From a virus: a DNA stretch of 40,884 nt. The position numbers and the translations under genes were made by a program. The notes under the pieces were generated by a model. It saw only the letters and a program-made list of their open reading frames with translations, searched no databases and was not told the origin of the DNA. Shown here in pieces: positions 1-40,884 of this stretch (positions are counted from its first letter, which is position 1; every line of letters begins with the position of its first letter). The stretch covers positions 1 to 40,884 of the IMG/VR virus record IMGVR_UViG_3300005548_000153; one strand, written 5' to 3'.

Positions 1-4
1 AATG

Positions 5-33
5 TTGACCCTATGTGACAGCAGCGTTATAGT
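5..33 (+). promoter_or_regulatory. Sigma70-type promoter of the initiator tRNA
   Basis: TTGACC at 5-10 and TATAGT at 28-33 are separated by exactly 17 bases. The predicted transcription start is about 39-41, which coincides with the first base of the tRNA. The transcript would therefore have little or no 5' leader. This is a motif-based call from spacing and consensus match. Confidence 0.6.
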
Positions 34-38
34 TAAGA

Positions 39-115
<77 letters not shown>

Positions 116-128
116 TTTAGCTGCATCA

Positions 129-147
129 AGGGTCAATCTAGGGTCAA
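129..147 (+). repeat. Direct repeat of AGGGTCAA, possible att arm sites
   Basis: AGGGTCAA occurs at 129-136 and 140-147, 11 bases apart (one helical turn). An inverted copy (TTGACCCT) lies at 5-12. Extended to ten bases, GTTGACCCTA at 4-13 is the exact reverse complement of 139-148. Direct 8-10 bp repeats spaced by a helical turn next to a tRNA resemble integrase or excisionase arm sites. The copies also overlap the tRNA promoter and terminator, so chance reuse is possible. Confidence 0.35.
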
Positions 148-168
148 CTTACCGGATTGGCCCTTTTT
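130..168 (+). terminator. Intrinsic terminator after tRNA-fMet
   Basis: GGGTCAATC (130-138) pairs with GATTGGCCC (155-163) with one G.U wobble, and TTTTT follows at 164-168. It closes the tRNA transcription unit. Its 3' edge overlaps the stop codon of the leftward gene ending at 167. Confidence 0.7.
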
Positions 169-343
169 ATCGCTTGCCGCGAGGCCTGATTTCATCGAGC
201 AATTCGCGCTGCCCGACTTCGCGCAATAGAATCCACTTCATCGGGTTCTCGGTGAGAAAGTCGGTGCCGAAGATCTTGGTTAGGGTGCTGATCATTCCGT
301 CAGTGACAAACTTCCTCGGAATCGAGATGCGGACGTCGTTCAT
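167..343 (-). CDS. Small protein of unknown function
   Basis: This 58-residue protein begins MNDVRISIPRKFVTDG. I placed the start at 343 because ATCGGGGGAA lies just upstream as a ribosome-binding site; an in-frame ATG at 373 has no comparable site. The product is charged, with an Arg/Lys-rich tail (RPRGKR), and shows no signal peptide, membrane segment or metal motif. The opening resembles a short beta strand followed by helices, but I cannot assign a fold. It is the last leftward gene before the tRNA unit, and its stop sits in the tRNA terminator. It may be a separate accessory gene, because the rightward acyltransferase block separates it from the tail genes. Confidence 0.55.
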   Translation of the reverse strand: MNDVRISIPRKFVTDGMISTLTKIFGTDFLTENPMKWILLREVGQRELLDEIRPRGKR

Positions 344-464
344 GGTTTCCCCCGATAGAAAACATACCATCACAATGCATCCTTAGCGGTATGGGCTTTG
401 CGGGAGTTCCATTAGATTCTAGTGAGAGCGACCCTTAGAGTTCGCATCACCATTAGGTCTAGTC

Positions 465-492
465 GGGCCCGCTTCGGCTGGCCCTTTCTTTT
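465..492 (+). terminator. Strong intrinsic terminator ahead of the acyltransferase
   Basis: GGGCC (465-469) pairs with GGCCC (480-484), with an inner GC/GC step closing a TTCG tetraloop, and TTTCTTTT follows at 485-492. C(UUCG)G loops are exceptionally stable. It lies only 16 bases before the acyltransferase start, so it either insulates that gene from upstream transcription or acts as an attenuator. Confidence 0.7.
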
Positions 493-508
493 GGTATAAC
501 GGAGTCTC

Positions 509-1600
509 ATGTCACAGAAGCACATCCCTGCCCTGGACGGCATCCGCGGCCTCGCCGTTCTGCTGGTCGTCTTCTACCACACAGGTGGAGGGGCGCAGTC
601 TTCACAGCCCATTGTTCATGCCATCGGAACCGTCAATAAATACGGATGGACCGGCGTGACCCTGTTCTTCGTGCTTTCGGGGTTCCTGATCACCGGCATC
701 CTCTGGGACACTCGAGACGACCCGCACCACCTCAAAAACTTCTATGCGCGCCGGTCACTTAGAATATTCCCGCTCTATTACTTCGCCCTGGCCTTAGTTT
801 TCCTCGGCTCCATCCCTTACGGAGGGTTTCACGAGTGCCTCCGAAGAATCTGGGTCTACATCTTCTATTTACAGAATTTGGACGCCTTCGGGCTTCATCC
901 CCATCCGCTGCCCTCGACGCTGGTAACGGTCCATTTCTGGAGCCTCGCCGTTGAGGAGCAGTTCTATCTCCTATGGCCTGCCCTGGTGCTGAGAATGAAA
1001 ACGCTCAGGCAGGCTCAGAATTTGTGCCTCGGCGTGTTCGTCGCCTCCACCATGGCGCAGGTCCTCTATGCCTTTACCGCAAGTCCTTGGCCTCATGGCG
1101 AATCTCTCTGGGTCAATTCTGGGGGTTTAGCCCTGGGTGGGTTTATTGCCCTCGGGCTCAGGGGCGGTCAGGACTTCCGTCCGCTGGCTCGGGTCCTCAT
1201 GCCGGTTGCCTTTGCGGTCTTCGTGCTCAGCACTCTGGGCTCCAATCGGATCCGGACGATTTCTGACTTGAACACCATCACGCTCGTTTGGGGGAGCCTG
1301 ATTGTTCTGGCCTTGACGCCGGGCGGCATCAGAAAGGTGTTCGAGGTCGGCTGGCTGCGCGGGATTGGAACTATCAGCTACGGCATGTATATCTATCACT
1401 GGCTGTTTCGCGAGTACTACGATGCCCTCACGTGGAAGCTCTACCCTCACGCCAGCGAATCGGCGCATCTTGGCCTAAAGTTCGTCGTTACGTTTATTCT
1501 GACTGTAGGCATCTCATGGGTGTCGTTCACCTATTTTGAGAAGCCAATCTCCCGAATGAAGAAACATTTTCAGTCTCGGGAAGTCGCCATTGGAGCATAG
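509..1600 (+). CDS. O-acyltransferase (acyltransferase 3 family, OafA/YrhL-like)
   Basis: This 363-residue polytopic membrane protein has family-typical length. Family signatures are visible in order: DGIRGLAVLLVVFYH near the N-terminus with the conserved His, FFVLSGFLITG, FYARRSLRIFPLYY, HFWSLAVEEQFYLLWP in the middle, and YGMYIYHW near the end. About ten hydrophobic segments are spread along it. Members move acetyl or other acyl groups onto sugars of O-antigen, exopolysaccharide or peptidoglycan at the inner membrane. In temperate phages such genes change the host surface and block superinfection. GGAG ends four bases before the ATG. It lies outside the virion genes, on the opposite strand, between two hairpins, and next to a probable prophage end. 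All of this fits a lysogenic-conversion gene; the exact acceptor sugar is unknown. Confidence 0.9.
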   Translation: MSQKHIPALDGIRGLAVLLVVFYHTGGGAQSSQPIVHAIGTVNKYGWTGVTLFFVLSGFLITGILWDTRDDPHHLKNFYARRSLRIFPLYYFALALVFLGSIPYGGFHECLRRIWVYIFYLQNLDAFGLHPHPLPSTLVTVHFWSLAVEEQFYLLWPALVLRMKTLRQAQNLCLGVFVASTMAQVLYAFTASPWPHGESLWVNSGGLALGGFIALGLRGGQDFRPLARVLMPVAFAVFVLSTLGSNRIRTISDLNTITLVWGSLIVLALTPGGIRKVFEVGWLRGIGTISYGMYIYHWLFREYYDALTWKLYPHASESAHLGLKFVVTFILTVGISWVSFTYFEKPISRMKKHFQSREVAIGA

Positions 1601-1789
1601 ATGTTACTGCTTTTATTGTTTCGCCCCAATTCAACGCCTTCAGCGGAACCCGGTTGGAACGCTCCACTCACCCCCCATAATCCGGTGTTGGCCTTTTTTG
1701 TCTGCGCGATCCTGGCAATCATCCTGACTCCGATTTTGCTGTGGGTTTACGAAACAGTTAAGAATGCCTTCCGCAGGCGATCGCATTGA
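1601..1789 (+). CDS. Small single-pass membrane protein
   Basis: The ATG follows the acyltransferase stop codon directly, so the two are probably translated together. The 62-residue product has a hydrophobic N-terminus, a Pro-rich stretch, one clear membrane segment (VLAFFVCAILAIILTPILLW, about residues 29-48) and a basic tail (KNAFRRRSH) predicted to stay in the cytoplasm. I do not recognise a family. Its position suggests an accessory subunit or regulator of the acyltransferase, similar in spirit to small partners of phage serotype-conversion enzymes, but this is inference from position only. No strong separate ribosome-binding site is visible. Confidence 0.5.
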   Translation: MLLLLLFRPNSTPSAEPGWNAPLTPHNPVLAFFVCAILAIILTPILLWVYETVKNAFRRRSH

Positions 1790-1793
1790 GTAA

Positions 1794-1807
1794 GGGCCTT
1801 TCGGCCC
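1794..1807. terminator. Hairpin between convergent genes
   Basis: GGGCC-TTTC-GGCCC is a perfect 5-bp stem located between the rightward membrane protein and the leftward beta-helix gene. It lacks a proper T-run on either strand, so it is a weak or factor-dependent terminator at best. Confidence 0.35.
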
Positions 1808-1837
1808 CACTCTGCTCTGGGTGCCCATCCTTTCTGT

Positions 1838-4800
1838 TTATTTAGAAACACCTGCGCCACGGAAGCGGCCGGCTCCATACCAGCGGCCAAACCTTGCGGC
1901 TGCGCCTGAGTCAAATGGCCCGGCAGTAGTGAATGCCGTCCTGCGCGTGATTGTCATGTTCTCATCAACCGCATTGAACATGGGCGGATAGAGCGAGGCG
2001 GGATAGTGCAATGGTGTGGCTATTCCGTTCGCTGCAGATCCTGGTACGGGCCTGAGGGTCGATGAGTCATACGGCTGCGTATTGGTAAAGACGAAGTTTG
2101 CCGGATTCGACCAGCCACCAATCTTTTGCTCTGCAAAGTGGCTTCCGCCCATATCGAAATACCGAGTAGTTTCATTCAGGCCAGAAGAGTAGTTACCCGT
2201 TCGGACACCAATCTGCTGTTGAATTCCTGTCGAGAGTGAATACTGGCCTGTATGCACAACGTTGGTCTGGTAGTTGACCATTCCTGTCGGCTGCGCATCA
2301 TGAATGGTGCATCCTCCGTAGGAGCATCCGGCGTTGTTATTCCACCAGATGATATTGTTTGCGAAGAATCCCTTAGGCCAATCTAAGGGCTGGGCTCCAT
2401 TCGAATTTCCTCCGATGGAACTATTTCTGACATCTTCAAAGAGCGCGGGGCCAGTGTAGGGGCAGATGAAATTGTTGTAGGAGTAAAATCCGTTATGCTG
2501 CCCGGTAAGAGAATTTTCAGAGTTGGTCATTGCCAACCCGGTACCGCAGTTCCCTCCACTTGTATTGAAGGTGTTGCCTACAACGAAGAAGGAGTATTCG
2601 TGCTCCTGCTGAAATGCCGCGAAGGTCGCTAGGCCACCGAATGCTGGAGGGCCATCTGCCCCGACAAAGGTGCAGAAGGGATAGTTCGAGGACCCATCCG
2701 AACAGGTGGTGTGATCCCAGTTTGCGGTAGGACCGAATGCGCGATTCGGGTCTTCATAATAGGCGTTGTCCTGAACCTCTGCATCTCCGCCAAGAATCGA
2801 AGCGGAGCCGTATGGAGCTACAGACCGGCAGAGGGAGTACATGAAGAAGGAGCGACTTCCGCGATAAGAGAAGCAGTTCGTACCATTCGATCCCTGAACT
2901 GCTCCGTCTTCTAGACCAAAGATGAACCAGTCGCGCACATCCTGAAGGTAGATCGGATGTTCCGTGAAATCAGTATTGATCCCATATCCCTCGTAGTGAT
3001 TGCCCTCATAGTAGCCATCGAGAGAGCAGTTCCTGAGATAGCCACCCTTGCTGGCGCAGTCCGACATGCCGGGATTCGCCACATTGATTGCGCGAGTACC
3101 GATGATCGAATACTGCTGGACAGAAAATGGGCGCACTGAGTTGGAATTAGAAAATACACTCGTACTTCCACTGGGAGGAGCTTGACCGGGGAGATAGTAA
3201 GGAACATTCTCGGTTGCGTTCTGGAACCGAATTCCCGCTACGGCCACATGGTGCATGGGCTGGAGGCCGTTGTGGTAGTTATCGGATTGTGGGAGAGAAG
3301 GAGGAGATCCGGTTATGGAGTGTAGAAAACCCTGCCCCGTGAAGGGATTGGTGTTTATATTCCCTTGCGAGTTCAAGCCATCAATAATGGGAAGGTCCCC
3401 ACTCGGAGCCGGGATGCCACATTCCAGAAGCGCTGGAACGTGAATCGCGTTGGTGGTCCATGTAGTGTAGTTATTGGGAATCCTCATCTCCCAATAGTTG
3501 CGGATCAGAACAGGATTTCCGCTAGAACCACTTTCTCCATGAATACGTAAGATGCTCCCCCATGGATAGTTGGTCGTCGGGATATCCTTTGGCCCAGCGT
3601 ACGTCTGTCCGGGACCAACCTCAAAGACCGTTCCTCCGGCTGCGGTCATAACAGGATCAATCTCGCAAGGCACCTGTTCTACCTTGTCCGGGTTCTGCGC
3701 TGGAGGCGATCCCGCTTTCACATAGATTCGTACCCAATTGCAACTAGTGGGGTCTTTATCTGAGCAAACAGGGATCTCATAGCCACCGGTTTTAGTCCCC
3801 GGATGAAAGATGGCTTGCGGAAGCTTTCCGCCATTGTGGACGAAGGTATCGCCAGCAGGAGCCGCGAAAGTTTCCACGGACGCATCAGGTCCACTAATGC
3901 CAGCATCGGGGATTGGATTTCCCCATAGCGTGTACTGATCACTGCTAGCCCAGTTGATGTTGAAGACGGGAATGTCGGTCTGGCTTGTGTAAGCCTGCCT
4001 ATATCCCGGAGAAGGACGCGGCAGACCCTTCTTCCCGCTACCCGCGCCGTCCTGACAGACCTTATAGAGCATCTGAGCCGACTTTGTGGGATCGGTAGCA
4101 GAAGTAGCCTTCAGAGTGAAGGCCATTGGCGATGAGAAGGTAGGAAATGTGCTAGGCGCGGTTAGTGAAGTATAAGAGCAATCAACATCCGGCTCATTCG
4201 GACCCATCTGCACAAAGACGCCTCGGGAAGAGGTCGTAAGCGTCGGATGCCCTTGGTAGCAGGTCGCCGTATGAAGGTCAGGATTGCAGGGTGTGCCCGA
4301 GCCGTTGGCTTCCTTCTTCGTGTCTTGAAGAAAGGCCGTAACGTGATTCGTACCCGTCGAGGTGTCGATCACTTCCCAAATCATGTTGTCATTGCGTCCT
4401 GGTCCGTCGATGATCTGCATGTACCCCGGCGATGCATTCCCTGACCCTGCCGGAAAGAGACTAGCGATATCGGTATCGCAGAGACTTGGCGAAATCAGGA
4501 ATGAGATGGTGGTGGAGGTCGTCTGCCATACCTGACAGGCTACAATCGCACCTGAACCGGGAAGGGCACGGAGACGCACGATGTCCTCTTCCTGCGCTGT
4601 TGTATTGGCCGGAAGAGTGAAGGTTGCCAGCGACCCGTCCGAGGTCCATGCGCCGAGGTTCTGTTGTTCATAGATGGGCTGTACCCAATAACTGATTTCT
4701 TGACCCGACAAGACAGGCAGAGGGTAGTCGTTGTTCGGACCATCCTGTGTATCGATCTGCCGATAGACGAATCCGCCAGGCCCCCATCCACCAGGAACAA

Positions 4801-6244
4801 TGCTAGAATACTGAAGAGCTCCGCGATTCCATGCGCCGCCCGAAGGCCGCGAGATACCGGCAGCATCCACGTTGTAAGGGGCGGAGAGACTCAGAGCGGC
4901 AGTTACATTCGACGTGTTGCCGGTCAGCTTGAAGTTGTAGCTCGGCCAGTTGACGAACGGATTAGCCTGACCAGTCAGCTTTATGTCTCCCGTCCCGGTG
5001 TAGCCGTAGTTGACGGTACCGGAGTTGATGATGGTGTTGTAGCTTTCGGTCGCGTTCGGGAAGACTCCGGGGCCAGCTACCGGAGAAGGCGAGACTGAAT
5101 CCTGGCTGTCGATAATTCCAAAATAGAGGCTTCCTTGCTCGTTATAGGTACCGGTGCAAGTGCCATCACAATAGGGCGCGAAGTGGTTACTATAATCGGT
5201 CTTTGCTCCAACCCATGTGTTGTCGATGACCTGGAATCCGGTCATGGAGCTGCCAGAGTTGGCAACGACGATCGTCCCCGACGACACTCCTGGACGAGTC
5301 GAGGTAGGCAGTTGGAACATGACGTTGTTGAAGATTTTCCAGTTTGTAGCGGTACCGCCGTTTAGGATGCTCCAATACCCGGTACCCTGGATGTCTTCGA
5401 TGAGGTTGTTAGAGAAGGTGAAGTTATTCATCTGGTTGCCGTCACCGAGCCAGAACTGGCCGTGACAGTTCGCCGAGGAAGCGTTTTGCTTGAAGTGATT
5501 CAGGTTGTAGGTTTCGCCGTCTCCGTAAGGCGTGTCGATGAAGTCACACGCTGAATCGTGCATGTAGTTGTGCTCGAAGAGGAGGTTGTTGCACCCATTG
5601 CGGCAATAAAAAGTATGCTCGTTTGAGTTTGTGAGCGTGTTCCCGGCGTCCCCCGCGCCCGCTATCTCCACATAGCGAATAACCCATCCTGTGGCTCGTG
5701 TCGCGCCTGTGTCATAGGTTGAATTTACCCACAAAACGCCATAGGTAGTAGCGCTCGTGCTCGAGGCCATCATCTTGATGCCGCAGTCCGAAGCGGCTGC
5801 GTTGACTGCAGGCGAAATACCGCAACCAGCGGTGGTTGTCCTTCCGTTGCCATCGAAGGTGAAGTACCCCTGCCCGCCCGTAGTGCTTACGGCCCCTGCC
5901 ACACCCGCAAAGATAGCCTGGGAAGCGCCCATGGTTCCAGCATTCCAGCCGGAGGAGATGTCGTTCGAGCATCCATCACCGGTGCGCCCATAGTCATAGG
6001 CTTGCGCCTTCTTGATGATGACCCGCGTCGTTCCAGAGGTCGCCGTTGTCGGCGTGTAGGTGCCGTAATTGCCGTCGGCTATATAGTACGTGTCGCCGCG
6101 CAGGGGAGCCGTTGGAAGCTTCTGCATAGCGTTGGACCAATTGGAGCCATCCTTCGAGCCAGCGCCCGAAACAGATACCGCATGGCAGGCAGCTTGCGCG
6201 ATTGAAGGGAGCAGCAGCAATGCCGCGAGGAAAACCTTACGCAT
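1838..6244 (-). CDS. Exported double beta-helix protein, tailspike or depolymerase candidate
   Basis: I start this 1468-residue protein at the ATG at 6244, because it overlaps the previous stop as TAATG; a GTG nine bases upstream is the alternative. It opens with a textbook signal peptide, MRKVFLAALLLLPSIAQA, followed by ACH. Residues about 30-480 look like a right-handed parallel beta-helix, with repeated NN/SN turn motifs (LLFEHNYMHD, FTFSNNLIED, WKIFNNVMF). An Ig-like or linker region follows. A second helix-like region lies at about 870-1440 (VAVAGIRFQNAT, DWFIFGLEDG, FVVGNTFNTSGG). Pectate-lyase-type helices are common in phage tailspikes that cut surface polysaccharide, and also in secreted polysaccharide lyases. 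It ends the leftward virion gene array. Many paired cysteines suggest oxidation outside the cytoplasm. Which sugar it binds, or whether it is catalytic, cannot be seen. Confidence 0.8.
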   Translation of the reverse strand: MRKVFLAALLLLPSIAQAACHAVSVSGAGSKDGSNWSNAMQKLPTAPLRGDTYYIADGNYGTYTPTTATSGTTRVIIKKAQAYDYGRTGDGCSNDISSGWNAGTMGASQAIFAGVAGAVSTTGGQGYFTFDGNGRTTTAGCGISPAVNAAASDCGIKMMASSTSATTYGVLWVNSTYDTGATRATGWVIRYVEIAGAGDAGNTLTNSNEHTFYCRNGCNNLLFEHNYMHDSACDFIDTPYGDGETYNLNHFKQNASSANCHGQFWLGDGNQMNNFTFSNNLIEDIQGTGYWSILNGGTATNWKIFNNVMFQLPTSTRPGVSSGTIVVANSGSSMTGFQVIDNTWVGAKTDYSNHFAPYCDGTCTGTYNEQGSLYFGIIDSQDSVSPSPVAGPGVFPNATESYNTIINSGTVNYGYTGTGDIKLTGQANPFVNWPSYNFKLTGNTSNVTAALSLSAPYNVDAAGISRPSGGAWNRGALQYSSIVPGGWGPGGFVYRQIDTQDGPNNDYPLPVLSGQEISYWVQPIYEQQNLGAWTSDGSLATFTLPANTTAQEEDIVRLRALPGSGAIVACQVWQTTSTTISFLISPSLCDTDIASLFPAGSGNASPGYMQIIDGPGRNDNMIWEVIDTSTGTNHVTAFLQDTKKEANGSGTPCNPDLHTATCYQGHPTLTTSSRGVFVQMGPNEPDVDCSYTSLTAPSTFPTFSSPMAFTLKATSATDPTKSAQMLYKVCQDGAGSGKKGLPRPSPGYRQAYTSQTDIPVFNINWASSDQYTLWGNPIPDAGISGPDASVETFAAPAGDTFVHNGGKLPQAIFHPGTKTGGYEIPVCSDKDPTSCNWVRIYVKAGSPPAQNPDKVEQVPCEIDPVMTAAGGTVFEVGPGQTYAGPKDIPTTNYPWGSILRIHGESGSSGNPVLIRNYWEMRIPNNYTTWTTNAIHVPALLECGIPAPSGDLPIIDGLNSQGNINTNPFTGQGFLHSITGSPPSLPQSDNYHNGLQPMHHVAVAGIRFQNATENVPYYLPGQAPPSGSTSVFSNSNSVRPFSVQQYSIIGTRAINVANPGMSDCASKGGYLRNCSLDGYYEGNHYEGYGINTDFTEHPIYLQDVRDWFIFGLEDGAVQGSNGTNCFSYRGSRSFFMYSLCRSVAPYGSASILGGDAEVQDNAYYEDPNRAFGPTANWDHTTCSDGSSNYPFCTFVGADGPPAFGGLATFAAFQQEHEYSFFVVGNTFNTSGGNCGTGLAMTNSENSLTGQHNGFYSYNNFICPYTGPALFEDVRNSSIGGNSNGAQPLDWPKGFFANNIIWWNNNAGCSYGGCTIHDAQPTGMVNYQTNVVHTGQYSLSTGIQQQIGVRTGNYSSGLNETTRYFDMGGSHFAEQKIGGWSNPANFVFTNTQPYDSSTLRPVPGSAANGIATPLHYPASLYPPMFNAVDENMTITRRTAFTTAGPFDSGAAARFGRWYGAGRFRGAGVSK

Positions 6245-7884
6245 TAGCTGCACCCCGTAATGATTCCGTTCACGACCGTCAGCGTTGTTGTCGACGCGCA
6301 GGAGCCGGTAAATCCTGCCGCTCCGCTGTCCTGAATGTCGACGCCATTTGAAGAGAAGACAGGGATGTGGCCCGAGGTTCCTGCTGTGCCTATGCCTACT
6401 ACACTCACCGCCCCGGCGTTGTTGTTATTCATGCGGAAGCGATGCGCCGTAGAGTCTGCCCAGAACCCATCAACACCAGACGCTCCCGAGACGGCCGTCC
6501 CTTCAGTACCGGAGAAACCGAAGCCTGCGCCGGATGTATCGGTAGAGTGGAAGGCGGGCGCATAGAGATCCTGCGAGGAAGTCACCGCGCCTGCGTTGGT
6601 TGTGGTGTCCAGAGGACCATTGCCAATGGCTGTCGAGCTCGTCGCAACGGGGATCTTTCCGGTTGTCAGGCCAGAGATGCCCCCGCCGCCAATCGAAGCG
6701 CAGCCCGTAGCGTTGCCATTGGCTAGAACGCCTGTAGGCGCCTGCCCGGTTGTGCAAAGTGTAGGCGTAGCAGCAAGAGCGGTTGCCGTCGCTGCGTTAC
6801 CGGTGGTGCTCTGGTTCAACGTCGGGATGAAGGTAGATGGTATTTTGTTGGTGGCGTCGTAGGATGTGAGCCACGAAGTTCCACTTGAGTTTGGTATCCC
6901 CGCGCCCGGATAGACCATGCTGCTGCCTGTACCGGAATCGCAGGTTCCATTCCCACGCATGTAGTTCGACCCGCAGGTAGTCCAGAGAGCGGAAATATCA
7001 GCCGCCAACGCGCTCGCCCATGCGGAGCCAGTCCACTTCTGTGGGCCTGTGGTGGTTGGGTTCGTTCCTCCACCGCCGCTGAAGGTGCAGGTTGTTCCGG
7101 TGCAACTTACGCCCGGCCCTGAGAAGGTAAAAGGCCCATTGTTGGCGTTGATGCTCGATACGCCAGTCAGAGGAACAGAGCACGTCCCACCCAGAGAGCA
7201 AGAGGTTGCGTTGATGGTGATCGCAGAATTCGCCAGTGCTGAGTTGGGAATGGGGCTTGCAGAGACTGCCAATGTAGGAGTGGTGTCATGCGTCGTTACC
7301 GAGGGCACCAGCCATGCAGGCCAGCTTCCCGTTGACGCTATAAAGTCTGTGACGGTCCCCGTTCCGGCGGCACCGCAGGTTCCATTGGCTTGCGGAACTG
7401 CCGTGCCTGTGCAGGATCCTGAGAAAAGGGCGAAGATATCGCTAAAGATCGCGTTCCTCGAGACGGCCGTATTCAGGCTGTAAACGAGGCCGGGGCTTCC
7501 AGGAAAAGTTGCCGTCCCGCCGCCGATGCCGGTGAGGGCGATCGTATAGGTTCCCAGAACCTTGCCTGAGTTGCTGACTGAATAGGTGTATAGTCCCGGG
7601 GAGGCCCAGAAGCCAAAACGCCCATGAACATCTGCCTTGATCGGCTGCGAGATAGGCTGCGTCAGTCCCGGATCAGTGTAGACATTCACAACGTTGGTGC
7701 AGGGAGATCCTACCGCGGGGTAAGAACAGACCTTTACCGAAGCGAATGGAAGAGTGAACAACGGCGCCTGTGCTCCCGGAGGAACATTGTTGGCTGAAGT
7801 CACCACGTTTTGATCGAAGCGCGCTCCCTGGCCCAGTGCAGACGCACACAGACACAGGGGCGCCATGAATGAAATCAGCTTCAT
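6244..7884 (-). CDS. Exported fibre-like protein, paralogue of the next gene
   Basis: This 546-residue protein starts at an ATG six bases after GGAGG. Residues 1-18 form a signal peptide ending ASALGQ. Residues about 20-120 carry a domain shared with the 893-residue neighbour: FDxxVxTSAxNVPxGAQAP, then a Cys pair (CSYPAVGSPC), YTDPGLTQPISQPI, and GRFGFWASPGLYTYSV. The Y-D-x-x-L-T-x-P plus GRF motif is typical of phage tail-fibre N-terminal or linker domains. The rest is low-complexity Gly/Ser/Thr-rich beta sequence like fibre shafts. The C-terminus ends in a short motif, TVVNGIITGCS, also shared with the neighbour. I infer a receptor-binding or adhesive fibre; the signal peptide is unexpected for a virion part. 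Confidence 0.75.
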   Translation of the reverse strand: MKLISFMAPLCLCASALGQGARFDQNVVTSANNVPPGAQAPLFTLPFASVKVCSYPAVGSPCTNVVNVYTDPGLTQPISQPIKADVHGRFGFWASPGLYTYSVSNSGKVLGTYTIALTGIGGGTATFPGSPGLVYSLNTAVSRNAIFSDIFALFSGSCTGTAVPQANGTCGAAGTGTVTDFIASTGSWPAWLVPSVTTHDTTPTLAVSASPIPNSALANSAITINATSCSLGGTCSVPLTGVSSINANNGPFTFSGPGVSCTGTTCTFSGGGGTNPTTTGPQKWTGSAWASALAADISALWTTCGSNYMRGNGTCDSGTGSSMVYPGAGIPNSSGTSWLTSYDATNKIPSTFIPTLNQSTTGNAATATALAATPTLCTTGQAPTGVLANGNATGCASIGGGGISGLTTGKIPVATSSTAIGNGPLDTTTNAGAVTSSQDLYAPAFHSTDTSGAGFGFSGTEGTAVSGASGVDGFWADSTAHRFRMNNNNAGAVSVVGIGTAGTSGHIPVFSSNGVDIQDSGAAGFTGSCASTTTLTVVNGIITGCS

Positions 7885-7910
7885 GCCGTTCCTCCAAAAA
7901 TTGTTGTTTA

Positions 7911-10592
7911 TTAGCAGCCGGTGATGTTGGTGATGATCCCGTTTGTTACGGTGAACACACAGGCCGCGCCTGTCTTCGTACCGCTGAATCCAGTGACAGT
8001 ACCCAGCGTTCCCGTCGGATCAGCCGTGACGACACGTGTCCCAGTTCCTTGGAGAGCCTGAACTAAGAAACTAGGAGAGAAAAACGATGTTGAGGCACTG
8101 GCAGAAAACGACAGCGAGGTTAGGGTCATGTTGATGGCCGAGACGACGCCAGTACCGATGCCGCTTGCGATTGTGGTGTTTCCAGTATTGGGGTTATAGG
8201 CGACATAGAAACCGATATTTCCGCCGGGTCCATCATCGCGGAGGAAGAAGTGTGTGTTATCGCCCTGATTCGCTACGGCCATCGGGCTGGGATAGGCTTC
8301 GAGAACAGTCCCACCCGCCAGAGGTTGTTGAATCCGCATCCCAAAGGCCCAAGGACCGCCTACATTCAATCCAATCGCACCATCAAGGCAAAAGCCGTTC
8401 GGAATGTTGCAGGTTCCTCCACCCTTGTACCAAGTGAAAGGGTTGTTATTTACGATCGAAGCGCCGAAGTAGGAACTGGTTGTTACACCGTAGCCTGAGG
8501 AGATCGCCTGAAAATAGGAATTCGTATTCTGCGTCGGAGAAGTATCGACCGGCCCAAAGACAGCCAGCGGTTCCACCTTACTCTGCATGTCATCCAAACT
8601 CACAGCCACATGACCGGCTACATTGGTCATCGTGTTCGGATAGAGCAGAAGAGAATTATTCGGGGCGATTGTCTGTACGCCATTTACGGTCGTGAGCGTC
8701 GTCCCTAATTGCTTGATGCGAGCTGTTGGCCAAATTGTGAAGCCGCCAGGGCCGAATGTATTGCCATCGGGCGAGTTGACCGCTCCTCCAACATCCACTG
8801 CGCCGACCGTAGTGATGGCTCCAGTTGCCGAACCTGGCGCCGAGGTGCAGTTGTTGTTATCCATCGGGCCGGTTGGGTAAAGACCGTTGTAAGCGCCAGG
8901 AACGAATCCACTTAGTTTGACGTAGCTGCTGGCGAAGTTCAGAGAGGATTGACCAAGATTGCAGAGCTTGATCGAGGATCCGTTCCCACTGACTTGCGCG
9001 TTGGTGACATGATTCTGACCGCCACCAAAGTTATGACGCCAAGGGTTGATAACTCCGCGAGCGCCGGTGAGCCACTGCGCTTCGTGAATGTGGGTTGCGT
9101 CTGTAGCCCCATAGACGAAATAGTCGGTGCGCCATGCATTCAAGTTGACGTTGACGATGCGATCAGCTTGAAGATCTGCGATTCCCCACGTTCCACCCTG
9201 TTGGACATAGCAACCGGCAGGGTGACCGTGCTGAAAGGTCGCGGTAAGGTTGTAGTTCCCCGCTCCATCCGAGGCAAAGGCGGTTGGAACGACGAACTCC
9301 CAAGTGGGGTTCTGGCAGACAAGGAGAGTCACCGCGGTTGGCGAGAAAACCGCTCCTGAGTCGAGATGGACGTTGACTGTCTTGCTTACTCCGACGCCGT
9401 TCGATGCTTGAATATCCGCATCCACGACTGTGATGGCATTTGTCGTCGTACCTGCGGACGTCGGCACCGTGATCGCCCCTGTTCCGAGGGGAGCGGCTGG
9501 CTGGCTGAGGGTCAGCAGGTGCTGGGTTGGATCATAAGCCGTGATGTTGCCGGTGTAGATCGAACTTCCCTGCGTATCGATCAAAAAACCGCCGACCATA
9601 ATGTCGTCCGGATTCAACGCCCCTGAGTAAGTGATGGTGGTCGCGCCAGGCGTAGGAGTTCCGCTTACAAGAATGGCGCCCTCTCGATTCGCGTCGTTGC
9701 CACCATTCACGCGGATGTTCGTGCAGCCCTCATCGCCTCCACCCCAGTAACCACCGTGACAGGCGAGATAGGAGTAGATATTCGCTGTGTCGTAAGGCTT
9801 ACCTGCATGGGTCGTAATGCCGATATCCTGCTGAATGGCCATCTGATGAAAGGCATTCGTATCGCTTTGAAGCGAAGTCGCCGTTCCGCCGGTAGGCTCC
9901 GTCGATTGGCTGGCATCTGTGTTGTAGCCATTGAAGTAAGCCAATCCGGTCCAGAGGCTGTTGCGCATGTTGTAGAAGTTCTGTCCCCAACCACTGGCCA
10001 CACCGTTCGCATTTTGAATAGGCAGGTTTTGCCCGAACTGATTGACGAAGGCGCACTGCCTGCCACCGCAAATTCCACGCGCAGGAGAGTTTACGGAAGG
10101 CTGCAGGAAGAGAGTGCGAAGCTGATCGGTGAAACTGCCCGTACCCTGAAAGTCAGTATTGTTCTTGTTGGCCTGAATCTCCTGAAGGTTATTGGCTGGC
10201 CCCGTACCTCCACCCCCACCGCCGCCCCCAGCAATGGTCGTCACGTAAGTGCCGATGTACTTCCCAGAGGGCGAGACGATGGAATAACTGTACTGACCCG
10301 GCGAGACCCAGAACCCGAACCTGCCGTAAATATCCGAAGTGATCGGGTTGGTCTGCGGGATCGTCAGAGCCGCATCTTGATAGATGGCAACCGTATTCTG
10401 GCACGGCTCCCCGTTGTTCGGGTAGGCGCAGATCGTGACTGTGGAGAATGGGATGGTATAGATCGGAGCCTGCGCCCCATAAGGGACGTTCGTTGCCGAA
10501 GTCATCACATGGGAGTCAAATCGAGCTCCTGTGGTCTGTCCAAGGCAAACTCCAGCCATGACGCTCAGTAGCGCCGCAATCAATCGTTTCAT
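7911..10592 (-). CDS. Exported fibre-like protein with Gly-tract hinge
   Basis: This 893-residue protein starts with ATG preceded by AGGAG. A signal peptide (MKRLIAALLSVMAGVCLGQ) leads into the same domain as its 546-residue paralogue: FDSHVMTSATNVPYGAQAP, CAYPNNGEPC, YQDAALTIPQTNPI, GRFGFWVSPGQYSYSI. A run of eight glycines near residue 130 then acts as a hinge to a unique central region of beta-rich sequence with several cysteines (ICGGRQC, ACHGGYWGGGDEGC). The end, FTVTNGIITNITGC, matches the paralogue. The mosaic of conserved ends and a variable middle is what phage fibres show when they exchange receptor-binding parts. A terminator lies just upstream, so this and the two following genes may form a separately regulated fibre unit. 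Confidence 0.75.
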   Translation of the reverse strand: MKRLIAALLSVMAGVCLGQTTGARFDSHVMTSATNVPYGAQAPIYTIPFSTVTICAYPNNGEPCQNTVAIYQDAALTIPQTNPITSDIYGRFGFWVSPGQYSYSIVSPSGKYIGTYVTTIAGGGGGGGGTGPANNLQEIQANKNNTDFQGTGSFTDQLRTLFLQPSVNSPARGICGGRQCAFVNQFGQNLPIQNANGVASGWGQNFYNMRNSLWTGLAYFNGYNTDASQSTEPTGGTATSLQSDTNAFHQMAIQQDIGITTHAGKPYDTANIYSYLACHGGYWGGGDEGCTNIRVNGGNDANREGAILVSGTPTPGATTITYSGALNPDDIMVGGFLIDTQGSSIYTGNITAYDPTQHLLTLSQPAAPLGTGAITVPTSAGTTTNAITVVDADIQASNGVGVSKTVNVHLDSGAVFSPTAVTLLVCQNPTWEFVVPTAFASDGAGNYNLTATFQHGHPAGCYVQQGGTWGIADLQADRIVNVNLNAWRTDYFVYGATDATHIHEAQWLTGARGVINPWRHNFGGGQNHVTNAQVSGNGSSIKLCNLGQSSLNFASSYVKLSGFVPGAYNGLYPTGPMDNNNCTSAPGSATGAITTVGAVDVGGAVNSPDGNTFGPGGFTIWPTARIKQLGTTLTTVNGVQTIAPNNSLLLYPNTMTNVAGHVAVSLDDMQSKVEPLAVFGPVDTSPTQNTNSYFQAISSGYGVTTSSYFGASIVNNNPFTWYKGGGTCNIPNGFCLDGAIGLNVGGPWAFGMRIQQPLAGGTVLEAYPSPMAVANQGDNTHFFLRDDGPGGNIGFYVAYNPNTGNTTIASGIGTGVVSAINMTLTSLSFSASASTSFFSPSFLVQALQGTGTRVVTADPTGTLGTVTGFSGTKTGAACVFTVTNGIITNITGC

Positions 10593-10621
10593 TCCATTCT
10601 CCTGGGGTTCTTTCGAGCAAT

Positions 10622-10643
10622 AAAAACCCGCCTCAAAGGGCGG
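10622..10643 (-). terminator. Intrinsic terminator between ejection and fibre genes
   Basis: On the minus strand CCGCC pairs with GGCGG across a six-base loop (stem bases 10628-10632 and 10639-10643), followed by GTTTTTATT. It ends the transcript of the 430-residue gene and separates the main virion operon from the fibre genes. Confidence 0.75.
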
Positions 10644-10673
10644 TCTGGGTGTAAGTTCTGGCTCTAACGGTGT

Positions 10674-11966
10674 CTATTTCTTGCTCAGCACCTTACTTTT
10701 ATTCAGGAAAGGATTCGCTAACTCCTGAGGAGTAAGGATTCTCCCGAAATCGGGTTTTGGGCCAGCGTCTCGGAAGCCTTCAAGGATGCTTACGTCAGTA
10801 GGTTTCCCTCTTAGGAGAGGACGACCAGCGATCACATCTCGCAAGCCTTCCATGATCTTTCCTGGCGCTTGGAGAGGCTTGTGCAGATCAAGGTCGAGCA
10901 TCTTTCCGATCCCATACGGCTTTTCAGCTTCGATCAGTGTGCTTCGCCCGCTTACTTGCTTTCCAATCCGCGAGACTTCGCCGAAAGATTTTCTAATAGC
11001 CGTAGGGTCAATACCTGTCGCCCTGAGCTCGGGGTCGAGGATCGACTTCAGCTGCTTCTCTTGAGCAAGAAGGTCCGCCTCATTGAGGCCCTTTTGCATC
11101 GCCAACTGAATAGCTTCGGGATTCTTGCTCTTCAGGCCTCGAAGGAGCGCGGAGTTCTGAAGGCGCTCGTTCTCCAGATCGGCAACTGTGCCAAAGCCCG
11201 TAGACTTATCGCCGACAGTATCGATTGCCTGTTTGTAGGGGGACCAGATCTCATTCTTCGCCGCTGGGATGCGGCCCTGCAGATCTTCTAGGCTTGTGGC
11301 TCCCTTAAGAAAGGGACGAGCGCCTTCAATAGCGGATAGAGTGCTGATCGCCTTAGGAGAACGCGGTCCAATCCGTAAGCCACGTAGGGCAGCCGCATTT
11401 GGATCGCCGACTGCAACGTTGCGGACTGTGTCAGCTGCCGCTCCCATGCCTCTAACTGCTGCGCCTGTTCCCTCGCCGAGGGCAAGTCCGCCGAAGAGTT
11501 CTCCGCCGAGTTTCGTCGCAGCATATCCGGGTCCACCATCTCTGACATCATGATACGCCTGAACCCCGCGATTCACGATAGGATTGGTGCCCTCATCACG
11601 CAGGTAAGTCGTACCGTTTGACTTCATGGGAGTATTCGGAAGATCCGGGCTACCCGGAACCATATCCAGGATGCCTTTGGCCGTATTTATGGGATGGACC
11701 AAGGGCGCGCCGATCGCTCCTACGACCGACTTTAGGCCTGTCTCTAGCAACGGCTCTTTCGGAGAAGTGCGCGTATTCGCGTCAAACGAATCCTGCACTC
11801 CCTTGAGAAATGACTTCGGCTGCTCTGCCGCAGTCATCGCAGAAGCAGGAGCAGTGGGCTTATCCCATTTGTCAAAGTCGGCAGGCAGCGTCTTGGGCGG
11901 CGCTTGATCCCATCCGTTGAAGTCTGCGGGGAGCGTAGCGGGAGGCTTTATTGCTGGAGGTGCCAT
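10674..11966 (-). CDS. Putative internal virion (ejection) protein
   Basis: The 430-residue product starts at an ATG behind AAAGGGG and overlaps the previous gene by 19 bases. The N-terminus has two tandem copies of LPADFxxWDxxP (about residues 12-36), a repeat I associate with podovirus internal proteins. An Ala/Gly-rich region follows (residues about 100-185, with alternating small residues), then a helical, charged C-terminal half. No catalytic motif such as a transglycosylase Glu signature is recognisable. Three such proteins in a row between the tail and fibre genes match the place of the ejection proteins of P22- and T7-like phages, which leave the capsid ahead of the DNA and line a channel through the envelope. 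The function is inferred from position and composition. Confidence 0.6.
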   Translation of the reverse strand: MAPPAIKPPATLPADFNGWDQAPPKTLPADFDKWDKPTAPASAMTAAEQPKSFLKGVQDSFDANTRTSPKEPLLETGLKSVVGAIGAPLVHPINTAKGILDMVPGSPDLPNTPMKSNGTTYLRDEGTNPIVNRGVQAYHDVRDGGPGYAATKLGGELFGGLALGEGTGAAVRGMGAAADTVRNVAVGDPNAAALRGLRIGPRSPKAISTLSAIEGARPFLKGATSLEDLQGRIPAAKNEIWSPYKQAIDTVGDKSTGFGTVADLENERLQNSALLRGLKSKNPEAIQLAMQKGLNEADLLAQEKQLKSILDPELRATGIDPTAIRKSFGEVSRIGKQVSGRSTLIEAEKPYGIGKMLDLDLHKPLQAPGKIMEGLRDVIAGRPLLRGKPTDVSILEGFRDAGPKPDFGRILTPQELANPFLNKSKVLSKK

Positions 11967-13435
11967 CCGTCAGCCCCTTTCACATACGTATGACCTTGAT
12001 AAGTTCTAGTTTCCTGAGTCCCTTGCGTAGAAGGCGACTTAGTAGCCGTGCGCCCACCCTTCCCACCAACAGACAGGCCGCCCGCAGTCGTCGGAACGCT
12101 AGGAGTCAGGCGAGAGAGCACGCCGTTGATTTCCTTCAGTTTGTTGCGAACGATGGCCGGTGAGTCTCCAGCGGTCGGGAGAGTCTCAAGCATGCGTTGC
12201 GCCTGTGCCTCTGCCGCCGTGCCGCCTGTCGTAGAGCGGAGAATGCCGATCTGCTCACGCAGTTGATTGAGTGCGCCAAGGGCCTGAACCTGCTGATCGT
12301 TCAGATTGCCTCGAACGAGTTGGCCGTTGACGTACTGGCCGATCGTAGAGTGTGGATCGCTCATGGCTGCGACCATCTTGGCATCAGAGAGCGCGCTACC
12401 TGAATTGTGCAGAGCTTCCAGAGCCGTCTGAGCGTGCGTTACAGAGCCTTCGAGATCGCGGAACTGGCCAACCTTGCCCTGCTGCGTGATGGCTGTCTTG
12501 GCACCTTTGAGGCCGCCAGTCGTAACGTTGCCCTCGTCATCCTGAAACTGCGGAGCGTTGGGCAGAGGATTGCCATCCGGACCGGTTCCGTAGAAGTTGG
12601 CATTTTGGTCATTCTGACGACGCTGTTCACCCTGGGCGCGAAGTCCAACGTTGGCCAACGCAATCTGCTGCTGACGCTCGAGGCGATGGATATGTTCCAT
12701 TTCCCTGTCATACTCTTGAGTGCCAGGCATGTATTTATTTTTGGCAATGTCGCCAAAAATCTTGGCCTTCTGAGCGTTAGCTTCATGGATGAAGGTCTGC
12801 GCCGCCGCCTGGTGATATGCCATCGTATCCGGATCATCTTCGGTATTAGGAAGGCCAGTTTCTTCGTCATACCCGGTAACGTTGATTCCATGCTTACGTA
12901 GATCCGCAGCAGCCTTCTCTCGCGCAATCTGAGTCTTCTGCTGCAGGCCAGCCCTCGCAATATCGGGACGCGCCTTCGTGTAATCGGTGAGGGCGTTTTC
13001 CTGTTCGGTCTTGGCCTGCGAATACTGATTCCCAAGCTCCTGACCTAGATAGCCTTGTTCTTGCCCTAAAAGCCGCCTGTGGTTCTCTTCAGTTCCGGGC
13101 GTGAGCGCTGCCGCCCGAGGCGCAATGATCGACTCAGCCACATTGCCAACCCGAGCCAGCCCGCGCAGGAGTGGGTTCTTGATCTGAGAGATGCCCGAGC
13201 CAGTATCATTCAGCCGTTGCAATTCGTCCTGATGCCCAAGGATGGAGTTGCGGGTGTTCTGCACCATCGGGTCTGGCGTTTTGGTAACGATTGGGCCAGC
13301 CGCATTCGGAAGGACTGGAGCCACTATGGGTTCAGGTGGGGGAGGAGGAGCGGCGGACATCGCTGCAATAGCTGATGCAGCCGGAATCGGAAGCCGCTGA
13401 AGGTCTTTGTAATCGCGGATGAGGGCGTTGGCCAT
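11948..13435 (-). CDS. Putative internal virion protein, coiled-coil rich
   Basis: This 495-residue protein has an N-terminal Pro-rich segment (PPPPPEP near residue 30). A long alpha-helical middle rich in Gln, Ala and Glu follows (about 120-260, including QEQGYLGQELGNQYSQAKTE), then more coiled-coil-like sequence and a Ser/Thr/Gly-rich tail. No signal peptide or membrane segment is seen. Its ATG follows the stop of the upstream gene directly. Composition and position, in a run of three helical proteins after the tail nozzle gene, fit a DNA-ejection or injectisome-like inner capsid protein. I recognise no enzymatic domain. Alternatives are a tail-fibre chaperone or an assembly factor. Confidence 0.6.
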   Translation of the reverse strand: MANALIRDYKDLQRLPIPAASAIAAMSAAPPPPPEPIVAPVLPNAAGPIVTKTPDPMVQNTRNSILGHQDELQRLNDTGSGISQIKNPLLRGLARVGNVAESIIAPRAAALTPGTEENHRRLLGQEQGYLGQELGNQYSQAKTEQENALTDYTKARPDIARAGLQQKTQIAREKAAADLRKHGINVTGYDEETGLPNTEDDPDTMAYHQAAAQTFIHEANAQKAKIFGDIAKNKYMPGTQEYDREMEHIHRLERQQQIALANVGLRAQGEQRRQNDQNANFYGTGPDGNPLPNAPQFQDDEGNVTTGGLKGAKTAITQQGKVGQFRDLEGSVTHAQTALEALHNSGSALSDAKMVAAMSDPHSTIGQYVNGQLVRGNLNDQQVQALGALNQLREQIGILRSTTGGTAAEAQAQRMLETLPTAGDSPAIVRNKLKEINGVLSRLTPSVPTTAGGLSVGGKGGRTATKSPSTQGTQETRTYQGHTYVKGADGWHLQQ

Positions 13436-13987
13436 TTATGCTCCCGATGCGGCTCTGGCGCCGTTGCTGATTGTGTTGAGGATGCCCATCGTGTTCTGTA
13501 GCCAACCGTTCTGGCGGGCCTGATTCTGTGTCTGGAGAGACTGATTCGACAGACCGAGAGCGCTTTCTCCTGCGCCGACGTTCTCTCCGTAAAGACCCTC
13601 CAGCCCACTGATCCCCTCCCCGCGCTGCTGCTCCTGAAGCATGGCGTTCCGATTCTGAACGCCCAGAGAAGCGTCCGACAGGGCCGCCGTAGCGTCATGG
13701 GCTGCTTGTGTAGCTACCGGGGCGAACGCTCCTGCATTGTTCGTGCGCGCTGCCTGAAGGTTTCCCTGCCCTACCGTCGCCGCCGTCGCGCCTCCAATCG
13801 ACTGCTTGGCCGCCGTGGTCATGTTGGCCATCGTCTGCGGGCTGAAGCCTTGGGGATTGGTCGCCATGCGATTCAGCGTCGGCGTGAGAATGTTGTAGGT
13901 ACCGGTGGCACGATCCCCGAAGGTTCCCGCCAAGCCCTGCGCCGTAGTCGAATTTTTCCCTGCTGCTGCAGCCGTATCTCTTGCCAA
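13436..13987 (-). CDS. Putative internal virion protein, Ala/Gln rich
   Basis: I place the start at a TTG at 13987 (183 residues). AGGGGG sits six bases upstream, and the preceding gene stops at 13998, so the two genes barely touch. The longer reading from a TTG at 14044 would overlap that gene by 47 bases and has no ribosome-binding site. The protein is rich in Ala, Gln, Asn and Gly, probably all-helical (AAGKNSTTAQ, TAAKQSIGGATAATVGQGN, QNRNAMLQEQQRGEG), without signal peptide or metal ligands. It begins the trio of candidate ejection proteins. Small Ala-rich helical proteins at this place resemble P22 gp7/gp20-type injection proteins in character, but I cannot show homology. Confidence 0.6.
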   Translation of the reverse strand: MARDTAAAAGKNSTTAQGLAGTFGDRATGTYNILTPTLNRMATNPQGFSPQTMANMTTAAKQSIGGATAATVGQGNLQAARTNNAGAFAPVATQAAHDATAALSDASLGVQNRNAMLQEQQRGEGISGLEGLYGENVGAGESALGLSNQSLQTQNQARQNGWLQNTMGILNTISNGARAASGA

Positions 13988-13997
13988 GGCCGACCCC

Positions 13998-14390
13998 CTA
14001 AAGTTCTTTCGCGAAACAAGTCCAACGTGATTCAACCCAGCCAAAGACTTTTCTCAGCCTTCGACCGAAACTCTTCGATACCTGCGGAGGCATCCAGCAA
14101 TGGGCATCGGTATAGCCCTGCGCCAATAGAAGGCCGTGCATCCCAAAATGCAGCTTGGCCAAAGTCTCCATGCGCCAGGCGGGATTTCTCCATTCCTTCT
14201 GCCCGAGGAAGTAAATCTCCACAGTCTTTCGTGCGAGAACTGCCTGAACAGGCACGTCATTTTCATCGACTGCCACAAGCAAGCTCACAAACTCCGGCTG
14301 CGTGAGGTCGGGAAAGGGATAGTCAAAGCCCTGCGCCGCGTGCATCTCTCTTAATGCCGATTCGTCTTCCGGTCGGTACGGTCGGATCAT
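13998..14390 (-). CDS. GNAT-like acetyltransferase-fold protein in the virion cluster
   Basis: The 130-residue protein begins MIRPYRPEDESALREMHAAQ, the usual beta-1/alpha-1 opening of GNAT proteins. A strand pattern follows (EFVSLLVAVDENDVPVQAVLARKT), then a C-terminal helix and strand (LLLAQGYTDAHCWMPP). The glycine-rich acetyl-CoA pyrophosphate loop (Q/RxxGxG/A) is not clear, so activity is doubtful. Its ATG overlaps the upstream stop as ATGA. GNAT-like proteins of unknown role are often encoded among podovirus head and tail genes. It may modify a virion or host protein, or serve a structural purpose. Confidence 0.6.
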   Translation of the reverse strand: MIRPYRPEDESALREMHAAQGFDYPFPDLTQPEFVSLLVAVDENDVPVQAVLARKTVEIYFLGQKEWRNPAWRMETLAKLHFGMHGLLLAQGYTDAHCWMPPQVSKSFGRRLRKVFGWVESRWTCFAKEL

Positions 14391-14911
14391 TTGCGAATCG
14401 GTGGCGTCGAACTGTTTCTGTAAGTCGCAGTCCCAAAGGCTGCAGTTCCTTGTGTTGATTGCATGGCTGGCCCTACGTGCGTCCCTGAGCCAACAGGCTG
14501 AGGAGTTGATCCTCCGTGATACACATCCGTCGACGGTGGCGAGCTTGGGTAGGCGTGATTAGACTTCCAGTAGTACGGTCCCGCTCCCAGATAGACTCTG
14601 TGGTTCTGCGATGCGCCCATGTCGATCTTGTGTGCGTTCTGAAAGTCCTGCGTGCGCGAGTAGTAGGCGAAATAGTTGATCCCGCGATAGGCTGGCGCAT
14701 TATCGACAATCTGAATGTCGTGAAACCCGTCTGCTTCCGTCACCGACATGCGGCTGATCGGCGACGGGGCTGCTTGCTGTGCTCCTGTCGGGTCGGTATT
14801 GCCCTGATCGGCCTGGCTGTTGATGGCGCGTTCGACTTCATCCATTGCCGTTGCAAGCTTCGGGTCTAGATTCTTGATATGGGGTTTGTAAGGTACTTGG
14901 AAGCGCGCCAT
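14387..14911 (-). CDS. Putative virion protein with an Ig/Fn3-like beta domain
   Basis: The 174-residue product starts with an ATG overlapping the upstream stop (TAATG) and ends overlapping the GNAT gene (ATGA), so it is tightly coupled on both sides. The N-terminal 45 residues look helical (LDPKLATAMDEVERAINSQ), and residues about 55-125 are strand-rich with aromatic residues (FHDIQIVDNAPAYRG, YFAYYSRTQDF, HRVYLGAGPYYWK), reminiscent of a fibronectin type III or similar sandwich. The tail is Gly/Ser/Thr/Pro-rich. I infer a minor tail or decoration protein that joins the nozzle to fibres or other ligands. No family is firmly recognised. Confidence 0.6.
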   Translation of the reverse strand: MARFQVPYKPHIKNLDPKLATAMDEVERAINSQADQGNTDPTGAQQAAPSPISRMSVTEADGFHDIQIVDNAPAYRGINYFAYYSRTQDFQNAHKIDMGASQNHRVYLGAGPYYWKSNHAYPSSPPSTDVYHGGSTPQPVGSGTHVGPAMQSTQGTAAFGTATYRNSSTPPIRK

Positions 14912-17900
14912 TACTGCCTCTGCCCGGTTATTGGTGCGTTCGGGTCGTTGAGTTGATAGACAATCGTGGCCTCAGCTAGTCTCCAACGAGCACCGTCGTC
15001 GCCGATACCCAAAAATCCACGTCGGCCGGTAATGTTGATGGGCCATTCCGATACAGGAGATGCGACCAAAGCAAGATCTTGCGCTTGGACTACGACAGGG
15101 CCATCCGATAACGTTCCAGATTGAAGTCTCGGAGCTATCACACCAGCGCCGGAGATCGTGAGGCCCAGATAGCTGAAAGTTTTCTGCCACATCGACAGCG
15201 CAGCCGGAGGAAAGGTATTGAAGCCGCCAATATTCCCCATATCGTCATCCGCAACGCCTGGAACCGTGTCGAGACGATAAAACTTTGCTCCAAAGGTGAA
15301 GCGCGTACCTGATCTTGAGCCTGCAACCCAGTTCAGAGGCCGTCTCCATGGGCACCACTTCGGAGGGCCGTCAAACTGAACCTCGTGATAGTCGTAAACC
15401 TGCATGGACTTGTTGCCATTGGCGTCGACCAGGCCCATATAGACCCGCTCGAAAGTGGGATCGTTCCACATCGCCGTGATTCCTGCGTAATTCCTCCACG
15501 TCGGCGCAATGATTGCGCTTACGTTCGTGGGGACGCGCCCGGAGTACCAGTGAAACCCTTCCGGCCCAGCGAAGGCGAACCATCCCTTGCCGATGACGAC
15601 CGAATTCGCGTCGAAAGCGCTGCACTTGTCGGCGATCCCGTTGACATCCCAAGAGGAAGGCTCGGTGTTGCCGATCTGCTGAACCGAATACAAACCCTTT
15701 TGAGTGATGAAGTGAAGCGACTCCTGCAAAACAGCCGTAGCGCGGAGTTCCGTTGCGTCATCATTCGGACCCGCATTTCCTGTCAGTGCGTCGTAGGCTT
15801 CGGGATTCTGCACATAAGACCATCTTGCAAGAGGATTGCGCGCCGGGTTGTCGGCGTAGATCATCTGCAGATCTCTTACCGAGCCATTCACCGTCACCGT
15901 CAGCGTCATATCATCGGGGATCGTGGAAGGCATCGGGTTATTGAACGTGCCTGTGACGTATCCGATTCCGCCAATCGATAGTGTTGAAGAAAATCCAGTG
16001 CTCGCCGAGCTGATCGAGGCCGAAAGCGAGCTCGAAGCGAACCAGGCCCGTAGTGAATACCTAAGACCGCCCTGAAGGATGCCTACGCCCTGGCCGGTCT
16101 GTGCGGCATTCTGTGAAATGCTCCCACTACCCGTCAACACCGGCATGATGCCCGATTGAACCACTGACAAGGAACCGACCCCGGTCCATCCCTGAGGATA
16201 TGGACTTCCAGGAAGCGTTCCGCCATCCATGCCCATGTTGAGCAAGCCGAGGACGGTGTTCGCCTCGCCAATCCACAACATACGGTCGCCGTACCAGTTC
16301 ACACCACGCGGAAGGTTCAAGGCGATCTGCTGAATCAGGTTGTTGCCGGGGATATCGACAGCGAGGCCGCTAAGAATGGCGTCGTTGGTGAAATTCATCG
16401 TTCCCGATGTGGTTACGTTGTCGTAAACGACCGTCGCTGTTCCAAGAACTTCACCGTTGATGCGCGGAACGATCGGAAGCGTAAAGTAGCGTCCACCATT
16501 TGCGCCGGTGAAGGCAATCCCGCGAGCGACGACGTTTGCCGGCCCGATTGCAAGTCTGTCGAACTTGAGCGCGCTCGTGTTGGCGGGGATGGTGAACTTT
16601 GTGATCGGTCCAGCCTGCGTCGTCAGTCCGGTCTTGGTGATGAAATAAGGAAACGCCAGATAGGTCCCGGGAGACATTGAAACAGCAGTACCTGCGAAAG
16701 TGATCTGCCCACCGCTGGAGTCTCCATAGATGGCCGCTGGATCAAAAACAAATGTCGTGCCTGCCGTGATGCCGGACGCATTCTCTGCCGTCGCTGGGAA
16801 CGTCACGGACGGATCAAAGCCGGTGATGGTAAACGAGCCGCTATTTCCGCCTGTCGCCGTCGCAATGGTGCGGTTGTCGCCGTCCATGGCGCCGTTTGCG
16901 TTCAGAGTGCCGTTGATGTTGATCGACTGCCCTGCAACGGGCGGGACGCCGGAGAGGACCACGTAGTTGTAAGTTCCGATGCCACCAGTCAGAGACGTTT
17001 GGGTAATCTGGAGGTCGCCGGAGTCTAAAGCCTGGGTGATCGGCCACGAATTGTTGTAGCTTGAGACGCTTGTCCCGCTGATCGGAATACTGCTGCCAAC
17101 GACGAGCCCTGGAACTGAGGTCGCAAAGGTAATCGTGGCCTGCGTGATCTGATACTGGCCTGTAATTGCAGCGTCCGAGCCGCCGCGGTTCTGGCTTCCC
17201 GATTCCGGTACGATGAAAGTGAAATACCACCGTTCAGCCGAAGCGCCTGCGAATGGTGGTACGCCCAGACCAATCGAAGTTACCTGCTGGATGCCATTGT
17301 ACTGCGCGAACTGCGCCGGCAGATTGGTGACGTTGACCAGTAGTGGAACGCCGAGAGAAAGATTCTCGTTGTAAGTGCTGGTAAGAACTGGATCGCCGCC
17401 CGGGAAGTGGCCTGCGCGAGCGTTCGCGGTATAAACCGTGATGACATTCCCTGGAGTCGTTGAACCGGGCCCAGCCGAAAGCAAGATGCCATCGAAAAAT
17501 CCCAGTTGCCCCGGAAACCCCGGATCCAACTGAGTGATCGAAACAATATCGTAGGAGTCCCCAGCAATCAGGACTGGGGTAAAGCTCGGAGCCGCCCCGG
17601 GACCACCTTGGGAGACGCGGTACATGTTCTGGCCGTCCCACTGCCGCGGAGCATCACAAGGCCCTTGAGCGTTGAAGAAGGCCATGTACTCACGACCGTA
17701 AGCCGTAACAGAGTTGACCTTGCTCCCTGCCTGCACCTTGTCGATGATCGCGTAGGCACCGCCGTTGCGCGAGACGTAGATATTGCCGCTCACGTCCATC
17801 GCCAGCACATTCAATGTGCCATCTTTGGCAGTGAATTCCTTGTCCCAAACGATCTCTGCGGGCAGGGTCGTCGTCAGCCGAAACGGAGGACGTGTCTCCA

Positions 17901-18030
17901 TGCCATCGACCATGTAAACCAGATCCGCACAGTCAGGGGCATAGTTCGGCGGGCACTTCTCAGGGAAGCAGTCCGTCTTTTGTCCCAGAAACTTCGAGAA
18001 GGTGACAGTAGAGATCTTGTCTACAGCCAA
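14911..18030 (-). CDS. Large tail protein, nozzle / tail tubular protein B-like
   Basis: The 1039-residue protein starts at a TTG at 18030, with AGAGGCGG upstream and a 10-base overlap with the previous gene; no better in-frame start exists. The first 130 residues (FLGQKTDCFPEKCPPNYAPDCADL, METRPPF) and later segments with regular propeller-like strand repeats (YISRNGGAY-type, GWFAFAGPEGFHWYSG, WNDPTFERVYMGLVDANG) match the character of T7 gp12 or P22 gp10-type nozzle proteins. Those are beta-rich hexamers closing a short tail. The position directly after the adaptor-like gene supports this. There is no tape-measure gene or sheath in the window, which also argues for a short tail. Residues 280-480 hold repeated Ig-like stretches (GTSVSSYNNSWPITQ, SININGTLNANG). 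Confidence 0.65.
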   Translation of the reverse strand: MAVDKISTVTFSKFLGQKTDCFPEKCPPNYAPDCADLVYMVDGMETRPPFRLTTTLPAEIVWDKEFTAKDGTLNVLAMDVSGNIYVSRNGGAYAIIDKVQAGSKVNSVTAYGREYMAFFNAQGPCDAPRQWDGQNMYRVSQGGPGAAPSFTPVLIAGDSYDIVSITQLDPGFPGQLGFFDGILLSAGPGSTTPGNVITVYTANARAGHFPGGDPVLTSTYNENLSLGVPLLVNVTNLPAQFAQYNGIQQVTSIGLGVPPFAGASAERWYFTFIVPESGSQNRGGSDAAITGQYQITQATITFATSVPGLVVGSSIPISGTSVSSYNNSWPITQALDSGDLQITQTSLTGGIGTYNYVVLSGVPPVAGQSININGTLNANGAMDGDNRTIATATGGNSGSFTITGFDPSVTFPATAENASGITAGTTFVFDPAAIYGDSSGGQITFAGTAVSMSPGTYLAFPYFITKTGLTTQAGPITKFTIPANTSALKFDRLAIGPANVVARGIAFTGANGGRYFTLPIVPRINGEVLGTATVVYDNVTTSGTMNFTNDAILSGLAVDIPGNNLIQQIALNLPRGVNWYGDRMLWIGEANTVLGLLNMGMDGGTLPGSPYPQGWTGVGSLSVVQSGIMPVLTGSGSISQNAAQTGQGVGILQGGLRYSLRAWFASSSLSASISSASTGFSSTLSIGGIGYVTGTFNNPMPSTIPDDMTLTVTVNGSVRDLQMIYADNPARNPLARWSYVQNPEAYDALTGNAGPNDDATELRATAVLQESLHFITQKGLYSVQQIGNTEPSSWDVNGIADKCSAFDANSVVIGKGWFAFAGPEGFHWYSGRVPTNVSAIIAPTWRNYAGITAMWNDPTFERVYMGLVDANGNKSMQVYDYHEVQFDGPPKWCPWRRPLNWVAGSRSGTRFTFGAKFYRLDTVPGVADDDMGNIGGFNTFPPAALSMWQKTFSYLGLTISGAGVIAPRLQSGTLSDGPVVVQAQDLALVASPVSEWPINITGRRGFLGIGDDGARWRLAEATIVYQLNDPNAPITGQRQ

Positions 18031-18848
18031 GTGCGCCGCCTCTGTCGAGAAAAGCCATAGCCGCGCCGTCTCGTCTGTGCGCGGTTCTCTCGTTTGGCTG
18101 CGCGATTCGCAAGAATGTTCTTCTCTTCATCGAGATCAGCCTTCAGTCCTGCCGCGGCGTTGGCTCCCATCCTGGACTTCACATCTTGATAGGCAATCCA
18201 GAGAGCAAGACATTCACCGGCCTTCGCAAACCAGATCGTCGGCGGCGTCGGATTTTGCTCGGTTGGCTGCGCCAGTTTATCCAGAGATGGGATAAATCGA
18301 ATCCGAATGTCTGTCGGCTGGTAAGCGCCTCCGAGAATGTAGATGCTGTTTTCGCGAAACTCCCATTCTCCATAGACTGATCCATACGTCCCGCCATTCC
18401 AGCCATAGTTCCATGAGTTTCCGAGGCCGCCGAGTTTTTGCTTCATCTCGTAGAACGGAACATTCTGCCCTGTCGCCCTCTGCCACAACTGCAAGGGCTC
18501 AAGCAGGCTCTCGGGCATCGTCGGCTCGTCATAGTGAAAGCCTGATGCATCGTCGAAGCCGTCATATCCAAGCCGAGACTGCGCGGATGGATCGGAATAC
18601 ACCGCGCTCGCCGGCACAGAGATGATCTCCTCGGCATACATCGCCGACTCGACGTTATTGTCCTCGAGCCAGTTCGCAAGCCTCCCATAACAGAGGTTGA
18701 GAACCACCCAGGTGCGCGGATCGTCACTCTTGAGGATCTGCCCGGTGGTTCCCCCCTGCATGTCATTGATCAGGAAGCGAGCGTATTCCAAGATCTCGTC
18801 CGAGCTATAGAAGACCTTCGAGCCTGGAAATGGATCGACCAGCGGCAC
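18021..18848 (-). CDS. Head-tail adaptor / tail tubular protein A-like
   Basis: This 275-residue protein starts at GTG 18848, directly behind the stop of the preceding gene and with GGGAG upstream. The N-terminal two thirds are mixed helix and strand with many aromatic residues (YSSDEILEYARFLINDMQGG, NVPFYEMKQKLGG). The last 60 residues form a charged helix with an Arg-rich end (RENRAQTRRRGYGFSRQRRRTW) that could contact DNA or the portal. Gene order, portal-scaffold-capsid then this then the nozzle, is that of podoviruses with a dodecameric adaptor ring. I infer an adaptor; sequence similarity alone is too weak to be certain. Confidence 0.55.
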   Translation of the reverse strand: MPLVDPFPGSKVFYSSDEILEYARFLINDMQGGTTGQILKSDDPRTWVVLNLCYGRLANWLEDNNVESAMYAEEIISVPASAVYSDPSAQSRLGYDGFDDASGFHYDEPTMPESLLEPLQLWQRATGQNVPFYEMKQKLGGLGNSWNYGWNGGTYGSVYGEWEFRENSIYILGGAYQPTDIRIRFIPSLDKLAQPTEQNPTPPTIWFAKAGECLALWIAYQDVKSRMGANAAAGLKADLDEEKNILANRAAKRENRAQTRRRGYGFSRQRRRTWL

Positions 18849-19541
18849 TTACTTGGCTCCCTGAATCGAAGCCTTCAGCGCTTCATAGGCCTGCATGTTG
18901 ATGATCTCGTGGCAGGATCCGCACTTCGGAGCCTCGGGACGTACCGGCGAGGAGCAGAATGGGCAGACCGTCATCTCCTGCGCCTCGCTCATCCACGGCT
19001 TCTTGACGTTCAGATAGCGAGCGGCGCGGTAGAACTTGTCATCATCCACACTCTTGCGGTCCATCGGATCAGGAGAGGCGAAGAGTTGGTCCGCCTGGCG
19101 CAGCTGAATGTTCAAGCGCTGGATGAGTTTTGCCTTCGCCGCGTCAAGCTCCTGCTTGGTCGGCTTCTCGTTCTTCGAGGCGAACACACCCCAGCTGGCA
19201 ATCTCGTCATTCGGGCCGCCACCATTCAGCACAGCAGCGACGATGTCTTCGCCAGCGGTCGGGCGATTGCGGTAGGTCTCGGAGTCGCCGAAGTGGGGAT
19301 AGATGTCTTCGACCGTGCCGGGGATCGCCTGGGGTGCGCGGACGTAAGGCTTATTGTCGGGGCAGGCCGGTATGTAATAGATCCCTGTCGTACCGGTGTT
19401 GCGCGTCCACTCATTGCCGTAGATGTTGAACAGGTAAGCAGGATCACCGGTGAGCAGGCGCGGATCCAGTCTTTCAACTGTGATGTTGCCGCGATCCACT
19501 CGGCCGCGAGTCATGTACTCTTCATGCGTCATTACTGACAT
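18849..19541 (-). CDS. Zn-ribbon protein of the virion cluster, unknown role
   Basis: The 230-residue protein starts at ATG 19541 with a strong AAGGAG eight bases upstream. The first 190 residues have no recognised fold (YLFNIYGNEWTRNTGTTG, FGDSETYRNRPTAGED), with a helix at about 130-155. The C-terminus holds a zinc ribbon: CPFC at 193-196 and CGSC at 207-210, followed by a helix. In length and position it could be a minor capsid, head-completion or assembly protein. A CxxC...CxxC ribbon on a virion protein is unusual, as zinc ribbons more often serve nucleic acid or protein contacts in the cytoplasm. I do not name a function. Confidence 0.6.
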   Translation of the reverse strand: MSVMTHEEYMTRGRVDRGNITVERLDPRLLTGDPAYLFNIYGNEWTRNTGTTGIYYIPACPDNKPYVRAPQAIPGTVEDIYPHFGDSETYRNRPTAGEDIVAAVLNGGGPNDEIASWGVFASKNEKPTKQELDAAKAKLIQRLNIQLRQADQLFASPDPMDRKSVDDDKFYRAARYLNVKKPWMSEAQEMTVCPFCSSPVRPEAPKCGSCHEIINMQAYEALKASIQGAK

Positions 19542-19551
19542 GTGTTGCTCC

Positions 19552-20550
19552 TTATTTGATGAACCATTTCGAACCGTCCCAGCACGCTTGATAGGGAGTG
19601 TCCGCTACCGCTGTCATCGCTGCCTTGATGTTTCCTGCCGTTGTCGTCGTCCATGCACCATCTGCAATGAACGTCAGACAGCCGATGAAATTTGTGGGTG
19701 CCGTGATCGTGGCGATTGCAGCCGTACCGGTGATATGAGTAAGCCCAGCAATCGGCGCAATCGTGCCAGCCGAAGCAATCGCCGTTCCGAGAGTCGTGCC
19801 CGGCATGACTGCGCGGAACGACCCTTGAACGTCCAGCTTGACCCCAGAGTCAACGACGGCCGTGCCGAGATTCACATCTCCGCTCCCAGCAAAGATCGAA
19901 AAAGCCAAGGGCTCTCCGAAAGGCTGAATGGAAAGGCGATTGTTGCTGGAGTTGGTCGCGATCTTGACGTAGCTGATATCGAACGAGTCATTCGTGAGCT
20001 GCGCGTTGCCAAAGATCATGTTGGCAATCGTCGTATTGCCCATGTTCGGCAGAAGGATGCGAACTGGGTAAAAGTTCGTCTGTGAGGCTTCCGTGTCGTT
20101 CAGGAAGAGCGTCGAGGCCGTGGTTGAGGTAACCGATGAAGACGCGATCGAAGTGAGTGCGGAGAAGGTCTTCGCTCCAGAGAAAGTCTGCGTTCCGCTC
20201 AGGGTTCCGACATTGGCCGGAATGATTCCCGAATCGGCTCCATTCCCTGCCCCGTCGCCATTGATGAGGTTAGTTGTGCTGGGGATTGTGGCGCCACCGC
20301 CGCCTCCGCCACCACCGCCTGTGCAAGGGTTGGCTGTGCCGCAGACATGATATTTCCCATCAGCACCGAGGCCTAAGAGAAGGAAGGGCTGCGCATTGTC
20401 GTAAGAAGGTCCCGCGGTGCCTGTAGTCGCAAGAGAACTGTATGGACCACCGCCTGTGTCCGACACGAGGCCGATCATCGGCGGTGCATTGAAATAGGTC
20501 TGACCTGATGCCGTACCGACCGCAAGGAATAACAAAGCCGCTAGTTTCAT
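19552..20550 (-). CDS. Exported fibre-like protein with poly-Gly hinge
   Basis: The 332-residue protein starts at an ATG that overlaps the upstream stop (ATGA). Residues 1-16 form a signal peptide (MKLAALLFLAVGTASG, then QTYF). A short N-terminal domain (about 17-80) leads to a run of nine glycines, then fibre-like repeats (LINGDGAGNGADSGIIP, GTQTFSGAKTFS). The last 80 residues form a compact beta domain ending in WDGSKWFIK (AGTIAPIAGLTHITG, TTAGNIKAAMTAV), a C-terminal domain I associate with phage fibre or decoration proteins. It is inserted between capsid and tail genes rather than with the other fibre genes. As with those, an export signal on an apparent virion protein is odd. Confidence 0.7.
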   Translation of the reverse strand: MKLAALLFLAVGTASGQTYFNAPPMIGLVSDTGGGPYSSLATTGTAGPSYDNAQPFLLLGLGADGKYHVCGTANPCTGGGGGGGGGATIPSTTNLINGDGAGNGADSGIIPANVGTLSGTQTFSGAKTFSALTSIASSSVTSTTASTLFLNDTEASQTNFYPVRILLPNMGNTTIANMIFGNAQLTNDSFDISYVKIATNSSNNRLSIQPFGEPLAFSIFAGSGDVNLGTAVVDSGVKLDVQGSFRAVMPGTTLGTAIASAGTIAPIAGLTHITGTAAIATITAPTNFIGCLTFIADGAWTTTTAGNIKAAMTAVADTPYQACWDGSKWFIK

Positions 20551-21164
20551 TGGATCAACTTGCCTCCTGCTTTCGGTAGTCGGGCATAATCTTTGTGCGA
20601 GATGCGGCCAATCCGTTCCTGATCGCGCTCGAAATCTTCGGGGGTGCGGAAGTTGTTCTTCTTCCCTGTTACTGGCTGCTGAATCCGACCTTGCGCGGCA
20701 GAATCGAATAGCTCGTCAATCTCTTGTGCAGTGCGCTCAATGCCTTCGCGTTCCTTCGCCTTCAAGTTCTCGCGGATGGCGTCGGCGCGCTGCTCGTATG
20801 GAATGTGCTTCGAGGCTTCAATAGCTTTGGCGAGGACACGGACGTTCTCTTCTGACGGCGACCAGTCCTGCGGGAAGTTCTGCGAGAAGAAATAGACGCC
20901 CTGCCTCGGATACTCTCCGTTCATCGCTTCCATCAGTTCGTTCCAGCCAGCTTCGGGGCCTGCCGCCTTGATCGGAGGAAGCCAGGTTTCGAGAATCCAG
21001 CACGGCTCGAGATAGATGTATTCCGGCGCAACCTCGCCCATGAACCAAAGCATCTTTCGCTCTGACCAGATGAGCCGATAGTTCGGTGTGCCATGCGGGT
21101 TATTGCCGAAGACAGCCAGCATCTTCTCGACAAACTCTGGAGTTGACTTGCCGTCACGAAGCAT
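20547..21164 (-). CDS. Putative minor head or assembly protein
   Basis: The 205-residue product starts at ATG 21164 with AAGGA seven bases upstream. It is mixed in the first 100 residues, with many Trp/Tyr (YRLIWSERKMLWFMGEV, YIYLEPCWILETWLPP). From about 110 to 205 it is a charged helical region (RADAIRENLKAKEREGIERTAQEIDELF) with a Lys-rich linker. No signal peptide, membrane segment or metal site is visible. It follows the capsid gene after a 49-base gap and is coupled to the next gene by ATGA. I cannot identify the family; head completion, capsid decoration or a scaffold-like assembly role would fit the position. Confidence 0.55.
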   Translation of the reverse strand: MLRDGKSTPEFVEKMLAVFGNNPHGTPNYRLIWSERKMLWFMGEVAPEYIYLEPCWILETWLPPIKAAGPEAGWNELMEAMNGEYPRQGVYFFSQNFPQDWSPSEENVRVLAKAIEASKHIPYEQRADAIRENLKAKEREGIERTAQEIDELFDSAAQGRIQQPVTGKKNNFRTPEDFERDQERIGRISHKDYARLPKAGGKLIQ

Positions 21165-21213
21165 TCAAATGTCCTTGGGGAAAGGAGGCTGGTGGTTGCC
21201 AGCCCCCTCGGGT

Positions 21214-22488
21214 TTACAGGTTGGTAGGAATGGTGAGGCCCGTTATCGCCGATTCCTGCGCCGGGTTGATGCAGAACACATCCGCCTCGAGTGCCCAATA
21301 CTTCAGGTTCGAAGCGACTACTGAGCCGTCTGTGGTCGAGATGACCGGGAAGACGGTCTGCGAGGAGCCGGGGGGCGAGTACGGCCCCAGTTCCTTCGTG
21401 GTCGCCATGCCCCAATTCTTGATGAGCATGGAATCAACGCGGGTAGGATCGCCGTGAAGCTGAGTGATCAGCTCGCGTCCGGCCATCGTGTCTGGGGTGG
21501 TAGCGGGAAGACCGTCGAAGGTCTTGAGCCCCTGACCACTCTGAGGACGGAAGATCTGAGAGATCGAAACGCCTGCAGCTTCCCATGCGGCCGCCTGCTC
21601 AACACCCACGATGAATTTGAGGGAATTCAGCAAGTCTTTGTTCTTCGTGCCGATCTTGCGGATCGACAACTGAAGAATCGCACGCACCATCACTGGAGTC
21701 AGAGCACCGCCGCCGGCAATAGCGGAGATGTTCAACTGGCCAGGATAGGTCGCACGATTGAGGGTCAGGACCGTCCCGGTGTTGGTCGACACGTGATAGT
21801 CGTAGATGCTCGACAGGGACGAGCCAGCCGTACCTGGAGAACCATCGACCATAACCAGGTCGCCGACGGCCGTACCAGCCGGAGGAGCCGCAGCAAGCGT
21901 CCATTGCTTGTTGTTGGCATCCACCGCTGCAAAGGTGGAGGGAGTAGCTGAGCGAACCGTGCCACCGAGCGCGGGATAGAAGAGAACATCCTGGCCGATA
22001 TACCCGTTGTTCGCATTGGCTACAGTGAGGACATTGCCAGAGATCGCCGTAATGACGCCGAGGGTTCCCGAGGGCGAGAAGAAGAGAGCATCCAAGAACT
22101 GCTTGAAGTTCTCCATCTGCTGTGCCTGCTCAAGCGAGGTCAGTGAGGCCACTGACTTATCGTTCGAGTTGGTTCCCCAGTATGCTTCGGTCGTGGACTC
22201 AAGCGCCCAGAGGAAGCCCTTGGTCGAGACGAAGCCCGGAACCGTGTTGATCGAACCACCGCGACCGAGGGTTCCACCATCGAAGTTGGCGAGGCGTCCC
22301 TTGCCACCAGGTGCAATCTGGAGCGGGATGCGGAGAGAACGCTTGGATACGGGAACCGAGCCAAGCCCACCGTTCCTCATGATCATGGTGATGACTTTGT
22401 CTTCACCAGTGAGGAACAACTTAGGGAGATTGCTAAGGACCTTCTCTTTTTGAAGGCCAATAACATTAGAAGTATTTGAAGCGGCCAT
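21214..22488 (-). CDS. Major capsid protein
   Basis: This 424-residue protein sits between the scaffold and tail genes, where podovirus capsid genes lie. I prefer the ATG at 22488, eight bases after AAGG; a GTG at 22497 gives three more residues. The N-terminal arm (residues 1-60) is followed by a spine-helix region with conserved-looking QQMENFKQFLDALFF. Around residues 150-235 a beta-rich, Ala/Gly/Thr-rich stretch (GVITAISGNVLTVANANNG, AAPPAGTAVGDLVMVDG) looks like an inserted Ig-like domain. The last third again resembles the axial and P domains of the HK97 fold. No protease is seen beside it, so maturation cleavage is not predicted. Confidence 0.8.
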   Translation of the reverse strand: MAASNTSNVIGLQKEKVLSNLPKLFLTGEDKVITMIMRNGGLGSVPVSKRSLRIPLQIAPGGKGRLANFDGGTLGRGGSINTVPGFVSTKGFLWALESTTEAYWGTNSNDKSVASLTSLEQAQQMENFKQFLDALFFSPSGTLGVITAISGNVLTVANANNGYIGQDVLFYPALGGTVRSATPSTFAAVDANNKQWTLAAAPPAGTAVGDLVMVDGSPGTAGSSLSSIYDYHVSTNTGTVLTLNRATYPGQLNISAIAGGGALTPVMVRAILQLSIRKIGTKNKDLLNSLKFIVGVEQAAAWEAAGVSISQIFRPQSGQGLKTFDGLPATTPDTMAGRELITQLHGDPTRVDSMLIKNWGMATTKELGPYSPPGSSQTVFPVISTTDGSVVASNLKYWALEADVFCINPAQESAITGLTIPTNL

Positions 22489-22493
22489 AACAG

Positions 22494-22507
22494 GCACCTT
22501 CTGGTGC
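22494..22507 (-). promoter_or_regulatory. Hairpin covering the capsid gene ribosome-binding site
   Basis: GCACC-AGAA-GGTGC on the minus strand is a perfect 5-bp stem-loop. Its 3' arm and loop contain AGAAGGTG, the Shine-Dalgarno of the capsid start at 22488. Folding would hide the site, so translation could depend on a protein, ribosomes or processing. The alternative GTG start lies inside it. Confidence 0.4.
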
Positions 22508-22642
22508 TTGCGGTCACCCCTTTACCTTGCGGTCAGCCCGGGCATTGCTGTGTATTGACGTCGCAGCGAATTGTGTTGCGGTTTGAAACAGGTTGGTGCA
22601 TTGCCGGAATTTTCTTCCAGTGATGACGTCTTCTCCCGAAGG

Positions 22643-22661
22643 ACCGGGGCACGTTCCCGGT
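22643..22661. promoter_or_regulatory. GC-rich hairpin after the homing endonuclease gene
   Basis: ACCGGG (22643-22648) pairs with CCCGGT (22656-22661) across a seven-base loop, 20 bases after the endonuclease stop. No T-run follows, so it is more likely an RNA stability or processing element than a terminator. The 184 bases between the endonuclease stop and the capsid start otherwise show only the hairpin at 22494. Confidence 0.35.
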
Positions 22662-22681
22662 ATCACCGTTAGTTGTTCTGG

Positions 22682-23218
22682 CTAAAGTCTGGCGTATTCG
22701 CCGTGGTATTTCTTTGCCGCCTCACCGTAAGCTTTTGCGGCCAGTTCAGGAGTCGCATGAAGTCCGAGGGAAATAACCCTTCTATTACAAGAAATCCTTG
22801 CCTGCCATTTTCCTGTGTGATCGTGAAAGCGGACGCCTTTGAGCCCCGCCGTATTTTTTTGGTGCGTGCGACGGTTTCTGCAGTTTTCTCCGGCTGTTGC
22901 GGACCGAAGATTGTAGCCGCAATTGTTCAGCGTATCGCAATCCTTGTGATCCACAACAACGCCTTCTGTCGCAGCTATGACGACTCGATGCAGCAATTCA
23001 CTCCTCCGCTTTGCACCGGGAAGACTCACATTTCTCACCGCGTAAAAGCTGCGGGTTTTAGGGTTCCAGAGCGCCAGCCAGTTGTGTTTGCCAGCATATT
23101 CCGCATCTTTTTCGTCGATACGGCTGTACATCCCTTGCGTCAACTGAACGTATGCTATGGATGGACCAACCACCCTTATAACTTCACGGACTTTTCGTGT
23201 GAAAATACCCTTAGGCAT
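22682..23218 (-). CDS. HNH homing endonuclease with AP2 DNA-binding domain
   Basis: The 178-residue protein has an HNH core with LLHRVV (His77), VVVDHKDCDTLNN (Asp90-His91) and the following Asn residues (NNCGYNLRSAT). Residues about 125-178 form an AP2-type DNA-binding domain (GVRFHDHTGKWQARI, LGLHATPELAAKAYGEAAKKYHG). HNH-AP2 proteins are free-standing homing nucleases that cut intron-less or gene-less alleles and are copied in by repair. It is inserted between the scaffold and the capsid gene with loose spacing on both sides, unlike the tight coupling elsewhere. This supports late insertion as a selfish element. The neighbouring genes look intact, so no intron is evident. It probably protects its own phage by disabling competing relatives. 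Confidence 0.9.
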   Translation of the reverse strand: MPKGIFTRKVREVIRVVGPSIAYVQLTQGMYSRIDEKDAEYAGKHNWLALWNPKTRSFYAVRNVSLPGAKRRSELLHRVVIAATEGVVVDHKDCDTLNNCGYNLRSATAGENCRNRRTHQKNTAGLKGVRFHDHTGKWQARISCNRRVISLGLHATPELAAKAYGEAAKKYHGEYARL

Positions 23219-23286
23219 CGGTTCTCTCCTACAAGAGATTTGCGTTCGTGCGGCCCTGCAAGGCCAACAGCGACGATGCCTCTATT

Positions 23287-24579
23287 CTACATCCAGCCAG
23301 TTGCCCACTTGCCATTTTTTAGCTTGGCCTTTCCTTCAATAAGCTGCGCCGTGGCTTGAACTGTTGACCGCCACTCCGGATCGAGTTGATCCCAGTCTGG
23401 TTGCTCTTTCAGCGTGACCGTGCCGGGCTCGGAAGATGCTTGTCGTGTGCCCGTCTGCTTGGTTGCGGCCTTCTGTGCCGACGCCTGAATATTCCGAAGG
23501 AATGGCTCAATCACCTTCGCGGCCTGTGGTAGAAGCCTCTGATACTGGCTCTGGATGTAAGCGATCGACTTCGAGGCATCGCCGGTGCGATAGTAAGCCT
23601 CAAGCTTGTCTTCAATACCGGGAACTGCGGCCAGCAATTCATTCACCTTGGCCTTGACCATATCCTGATAGCCCTTCATGGCCTCAGGGTCGATCTTGCG
23701 GTTGCCGATGATGCGGTCAATCTCTGGCTTCATCTTGTCAGCCAGGTACTTCTCTGCCTGCCCTGCTACGCCCGTCTCAAAGTCTGCACGCCGCTTGGTT
23801 TCAAATTCCTGCTCGCGCTGCTTCAGTTGCTCTTCCCGCGGGTCGGTGCGTTTCTGCTCGAACTCCGCAGCCTTCTGATTCATGTCGTGCATCGCGTTGT
23901 AAATCTCTGCGATCACTCCAGCCGCGCCGGGGTCTAAATCTTTACGAGCCTCGTAAGCAGCACGCAGGTTCTGAAGGCTGAAGCCTGCATTCGCCATCGT
24001 GTTCAGCGTTAGGCGGTTGGTGTAATAGCCGTACTGCTCGGGTGCGCGTGAAGCAAACTCGTTGATGACATGAGGCGCAGACTTTAGAAATCCCTCGACA
24101 TTGCGCTCGGCCAATCCTTTGATCGTTTCGGCCCTTCCGCTATCCAGGCCGTCCCACAATTCGCGTACTTCTTCGCGCTCGGAGGTAAGTTCCTTGATCC
24201 CCTCAGGTCCGCCAATCTCTTCGATCAGCCCTTTCGCTGCCTGCGCCTCTAATGGCGTCGGGAAAGCTTGTCGATACTCCTGATCCGAGTAGTAAAGCCC
24301 CTTGATCTGCTTCGCTACCTCTGGGCTCGTGGCCTTGATGCCTGCAATGGCTTTCTTCAGGCCATCGGGCATCTTCCGGCCGTCTTGGGCCGCAGGCTCT
24401 ACTGGCTCTTCTTCGTCGCCTTCAGATTCTTCCTCAGACTCATCGCCTTCGGCCTCGTCTCCCTGCTCCTCGGCTTCGTCCGCAACGTCTGTCTCAGGAG
24501 TTTCCTCGCCAAGTTCGGTTGATTCTGCCGGTGTCTCATCCACTACCTCTGCGGGCGTGTCCATCACCATCTCGTCCAT
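23287..24579 (-). CDS. Scaffold protein
   Basis: This 430-residue, highly acidic protein begins with runs of Glu and Asp (residues 10-60), then a helical charged body (residues 70-390) with coiled-coil repeats (EQKRTDPREEQLKQREQEFE, YLADKMKPEIDRIIGN). It ends with a basic tail (IEGKAKLKNGKWATGWM). It lies between portal and capsid, separated from the portal by no bases. This pattern (acidic N-terminus, long coiled coil, basic C-terminal capsid-binding tail) is that of P22- and T7-like internal scaffolds, which direct capsid assembly and are then expelled. The basic C-terminus corresponds to the part of P22 scaffold that binds coat. Confidence 0.75.
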   Translation of the reverse strand: MDEMVMDTPAEVVDETPAESTELGEETPETDVADEAEEQGDEAEGDESEEESEGDEEEPVEPAAQDGRKMPDGLKKAIAGIKATSPEVAKQIKGLYYSDQEYRQAFPTPLEAQAAKGLIEEIGGPEGIKELTSEREEVRELWDGLDSGRAETIKGLAERNVEGFLKSAPHVINEFASRAPEQYGYYTNRLTLNTMANAGFSLQNLRAAYEARKDLDPGAAGVIAEIYNAMHDMNQKAAEFEQKRTDPREEQLKQREQEFETKRRADFETGVAGQAEKYLADKMKPEIDRIIGNRKIDPEAMKGYQDMVKAKVNELLAAVPGIEDKLEAYYRTGDASKSIAYIQSQYQRLLPQAAKVIEPFLRNIQASAQKAATKQTGTRQASSEPGTVTLKEQPDWDQLDPEWRSTVQATAQLIEGKAKLKNGKWATGWM

Positions 24580-26781
24580 TTACTGCACTCCTGTCGGTGC
24601 TTTCGCTGCTGCATCCTGAAGCTCTTGCCCTTGAATGTCTTCGGGCGTCAACTGAATCCCACCCTTGGCCGCGAGCTGTATCTTTCCTGAAATCGGTAGA
24701 TCCTTATAGCCAATCGTTTCGCCTGGGCCTTTCGGCGCCTCCGGTAGTGGCTGCATCGCTTGCTGTTTAGCTGCTTCGATCTCGTCCAGCTTCTGCTTGT
24801 ACTGCAACCCATAGAGGCGTACGTTCTCAAACCACTGAGGGTTCTCCTGTTTCGCCCCACGGCCGGCGGTCTGCATCCAATGCTTCACCGTGCGGAAACC
24901 AATCTTGTAGTCGGCATCTTCGAGATATTCCGTGTCGAGTGCGATCGGGCTGACAGGCTGAACTGCTGGTGCTGGTTGGCCCATGCCAGGGAAAGCCTGC
25001 TCGGGCATCTGCGTGATGTCCGGCTCAGGCACCATGTCCTTCATCGCCGCGATATCTTCGAGCACGTTGTTCCGTAAGTCCTCACCGGGATAGACCACGT
25101 CCTGAAGCCCGATGTATTCCTTCAGCAGATAGAGATTGTCCGGCTCTTCCTCCAGAACCCAGTCGGCAATGTCGCCGCCCATCTGCAGCATCTGCATGAT
25201 CTTGTTCGACTTCTCTGTCCACGTCTCAGGGAAGTTCTCATCCGACTCATTCGTGAACGAAAGTCCCTGCAAATCACTAGGAGAGAGCTTGACCGGCTCC
25301 GGCTTTCCGCCCTTGCGTTGCGGGGGAAGAGTCGTTGCAATCTCATCCATCCCTTGAGAAGCCAGCCTTACCGCTCTGGTCTTCTCTCGGGCATTCCAGG
25401 CCGTGAAGGGCTTCCAGACGATCGCCATCTGGCCTAAGGCCATGTTGCGCGCCTGGGCATAGCCGGAGGCCGTCTTCTGATCCTCCATCTCCGCGCCGAA
25501 GAGTGCAGGCTGCTGGCCGCTCACAAACTGCGACTGCGGGCCCTTGACGTTCTCTATGTACTGCACCAACTGCTCCGGGGGATTCACCGGCTGCGTCTGA
25601 AAGAAGCTGTTCGAGGCAGGCTCATTCAGTTTGCGAGTCATCTTCCTGCTTGCGCCAGGCATCTCCCGCGTCTTGTTCAGCCCATCAATATCCGTAGCCG
25701 TGTCATAATACGTGGTCGACAGGCCATGATCGAACATCTCCTCAATCAAGTTCTGGCCAGTGTTCACAGAATCTTGAAGGGGCATGAGAGCCGCACCAAC
25801 GCTCGGTGGGCTCATGCCATCGCCGGGGAGGGCAAAGATTACGTCCAGCCGCGAGTCGATGTCCTCGGGATAACTGCCGAGGTAAACGTCTCCATTCCTG
25901 ACGACACACAGGCCATCGGGGTACATCTCTTCCAGTTGCGACCGGTCTGCTTCCTCGAAGTGCTCGAAGAATTCAGGGCGCATGTAGCTCCACGTCTTCG
26001 TCGCCAACGAGTAAGCGTCTTCACCGGTCTGTACGTCGATCGAGGTATCCGTCCCAGCATGGCGCTTAACCGCGATCCGGGCGTTGCGCTCATAACTGTC
26101 TCCATTGCCGCTGTTGATCTTCTTGCGGGCCTCGGGGAACTCTTTCTTCATCTGCGCCTGGGGGAATTCGTTCTCAATCTCCACCAGCGTGCAATTCTTC
26201 AGCGGGATCACATCATCCGAACTTACGGTAATCGGAAGCCTCGACTCCAGGACGCCGAAGAACTCGGTAAACTCTTTCCCGTCCCGCGTCGTCGTGCGTG
26301 TCATGACTCTGCCATCGGTCCAGATGAGACGTGCAAACTTCATCTGCATCGTCGGCATGTCATTAAATTTGTTATAGATACGCTCGTAGGTCGCCGCCTT
26401 CGAGGTGTTGCGGATGCTTATCGGGTCGAACGGGTTATCAGCTTCAGGCCTGACCTTAGGGCGTGCGCCCATGAAGGTGGAGATGAAGATCTTTCCATAG
26501 CCCTGGTAGATGTTGAACGTGCGATCGTAAGGCGAGTCGCTATCTGAGTCGAAGACGACATTCTCGGTGTCCTCAGACCAATAGAACTGCTGGATGCCGC
26601 GGAAGTAAAGTCTCTGGTCCCGAGCATTCTGCACTTCCTCCATGCGGTTCGCTTTGCCCTTGGAGTTGTGCTGAATGATCTTCGAGATGACCTTCTTCTG
26701 GAGTTCTTCGTCATCGTCCAGAGTCGGCGCTTGCTGCTCTTCCTCGGCCGCGTCGATCTGTTCGTCTAGAGTCTCATCCAT
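24580..26781 (-). CDS. Portal protein
   Basis: At 733 residues it matches the size of P22-type portals (about 725). It has an acidic N-terminal tail (residues 1-30), then a helical clip/stem/wing arrangement. The central region (about 290-430) includes LPGDGMSPPSVGAALMPLQDSVN, reminiscent of the conserved portal core, and a long helical region follows. The C-terminal 70 residues (MQPLPEAPKGPGETIGY...) are Pro/Gln-rich, as in portal barrel regions. It overlaps the previous small gene by the TAATG device and abuts the scaffold gene. It forms the dodecameric ring through which the terminase packs DNA. The call rests on size, neighbours (terminase, scaffold, capsid) and general pattern rather than one single motif. 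Confidence 0.85.
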   Translation of the reverse strand: MDETLDEQIDAAEEEQQAPTLDDDEELQKKVISKIIQHNSKGKANRMEEVQNARDQRLYFRGIQQFYWSEDTENVVFDSDSDSPYDRTFNIYQGYGKIFISTFMGARPKVRPEADNPFDPISIRNTSKAATYERIYNKFNDMPTMQMKFARLIWTDGRVMTRTTTRDGKEFTEFFGVLESRLPITVSSDDVIPLKNCTLVEIENEFPQAQMKKEFPEARKKINSGNGDSYERNARIAVKRHAGTDTSIDVQTGEDAYSLATKTWSYMRPEFFEHFEEADRSQLEEMYPDGLCVVRNGDVYLGSYPEDIDSRLDVIFALPGDGMSPPSVGAALMPLQDSVNTGQNLIEEMFDHGLSTTYYDTATDIDGLNKTREMPGASRKMTRKLNEPASNSFFQTQPVNPPEQLVQYIENVKGPQSQFVSGQQPALFGAEMEDQKTASGYAQARNMALGQMAIVWKPFTAWNAREKTRAVRLASQGMDEIATTLPPQRKGGKPEPVKLSPSDLQGLSFTNESDENFPETWTEKSNKIMQMLQMGGDIADWVLEEEPDNLYLLKEYIGLQDVVYPGEDLRNNVLEDIAAMKDMVPEPDITQMPEQAFPGMGQPAPAVQPVSPIALDTEYLEDADYKIGFRTVKHWMQTAGRGAKQENPQWFENVRLYGLQYKQKLDEIEAAKQQAMQPLPEAPKGPGETIGYKDLPISGKIQLAAKGGIQLTPEDIQGQELQDAAAKAPTGVQ

Positions 26782-26921
26782 TACTTGCCGGTCAGCCTCT
26801 TGAGCATGCTCGACCCACCCTTAGGCGCGGGCTTCGCTGCCTTCTTGAACATCGAGGGCTTCTTCTTGCCGTCTAGCACCGGCTCTTTCATCATTGCCTT
26901 GGTTCCGAATATGCCTGCCAT
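26781..26921 (-). CDS. 46-residue Lys-rich basic protein
   Basis: This micro-gene starts at ATG 26921, directly after the TAA of the previous gene, and its own TAA overlaps the portal ATG as TAATG. The product is MAGIFGTKAMMKEPVLDG, then a run of three Lys, and continues with FKKAAKPAPKGG to end MLKRLTGK. It is very basic (about twelve Lys/Arg in 46) with Pro/Gly turns, so it is probably disordered and able to bind nucleic acid or the acidic portal/scaffold tails. The perfect coupling on both sides makes it a real gene despite its size. Its position between terminase and portal suggests a packaging or portal-assembly helper, but no family is known to me. Confidence 0.7.
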   Translation of the reverse strand: MAGIFGTKAMMKEPVLDGKKKPSMFKKAAKPAPKGGSSMLKRLTGK

Positions 26922-27224
26922 TTAGATATGCTCCTGAAAGGATTCGAGTCTCTTCCGCTTCGTGCGGGCCTTTGCTTCAAGCTCTTTGCGCCGGATATGC
27001 CATGGCACTGCGCGGGGCTTGCCGGTGACGCTGAAATTGGTAGCAGGTTTGCTCAATTCACCGGGCATCTGCTGGGCATGTGCTTCATCAAAGATGCTGG
27101 CCAATGATTCGCCAGCCGTTTGCTTTGGCTTCGCCGGGATTGCATGAAGAAATGAGAGGACAACAAACATCAGCCCGGCGACGCCCATGCCAGTAACCAC
27201 GCCACACAAGAAGTAGATGTTCAT
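26922..27224 (-). CDS. Small membrane protein with basic tail
   Basis: The ATG at 27224 overlaps the upstream stop as ATGA and has GAGGA in range, so the protein is 100 residues. It starts MNIYFLCGVVTGMGVAGL and is hydrophobic to about residue 27, giving one membrane anchor. Residues 30-60 carry helices (QTAGESLASIFDEAHAQQM), and the C-terminal 30 residues are strongly basic (KARTKRKRLESFQEHI). No family is recognised. A membrane protein placed between terminase and portal is uncommon; it might tether packaging to the membrane, or simply be an accessory gene. The stop lies immediately before the 46-residue gene. Confidence 0.6.
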   Translation of the reverse strand: MNIYFLCGVVTGMGVAGLMFVVLSFLHAIPAKPKQTAGESLASIFDEAHAQQMPGELSKPATNFSVTGKPRAVPWHIRRKELEAKARTKRKRLESFQEHI

Positions 27225-27409
27225 CGCATTAGGTTCCTCATAAACGATCCCATCATGTCGATCTTCTTCTCGCCGCACTTCCCGCACATAAAGTAGTCAA
27301 CCAATTCGGTAGCTGAAAGGATTCGTACCCAATTGCCGTGCTCGCATGTCGGCTTTTCCGGCGCTTTAGGCGCGCTGTTGGCCTGTTCCAATACCGTATG
27401 CTGGATCAT
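27221..27409 (-). CDS. Small zinc-ribbon protein
   Basis: The 62-residue protein has a first Cys/His group at residues 22-24 (TCEHGNW) and a CGKCG group at 42-46, giving a CxH...CxxC zinc knuckle. Its ATG overlaps the terminase stop (ATGA) and its stop overlaps the next ATG (ATGA), so it is translated as part of the terminase operon. Basic/hydrophobic residues at the C-terminus (MGSFMRNLMR) may be helical. Small zinc proteins are frequent in phage operons and often act in protein or DNA contacts. Without a recognised family I cannot say more. Confidence 0.6.
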   Translation of the reverse strand: MIQHTVLEQANSAPKAPEKPTCEHGNWVRILSATELVDYFMCGKCGEKKIDMMGSFMRNLMR

Positions 27410-29043
27410 CGCCGTCGCACTCTCCCGCTCACCTGAAACTCAGGCCGATTCAGTTGCTCTCTGAAGGCCACCTCAGCGAAGTAAGCCTCTTGATATGTGC
27501 CCTTCTGCACTCTCGCCATCTGCTGCTCACCGTGCACAACCTTGTCCGGCTTCCTGCCGGAGCCAAGCATCGACTGCAAGCCATACCTCAGGTCGTCGGC
27601 AACGTCCATGGCCAGCACAGCCATGCCCTTGTCGGTCTTTACAACGTCGTCAAGGTCCTTCTCGTTCCGCATCAGCACTGGGATCGTCTCCAGCGCCTCG
27701 GGGCACTCACTTGAGATGATCCAGACCGTATCGCCTGCCTCGGCTTCCATCTCTGCCGTGCGTTTCTCTGGCGGCGTCGCCCAAATCCTTGTGTTGTTCA
27801 GAAGCTCATACATCAACTGCCAGCCAGGCTTCCGGCTGTTGTCCGCAACCTCGGGGTGAGGCATCCCGTACTTCTGCAACTCACGGCCTATGATGATCGG
27901 CACTGTGTCTTCTGAATCTCGCTCACCAAACTGCTCAGGCGAGAACGGATAACGCTTCAGCCGCTCGCGCTCATGCTGAGGGGTACGGGAAACCAACTCC
28001 CTCGCCAACTGCGAGCTTGTAAATTCGTTCACGATGAACCGGCGGTAAGTAGAAACAACCGTCAGCGATCGCGGTACTGTCCAACCCAGCCAATGCTTTA
28101 CTTCGCTCGGCGTCAGCGTCGTCTTGCCATGCCAATGCGTCGAGCAGAAGTGCGTCTTGCCCCAGTCTGTAGACATCCAGCGCGAGTCCCAGGGCCTTAT
28201 AACGCCTTCACAAACCTCAGCCGCCTTCAGCGTGGCCTTGTAGTCGAACACTCTGCCAAAGTAAGCGCCTTCGAGCGATTCCCACGAACCTAGTAGGTCT
28301 CTTGCTCTGATTGCATCATCCAGCGCATTCAGCTTGCGGCCATACGGCGCCCGAGTCGTGAAGTAAACGAATCGCTCTTGATCCGTCCAAGAGTAGTAAT
28401 CGTCCTCAGTCAGACCATCAGCTTCAAGCTCTGCCCGCGACCACTCCACATTGTCCCAAGGGAAAACATGGATGAAGGTGTAGTCGTCAGGATCTTCGTT
28501 CTCATTGAACTTCTTCTGCGGGCCGAATCTGTTGCGAAGCTCCTGAATACCGATGCCGCCCATGTTGAAAAGCAGAATGAGCTTCGGCTTGTATTTGCCC
28601 TTGCCGCGAATCGCAAGATTGAGCTCACTGATCTCTTCCCAAGTAAACTGTTCCGCCTGATCGAGGAAGATGTACCGGATATTGCCCGATCGAAACCGGC
28701 GCTTGATGTCTTCCAGAGATTCGGCATAGCTGCAACCTATAACGGAAGTCTGGCCGCCTGCGGGAATGTTGAACCGCATGTAGGTGTTATGCGCGTAGTC
28801 GTTCAGTATCGGAAACTCGCGCTTGATCTGCTCAAAGTGGAACTTGCGGACCTGATCTGAGTTCCGCATCACATGCTCAAGAACCACCCCTGGCTGATCC
28901 ATTGCCAGGACCATCGAAACGCGATCGGCTCCGCCGGATTTAGCAGAGCCACGGCCACCACCAACCCCGATCACCGTAGCTCTATGGTTCTCTATGTAGT
29001 CGAGCAGCAGCCCCTGCTTAGGCTGCAGGTGGATATTGTTCAA
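27406..29043 (-). CDS. terL: Terminase large subunit (packaging ATPase/nuclease)
   Basis: The 545-residue protein starts at TTG 29043, three bases after the previous stop, with AGGTAGG upstream; no ATG lies nearby. The ATPase has a Walker A-like loop GGGRGSAKS (residues 28-36) and a Walker B strand YIFLD ending at Asp128, with Gln129 where the catalytic Glu normally stands; Glu131 follows two residues on. The nuclease half shows MSTDWG (first metal Asp), ADNSRKP (second), and MAVLAMDVADDLRYGL near 500 (third). It pumps DNA into the prohead and cuts concatemers. It lies downstream of the small subunit and upstream of the portal, as usual. No close phage group is evident by eye. Confidence 0.95.
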   Translation of the reverse strand: MNNIHLQPKQGLLLDYIENHRATVIGVGGGRGSAKSGGADRVSMVLAMDQPGVVLEHVMRNSDQVRKFHFEQIKREFPILNDYAHNTYMRFNIPAGGQTSVIGCSYAESLEDIKRRFRSGNIRYIFLDQAEQFTWEEISELNLAIRGKGKYKPKLILLFNMGGIGIQELRNRFGPQKKFNENEDPDDYTFIHVFPWDNVEWSRAELEADGLTEDDYYSWTDQERFVYFTTRAPYGRKLNALDDAIRARDLLGSWESLEGAYFGRVFDYKATLKAAEVCEGVIRPWDSRWMSTDWGKTHFCSTHWHGKTTLTPSEVKHWLGWTVPRSLTVVSTYRRFIVNEFTSSQLARELVSRTPQHERERLKRYPFSPEQFGERDSEDTVPIIIGRELQKYGMPHPEVADNSRKPGWQLMYELLNNTRIWATPPEKRTAEMEAEAGDTVWIISSECPEALETIPVLMRNEKDLDDVVKTDKGMAVLAMDVADDLRYGLQSMLGSGRKPDKVVHGEQQMARVQKGTYQEAYFAEVAFREQLNRPEFQVSGRVRRR

Positions 29044-29046
29044 GGC

Positions 29047-29253
29047 CTACCTATGCCCGATGTGCCAGAGCGAGCAATATCGGCAGAGATAGGTATTACT
29101 TTTGCCCAGCTTGGTCGAGACGATGAAGCTTACGTTCCGATTCGGCTGCATGTATTTCATGGTCAATAGCGCCTGCTTCCGTGAGTCAAAGCCTGCCTTC
29201 TGGCAGAAATGATCGACATAAGCTTCGGGAGCCAGAAGATAAGCTGCAGCCAT
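29047..29253 (-). CDS. Small zinc-knuckle protein before the terminase
   Basis: I start this gene at ATG 29253 (68 residues), because GAGGA lies seven bases upstream; longer readings would overlap the preceding gene and lack a start signal. The protein ends with CRYCSLWHIGHR, a CxxC...H...H arrangement (Cys-x2-Cys with WHxGH) typical of small zinc-binding phage and host proteins that carry a YxCxxCxxWHxGH-type end. The N-terminal part is helical (APEAYVDHFCQKAGFDSRKQAL). Zinc-knuckle proteins with this ending are common in phages, with unknown roles. The stop lies three bases before the terminase start. Confidence 0.65.
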   Translation of the reverse strand: MAAAYLLAPEAYVDHFCQKAGFDSRKQALLTMKYMQPNRNVSFIVSTKLGKSNTYLCRYCSLWHIGHR

Positions 29254-29287
29254 GACAATCCTCGGTGCGTGAATGGGTGGGGTTGGA

Positions 29288-29366
29288 CTGGTTAGCCTGC
29301 GGACGCTACCGCTACGCCCTTTTGGGAAGACTAACCAGCCGCCACGGTCCATACCCCTGCCGTGGC
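29288..29366. other. Structured intergenic element between small and large terminase genes
   Basis: An outer stem CTGGTTAG/CTAACCAG (29288-29295 with 29331-29338) encloses two inner stems, GCGG/CCGC and CCC/GGG (the latter with a TTTT or AAAA loop), which gives a three-way junction. Directly beside it is a perfect 7-bp hairpin, GCCACGG/CCGTGGC (29341-29347 with 29360-29366). Nothing here codes for a protein. It could be a packaging-site element, a processed structured RNA, or an mRNA element between the 155- and 68-residue genes. The structure is plain on paper but unproven in the cell. Confidence 0.5.
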
Positions 29367-29374
29367 TATCGTAC

Positions 29375-29842
29375 TTACGTCTTCGGGATGTCCTGAACCG
29401 CCGGCGCATCCTTCACGGTCGCATTGGCTGCGAACTGAGGCGAGTGCGTCTCCGCAAACATCTCAGCCGCTCGCTTATTGCTGAAGAACTGCTCGAAGTC
29501 GCCCAGGGTTGCCTTCCATAGCCGGTTGGCGTCCTCGACAGCCGTTGCCTGTGGGTTCGGCCCTTCTACCTCAGTCACCGTATAGCCATTGACCTCGTAC
29601 TTGTAAGGCCCTGGCTCGGTGTTGGCGATCTCTTCCGCACGGTCAGCTGCGATCTTCTCGGTTGCCTCTGTGTGGTACGGAAGCGCGGAGGTTGCCGGGT
29701 CCAGTGCTGGATCAGGTTTGTTCTCGGTGTTCACCGGCGTGCCCTGCACAACTACATCCTCAGGCGCGGCGGTGCTGGTTGGAACGTCCTGTGCAGGCTC
29801 GGTTGCCTCAACGGGCTGGTCTACTACGTTCTCATCGCTCAT
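29375..29842 (-). CDS. Acidic protein of unknown function
   Basis: The 155-residue protein begins at ATG 29842 right behind the small terminase stop. It is Glu/Asp/Thr/Pro-rich at the N-terminus (residues 1-60, likely disordered). A more ordered middle follows (PYHTEATEKIAADRAEEIANTEPGPYKYEVNGYTVTEVEGPN), then a helical C-terminus (LWKATLGDFEQFFSNKRAAEMFAE). It contains no cysteine and no catalytic motif, and I recognise no family. Its place between the two terminase subunits suggests a packaging or head assembly helper. Confidence 0.55.
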   Translation of the reverse strand: MSDENVVDQPVEATEPAQDVPTSTAAPEDVVVQGTPVNTENKPDPALDPATSALPYHTEATEKIAADRAEEIANTEPGPYKYEVNGYTVTEVEGPNPQATAVEDANRLWKATLGDFEQFFSNKRAAEMFAETHSPQFAANATVKDAPAVQDIPKT

Positions 29843-30283
29843 CTATCTCTCCTTCGACCCTGCGCGGGTCACAGTAAATTGGATCGGGCCGCCGTCCTCG
29901 CCCGTATGCTCTTGCCTGTCTCTCCACTCCGTACGCTTACGGTTCTTCAACCAGAAGATGCAGGCAGTCGTGTCAGGTGGAACAATCTCGCGGTAAGGGA
30001 CCTCAGTCACCTCGCCGTCTTTGTTGCAGAAGATCTTTACTGCCTCATGCTCAAACCCTAAGGCTCTGCGATACAAGGAACGCTCAACTCTTTGGTCGGC
30101 TTCATCCTTGCCAGCTTTTAGGGACTCAAGAAACTCTGGGAAGCTGTTCTTCCACGCATTGATAGTCTGCTCGCTAACCTCAAAGAAATCAGCTATTTGA
30201 ATATCTGTTGCGCCGAGCTTCGCTAACTTGGCCGCTTGCTCTGCATACTCAGGTCGGAAACTGCTTGGCCTACCGCCTGCCAC
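29843..30283 (-). CDS. terS: Terminase small subunit
   Basis: This 146-residue protein starts at GTG 30283, overlapping the upstream stop as TAGTG. The N-terminal part is a helix-turn-helix (residues about 10-50: EQAAKLAKLGATDIQIADFFEVSEQTINAW) that would bind the packaging site. A central helical oligomerisation segment follows, then the conserved C-terminal end common in small terminases: IVPPDTTACIFWLKNRKRTEWRD. It pairs with the large subunit encoded about 0.8 kb downstream to recognise and start packaging of phage DNA. The assignment is by fold signature and position. Confidence 0.9.
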   Translation of the reverse strand: MAGGRPSSFRPEYAEQAAKLAKLGATDIQIADFFEVSEQTINAWKNSFPEFLESLKAGKDEADQRVERSLYRRALGFEHEAVKIFCNKDGEVTEVPYREIVPPDTTACIFWLKNRKRTEWRDRQEHTGEDGGPIQFTVTRAGSKER

Positions 30284-30471
30284 TATGCCATTCCTCGCGT
30301 ATCAATCTGGCCCATGCGGGCTCTATAGATGTCCAGGCAGACGTTGATAGCCTGATAGCCAATCTGCTCGTTCAAGAGATCAAAGGCTTCCTGCCAGCTG
30401 CCGACATACTGAATCTTGGTGCTCGTCTCTAATGCCCAGCCGTGGCCGAAGCAATAGATTCTCGGCTTCAC
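30283..30471 (-). CDS. Small protein of unknown function upstream of terS
   Basis: The 62-residue product starts at GTG 30471, overlapping the previous stop as GTGA, and its stop overlaps the small terminase start. It begins MKPRIYCFGHGWALETSTK and continues with a probable alpha/beta fold (QYVGSWQEAFDLLNEQIGYQAINVCLDIYRARMG). It contains two cysteines and no signal peptide or membrane segment. No family is recognised. The tight coupling on both sides argues that it is expressed with the packaging genes. Confidence 0.5.
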   Translation of the reverse strand: MKPRIYCFGHGWALETSTKIQYVGSWQEAFDLLNEQIGYQAINVCLDIYRARMGQIDTRGMA

Positions 30472-30794
30472 TTCGCCTTCTTTGGGTCGATCGCCGACTG
30501 TTTGACGCCCACTCCCGGAAGCGTTCCCTCATCCGAGCCCACTATCACAAGCTTCCCTTGCTGCTCATCCCACTTCATACCAGGGTTGAGAGTTTCAAGG
30601 TCATGAATGGCCTTTGCATGAGCCTCGGACAGGTTCTTTCCAATCTCTTGAGCCTCGCGTTGCGTCAGAGCGCTTTGCAGGTTTGTGATCTGGATCCTGA
30701 GCGTCGCGTTCTCATTCTTGAGCTGCGTCAACTCGTCCGGTTTCTGTGCCATGGCGGGGAGGGCCGCAAGCAGCAATATCGCTAATGTCTTCAT
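30468..30794 (-). CDS. Exported coiled-coil protein, spanin-like candidate
   Basis: I start at ATG 30794 (108 residues), which overlaps the upstream stop as ATGA. The longer frame (157 residues) lacks a ribosome-binding site and overlaps two other genes. A signal peptide (MKTLAILLLAALPAMAQ) is followed by a coiled coil rich in Gln/Asn/Leu (QLKNENATLRIQITNLQSALT, residues about 22-55) and a shorter charged region. This pattern (export signal or anchor plus coiled coil) is that of Rz-type inner spanins, but the segment here looks cleavable rather than anchored. It lies in a run of envelope-related small genes, so a lysis or envelope role is likely; spanin identity is only a possibility. Confidence 0.5.
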   Translation of the reverse strand: MKTLAILLLAALPAMAQKPDELTQLKNENATLRIQITNLQSALTQREAQEIGKNLSEAHAKAIHDLETLNPGMKWDEQQGKLVIVGSDEGTLPGVGVKQSAIDPKKAK

Positions 30795-30943
30795 AAATCC
30801 CTCTTGATAAACTTGCCCTTCGAATCTCGTATAGGCTTGTACCTGTCCACACCGAAGGCATAACCAATCCAGGCTGCGAGCGAGACAGCGCAGAAGAGCA
30901 TCAGCCCGATCTCGAACTGTGTCGTTCCGCTTAGATCGCACAT
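30791..30943 (-). CDS. Small membrane protein, possible holin-group member
   Basis: Starting at ATG 30943 (two bases after the upstream stop) gives 50 residues: MCDLSGTTQFEIGLMLFCAVSL and onward, with one membrane segment at about residues 10-30 and a basic C-terminal tail (KPIRDSKGKFIKRDL). Earlier in-frame starts would overlap the neighbouring gene. The gene is overlapped ATGA-fashion by the next one. Short single-pass proteins in this place between terminase and early genes are often holins or antiholins, but there is no defining motif. Confidence 0.5.
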   Translation of the reverse strand: MCDLSGTTQFEIGLMLFCAVSLAAWIGYAFGVDRYKPIRDSKGKFIKRDL

Positions 30944-30945
30944 GG

Positions 30946-31185
30946 TCAGTGATGGATAACGAGATTCAAAACAGCTAAAATCACGCCACTGACGATAAGC
31001 CAAACGACGCGATTCATTGTGTTACTGAATTTCTCTAAAACTTTCTCGGTTCGCTCCACAGCATCCTCCAGAAGTTCAAGTCTGGTGCAGACGCCGGGCT
31101 TTCCGTTCCCGTAATACAGGTCATTCCACATCTTGTCGATCTGCGGACGGCCTGATTGGGTTTCTCTATGCCCCGGTTCTGCCAC
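30946..31185 (-). CDS. Holin-like (XhlA-type) membrane protein candidate
   Basis: This 79-residue protein starts at GTG 31185 behind GGGAGAAAAG; an ATG at residue 19 (MWNDLYYGNG) is an alternative. The middle forms a short coiled coil (TRLELLEDAVERTEKVLEKF), and the last 25 residues form a single membrane helix ending in VIHH. The arrangement of coiled coil followed by a C-terminal membrane helix is that of the XhlA/hemolysin holin-partner family in phages and prophages. It would sit with its coiled coil in the cytoplasm. It lies in a cluster of small membrane genes that could form the lysis cassette. Confidence 0.55.
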   Translation of the reverse strand: MAEPGHRETQSGRPQIDKMWNDLYYGNGKPGVCTRLELLEDAVERTEKVLEKFSNTMNRVVWLIVSGVILAVLNLVIHH

Positions 31186-31235
31186 ACCTTTTCTCCCCCG
31201 TTAGATGGCCCGCAGAACCTTGGCAGCATAAAATG

Positions 31236-31586
31236 TTACGCAATTGGATCAACCGTTCCGAGCTTCGAAAGATCGATTCCGGTCTTTGAATCGAGGTAAC
31301 CGGTGATGCCGGCTTGTACGGCTGTGTTGTAAACGTCGAGCTCAGCCAGCACATCAGCAGGAAGGTTCGTCTGCGACTTCAAGACAGCAATTACGCCCGA
31401 GAGAGCACCAAGGGCTGTAACGGCATCCTGCACCTTACCCTGGCCGCCCTGGATGGCCTTGATCGCATTGCCGATGATCGGAGCCAGCGAGCTTACGAGG
31501 GTAGCGATAGTTGCTGGTATCTTCCCAGAGGCAGAGAGCGAACTTAGGGCGGTCGTGACGACGAGAAGGATAAGATCGAGTCCCAT
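31236..31586 (-). CDS. Small hydrophobic protein of unknown function
   Basis: The 116-residue product starts at ATG 31586 overlapping the upstream stop (TAATG). Residues 1-17 are hydrophobic (MGLDLILLVVTTALSSL), then helical amphipathic segments with many Ala, Gly, Ile and Val (IPATIATLVSSLAPIIGNAIKAIQGG, QDAVTALGALSGVIAVLKS). No recognised family. It may be membrane-associated and pore-forming, which would suit a holin, but a helical bundle protein of another kind is equally possible. Confidence 0.5.
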   Translation of the reverse strand: MGLDLILLVVTTALSSLSASGKIPATIATLVSSLAPIIGNAIKAIQGGQGKVQDAVTALGALSGVIAVLKSQTNLPADVLAELDVYNTAVQAGITGYLDSKTGIDLSKLGTVDPIA

Positions 31587-31945
31587 TATTTACCCCCTAC
31601 AGGAAGAGCCGCCTGGTCTGCGGTCACTTGGTTGATGGCCTTCTCTGCAGCAGCTTGTGTCGCTGAGCCGTTGTGGTAGGCAGCGTACACGGTATCCGCG
31701 GTGTTGAGGTCGGCAATGAACTGATTGATTGCAACCTTCTCAACTGGGGAGGGCTTGAAGGTTCCGGCCTTGGCCTGATCGCTCAGAGACTTGGCCATAT
31801 CGTGTGCCGTGCGGAGGGTCTGGTAGGCCGTCGAGTCGAAGGAATTGATGGATCCGGGTATGGGTGCCTGTACGGTCTTATGGGCGCAGCCGACAGGAAG
31901 CATCAGCGATGCGGCGACAGTAAGCGACATGAGCGCTTTTCTCAT
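31586..31945 (-). CDS. Small lipoprotein (outer-membrane spanin candidate)
   Basis: This 119-residue protein begins MRKALMSLTVAASLMLPVGC, a signal peptide with a lipobox-like LPVGC ending in the Cys at position 20. The Pro at -3 is atypical. The mature part is helical and Ala/Asp/Thr-rich (YQTLRTAHDMAKSLSDQAKAG, FIADLNTADTVYAAYHNG). Its ATG overlaps the preceding stop (ATGA). Together with the exported coiled-coil protein nearby it resembles the arrangement of outer and inner spanin components, but sequences of this kind vary so much that only the lipoprotein call is firm. Confidence 0.6.
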   Translation of the reverse strand: MRKALMSLTVAASLMLPVGCAHKTVQAPIPGSINSFDSTAYQTLRTAHDMAKSLSDQAKAGTFKPSPVEKVAINQFIADLNTADTVYAAYHNGSATQAAAEKAINQVTADQAALPVGGK

Positions 31946-32259
31946 TGGGTAACTCCTGGAGTTGCAATTGGGGTGGCCGTCTGCTCTGTCGTCTTGGCCG
32001 TTTCTGTCTTGATGAGGCCCGAGGGCTCTTGCGTCTGCAGGGTATTTTCTACCTGCTTGAAAGCTTTGGTTTGCATGGCAGCATGGCCAACCTTGTCCAG
32101 GCTGGCGCCAATAATCTGAGCCACGTTGTAGGCCCAGCGAATGAAGAAGTTCGTCTGGCCTTCAGGGAGAGGGGGCATTGCGCTAATGACCGCGGCGAGG
32201 AACCAGCCGGCGGCGAGGTAGAGGATGACTACGGGGTGATCGAGGATGAACTTGATCAT
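31942..32259 (-). CDS. Membrane-anchored protein with long cytoplasmic tail
   Basis: The start at ATG 32259 overlaps the previous stop as ATGA and gives 105 residues. A hydrophobic segment (HPVVILYLAAGWFLAAVI, residues about 7-24) follows a short N-terminus. A helical region with Phe/Trp/Tyr comes next (TNFFIRWAYNVAQIIGASLDKVG), then a Thr/Glu-rich C-terminus. I do not recognise a defined family. In context (a run of envelope genes), it is a holin-group or anchoring protein candidate. Confidence 0.55.
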   Translation of the reverse strand: MIKFILDHPVVILYLAAGWFLAAVISAMPPLPEGQTNFFIRWAYNVAQIIGASLDKVGHAAMQTKAFKQVENTLQTQEPSGLIKTETAKTTEQTATPIATPGVTQ

Positions 32260-32576
32260 GCCGCCTCTCTTCGTGCCAGTTCCTCTGACACAAATCGAGA
32301 AGCCTCCCACACCATCATGTTGCGATTCCGCTTGCCATCTTCGGAACTCTTGGGGCCCTCAAAGCGCAAGCCGAACATCTCCGCGTACGGGAGTGGGTCG
32401 CGCAGTCTCGCCTGCTCATTGCGAGCGGCGATCGATTCTGCCAAGGTCAAATCTCTTACGCTCTCGCCTTCGACTACCCACGCAAGTGTGCAGTCCCTGT
32501 CGATACCTTTCAGGGCCTGCTTGCGCTTGATGTAATACTCGCGGCTCACGTTATAAATGCGGGAATTTATGTTCAT
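32256..32576 (-). CDS. Basic protein of unknown function
   Basis: The 106-residue protein starts at ATG 32576, which lacks a clear ribosome-binding site (CCCCGTCTCTT precedes it). Its stop overlaps the next gene as ATGA. It is mostly helical and charged (REYYIKRKQALKGIDRDC, LTLAESIAARNEQARLRDPLPYAEMFGLRFEG, and a C-terminal helix). No motif is recognised. The 183-base gap upstream (32577-32759) may hold a late promoter, and a short mRNA leader could explain the missing site. It is the first gene of the late group. Confidence 0.5.
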   Translation of the reverse strand: MNINSRIYNVSREYYIKRKQALKGIDRDCTLAWVVEGESVRDLTLAESIAARNEQARLRDPLPYAEMFGLRFEGPKSSEDGKRNRNMMVWEASRFVSEELARREAA

Positions 32577-32759
32577 AAGAGACGGGGATTCATTTTCACT
32601 GGGGAGCCTAACAATCGGTGCTAGGAACCGGGACTAAAAAACCGGGAGGACTGGCCCTTTACCTATCCCCCCGAATATGCCTAACTCTCTTGTAGGAGAA
32701 TCTGGTTCCCCTATGCTTTGTGTGCATGATGCATCAGGATCTGTGCAGAACCTAGCGAA
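32577..32759. other. Gap of 183 bases between early and late leftward genes
   Basis: No gene is seen. The stretch holds a direct repeat AACCGGGA (two copies, 10 bases apart) flanking a run of six A, and AT-rich stretches, but I could not pick a convincing -35/-10 pair or terminator. A late promoter is plausible here because the next gene lacks ATGA coupling to the one before. Confidence 0.4.
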
Positions 32760-33008
32760 TTATGCAGAAGGATTGTGGGCCACAACATTTCCTGCTTCGA
32801 TCATCTCGGCCTGAAGGAAAATCTGAGAAATGCTCAGTTTCATGGCTATGGAAAGCTCTTCTATCCTGTCGAGCTTCGGCGTAAACCTGCCATTCTCCAC
32901 CAGTGAGATGTAACAGCGATCAACGCCGGAACGCTTGGCAAGCTCCTTCTGCGTCATGTTGCGAGACTTCCGTGCTGCCCTCAGTGCGAGCCCGATGGGT
33001 ACTGTCAT
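32760..33008 (-). CDS. XRE-family helix-turn-helix regulator
   Basis: The 82-residue protein has a complete Cro/CI-type HTH (residues about 8-62: LALRAARKSRNMTQKELAKRSGVDRCYISLVENGRFTP), followed by a short hydrophobic tail. It has no cleavage or ligand domain. It overlaps the upstream gene by ATGA. It is the last gene before the late group, so it may regulate a late or middle promoter in the adjacent 183-base gap, or act as a Cro-like anti-repressor. It is the second of three small HTH proteins in the leftward arm. Confidence 0.75.
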   Translation of the reverse strand: MTVPIGLALRAARKSRNMTQKELAKRSGVDRCYISLVENGRFTPKLDRIEELSIAMKLSISQIFLQAEMIEAGNVVAHNPSA

Positions 33009-33319
33009 CGTATGACTCCTGGGCGAACCCGATCTCGATAACGAGTAAATGCAGCCTCAATCTCAAACTCCCTCTTCAGTTGCTCATCGGTGCAGGGCTT
33101 CAGCTTTACAGTTTTTTCCTGCGTAGCGGGGTTACGTTTACCCTTCGGTATTGCATCGCCACAAGCGATCAAGCAGTTGTTTGTTCCTGAAGTGCATACT
33201 TCGAACTGATGATGACTATCGATCCAAGTAGGGTCTTCAGCGTAAAGATTATGATTAACCCGACTCGTCTGCCCTAAAGCTGACCCCGCTAATAGCGCCA
33301 ACACGATCAGAGTTTTCAT
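33005..33319 (-). CDS. Exported small protein of unknown function
   Basis: The 104-residue protein starts with a signal peptide (MKTLIVLALLAGSALGQ) followed by TSRV. The mature region holds four cysteines (CTSGTNNCLIACGD and PCTDE) that could form two disulfides, and a charged C-terminus. No family is recognised. It may be a periplasmic effector or inhibitor expressed early, or an accessory lysogenic factor. Its ATG overlaps the preceding stop (ATGA). Confidence 0.6.
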   Translation of the reverse strand: MKTLIVLALLAGSALGQTSRVNHNLYAEDPTWIDSHHQFEVCTSGTNNCLIACGDAIPKGKRNPATQEKTVKLKPCTDEQLKREFEIEAAFTRYRDRVRPGVIR

Positions 33320-33516
33320 ATCGCCCTCAGCATGCGCTCGTGAAAGAAGTTGTCTCTCTCCTCGGCCGAGCGAATATCCGCCAGCCTGGATCTACGGGTG
33401 CCATCTTCCTTGGTCTGCTCCCATGCCTTGTTCGCATGAGCTCCGCAGTAGGCTCGGCCCTTGGTTCCCATACGGAGCGCGATCGATCCGCAATCAGTGC
33501 AAATTGTCGTCTTCAT
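33316..33516 (-). CDS. Small zinc-binding protein
   Basis: The 66-residue protein begins MKTTICTDCGSIALRMG, with a CxxC at residues 6-9, and a second Cys/His (YCGAHA) at 23-27. This gives a CxxC...CxxH zinc ribbon. A basic middle (KEDGTRRSRL) and a helical end follow. Similar short zinc proteins are common in phage early regions. The stop overlaps the next gene as ATGA, and an 18-base gap separates it from the RusA gene upstream. Confidence 0.6.
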   Translation of the reverse strand: MKTTICTDCGSIALRMGTKGRAYCGAHANKAWEQTKEDGTRRSRLADIRSAEERDNFFHERMLRAI

Positions 33517-33534
33517 GTGTTCCCTCCAAGGCAG

Positions 33535-33888
33535 TTACTTCACGGCACGTACAACAATTTCAGTTCTAGGGTTATCTCGATCTCTCTGCTTGCGGGCGTT
33601 CATCTCGATCACAGAGGAGTCCGTCTTCAGCACTCCGGCCTTCACCAGCGAGTCGATGACGCACTTGGCATAGTTGTCGACGTCGCCGCGGCTTCCATGG
33701 CCCTGATAGACCGTGTAGGCCACGAAATGGGTCTTCCCTTCAACCTGGCGCCCCATCGCATAGACCGAGACAGCATGCATCCAGTCCTTCGCCTGCGCGG
33801 TGACGTAGTGTCGGCCCATGCGCGTGTGCTTCACATAGTGATTCACTGTCGGTGGCTCGAGTGGGATGGTCAGCGAAAGCTCGATCAT
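33535..33888 (-). CDS. rusA: RusA-type Holliday junction resolvase
   Basis: At 117 residues this matches the E. coli/lambdoid RusA (120). The family signature is complete: N-terminal PTVNHY, then the metal-binding acid cluster GDVDNYAKCVIDSL with Asp69 and Asp71, and Asp90 in LKTDSSV. The three acids correspond to the catalytic Asp70, Asp72 and Asp91 of E. coli RusA. It cleaves four-way junctions during recombination or before packaging. It is encoded in the leftward arm, while the RecE-like gene is in the rightward arm. Confidence 0.95.
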   Translation of the reverse strand: MIELSLTIPLEPPTVNHYVKHTRMGRHYVTAQAKDWMHAVSVYAMGRQVEGKTHFVAYTVYQGHGSRGDVDNYAKCVIDSLVKAGVLKTDSSVIEMNARKQRDRDNPRTEIVVRAVK

Positions 33889-33891
33889 GCT

Positions 33892-34056
33892 TCACGCCCC
33901 GGCTCTTTGATAGCACACAGCGCGGAGCTTTCCTGAAAACCTGCCCCAATCGCCAGAATCGATCCGGCCTTGCGCTTCCTCTTTCGAGGAGTAGAGGAAA
34001 TCCCATGCAATATCACCCGGGGCTTCCGCCCATTCGATAACCCAGATCTCTTTCAC
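33892..34056 (-). CDS. Small acidic protein of unknown function
   Basis: Starting at GTG 34056 (behind GAGAGGA) gives a 54-residue protein beginning MKEIWVIEWAEAPGDIAWDF. The start overlaps the preceding stop as GTGA. It is rich in Trp and Ala, with a short Asp/Gly loop (IDSGDWGRFSG) and a small basic tail (YQRAGA). No family is recognised. The fold is probably a small alpha/beta unit. It lies between the zinc-ribbon micro-gene and RusA. Confidence 0.5.
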   Translation of the reverse strand: MKEIWVIEWAEAPGDIAWDFLYSSKEEAQGRIDSGDWGRFSGKLRAVCYQRAGA

Positions 34057-34178
34057 CGCGTCTTCCTCTCCACCACCGGTATGCTGCCCGAGCCGCCGCA
34101 TTTCTCGCACTGCTCAACAAGGCCTGTGGCGCACCAATCGCAGGGCACGAGGCTGTAGCTTGGCTTCTTACGCTTCAT
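34053..34178 (-). CDS. 41-residue zinc-ribbon micro-protein
   Basis: This gene starts at ATG 34178, overlapping the preceding stop as ATGA, and ends with TGA overlapping the next GTG start. The product begins MKRKKPSYSLVPCDWC, and the CDWC...CEKCGGSG arrangement (Cys13, Cys16, Cys24, Cys27) is a DnaJ-type zinc finger. The tail is basic (VVERKTR). It may act as a small DNA, RNA or chaperone-interaction module. The double overlap makes it a firm gene despite its size. Confidence 0.7.
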   Translation of the reverse strand: MKRKKPSYSLVPCDWCATGLVEQCEKCGGSGSIPVVERKTR

Positions 34179-34492
34179 CGGCTGTACGTGCTTTCCACGC
34201 GCTTGCCCGAATCATCGAACGAGGGGTTCACTGCGGCGAGAGGGCTGCGGCGCAAGGCTTCAGCGGCCGCCTCACGGTGCGCCTTATCGAGCACCTTCTT
34301 CTTCAGTCGGCGATCTTTCTCCAAGGCCTCATCTTCGAGGAAGAGCACGTGTTTGGGGCAATAAACAGAATCCGCCGCCGTCAGCTTCAGGCAATGGATG
34401 TCGGCATCTTCGTATACGCGCTTCTTGCCATTCCAAACCTTCTTTGACCCCAGTTTGTACATGCATCCGAAATTGCTCTTCATTGCGTTCAT
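34175..34492 (-). CDS. Small basic protein of unknown function
   Basis: The 105-residue protein starts MNAMKSNFGCMYKLGSKK and overlaps the upstream stop as ATGA. Its first half has several Cys and aromatic residues (CMYKLG, HCLKL, YCPKHV), possibly a Cys-rich metal site (Cys10, Cys34, Cys45, His48). From residue about 50 it becomes helical and basic (EDEALEKDRRLKKKVLDKAHREAAAEALRR), which suggests nucleic-acid contact. No family is recognised. Confidence 0.5.
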   Translation of the reverse strand: MNAMKSNFGCMYKLGSKKVWNGKKRVYEDADIHCLKLTAADSVYCPKHVLFLEDEALEKDRRLKKKVLDKAHREAAAEALRRSPLAAVNPSFDDSGKRVESTYSR

Positions 34493-34683
34493 GCCATCTC
34501 CTTCACTTTCTTGAAATTTCGAGACTCTGCCAAAAGAACGGTTACGCCATCCGGAGCCATATGCGACTGGCTAAATTGGCGATAAGGGATGTAACTGGCT
34601 TCTCTGCATCGATGCATGCCGGTCAAGCTAGCCAGATCCGCAACGAATGCTGACCACCCGCAGCGGCAGTAAGCGAAGACCAT
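34489..34683 (-). CDS. Small Cys-containing protein of unknown function
   Basis: I choose the ATG at 34683, which overlaps the previous stop as TGATG (64 residues); a GTG three bases upstream is equivalent. The protein begins MVFAYCRCGWSAFVADL and continues HRCREASYIPYRQFSQSHMAPDG. It has three cysteines (CRC, then C) and a helical end. The stop overlaps the following gene as ATGA. No recognised family; it could be a small zinc or structural protein. Confidence 0.45.
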   Translation of the reverse strand: MVFAYCRCGWSAFVADLASLTGMHRCREASYIPYRQFSQSHMAPDGVTVLLAESRNFKKVKEMA

Positions 34684-34943
34684 CACGCCGCCTCCTTCGA
34701 GAGAAACTTCTCTCTACGCTTGCGGGATAACCACTCTTCTTTTTGGGCGATCTTCACCAACTGCCAGACCGGAATGCCGAGGGCATTGGAGAACTTCTCG
34801 AGCGTTTCCAAGTGTGGGCTGCGCGCACCACTCTCGATCTTGTAAACGAGCGAGCGATTAAATCCTGCCATGTCCGCCAACTCCGGCCGACTCAGCCCTT
34901 TCAGTTCGCGGGCACGTTCTAAAACTTTTCCAATCGGTATCAT
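34683..34943 (-). CDS. XRE-family helix-turn-helix protein
   Basis: The 86-residue protein contains a clear Cro/CI HTH at residues about 5-62 (LERARELKGLSRPELADMAGFNRSLVYKIESGARSP), followed by a basic helical tail (KEEWLSRKRREKFLSKE). It has no other domain. It overlaps the preceding gene by ATGA. It may act as an auxiliary regulator of the leftward operon or bind DNA in replication. The presence of three HTH proteins in one operon suggests layered control. Confidence 0.75.
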   Translation of the reverse strand: MIPIGKVLERARELKGLSRPELADMAGFNRSLVYKIESGARSPHLETLEKFSNALGIPVWQLVKIAQKEEWLSRKRREKFLSKEAA

Positions 34944-35260
34944 GCTGCGCCTCTTGCTTTCTTGCGCTCTTCGTACTCCGCAAATATCTGAGCCATAGAG
35001 ACGTAGTTGTCTGGGTTTTCTTTCATGTCCTTGAGGTAGGCTGCATGCTCTTCCCGCATCTTGCGCTCACGAATGGCCTTTAGGCGCTCAGCCTTTCGTT
35101 CTCTCACTAGGTCAAGCAAGACGCCCATGTCGGGAATCTTGGCCTCGAATTCACCGCGACCGTTCTTCACCAGGCGATCAAGCACGTACAGGGTGTCGTA
35201 GTCTTCTGCGAATTCCTCACCTAACGCCTTCGAGTACGACTCCAGACGAACCGAATCCAT
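34940..35260 (-). CDS. Charged helical protein of unknown function
   Basis: I place the start at ATG 35260 (106 residues), because GGGGGGAAG stands just upstream, and earlier starts would lengthen the overlap with the replication gene to over 200 bases. It still overlaps that gene by 44 bases. The product begins MDSVRLESYSKALGEEFAED and is almost wholly charged helix (RERKAERLKAIRERKMREEHAAYLKDMKENPD), ending KKARGAA. It may be a coiled-coil loader or accessory protein for the replication initiator upstream, with which it overlaps. Confidence 0.6.
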   Translation of the reverse strand: MDSVRLESYSKALGEEFAEDYDTLYVLDRLVKNGRGEFEAKIPDMGVLLDLVRERKAERLKAIRERKMREEHAAYLKDMKENPDNYVSMAQIFAEYEERKKARGAA

Positions 35261-36068
35261 TACTTCCCCCCGCAATAGGGACATCTTGCTCAGGGCCAGC
35301 TTCAGCCCGTCTTGGCGCGACTGTGACACCGGCTTTTGCAAGCTCTTCGATCTGCTGTTCGTATCGGATATTCCCGCGACTCTGATTGCCTTGATGGGTT
35401 CCATAGGTTCCTCCCTTGATTTCGAATAGGCCTGTCCAACCACGCATGATCGATTGGTTGAGCACGTCGGACGGAGAATGCCCCTTGTTGCGAAGGTCCA
35501 TGAGATCCTTCACCGCGAGACTGCGCGCATGGTCGGTCATGGCCTTGCGGAGCTTCTTACGCATCTCCTCGTAGGCATCCCAGAGTGATCGATCGATCCA
35601 ATCAGGCAGGACGAAGGCGCTTGTCGCCACTTTTGTCTTTTTCTTATCTGCATCTGTATCTGTATCTGTATCTGTTCTAGCTGGGAGTTTGTCCGGAGAG
35701 TGTCCGGATTTTCTAGAGTACTCATCCCTATATTTCAGCAACTTAGGGATGCAGATTAGTAAGCGTTCTGCTGGCATTCTGCTTGTGAACTGTTTGAGTT
35801 CTGCTGAAGTTCTGCTTTCGATTAGCTTTAGTTCTGCTGAAGTTTCTGCAAACTTCTTGAATTTTCTGCTCGATGTATGACAGATCGTCGCCCATCTTTG
35901 CTCGCTGTGGACCAGCTCTGGAACCGCGGTGCAGTCTTTTTCCATCACCGAAGCGAAGTGCTCAAGAAGCAGCCAGTAGATGCCATAGGCTTCCGGTCCC
36001 ATAGCTTCAAGTAGGGTTGATAACCCCTGATCGTCATGAGCCATAGAGAGGTGCTTGAACCAGCGCAT
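35217..36068 (-). CDS. DUF4373-like replication initiator or helicase-loader candidate
   Basis: This 283-residue protein starts at ATG 36068, overlapping the HNH stop as TAATG. The N-terminal part (MRWFKHLSMAHDDQGLSTLL, then AMGPEAYGIYWLLLEHFA) is the signature of the Lin1244/DUF4373 winged-helix domain found in phage replication proteins. Residues about 60-105 contain a repeated AETSAELK segment. A linker (about 128-137) is made of alternating Thr-Asp pairs, coded by a hexanucleotide repeat. The C-terminal half (PDWIDRSLWDAYEEMRKKLRKA, DLMDLRNKGHSPSDVLNQSI) resembles DnaD/primosome parts. It probably starts or loads replication; DNA target unknown. Confidence 0.65.
   Translation of the reverse strand: MRWFKHLSMAHDDQGLSTLLEAMGPEAYGIYWLLLEHFASVMEKDCTAVPELVHSEQRWATICHTSSRKFKKFAETSAELKLIESRTSAELKQFTSRMPAERLLICIPKLLKYRDEYSRKSGHSPDKLPARTDTDTDTDADKKKTKVATSAFVLPDWIDRSLWDAYEEMRKKLRKAMTDHARSLAVKDLMDLRNKGHSPSDVLNQSIMRGWTGLFEIKGGTYGTHQGNQSRGNIRYEQQIEELAKAGVTVAPRRAEAGPEQDVPIAGGSNGFGSSGVVLEGVR
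35646..35675 (-). repeat. Hexanucleotide repeat coding for Thr-Asp pairs
   Basis: Four perfect ATCTGT units (35652-35675) and one imperfect unit (35646-35651) on the plus strand encode an alternating Thr-Asp linker in the replication protein. Slippage would change linker length by two residues per unit without breaking the frame. Confidence 0.85.
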
Positions 36069-36436
36069 TAGTCGCCCTCCAGCATCTCTTCGAGGTGAAG
36101 CGATGAGCCGACGCTTGGAGGTATCAGATAAGCCGTGCGCTTGCTGCCGCGCTCGCTATTGCAGAGTCCATGCACGGCGGCATTCTGCGGTAGGCCATCG
36201 ATGACAATGCGGTCATCGCGTTTTCCGCCAGACATACCGCGGCCATTCTCGTGGTCAAAGGTTGCCTGCTCAAGCCGCAGAGGGCGCCAGCAGATCGCGC
36301 ACATCCCGCCCTGCCGCTCGTGCATGACCTGAACGCGATGGCGGTACTCACGCCGACCCGCAGCGTTCTTGTTGCAGACTTCGCGACCGCCAGGGCCATT
36401 GGGATAGGAGATAGCTTCGGAGGTTTTGCGACCCAT
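36068..36436 (-). CDS. HNH endonuclease
   Basis: The 122-residue protein has a compact HNH signature: CAIC (46-49), DHENGRGMSGGKRDDR (Asp61, His62), Asn85, and HGLCNSERGSK (His89, Cys92). The Cys residues form the structural zinc site. It begins at ATG 36436 with AGAGG upstream. It does not carry a DNA-binding extension as the other HNH gene does, so it is more likely a phage nuclease (for example, acting with recombination or packaging) than a homing enzyme. Its position directly after the Cro-like gene makes it an early lytic gene. Confidence 0.85.
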   Translation of the reverse strand: MGRKTSEAISYPNGPGGREVCNKNAAGRREYRHRVQVMHERQGGMCAICWRPLRLEQATFDHENGRGMSGGKRDDRIVIDGLPQNAAVHGLCNSERGSKRTAYLIPPSVGSSLHLEEMLEGD

Positions 36437-36444
36437 AAGAGCCT

Positions 36445-36699
36445 CTAGGCTGCCTTTTTGGCCGTCCGCGACTTGGCCCGGGTCTTATAGTTGGCGAAAA
36501 TAATGTCGGATGGGCTGATAGACCCTAATCCAGAAGTCAACTTGCTGATTGCATTAGAGATACGGGTTGCTACGTCGGCGGAAGGGATATACTTCCCCAA
36601 TTCCACGTACCGGTAGTAGCTTCGATCGATCTTCGACTCCCTTGCAACCGAAGCCCCGGTGAGTTTGTGCTTCTTTCGTACCCTAACCAGCTTGTGCAT
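36445..36699 (-). CDS. Cro-like regulator (XRE HTH), first gene of the lytic arm
   Basis: The 84-residue protein holds a Cro/CI-type HTH in residues about 2-50 (VRVRKKHKLTGASVARESKI and DRSYYRYVELGKYIPS), then a short basic tail (KTRAKSRTAKKAA). It is transcribed away from the repressor gene across a 102-base divergent control region. GGGAG precedes the ATG. The layout (small HTH protein opposite a CI-like repressor) is that of cro in lambdoid phages. It likely lowers repressor synthesis and commits the phage to the lytic path. Confidence 0.75.
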   Translation of the reverse strand: MHKLVRVRKKHKLTGASVARESKIDRSYYRYVELGKYIPSADVATRISNAISKLTSGLGSISPSDIIFANYKTRAKSRTAKKAA

Positions 36700-36721
36700 C
36701 TATGGTTACTCCCATAGGTGG

Positions 36722-36750
36722 TTTATAGCACCACGTTGATTGTGGTGCAA
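36722..36750 (-). promoter_or_regulatory. Leftward lytic promoter
   Basis: On the minus strand, TTGCAC (36745-36750) and TATAAA (36722-36727) are separated by exactly 17 bases. The start of transcription would lie about 15 bases before the Cro-like ATG. The -10 is strong and the -35 weak. Confidence 0.65.
36728..36748. promoter_or_regulatory. Operator O1 in the lytic promoter
   Basis: GCACCAC-N7-GTGGTGC is a perfect 7-bp inverted repeat. It fills the spacer of the lytic promoter and touches its -35. The core ACCAC-N7-GTGGT recurs at 37997-38013. A half-site (CACCACAA) lies at 36777-36784, matching the TTGTGGTG at 36740-36747. It is the best candidate for repressor binding. Confidence 0.65.
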
Positions 36751-36766
36751 GCATTATTTTGCATTG

Positions 36767-36795
36767 TTGTGTCATACACCACAAGCGTGCATAAT
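36767..36795 (+). promoter_or_regulatory. Repressor promoter, giving a leaderless mRNA
   Basis: TTGTGT (36767-36772) and CATAAT (36790-36795) are 17 bases apart. The predicted transcription start is about 36802, exactly the A of the repressor ATG. No ribosome-binding site precedes that ATG. The CACCACAA half-site lies between the two elements. Confidence 0.6.
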
Positions 36796-36801
36796 CTAGG
36801 C

Positions 36802-37443
36802 ATGAATATCGTCGGGAAGAACGTCCACAAATACCGCAGTGCCCTGGGCCTATCGTTGGAAGAGCTCGGAAAATCAGCGGGTTGGGACAAAAAGAACCTT
36901 CACCGACTCGAACAAACCGGCTCAGGGTATTCAAATGACAGCATTACGCGTCTCGCGAAGGCATTAAATGTCAGTTTAGGAGCCTTATTCGATGAAACTG
37001 ACACTGTGGCTTATGGCCGCGTGGTCCCGATCGACTTCTATACGCCAGAGATGATTTCTAGGGACGAGCAAGGGAAAACTACTATCTTGCCGCCGGCGCT
37101 CCAGCTGGGTGGCACCAGCAATGTGCTGCTAACCGACGGTAGCTTCGCAGATGAGGCATTTGCCTTCACTGTGAACGATGACGCTATGAGGCCGGACCTG
37201 GCGCCCGGAGACGTCGTGATCGTAGATCCCAATGTCCAGCCAGAGCCAAATGATCTAGTTCTGGCGGTAATTTACAGATATTCCACAGGCAAATCCTCTT
37301 GCCTCGTTAGGCGCTTCGCGGAAAGAGCCAATGGATTCGAACTCCTACCCCACGATAATGCCTATGCTGCTGAAATCAATAAAGATAATAACATTGGGAT
37401 TATCGGAACAGTAGTAGAGCAGCGGCGCCAGCGGAGACGTTAG
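36802..37443 (+). CDS. CI-like repressor with an S24 domain lacking the catalytic dyad
   Basis: The 213-residue protein starts at ATG 36802. An XRE HTH is at residues about 6-55 (LSLEELGKSAGWDKKNLHRL). The C-terminal domain has LexA/CI S24 motifs: DDAMRPDLAPGDVVIVDP at 126-143, where the catalytic Ser would be Ala128, and LVRRF at 168-172, where the Lys would be Arg170. Both residues needed for self-cleavage are thus replaced, although the fold's dimerisation surface looks kept. It should repress the lytic and rightward promoters as a dimer. Without the dyad, RecA-triggered cleavage is not expected, so another inducer or an antirepressor is needed. The mRNA appears leaderless. Confidence 0.85.
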   Translation: MNIVGKNVHKYRSALGLSLEELGKSAGWDKKNLHRLEQTGSGYSNDSITRLAKALNVSLGALFDETDTVAYGRVVPIDFYTPEMISRDEQGKTTILPPALQLGGTSNVLLTDGSFADEAFAFTVNDDAMRPDLAPGDVVIVDPNVQPEPNDLVLAVIYRYSTGKSSCLVRRFAERANGFELLPHDNAYAAEINKDNNIGIIGTVVEQRRQRRR

Positions 37444-37616
37444 GGAGTTTTTTTGAGGGCCCTTGCGACGATCCCACAGGCCTTGGCCTGCTCAAGTGCT
37501 GCTTGACGAAGACATGCGGCATACGATATCCCTTTCTGCCTTGAGAGCCGGTCGATTATATCCAACTCGATATCGTTGACCCGCACCTGCAGTTTTGTGG
37601 TCCTGTTTGTCTTCAT
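37440..37616 (-). CDS. Ribbon-helix-helix micro-protein, convergent with the repressor
   Basis: This 58-residue protein is encoded on the strand opposite the repressor, and the two stop codons overlap by four bases. The ATG at 37616 follows AGAGAAAG. The product begins MKTNRTTKLQVRVNDIELDI and continues IDRLSRQKGISYAACLRQAA, a beta-strand then two helices as in Arc/CopG/MetJ proteins. It ends LKKTP. Such proteins bind operators as dimers of dimers; P22 Arc and Mnt are phage examples. It may regulate a promoter near the control region or act as an antirepressor switch, but its target is unknown. Antisense transcription through the repressor is another possibility. Confidence 0.7.
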   Translation of the reverse strand: MKTNRTTKLQVRVNDIELDIIDRLSRQKGISYAACLRQAALEQAKACGIVARALKKTP

Positions 37617-37743
37617 CTAAGAGAAAGTTGTAATGCAAATCCTTTCATAGCCCCTAAGTTGTATGTCTCGGAGGAGTCTAAGAGACGTACAAAGGCCCTA
37701 GTTATTGAACCGCTAGATGGTTTAGTAAGCCCTTGGAGTAGCA

Positions 37744-37950
37744 GTGCAAAAGAATGAATATCGTGAAGTTGTAAGCTCGCCCGTAATGATTCCCGCAAAC
37801 AAAAAAATACTGGACCACTTGGCAGATCCCGCCATAGGTTTCGTATTTGCTAACCTTCTACTTGCGAAGCATGAGTACCTGTCCAGCCTTGATTCTATTG
37901 GATTAAATGCCGCTATCGAGCGCATTATTCTCGACATGCACAAGCAATAA
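37744..37950 (+). CDS. Small protein of unknown function after the repressor
   Basis: The 68-residue product starts at GTG 37744, seven bases after GGAG. It runs MQKNEYREVVSSPVMIPANK, then a mostly helical body (KILDHLADPAIGFVFANLLLAKHEYLS, LDSIGLNAAIERIILDMHKQ). No cysteine, signal or membrane segment. It lies alone between the RHH gene and the rightward promoter. It could be a lysogeny-linked accessory. A minus-strand reading frame of 116 codons over the same bases has no ribosome-binding site. Confidence 0.55.
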   Translation: MQKNEYREVVSSPVMIPANKKILDHLADPAIGFVFANLLLAKHEYLSSLDSIGLNAAIERIILDMHKQ

Positions 37951-37983
37951 ACCCTGCCTAAAAATAATTGTAGAAAAATGTAA

Positions 37984-38013
37984 CGTGGTGCTTGACACCA
38001 CGCAATGAGTGGT
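37984..38013. promoter_or_regulatory. Operator O2 over the rightward promoter
   Basis: CGTGGTG-N5-CACCACG (37984-38002) is a perfect inverted repeat spanning the -35. The overlapping ACCAC-N7-GTGGT (37997-38013) has the same core and spacing as O1. Repressor bound here would block RNA polymerase. The two nested palindromes mean two possible binding registers. Confidence 0.65.
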
Positions 38014-38020
38014 TCATAGT
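37992..38020 (+). promoter_or_regulatory. Rightward early promoter
   Basis: TTGACA (37992-37997) and CATAGT (38015-38020) are 17 bases apart. It would drive the chain of small genes from 38064 to the right edge, including the RecE-like gene. The -35 is a perfect consensus match. Confidence 0.7.
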
Positions 38021-38032
38021 TGTTTCTGTCAG

Positions 38033-38049
38033 GTGGTTTTACAGACCAC
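38033..38049. promoter_or_regulatory. Candidate operator O3 downstream of the rightward promoter
   Basis: GTGGT-N7-ACCAC lies just after the predicted transcription start, with the half-sites in the opposite order to O1. It may be an additional binding site or part of the early mRNA leader. It ends 15 bases before the first ATG. Confidence 0.45.
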
Positions 38050-38063
38050 GAAACGGAGAGAGC

Positions 38064-38258
38064 ATGAACCACTCACTTACTCAAAACGATCCGAACATCA
38101 CCCTCACGAAGCTCGTCGCCCTGCGCGATGGCATTGACTCCCTGATCGCAGACAGGCCCTCACAGCGAGTCGAAGACAACCTCTACTGGTCGCGCCAGCT
38201 GATCGTTGCAGCTATCCGCGAAGCCGCAGCCAAGCTCTCCACCGAGGTGGCAGCATGA
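38064..38258 (+). CDS. Small early protein of unknown function
   Basis: ATG 38064 follows ACGGAGAG, giving 64 residues; the longer reading from 37992 lies over the promoter. The product begins MNHSLTQNDPNITLTKLVAL and is helical (RDGIDSLIADRPSQRVEDNLYW, SRQLIVAAIREAAAKLSTEV). It has no metal or membrane motif and no recognised family. It is the first gene of the rightward early operon, and its stop overlaps the next ATG as ATGA. Confidence 0.6.
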   Translation: MNHSLTQNDPNITLTKLVALRDGIDSLIADRPSQRVEDNLYWSRQLIVAAIREAAAKLSTEVAA

Positions 38259-38416
38259 TCGGCCCAAGCATGGATTACCTCGAGTATCAGTACGACCTAG
38301 CCAACTCGGATGGCCCAGAGGATGAGGACGAGTTGGAAGTATTCGACTGCTTCATCTGCAAGAAGGCTGAACAGGATTGCCGCTGCAATGCGGAACCTCT
38401 ACAGGAGGCAGCATGA
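38255..38416 (+). CDS. 53-residue acidic Cys-rich micro-protein
   Basis: ATGA overlaps bind it to both neighbours. The product begins MIGPSMDYLEYQYDLANSDG, continues with an acidic stretch (PEDEDELEVFD), and has a CFICKK...CRC cysteine arrangement (Cys32, Cys35, Cys42, Cys44), so it could hold one zinc ion. The C-terminus is short. No family is recognised. The strong coupling argues that it is expressed in the operon. Confidence 0.65.
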   Translation: MIGPSMDYLEYQYDLANSDGPEDEDELEVFDCFICKKAEQDCRCNAEPLQEAA

Positions 38417-38562
38417 CACTCTTCGGCATTCAGATCAGCTACCTAAGCGGCATCTTCATCCTCGTCGGCGCCGTTTCTCTCTACGCCGCTTCCATCTTTT
38501 TCTTCTGGTCCCTGGCTCGGGTTGCTGGCCATGCTGACCGCCAGAAAGGTTATGACCAATGA
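38413..38562 (+). CDS. 49-residue membrane protein
   Basis: ATG 38413, with AGGAGG upstream and ATGA overlap, gives MTLFGIQISYLSGIFILVGA and onward. Most of residues 8-35 is hydrophobic, one or two tightly packed membrane segments, followed by RVAGHADRQKGYDQ. An inner-membrane location is expected. Similar micro-proteins in early phage operons can block superinfection or modulate host envelope enzymes, but this one cannot be assigned. Confidence 0.65.
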   Translation: MTLFGIQISYLSGIFILVGAVSLYAASIFFFWSLARVAGHADRQKGYDQ

Positions 38563-38645
38563 TTTACTTCTTCGCTCCTGCCCTGCTCGCCTTTGCCGTC
38601 ATCGGCTGCATTTACCTCAACCAGATCAACCCCTGGAGTAAGTAA
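38559..38645 (+). CDS. 28-residue hydrophobic micro-peptide
   Basis: This very short frame starts at ATG 38559 (ATGA overlap with the previous stop) and ends in TAA overlapping the next ATG (TAATG). The peptide, MIYFFAPALLAFAVIGCIYL plus NQINPWSK, is a single membrane helix with a short polar tail. Coupling on both sides supports expression, and the helix suggests insertion in the inner membrane. It might also act only to couple ribosomes to the RecE-like gene. Confidence 0.5.
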   Translation: MIYFFAPALLAFAVIGCIYLNQINPWSK

Positions 38646-39562
38646 TGACGTTGAACGAACAGTTGACGGCCAGCATCGAGCTCTGCGACAAGCAGCCCAT
38701 AGAATACGGGTTCTTCGAAGATATGGACTACGAAGAGTATCACAAGATCGATGCCCTCAACTATTCGTCACTGAAGTACATGCGCCGCTCGCCAATGGCC
38801 TACCGCTACTTTATGGATAGGCCGCAGAAGGCGACTCCGGCGATGGTTCTGGGATCGCACACGCACCGCATGATCCTTGAGCCCAATAAAACAGGCGACT
38901 TCGCCATTTGGGGTGAGGTCGCCGGGCAGAATGTGCGCCGTGGCAAAGTCTGGGAAGACTTTCAGGCCGAATGCGCTGCTTCTGGGAAACAGATTATCAC
39001 GAAGGATGAGCGCGAAGGGATGGTTGGCATGTCGGCCGCCGTCCGCAAGTCATCGATGGCGATGCGCTTTCTTGACGGTGGACGCTCTGAAGTCTCCTGC
39101 GTGTGGCAAGACAGGAAGTTTGGTCGACCCTGCAAGGGACGCTTCGACAAGGTAAAGCTCATATCTGGCAAGCCACACATTGTTGATCTGAAGACGACGC
39201 GAGACTGCCGACCGATTCGATTCGGGAATGAAGCCTATCGCCTGGGTTATCACATCCAGCTCTGGATGTACGAAGAGGGCTATTACGTCCTCACTGGAGA
39301 GCGGCCGAAGATGATCGAGGTCGCAGTTGAGAATAAGCCGCCCTATGAGCTGTGCGTCTTTGAGATCCCTGAAGACGTGTTATTCGCTGGGCAACAAGAT
39401 TACGTGCGCTTAGTGCAGAAGCTGGCGGAGTCAGAGCGCACCGGAGTTTGGCCGCCAGCAGAAGAAGCAATCACCGACCTGACACTCCCCAGCTATGCCT
39501 ATGGCAGTGACGCTGACGAGTTTAGCTTTAGCGATTTGATTGAAGGAGAAGACAATGCCTAA
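38645..39562 (+). CDS. RecE/exonuclease VIII-like PD-(D/E)XK nuclease
   Basis: The 305-residue protein has the RecE-family core in order: NYSSLKYMRRSPMAYRYF, then TPAMVLGSHTHRMILEP with its conserved Gly and His, followed by GRFDKVKL (metal Asp) and HIVDLKTTRD (Asp-x-Lys of the PD-(D/E)XK site). YHIQLWMYEEGYY comes last. Such enzymes degrade one strand from double-strand ends to leave 3' single strands for annealing. Its TAATG start couples it to the micro-peptide upstream, and it overlaps the following gene by eight bases. It is the main recombination enzyme of the rightward arm. Confidence 0.9.
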   Translation: MTLNEQLTASIELCDKQPIEYGFFEDMDYEEYHKIDALNYSSLKYMRRSPMAYRYFMDRPQKATPAMVLGSHTHRMILEPNKTGDFAIWGEVAGQNVRRGKVWEDFQAECAASGKQIITKDEREGMVGMSAAVRKSSMAMRFLDGGRSEVSCVWQDRKFGRPCKGRFDKVKLISGKPHIVDLKTTRDCRPIRFGNEAYRLGYHIQLWMYEEGYYVLTGERPKMIEVAVENKPPYELCVFEIPEDVLFAGQQDYVRLVQKLAESERTGVWPPAEEAITDLTLPSYAYGSDADEFSFSDLIEGEDNA

Positions 39563-40127
39563 ACCTACCAACTACGACGAACTATACCCTGGCCGCTTCC
39601 TCAAAGCCGGCTTGCTCAAAGGACAGAAAGTAACCCTCACCATCAAGGACGTTGACCTTGAGCAGATGGAGGACAACACCGGAAAGCCGAAGGCCAAGGC
39701 TATCGTTTCGTTTGCCGAGCGCCCTCTTGAGCTTGTGGCTTGCAAGACCAACGGGCTCTGCCTCAAGGCGATGTTTGGCAAAGAGCTTACGAACTGGATC
39801 GGTAAGCGCGTGACCCTGTTCCCGGGCCAGTGGAATGGCGAAGAGTGCATCCGTATCTGGGGATCGCCCGACATCGACAAACAGTTCGAGGTCAGCATCG
39901 AACTTCCCCGTCGCCGCCCCTTTCCAATGACGATGCACAAGGTCGACGACAGGAAGCAGCCAGCCTCAGAGCCGGTATCTGTGGACCCGCGCATTGACGC
40001 CGCCTGGCAGATTCTCGGGATCAGCAAAGAGCAGGGACAGGCCGAACTGCAGAAGGCTGGAGGCGATCAGACCAGCTACCTATCCGATCTCAACTACCGC
40101 ATCGACCGTCAGGAGGTGGCATCGTGA
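39555..40127 (+). CDS. Recombination partner, possible ssDNA-binding (OB-type) protein
   Basis: ATG 39555 follows GAAGGAGAA and overlaps the nuclease gene by eight bases, giving 190 residues. The N-terminal 110 residues are strand-rich (GQKVTLTIKDVDLEQM, KAKAIVSFAERPLELVACKT, KRVTLFPGQWNGEECIRIWG), consistent with an OB-like fold. The middle is basic (PRRRPFPMTMHK), and the C-terminus is helical with a short Arg-containing tail. Phage RecE-like nucleases are usually paired with an annealing or ssDNA-binding protein, and this is the best candidate. No RecT, Erf or Rad52 signature is visible. Confidence 0.6.
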   Translation: MPKPTNYDELYPGRFLKAGLLKGQKVTLTIKDVDLEQMEDNTGKPKAKAIVSFAERPLELVACKTNGLCLKAMFGKELTNWIGKRVTLFPGQWNGEECIRIWGSPDIDKQFEVSIELPRRRPFPMTMHKVDDRKQPASEPVSVDPRIDAAWQILGISKEQGQAELQKAGGDQTSYLSDLNYRIDRQEVAS

Positions 40128-40282
40128 GACACGACCCGAACCATACCGAAGTCCTCTGCTACCGAGATGAGCAGTTCTTTTGGGATTGCGAAGACTGCGC
40201 GCATTCCGAACCGGCGACCCAGGGCAAGTTCAAAGAGCCTGAAGAGACGCGCCAGTTCCAGCTTCGATTGGAGGCAGCGTGA
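40124..40282 (+). CDS. 52-residue Cys/His micro-protein
   Basis: GTG 40124 overlaps the previous stop as GTGA. The product begins MRHDPNHTEVLCYRDEQFFW and continues with CEDCAHSEPATQ: Cys12, Cys22, Cys25 and His27 could bind one zinc ion. The C-terminal 20 residues are charged helix (KEPEETRQFQLRLEAA). It is coupled by GTGA to the next gene. No family is recognised. Confidence 0.6.
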   Translation: MRHDPNHTEVLCYRDEQFFWDCEDCAHSEPATQGKFKEPEETRQFQLRLEAA

Positions 40283-40497
40283 TCTATATCAAGCGGCCCA
40301 TACGACCTAAATTTGTTGCGAGAGTTCGCGAGCCGGGGCATCACCTTTATGAGGTGATTGGAGAATTTGATACCTCGAAAGAGGCGGCCATGTGCTTGAT
40401 GTCCAGATTCGCTGGTAGCGATCGATTCAAGCGCGGCGACGTCCTGATGATCGAAGACTGGTACGAGCCAAATCAACTGATGGAGGTGACCCGATGA
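40279..40497 (+). CDS. Small protein of unknown function
   Basis: GTG 40279 overlaps the previous stop (GTGA), giving a 72-residue protein. It begins MIYIKRPIRPKFVARVREPG and continues with mixed strand and helix (HHLYEVIGEFDTSKEAAMCLMSRFAGSDRFKRGDVLMIEDW). It has a basic N-terminal half. The stop overlaps the next ATG. It looks like a small alpha/beta domain, but no family is recognised. Confidence 0.55.
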   Translation: MIYIKRPIRPKFVARVREPGHHLYEVIGEFDTSKEAAMCLMSRFAGSDRFKRGDVLMIEDWYEPNQLMEVTR

Positions 40498-40796
40498 CTC
40501 TCGATCTCTTCGCCGCCATAGAAGCCAGAGACGCAGGCATGCTCTTAGCCGGGTCCAACAAGCCCGAGCTGATCGATCGGGTTCGCCATCACTTAGAGCG
40601 TGTGGCCCTGATGAAGCCTGACCGCTGCGTCTCTATCGACGATTGTGCTGAGTTGCTGGAGAGAGAGCATGTGAGCCTTGGCGCTGCTGCCGGAACTGTC
40701 TTCAAGTACGACGCCTGGGAGTTTACGGGCGAGTGGATACCGAGCAGCCGGAAGTCAAACCATGCGCGACCTGTACGCCGCTGGAGGCTGAAGTGA
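40494..40796 (+). CDS. Conserved phage early protein, winged-helix-like
   Basis: The 100-residue protein starts at ATG 40494 (ATGA overlap). It begins MTLDLFAAIEARDAGMLLAG and has a helical N-terminal half (LIDRVRHHLERVALMKPDR). A sequence I recognise as a recurring phage C-terminus follows: LGAAAGTVFKYDAWEFTGEW, then SSRKSNHARPVRRWRLK. The family is of unknown function and occurs in early regions of phages of proteobacteria and other phyla, usually near recombination genes. The arginine-rich end and compact strands would suit DNA binding. Confidence 0.65.
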   Translation: MTLDLFAAIEARDAGMLLAGSNKPELIDRVRHHLERVALMKPDRCVSIDDCAELLEREHVSLGAAAGTVFKYDAWEFTGEWIPSSRKSNHARPVRRWRLK

Positions 40797-40837
40797 CTGT
40801 CTCCCTAGGCACAGAAGGTGAAGAGGTGAATAAATGA
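40793..40837 (+). CDS. 14-codon open frame, possible leader or coupling peptide
   Basis: GTG 40793 overlaps the preceding stop as GTGA, and the frame ends in TGA that overlaps the next ATG (ATGA). The product would be MTVSLGTEGEEVNK. The exact double overlap suggests that ribosomes could travel through it, but the peptide is too short to support a function. Confidence 0.35.
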   Translation: MTVSLGTEGEEVNK

Positions 40838-40884
40838 GCTACACAAAAGGCCCATGGATCGTAGAAAAAGGTGAAGGCTGGTCA
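40834..40884 (+). CDS. Partial gene running off the right edge
   Basis: ATG 40834 follows GAGGTG and begins MSYTKGPWIVEKGEGWS before the window ends. It continues the rightward early operon. The short N-terminus does not allow naming. Confidence 0.5.
   Translation, partial: MSYTKGPWIVEKGEGWS

Follow-up and report, generated by a model that had tools for sequence, protein, structure and literature searches.

According to standard teaching, tailed phages assemble wholly in the cytoplasm; the tailspikes of P22 can join finished heads in vitro. The closest described counterparts of the fibres analysed here are the P22-type tailspikes (P22 gp9, Sf6 gp14 and those of the cyanophages Pam1 and Pan3), which share with them a head-binding fold at the mature N-terminus, modular bodies and a gene that adjoins tail-closure genes. 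The tail spikes of Pan3 and Pam1 also show sequence similarity to the acidobacterial head-binding domains. Unlike P22-type tailspikes, which are synthesised in the cytoplasm without a signal peptide, the acidobacterial spikes add a predicted cleavable Sec signal peptide and a Cys pair in the domain, and their bodies are Cys-rich with an even number of Cys. The coat proteins of filamentous phages are virion proteins made with signal peptides; those phages, however, are non-tailed and assemble at the membrane, whereas in the present case the phage is tailed, with a dsDNA genome, and its spikes are soluble. WceF of Pantoea stewartii is an exported, trimeric protein of tailspike-like fold, but it carries a Tat signal, belongs to a bacterial exopolysaccharide cluster and is not described as part of a phage virion (PMC7949094). 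Nearer in host are Tunturi 1 and 2, podoviruses of Tunturiibacter psychrotolerans (PMC11924767), which infect the same bacterial family and have five fibre or virion-module proteins with signal peptides, one of them with an N-terminal domain that looks similar by eye; their genomes, however, measure 63 kb and they are distant kin of the phage studied here. Our literature search on exported tail fibres found no description of such proteins.

The window, that is, the whole stretch of 40,884 nucleotides that was analysed (IMG/VR record IMGVR_UViG_3300005548_000153), encodes four such proteins, all on the minus strand. F1 (1838–6244) is a fibre-like protein of 1468 aa with 30 Cys in its mature part and an N-terminal signal peptide at 6191–6244 (MRKVFLAALLLLPSIAQA, predicted cut before Ala); its ATG at 6244 is closely preceded by a weaker GTG at 6253. 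F2 (6244–7884, 546 aa) and F3 (7911–10592, 893 aa) are fibres with a head-binding domain, and their signal peptides lie at 7831–7884 (MKLISFMAPLCLCASALG) and 10539–10592 (MKRLIAALLSVMAGVCLG), each with Gln after the predicted site. F4 (19552–20550, 332 aa) is fibre-like, stands away from the other three, upstream of tail genes, and has its signal peptide at 20503–20550 (MKLAALLFLAVGTASG, again followed by Gln). A Shine-Dalgarno-like sequence closely precedes the start codon of the signal peptide in F2, F3 and F4. The first-pass annotation had reported clear cleavable signal peptides on these four genes; they are present as described, and similar starts are kept across diverged homologues in Terriglobia phages and prophages. 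What that annotation did not contain are the Terriglobia host group, the occurrence in cultivated isolates and the orthologues without signal peptide that serve as natural controls.

Around these genes, two tail-module genes without signal peptide (1039 and 275 aa; 14911–18848, minus strand) mark where, by synteny, the fibres lie in prophages, and the terminase large subunit (phrog_979) is encoded at 27406–29043 on the minus strand. The phage looks temperate, given, in the region 35217–40127, a repressor-like ORF recognised by eye at 36718–37443, a RecE-type exonuclease at 38645–39562 (phrog_412) and an O-like replication protein at 35217–36068. The best explanation of the window is a temperate podovirus-like phage of Terriglobia whose F1 to F4 are tailspike or fibre proteins. 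PHROG and Pfam scans gave no match for the window fibres, tblastn of F3 against INPHARED returned none, and PDB searches with the portal and with the 1039-aa and 275-aa tail proteins gave no useful match; a tail hub for the spikes to dock on was not recognised by sequence, nor were lysis genes recognised with PHROG. Three small ORFs at 30468–30794, 31586–31945 and 33005–33319 have signal-peptide or lipoprotein-like starts (MKTLAILLLAALPAMAQ, MRKALMSLTVAASLMLPVGC and MKTLIVLALLAGSALGQ) and no PHROG match, and the former two might be spanin-like. An OafA-like acyltransferase (509–1600; PF01757, E 1e-28) adjoins the fibre genes, with a tRNA-Met at 39–115; its layout, which we take to recall the Sf6 acetylase, suggests lysogenic surface conversion. 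A small gene that looks GNAT-like by eye (13998–14390) lies within the virion module, and related prophages and phages retain it; an acetyltransferase is also annotated at this place in Tunturi 2 and 3. An HNH endonuclease (22682–23218) is flanked by head genes of 427 and 430 aa.

Genes were called as longest ORFs, and signal peptides were scored with a von Heijne-type matrix combined with rules on the h-region and on charge. All four window fibres were flagged as Sec/signal peptidase I type, with a positive n-region, a hydrophobic h-region and, by this matrix, small residues at -3 and -1, the -3 residue not always being small at sites where Ala or Gly precedes Gln. Against shuffled sequences this crude score performed well for F1 (p 0.0004-0.006), moderately for F4 (p 0.005-0.07) and poorly for F2 and F3 (p 0.05-0.12). 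Since by itself it convinces for F1 alone, the case for signal peptides rests on the homologues. Other virion genes of the window received no such score, except for a flag on 11948–13435 that we regard as a false positive, as this start is barely hydrophobic and has a long charged n-region. By eye, the lipobox [LVI][ASTVI][GAS]C is absent from F1 to F4, and a lipoprotein reading was discarded for them; in a homologue from contig G006, ITSC could be a lipobox. A gene for what looks by eye like a lipoprotein-like SGNH hydrolase (L030, 382–1254) adjoins the fibre genes of G006 on the opposite strand.

A portal search returned ten related viral contigs, including G004, G005, G006 (about 46 kb) and G010 (27 kb), and fibre homologues in these four, as well as L014 and L015, have SP-like starts. 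Such starts are also found on homologous fibres without the head-binding domain. G005c and G004c are homologues of F1 at about 30% identity, with 22 and 16 Cys, respectively; the start of G005c, which has no positive n-region, is the least clear. In a 12-row N-terminal alignment (A2), Gln after the site and both Cys of the domain are invariant, while the sequence and length of the signal peptide vary. In line with this, the signal peptide is less conserved than the mature part in three related pairs (47/57, 33/69 and 56/86 % identity). The clearest case of drift is F4, whose signal peptide has 16 residues as compared to 22 in its G010 homologue, beside a mature start that reads Q[ST]YFNAPP in both.

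As for the mature parts, the domain is placed at 7525–7830 in F2 and, by AF2, Foldseek and hmmsearch, at 10218–10538 in F3, on the minus strand. A first AF2 model with the signal peptide included (12 rows) was poor (pLDDT 61), and its Foldseek search already gave the head-binding domains of the P22, Sf6, Pam1 and Pan3 tailspikes. The second model, built from 25 rows for the mature F3 domain alone with the signal peptide removed, reached a pLDDT of 92.4, and its top PDB matches were the head-binding domains of Pan3, Pam1, Sf6 and P22; these podophage tailspike and fibre matches had a probability of 1.00 with modest E values (4e-3 to 5e-2). Besides, hmmsearch with A4 retrieved the Pan3 tail spike (E 2.8e-5), and phmmer with the classic-type acidobacterial domain of L087 retrieved the Pam1 tailspike head-binding domain (E 1.9e-4). 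Judged from the model and from these profile matches, the mature N-terminal domain of F2 and F3 is a P22-type tailspike head-binding domain. The label 'fibre-like' given in the first-pass annotation thus gains a structural basis for these two proteins; no such domain was found in F1 or F4, and F1 looks beta-helical by eye only. The fibre genes sit in the tail and virion module, as is the case for P22-type tailspikes, and neither in the window phage nor in its relatives or Tunturi 2 was any fibre-like gene without a signal peptide recognised that could supply the main receptor-binding protein.

The two Cys pairs pointed out in the first-pass annotation, CSYPAVGSPC in F2 (C53-C62; 7699–7728, minus strand) and CAYPNNGEPC in F3 (C55-C64; 10401–10430, minus strand), lie within this domain, and Cys amount to 2.0% of the window fibres as compared to 0.37% of other virion proteins (1e-11). 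Even Cys numbers are favoured in exported proteins of Gram-negative bacteria (PMC7678975). The mature Cys count is even in 39 of 41 complete fibres with a signal peptide, some of them related to one another (binomial p=4e-10), whereas the full-length count, signal peptide included, is even in 21 of 41, as expected by chance. All 18 fibres whose signal peptide contributes an odd number of Cys become even upon its removal (4e-6). By comparison, control ORFs without signal peptide from phages and prophages, mostly of 200 aa or longer, comprise 32 even and 39 odd (Fisher 2e-8). Collapsing relatives into clusters, Tunturi 2 included, left 34 of 37 even (6e-8), and very loose clustering 17 of 19 (4e-4); related fibre pairs also differ by even steps (10/14, 22/30 and 6/4). 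The argument is statistical and, like several other counts given here, draws on related sequences, and the test was unplanned, having arisen during data inspection; the sole after-the-fact check, on the Tunturi 2 proteins with signal peptide, gave four even out of five. Even parity of the mature chain together with chance parity of the full-length chain reads as an in-sequence signature of signal peptide removal and full disulfide pairing.

Prophages and cellular genomes extend these observations to the host group. The domain was found in a phage-like cluster, flanked by bacterial genes, on a contig of Granulicella mallensis, and also in a Granulicella MAG; it occurs in 13 of 398 family genomes and in 22 of 397 order genomes, two overlapping samples whose weakest matches are doubtful. 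Homologues of VKOR and DsbA are present in four of four host genomes. L057, which bears both signal peptide and Cys pair, follows homologues of the window tail and small virion genes; in L036 and L058, which are placed equivalently by synteny, both features are missing, and the two proteins start with MSGIRYD and MAGIRYD, exactly at the mature end of their SP-bearing orthologues. The domain also lacks Cys in L065, a distant member without signal peptide. In L037, and in L054, L056 and L079, all with signal peptides, two Cys occupy other places of the domain, which we read as independent candidate disulfides. Across both subfamilies, at least two Cys occur in the domain of 27 of 30 members with a signal peptide versus 1 of 12 without (9e-7). 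A scan of viral contigs with the L047/L050 subfamily found no relatives.

The classic form of the domain served to judge specificity. In Terriglobia genomes a signal peptide precedes it in six of six matches, besides L087; among these spikes, L106/L083 (one gene), L107, L108 and L109 have a signal peptide and no clear Cys pair in the domain. L087 belongs to a P22-like prophage, where a head-closure Hc3 gene precedes it. In the P22-like prophage L090, the SP-bearing tailspike comes directly after the Hc3 gene (phrog_578, E 6e-94), and a DNA-ejection gene (phrog_598) follows at some distance. L194, from a phylum-wide search, has no signal peptide. Nor do ten INPHARED podophage tailspikes with the classic domain, some of them from metagenomes (nine scored, PAE2 by eye), and eighty IMG/VR relatives have no credible one: six flags among these 80 loci (scores 0.34-0.87) were dismissed by eye, five involving an upstream start before a MAVITP start and the sixth being placed inside the domain.

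Tunturi 1-5 are acidobacterial isolates (PMC11924767). In Tunturi 1 and 2, which form plaques, signal peptides are predicted on gp12, gp13, gp14, gp16 and gp17 of the virion module; none was scored on 14 other virion-module genes of Tunturi 2 or on the further ones scored in Tunturi 1. The fibres of Tunturi 3 have none, and Tunturi 3, 4 and 5 showed none on the virion-module genes scored, Tunturi 5 being read in part. As Tunturi 3 plates on the host strain of Tunturi 1 and 2, T. psychrotolerans X5P2, export appears to be a phage strategy and not a host need. The generalisation that all Acidobacteriota phages export their fibres was rejected in view of Tunturi 3, 4 and 5 and of L036, L058, L065 and L194. 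A Tunturi 3 fibre without signal peptide (L198, 14798–15538) shares 41 residues at 54% with F4, which indicates that fibre segments move between genes with and without signal peptides. Text searches in PMC11924767 turned up neither signal peptides nor virion mass spectrometry.

Taken together, the conservation of the starts, the domain Cys pairs that track the signal peptide and the Cys parity strongly suggest the export and periplasmic disulfides foreseen in the first-pass annotation, and the fibres are very probably exported and oxidised; cleavage in cells and the disulfide chemistry itself are predictions from sequence. We propose the following model. Each spike chain would be synthesised with a Sec signal peptide and cross the inner membrane, where signal peptidase I would cut before the conserved Gln (Ala in F1). 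The mature spike would then fold in the oxidising periplasm with all its cysteines paired, while DNA-filled particles devoid of spikes would form in the cytoplasm as usual. Lysis by holin, endolysin and spanin would mix both compartments, and virion assembly would end with the finished spikes docking on the tail hub through their head-binding domains. We assign a probability of about 0.62 to this whole reading, in which spikes are exported, cleaved, oxidised in the periplasm and docked on virions at lysis. The docking on fibreless virions, taken separately, seems reasonably probable, although it is odd that spikes and heads should meet only at lysis.

Of the three meanings considered in the first-pass annotation, the best fit is addition during exit, because it is with this mature domain that P22-type tailspikes dock on the virion and because no SP-less fibre-like gene was recognised in the virion module. 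The proposal of an adhesin or depolymerase remains a live rival and the main one: the proteins would be exported and never enter virions, having been coopted from tailspikes as free adhesins, depolymerases or esterases. In that role they might remove exopolysaccharide, make the receptors of infected or lysogenic cells inaccessible, or prevent progeny from sticking to debris. WceF of Pantoea, with its tailspike fold and Tat signal, is a host-encoded precedent (PMC7949094), some SP-bearing fibres give weak GDSL/SGNH esterase matches, and the OafA-like acyltransferase that adjoins F1 gives a hint of surface remodelling. We nevertheless hold it to be rather unlikely, as the docking domain is conserved and modelled as structurally intact and a different gene for the main receptor-binding protein was not recognised; moreover, forms with and without signal peptide are orthologous by position next to tail genes.

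The idea that the signal peptide is reused as an oligomerisation segment or anchor did not stand. The crude score of F2 and F3, which only modestly beats shuffles, speaks for hydrophobic N-termini that would serve cytoplasmic fibres as virion anchors or oligomerisation segments, but these N-termini change more rapidly than the domain and are of variable length, orthologues without them keep the domain and begin at its mature end, Cys within them fall outside the parity, and the domain is modelled at pLDDT 92 in their absence; we consider this reading very improbable. Less remote, but still improbable, is a mixed fate, in which leaky or late export would leave part of the protein in the cytoplasm, to be built into virions, while the exported part would have a different function. 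Single signal peptides can in general give dual localisation, and every sequence result is compatible with such a split; however, judging from parity, selection acts on the mature, fully oxidised form, and a reduced cytoplasmic pool of so Cys-rich a protein would be hard to fold.

Our analysis therefore leads back to docking at lysis as the preferred reading, and suggests that spikes are built outside the compartment of the particles and fitted later, which would be an undescribed route in tailed phages. On balance, such two-compartment assembly, with cytoplasmic particles and periplasmic disulfide-bonded spikes, may well operate in several groups of Terriglobia phages. Since Tunturi 1 and 2 are cultivated, the idea of exported spikes is directly testable. 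For annotation, a signal peptide on a fibre is no evidence against a role in the virion, and cysteine parity can flag exported fibres. If true, exported and oxidised tailspikes would break the rule of wholly cytoplasmic assembly, raise the question of how the spike pool is matched to the particle pool, and reveal a way for phages to employ disulfides in the proteins that bind receptors.
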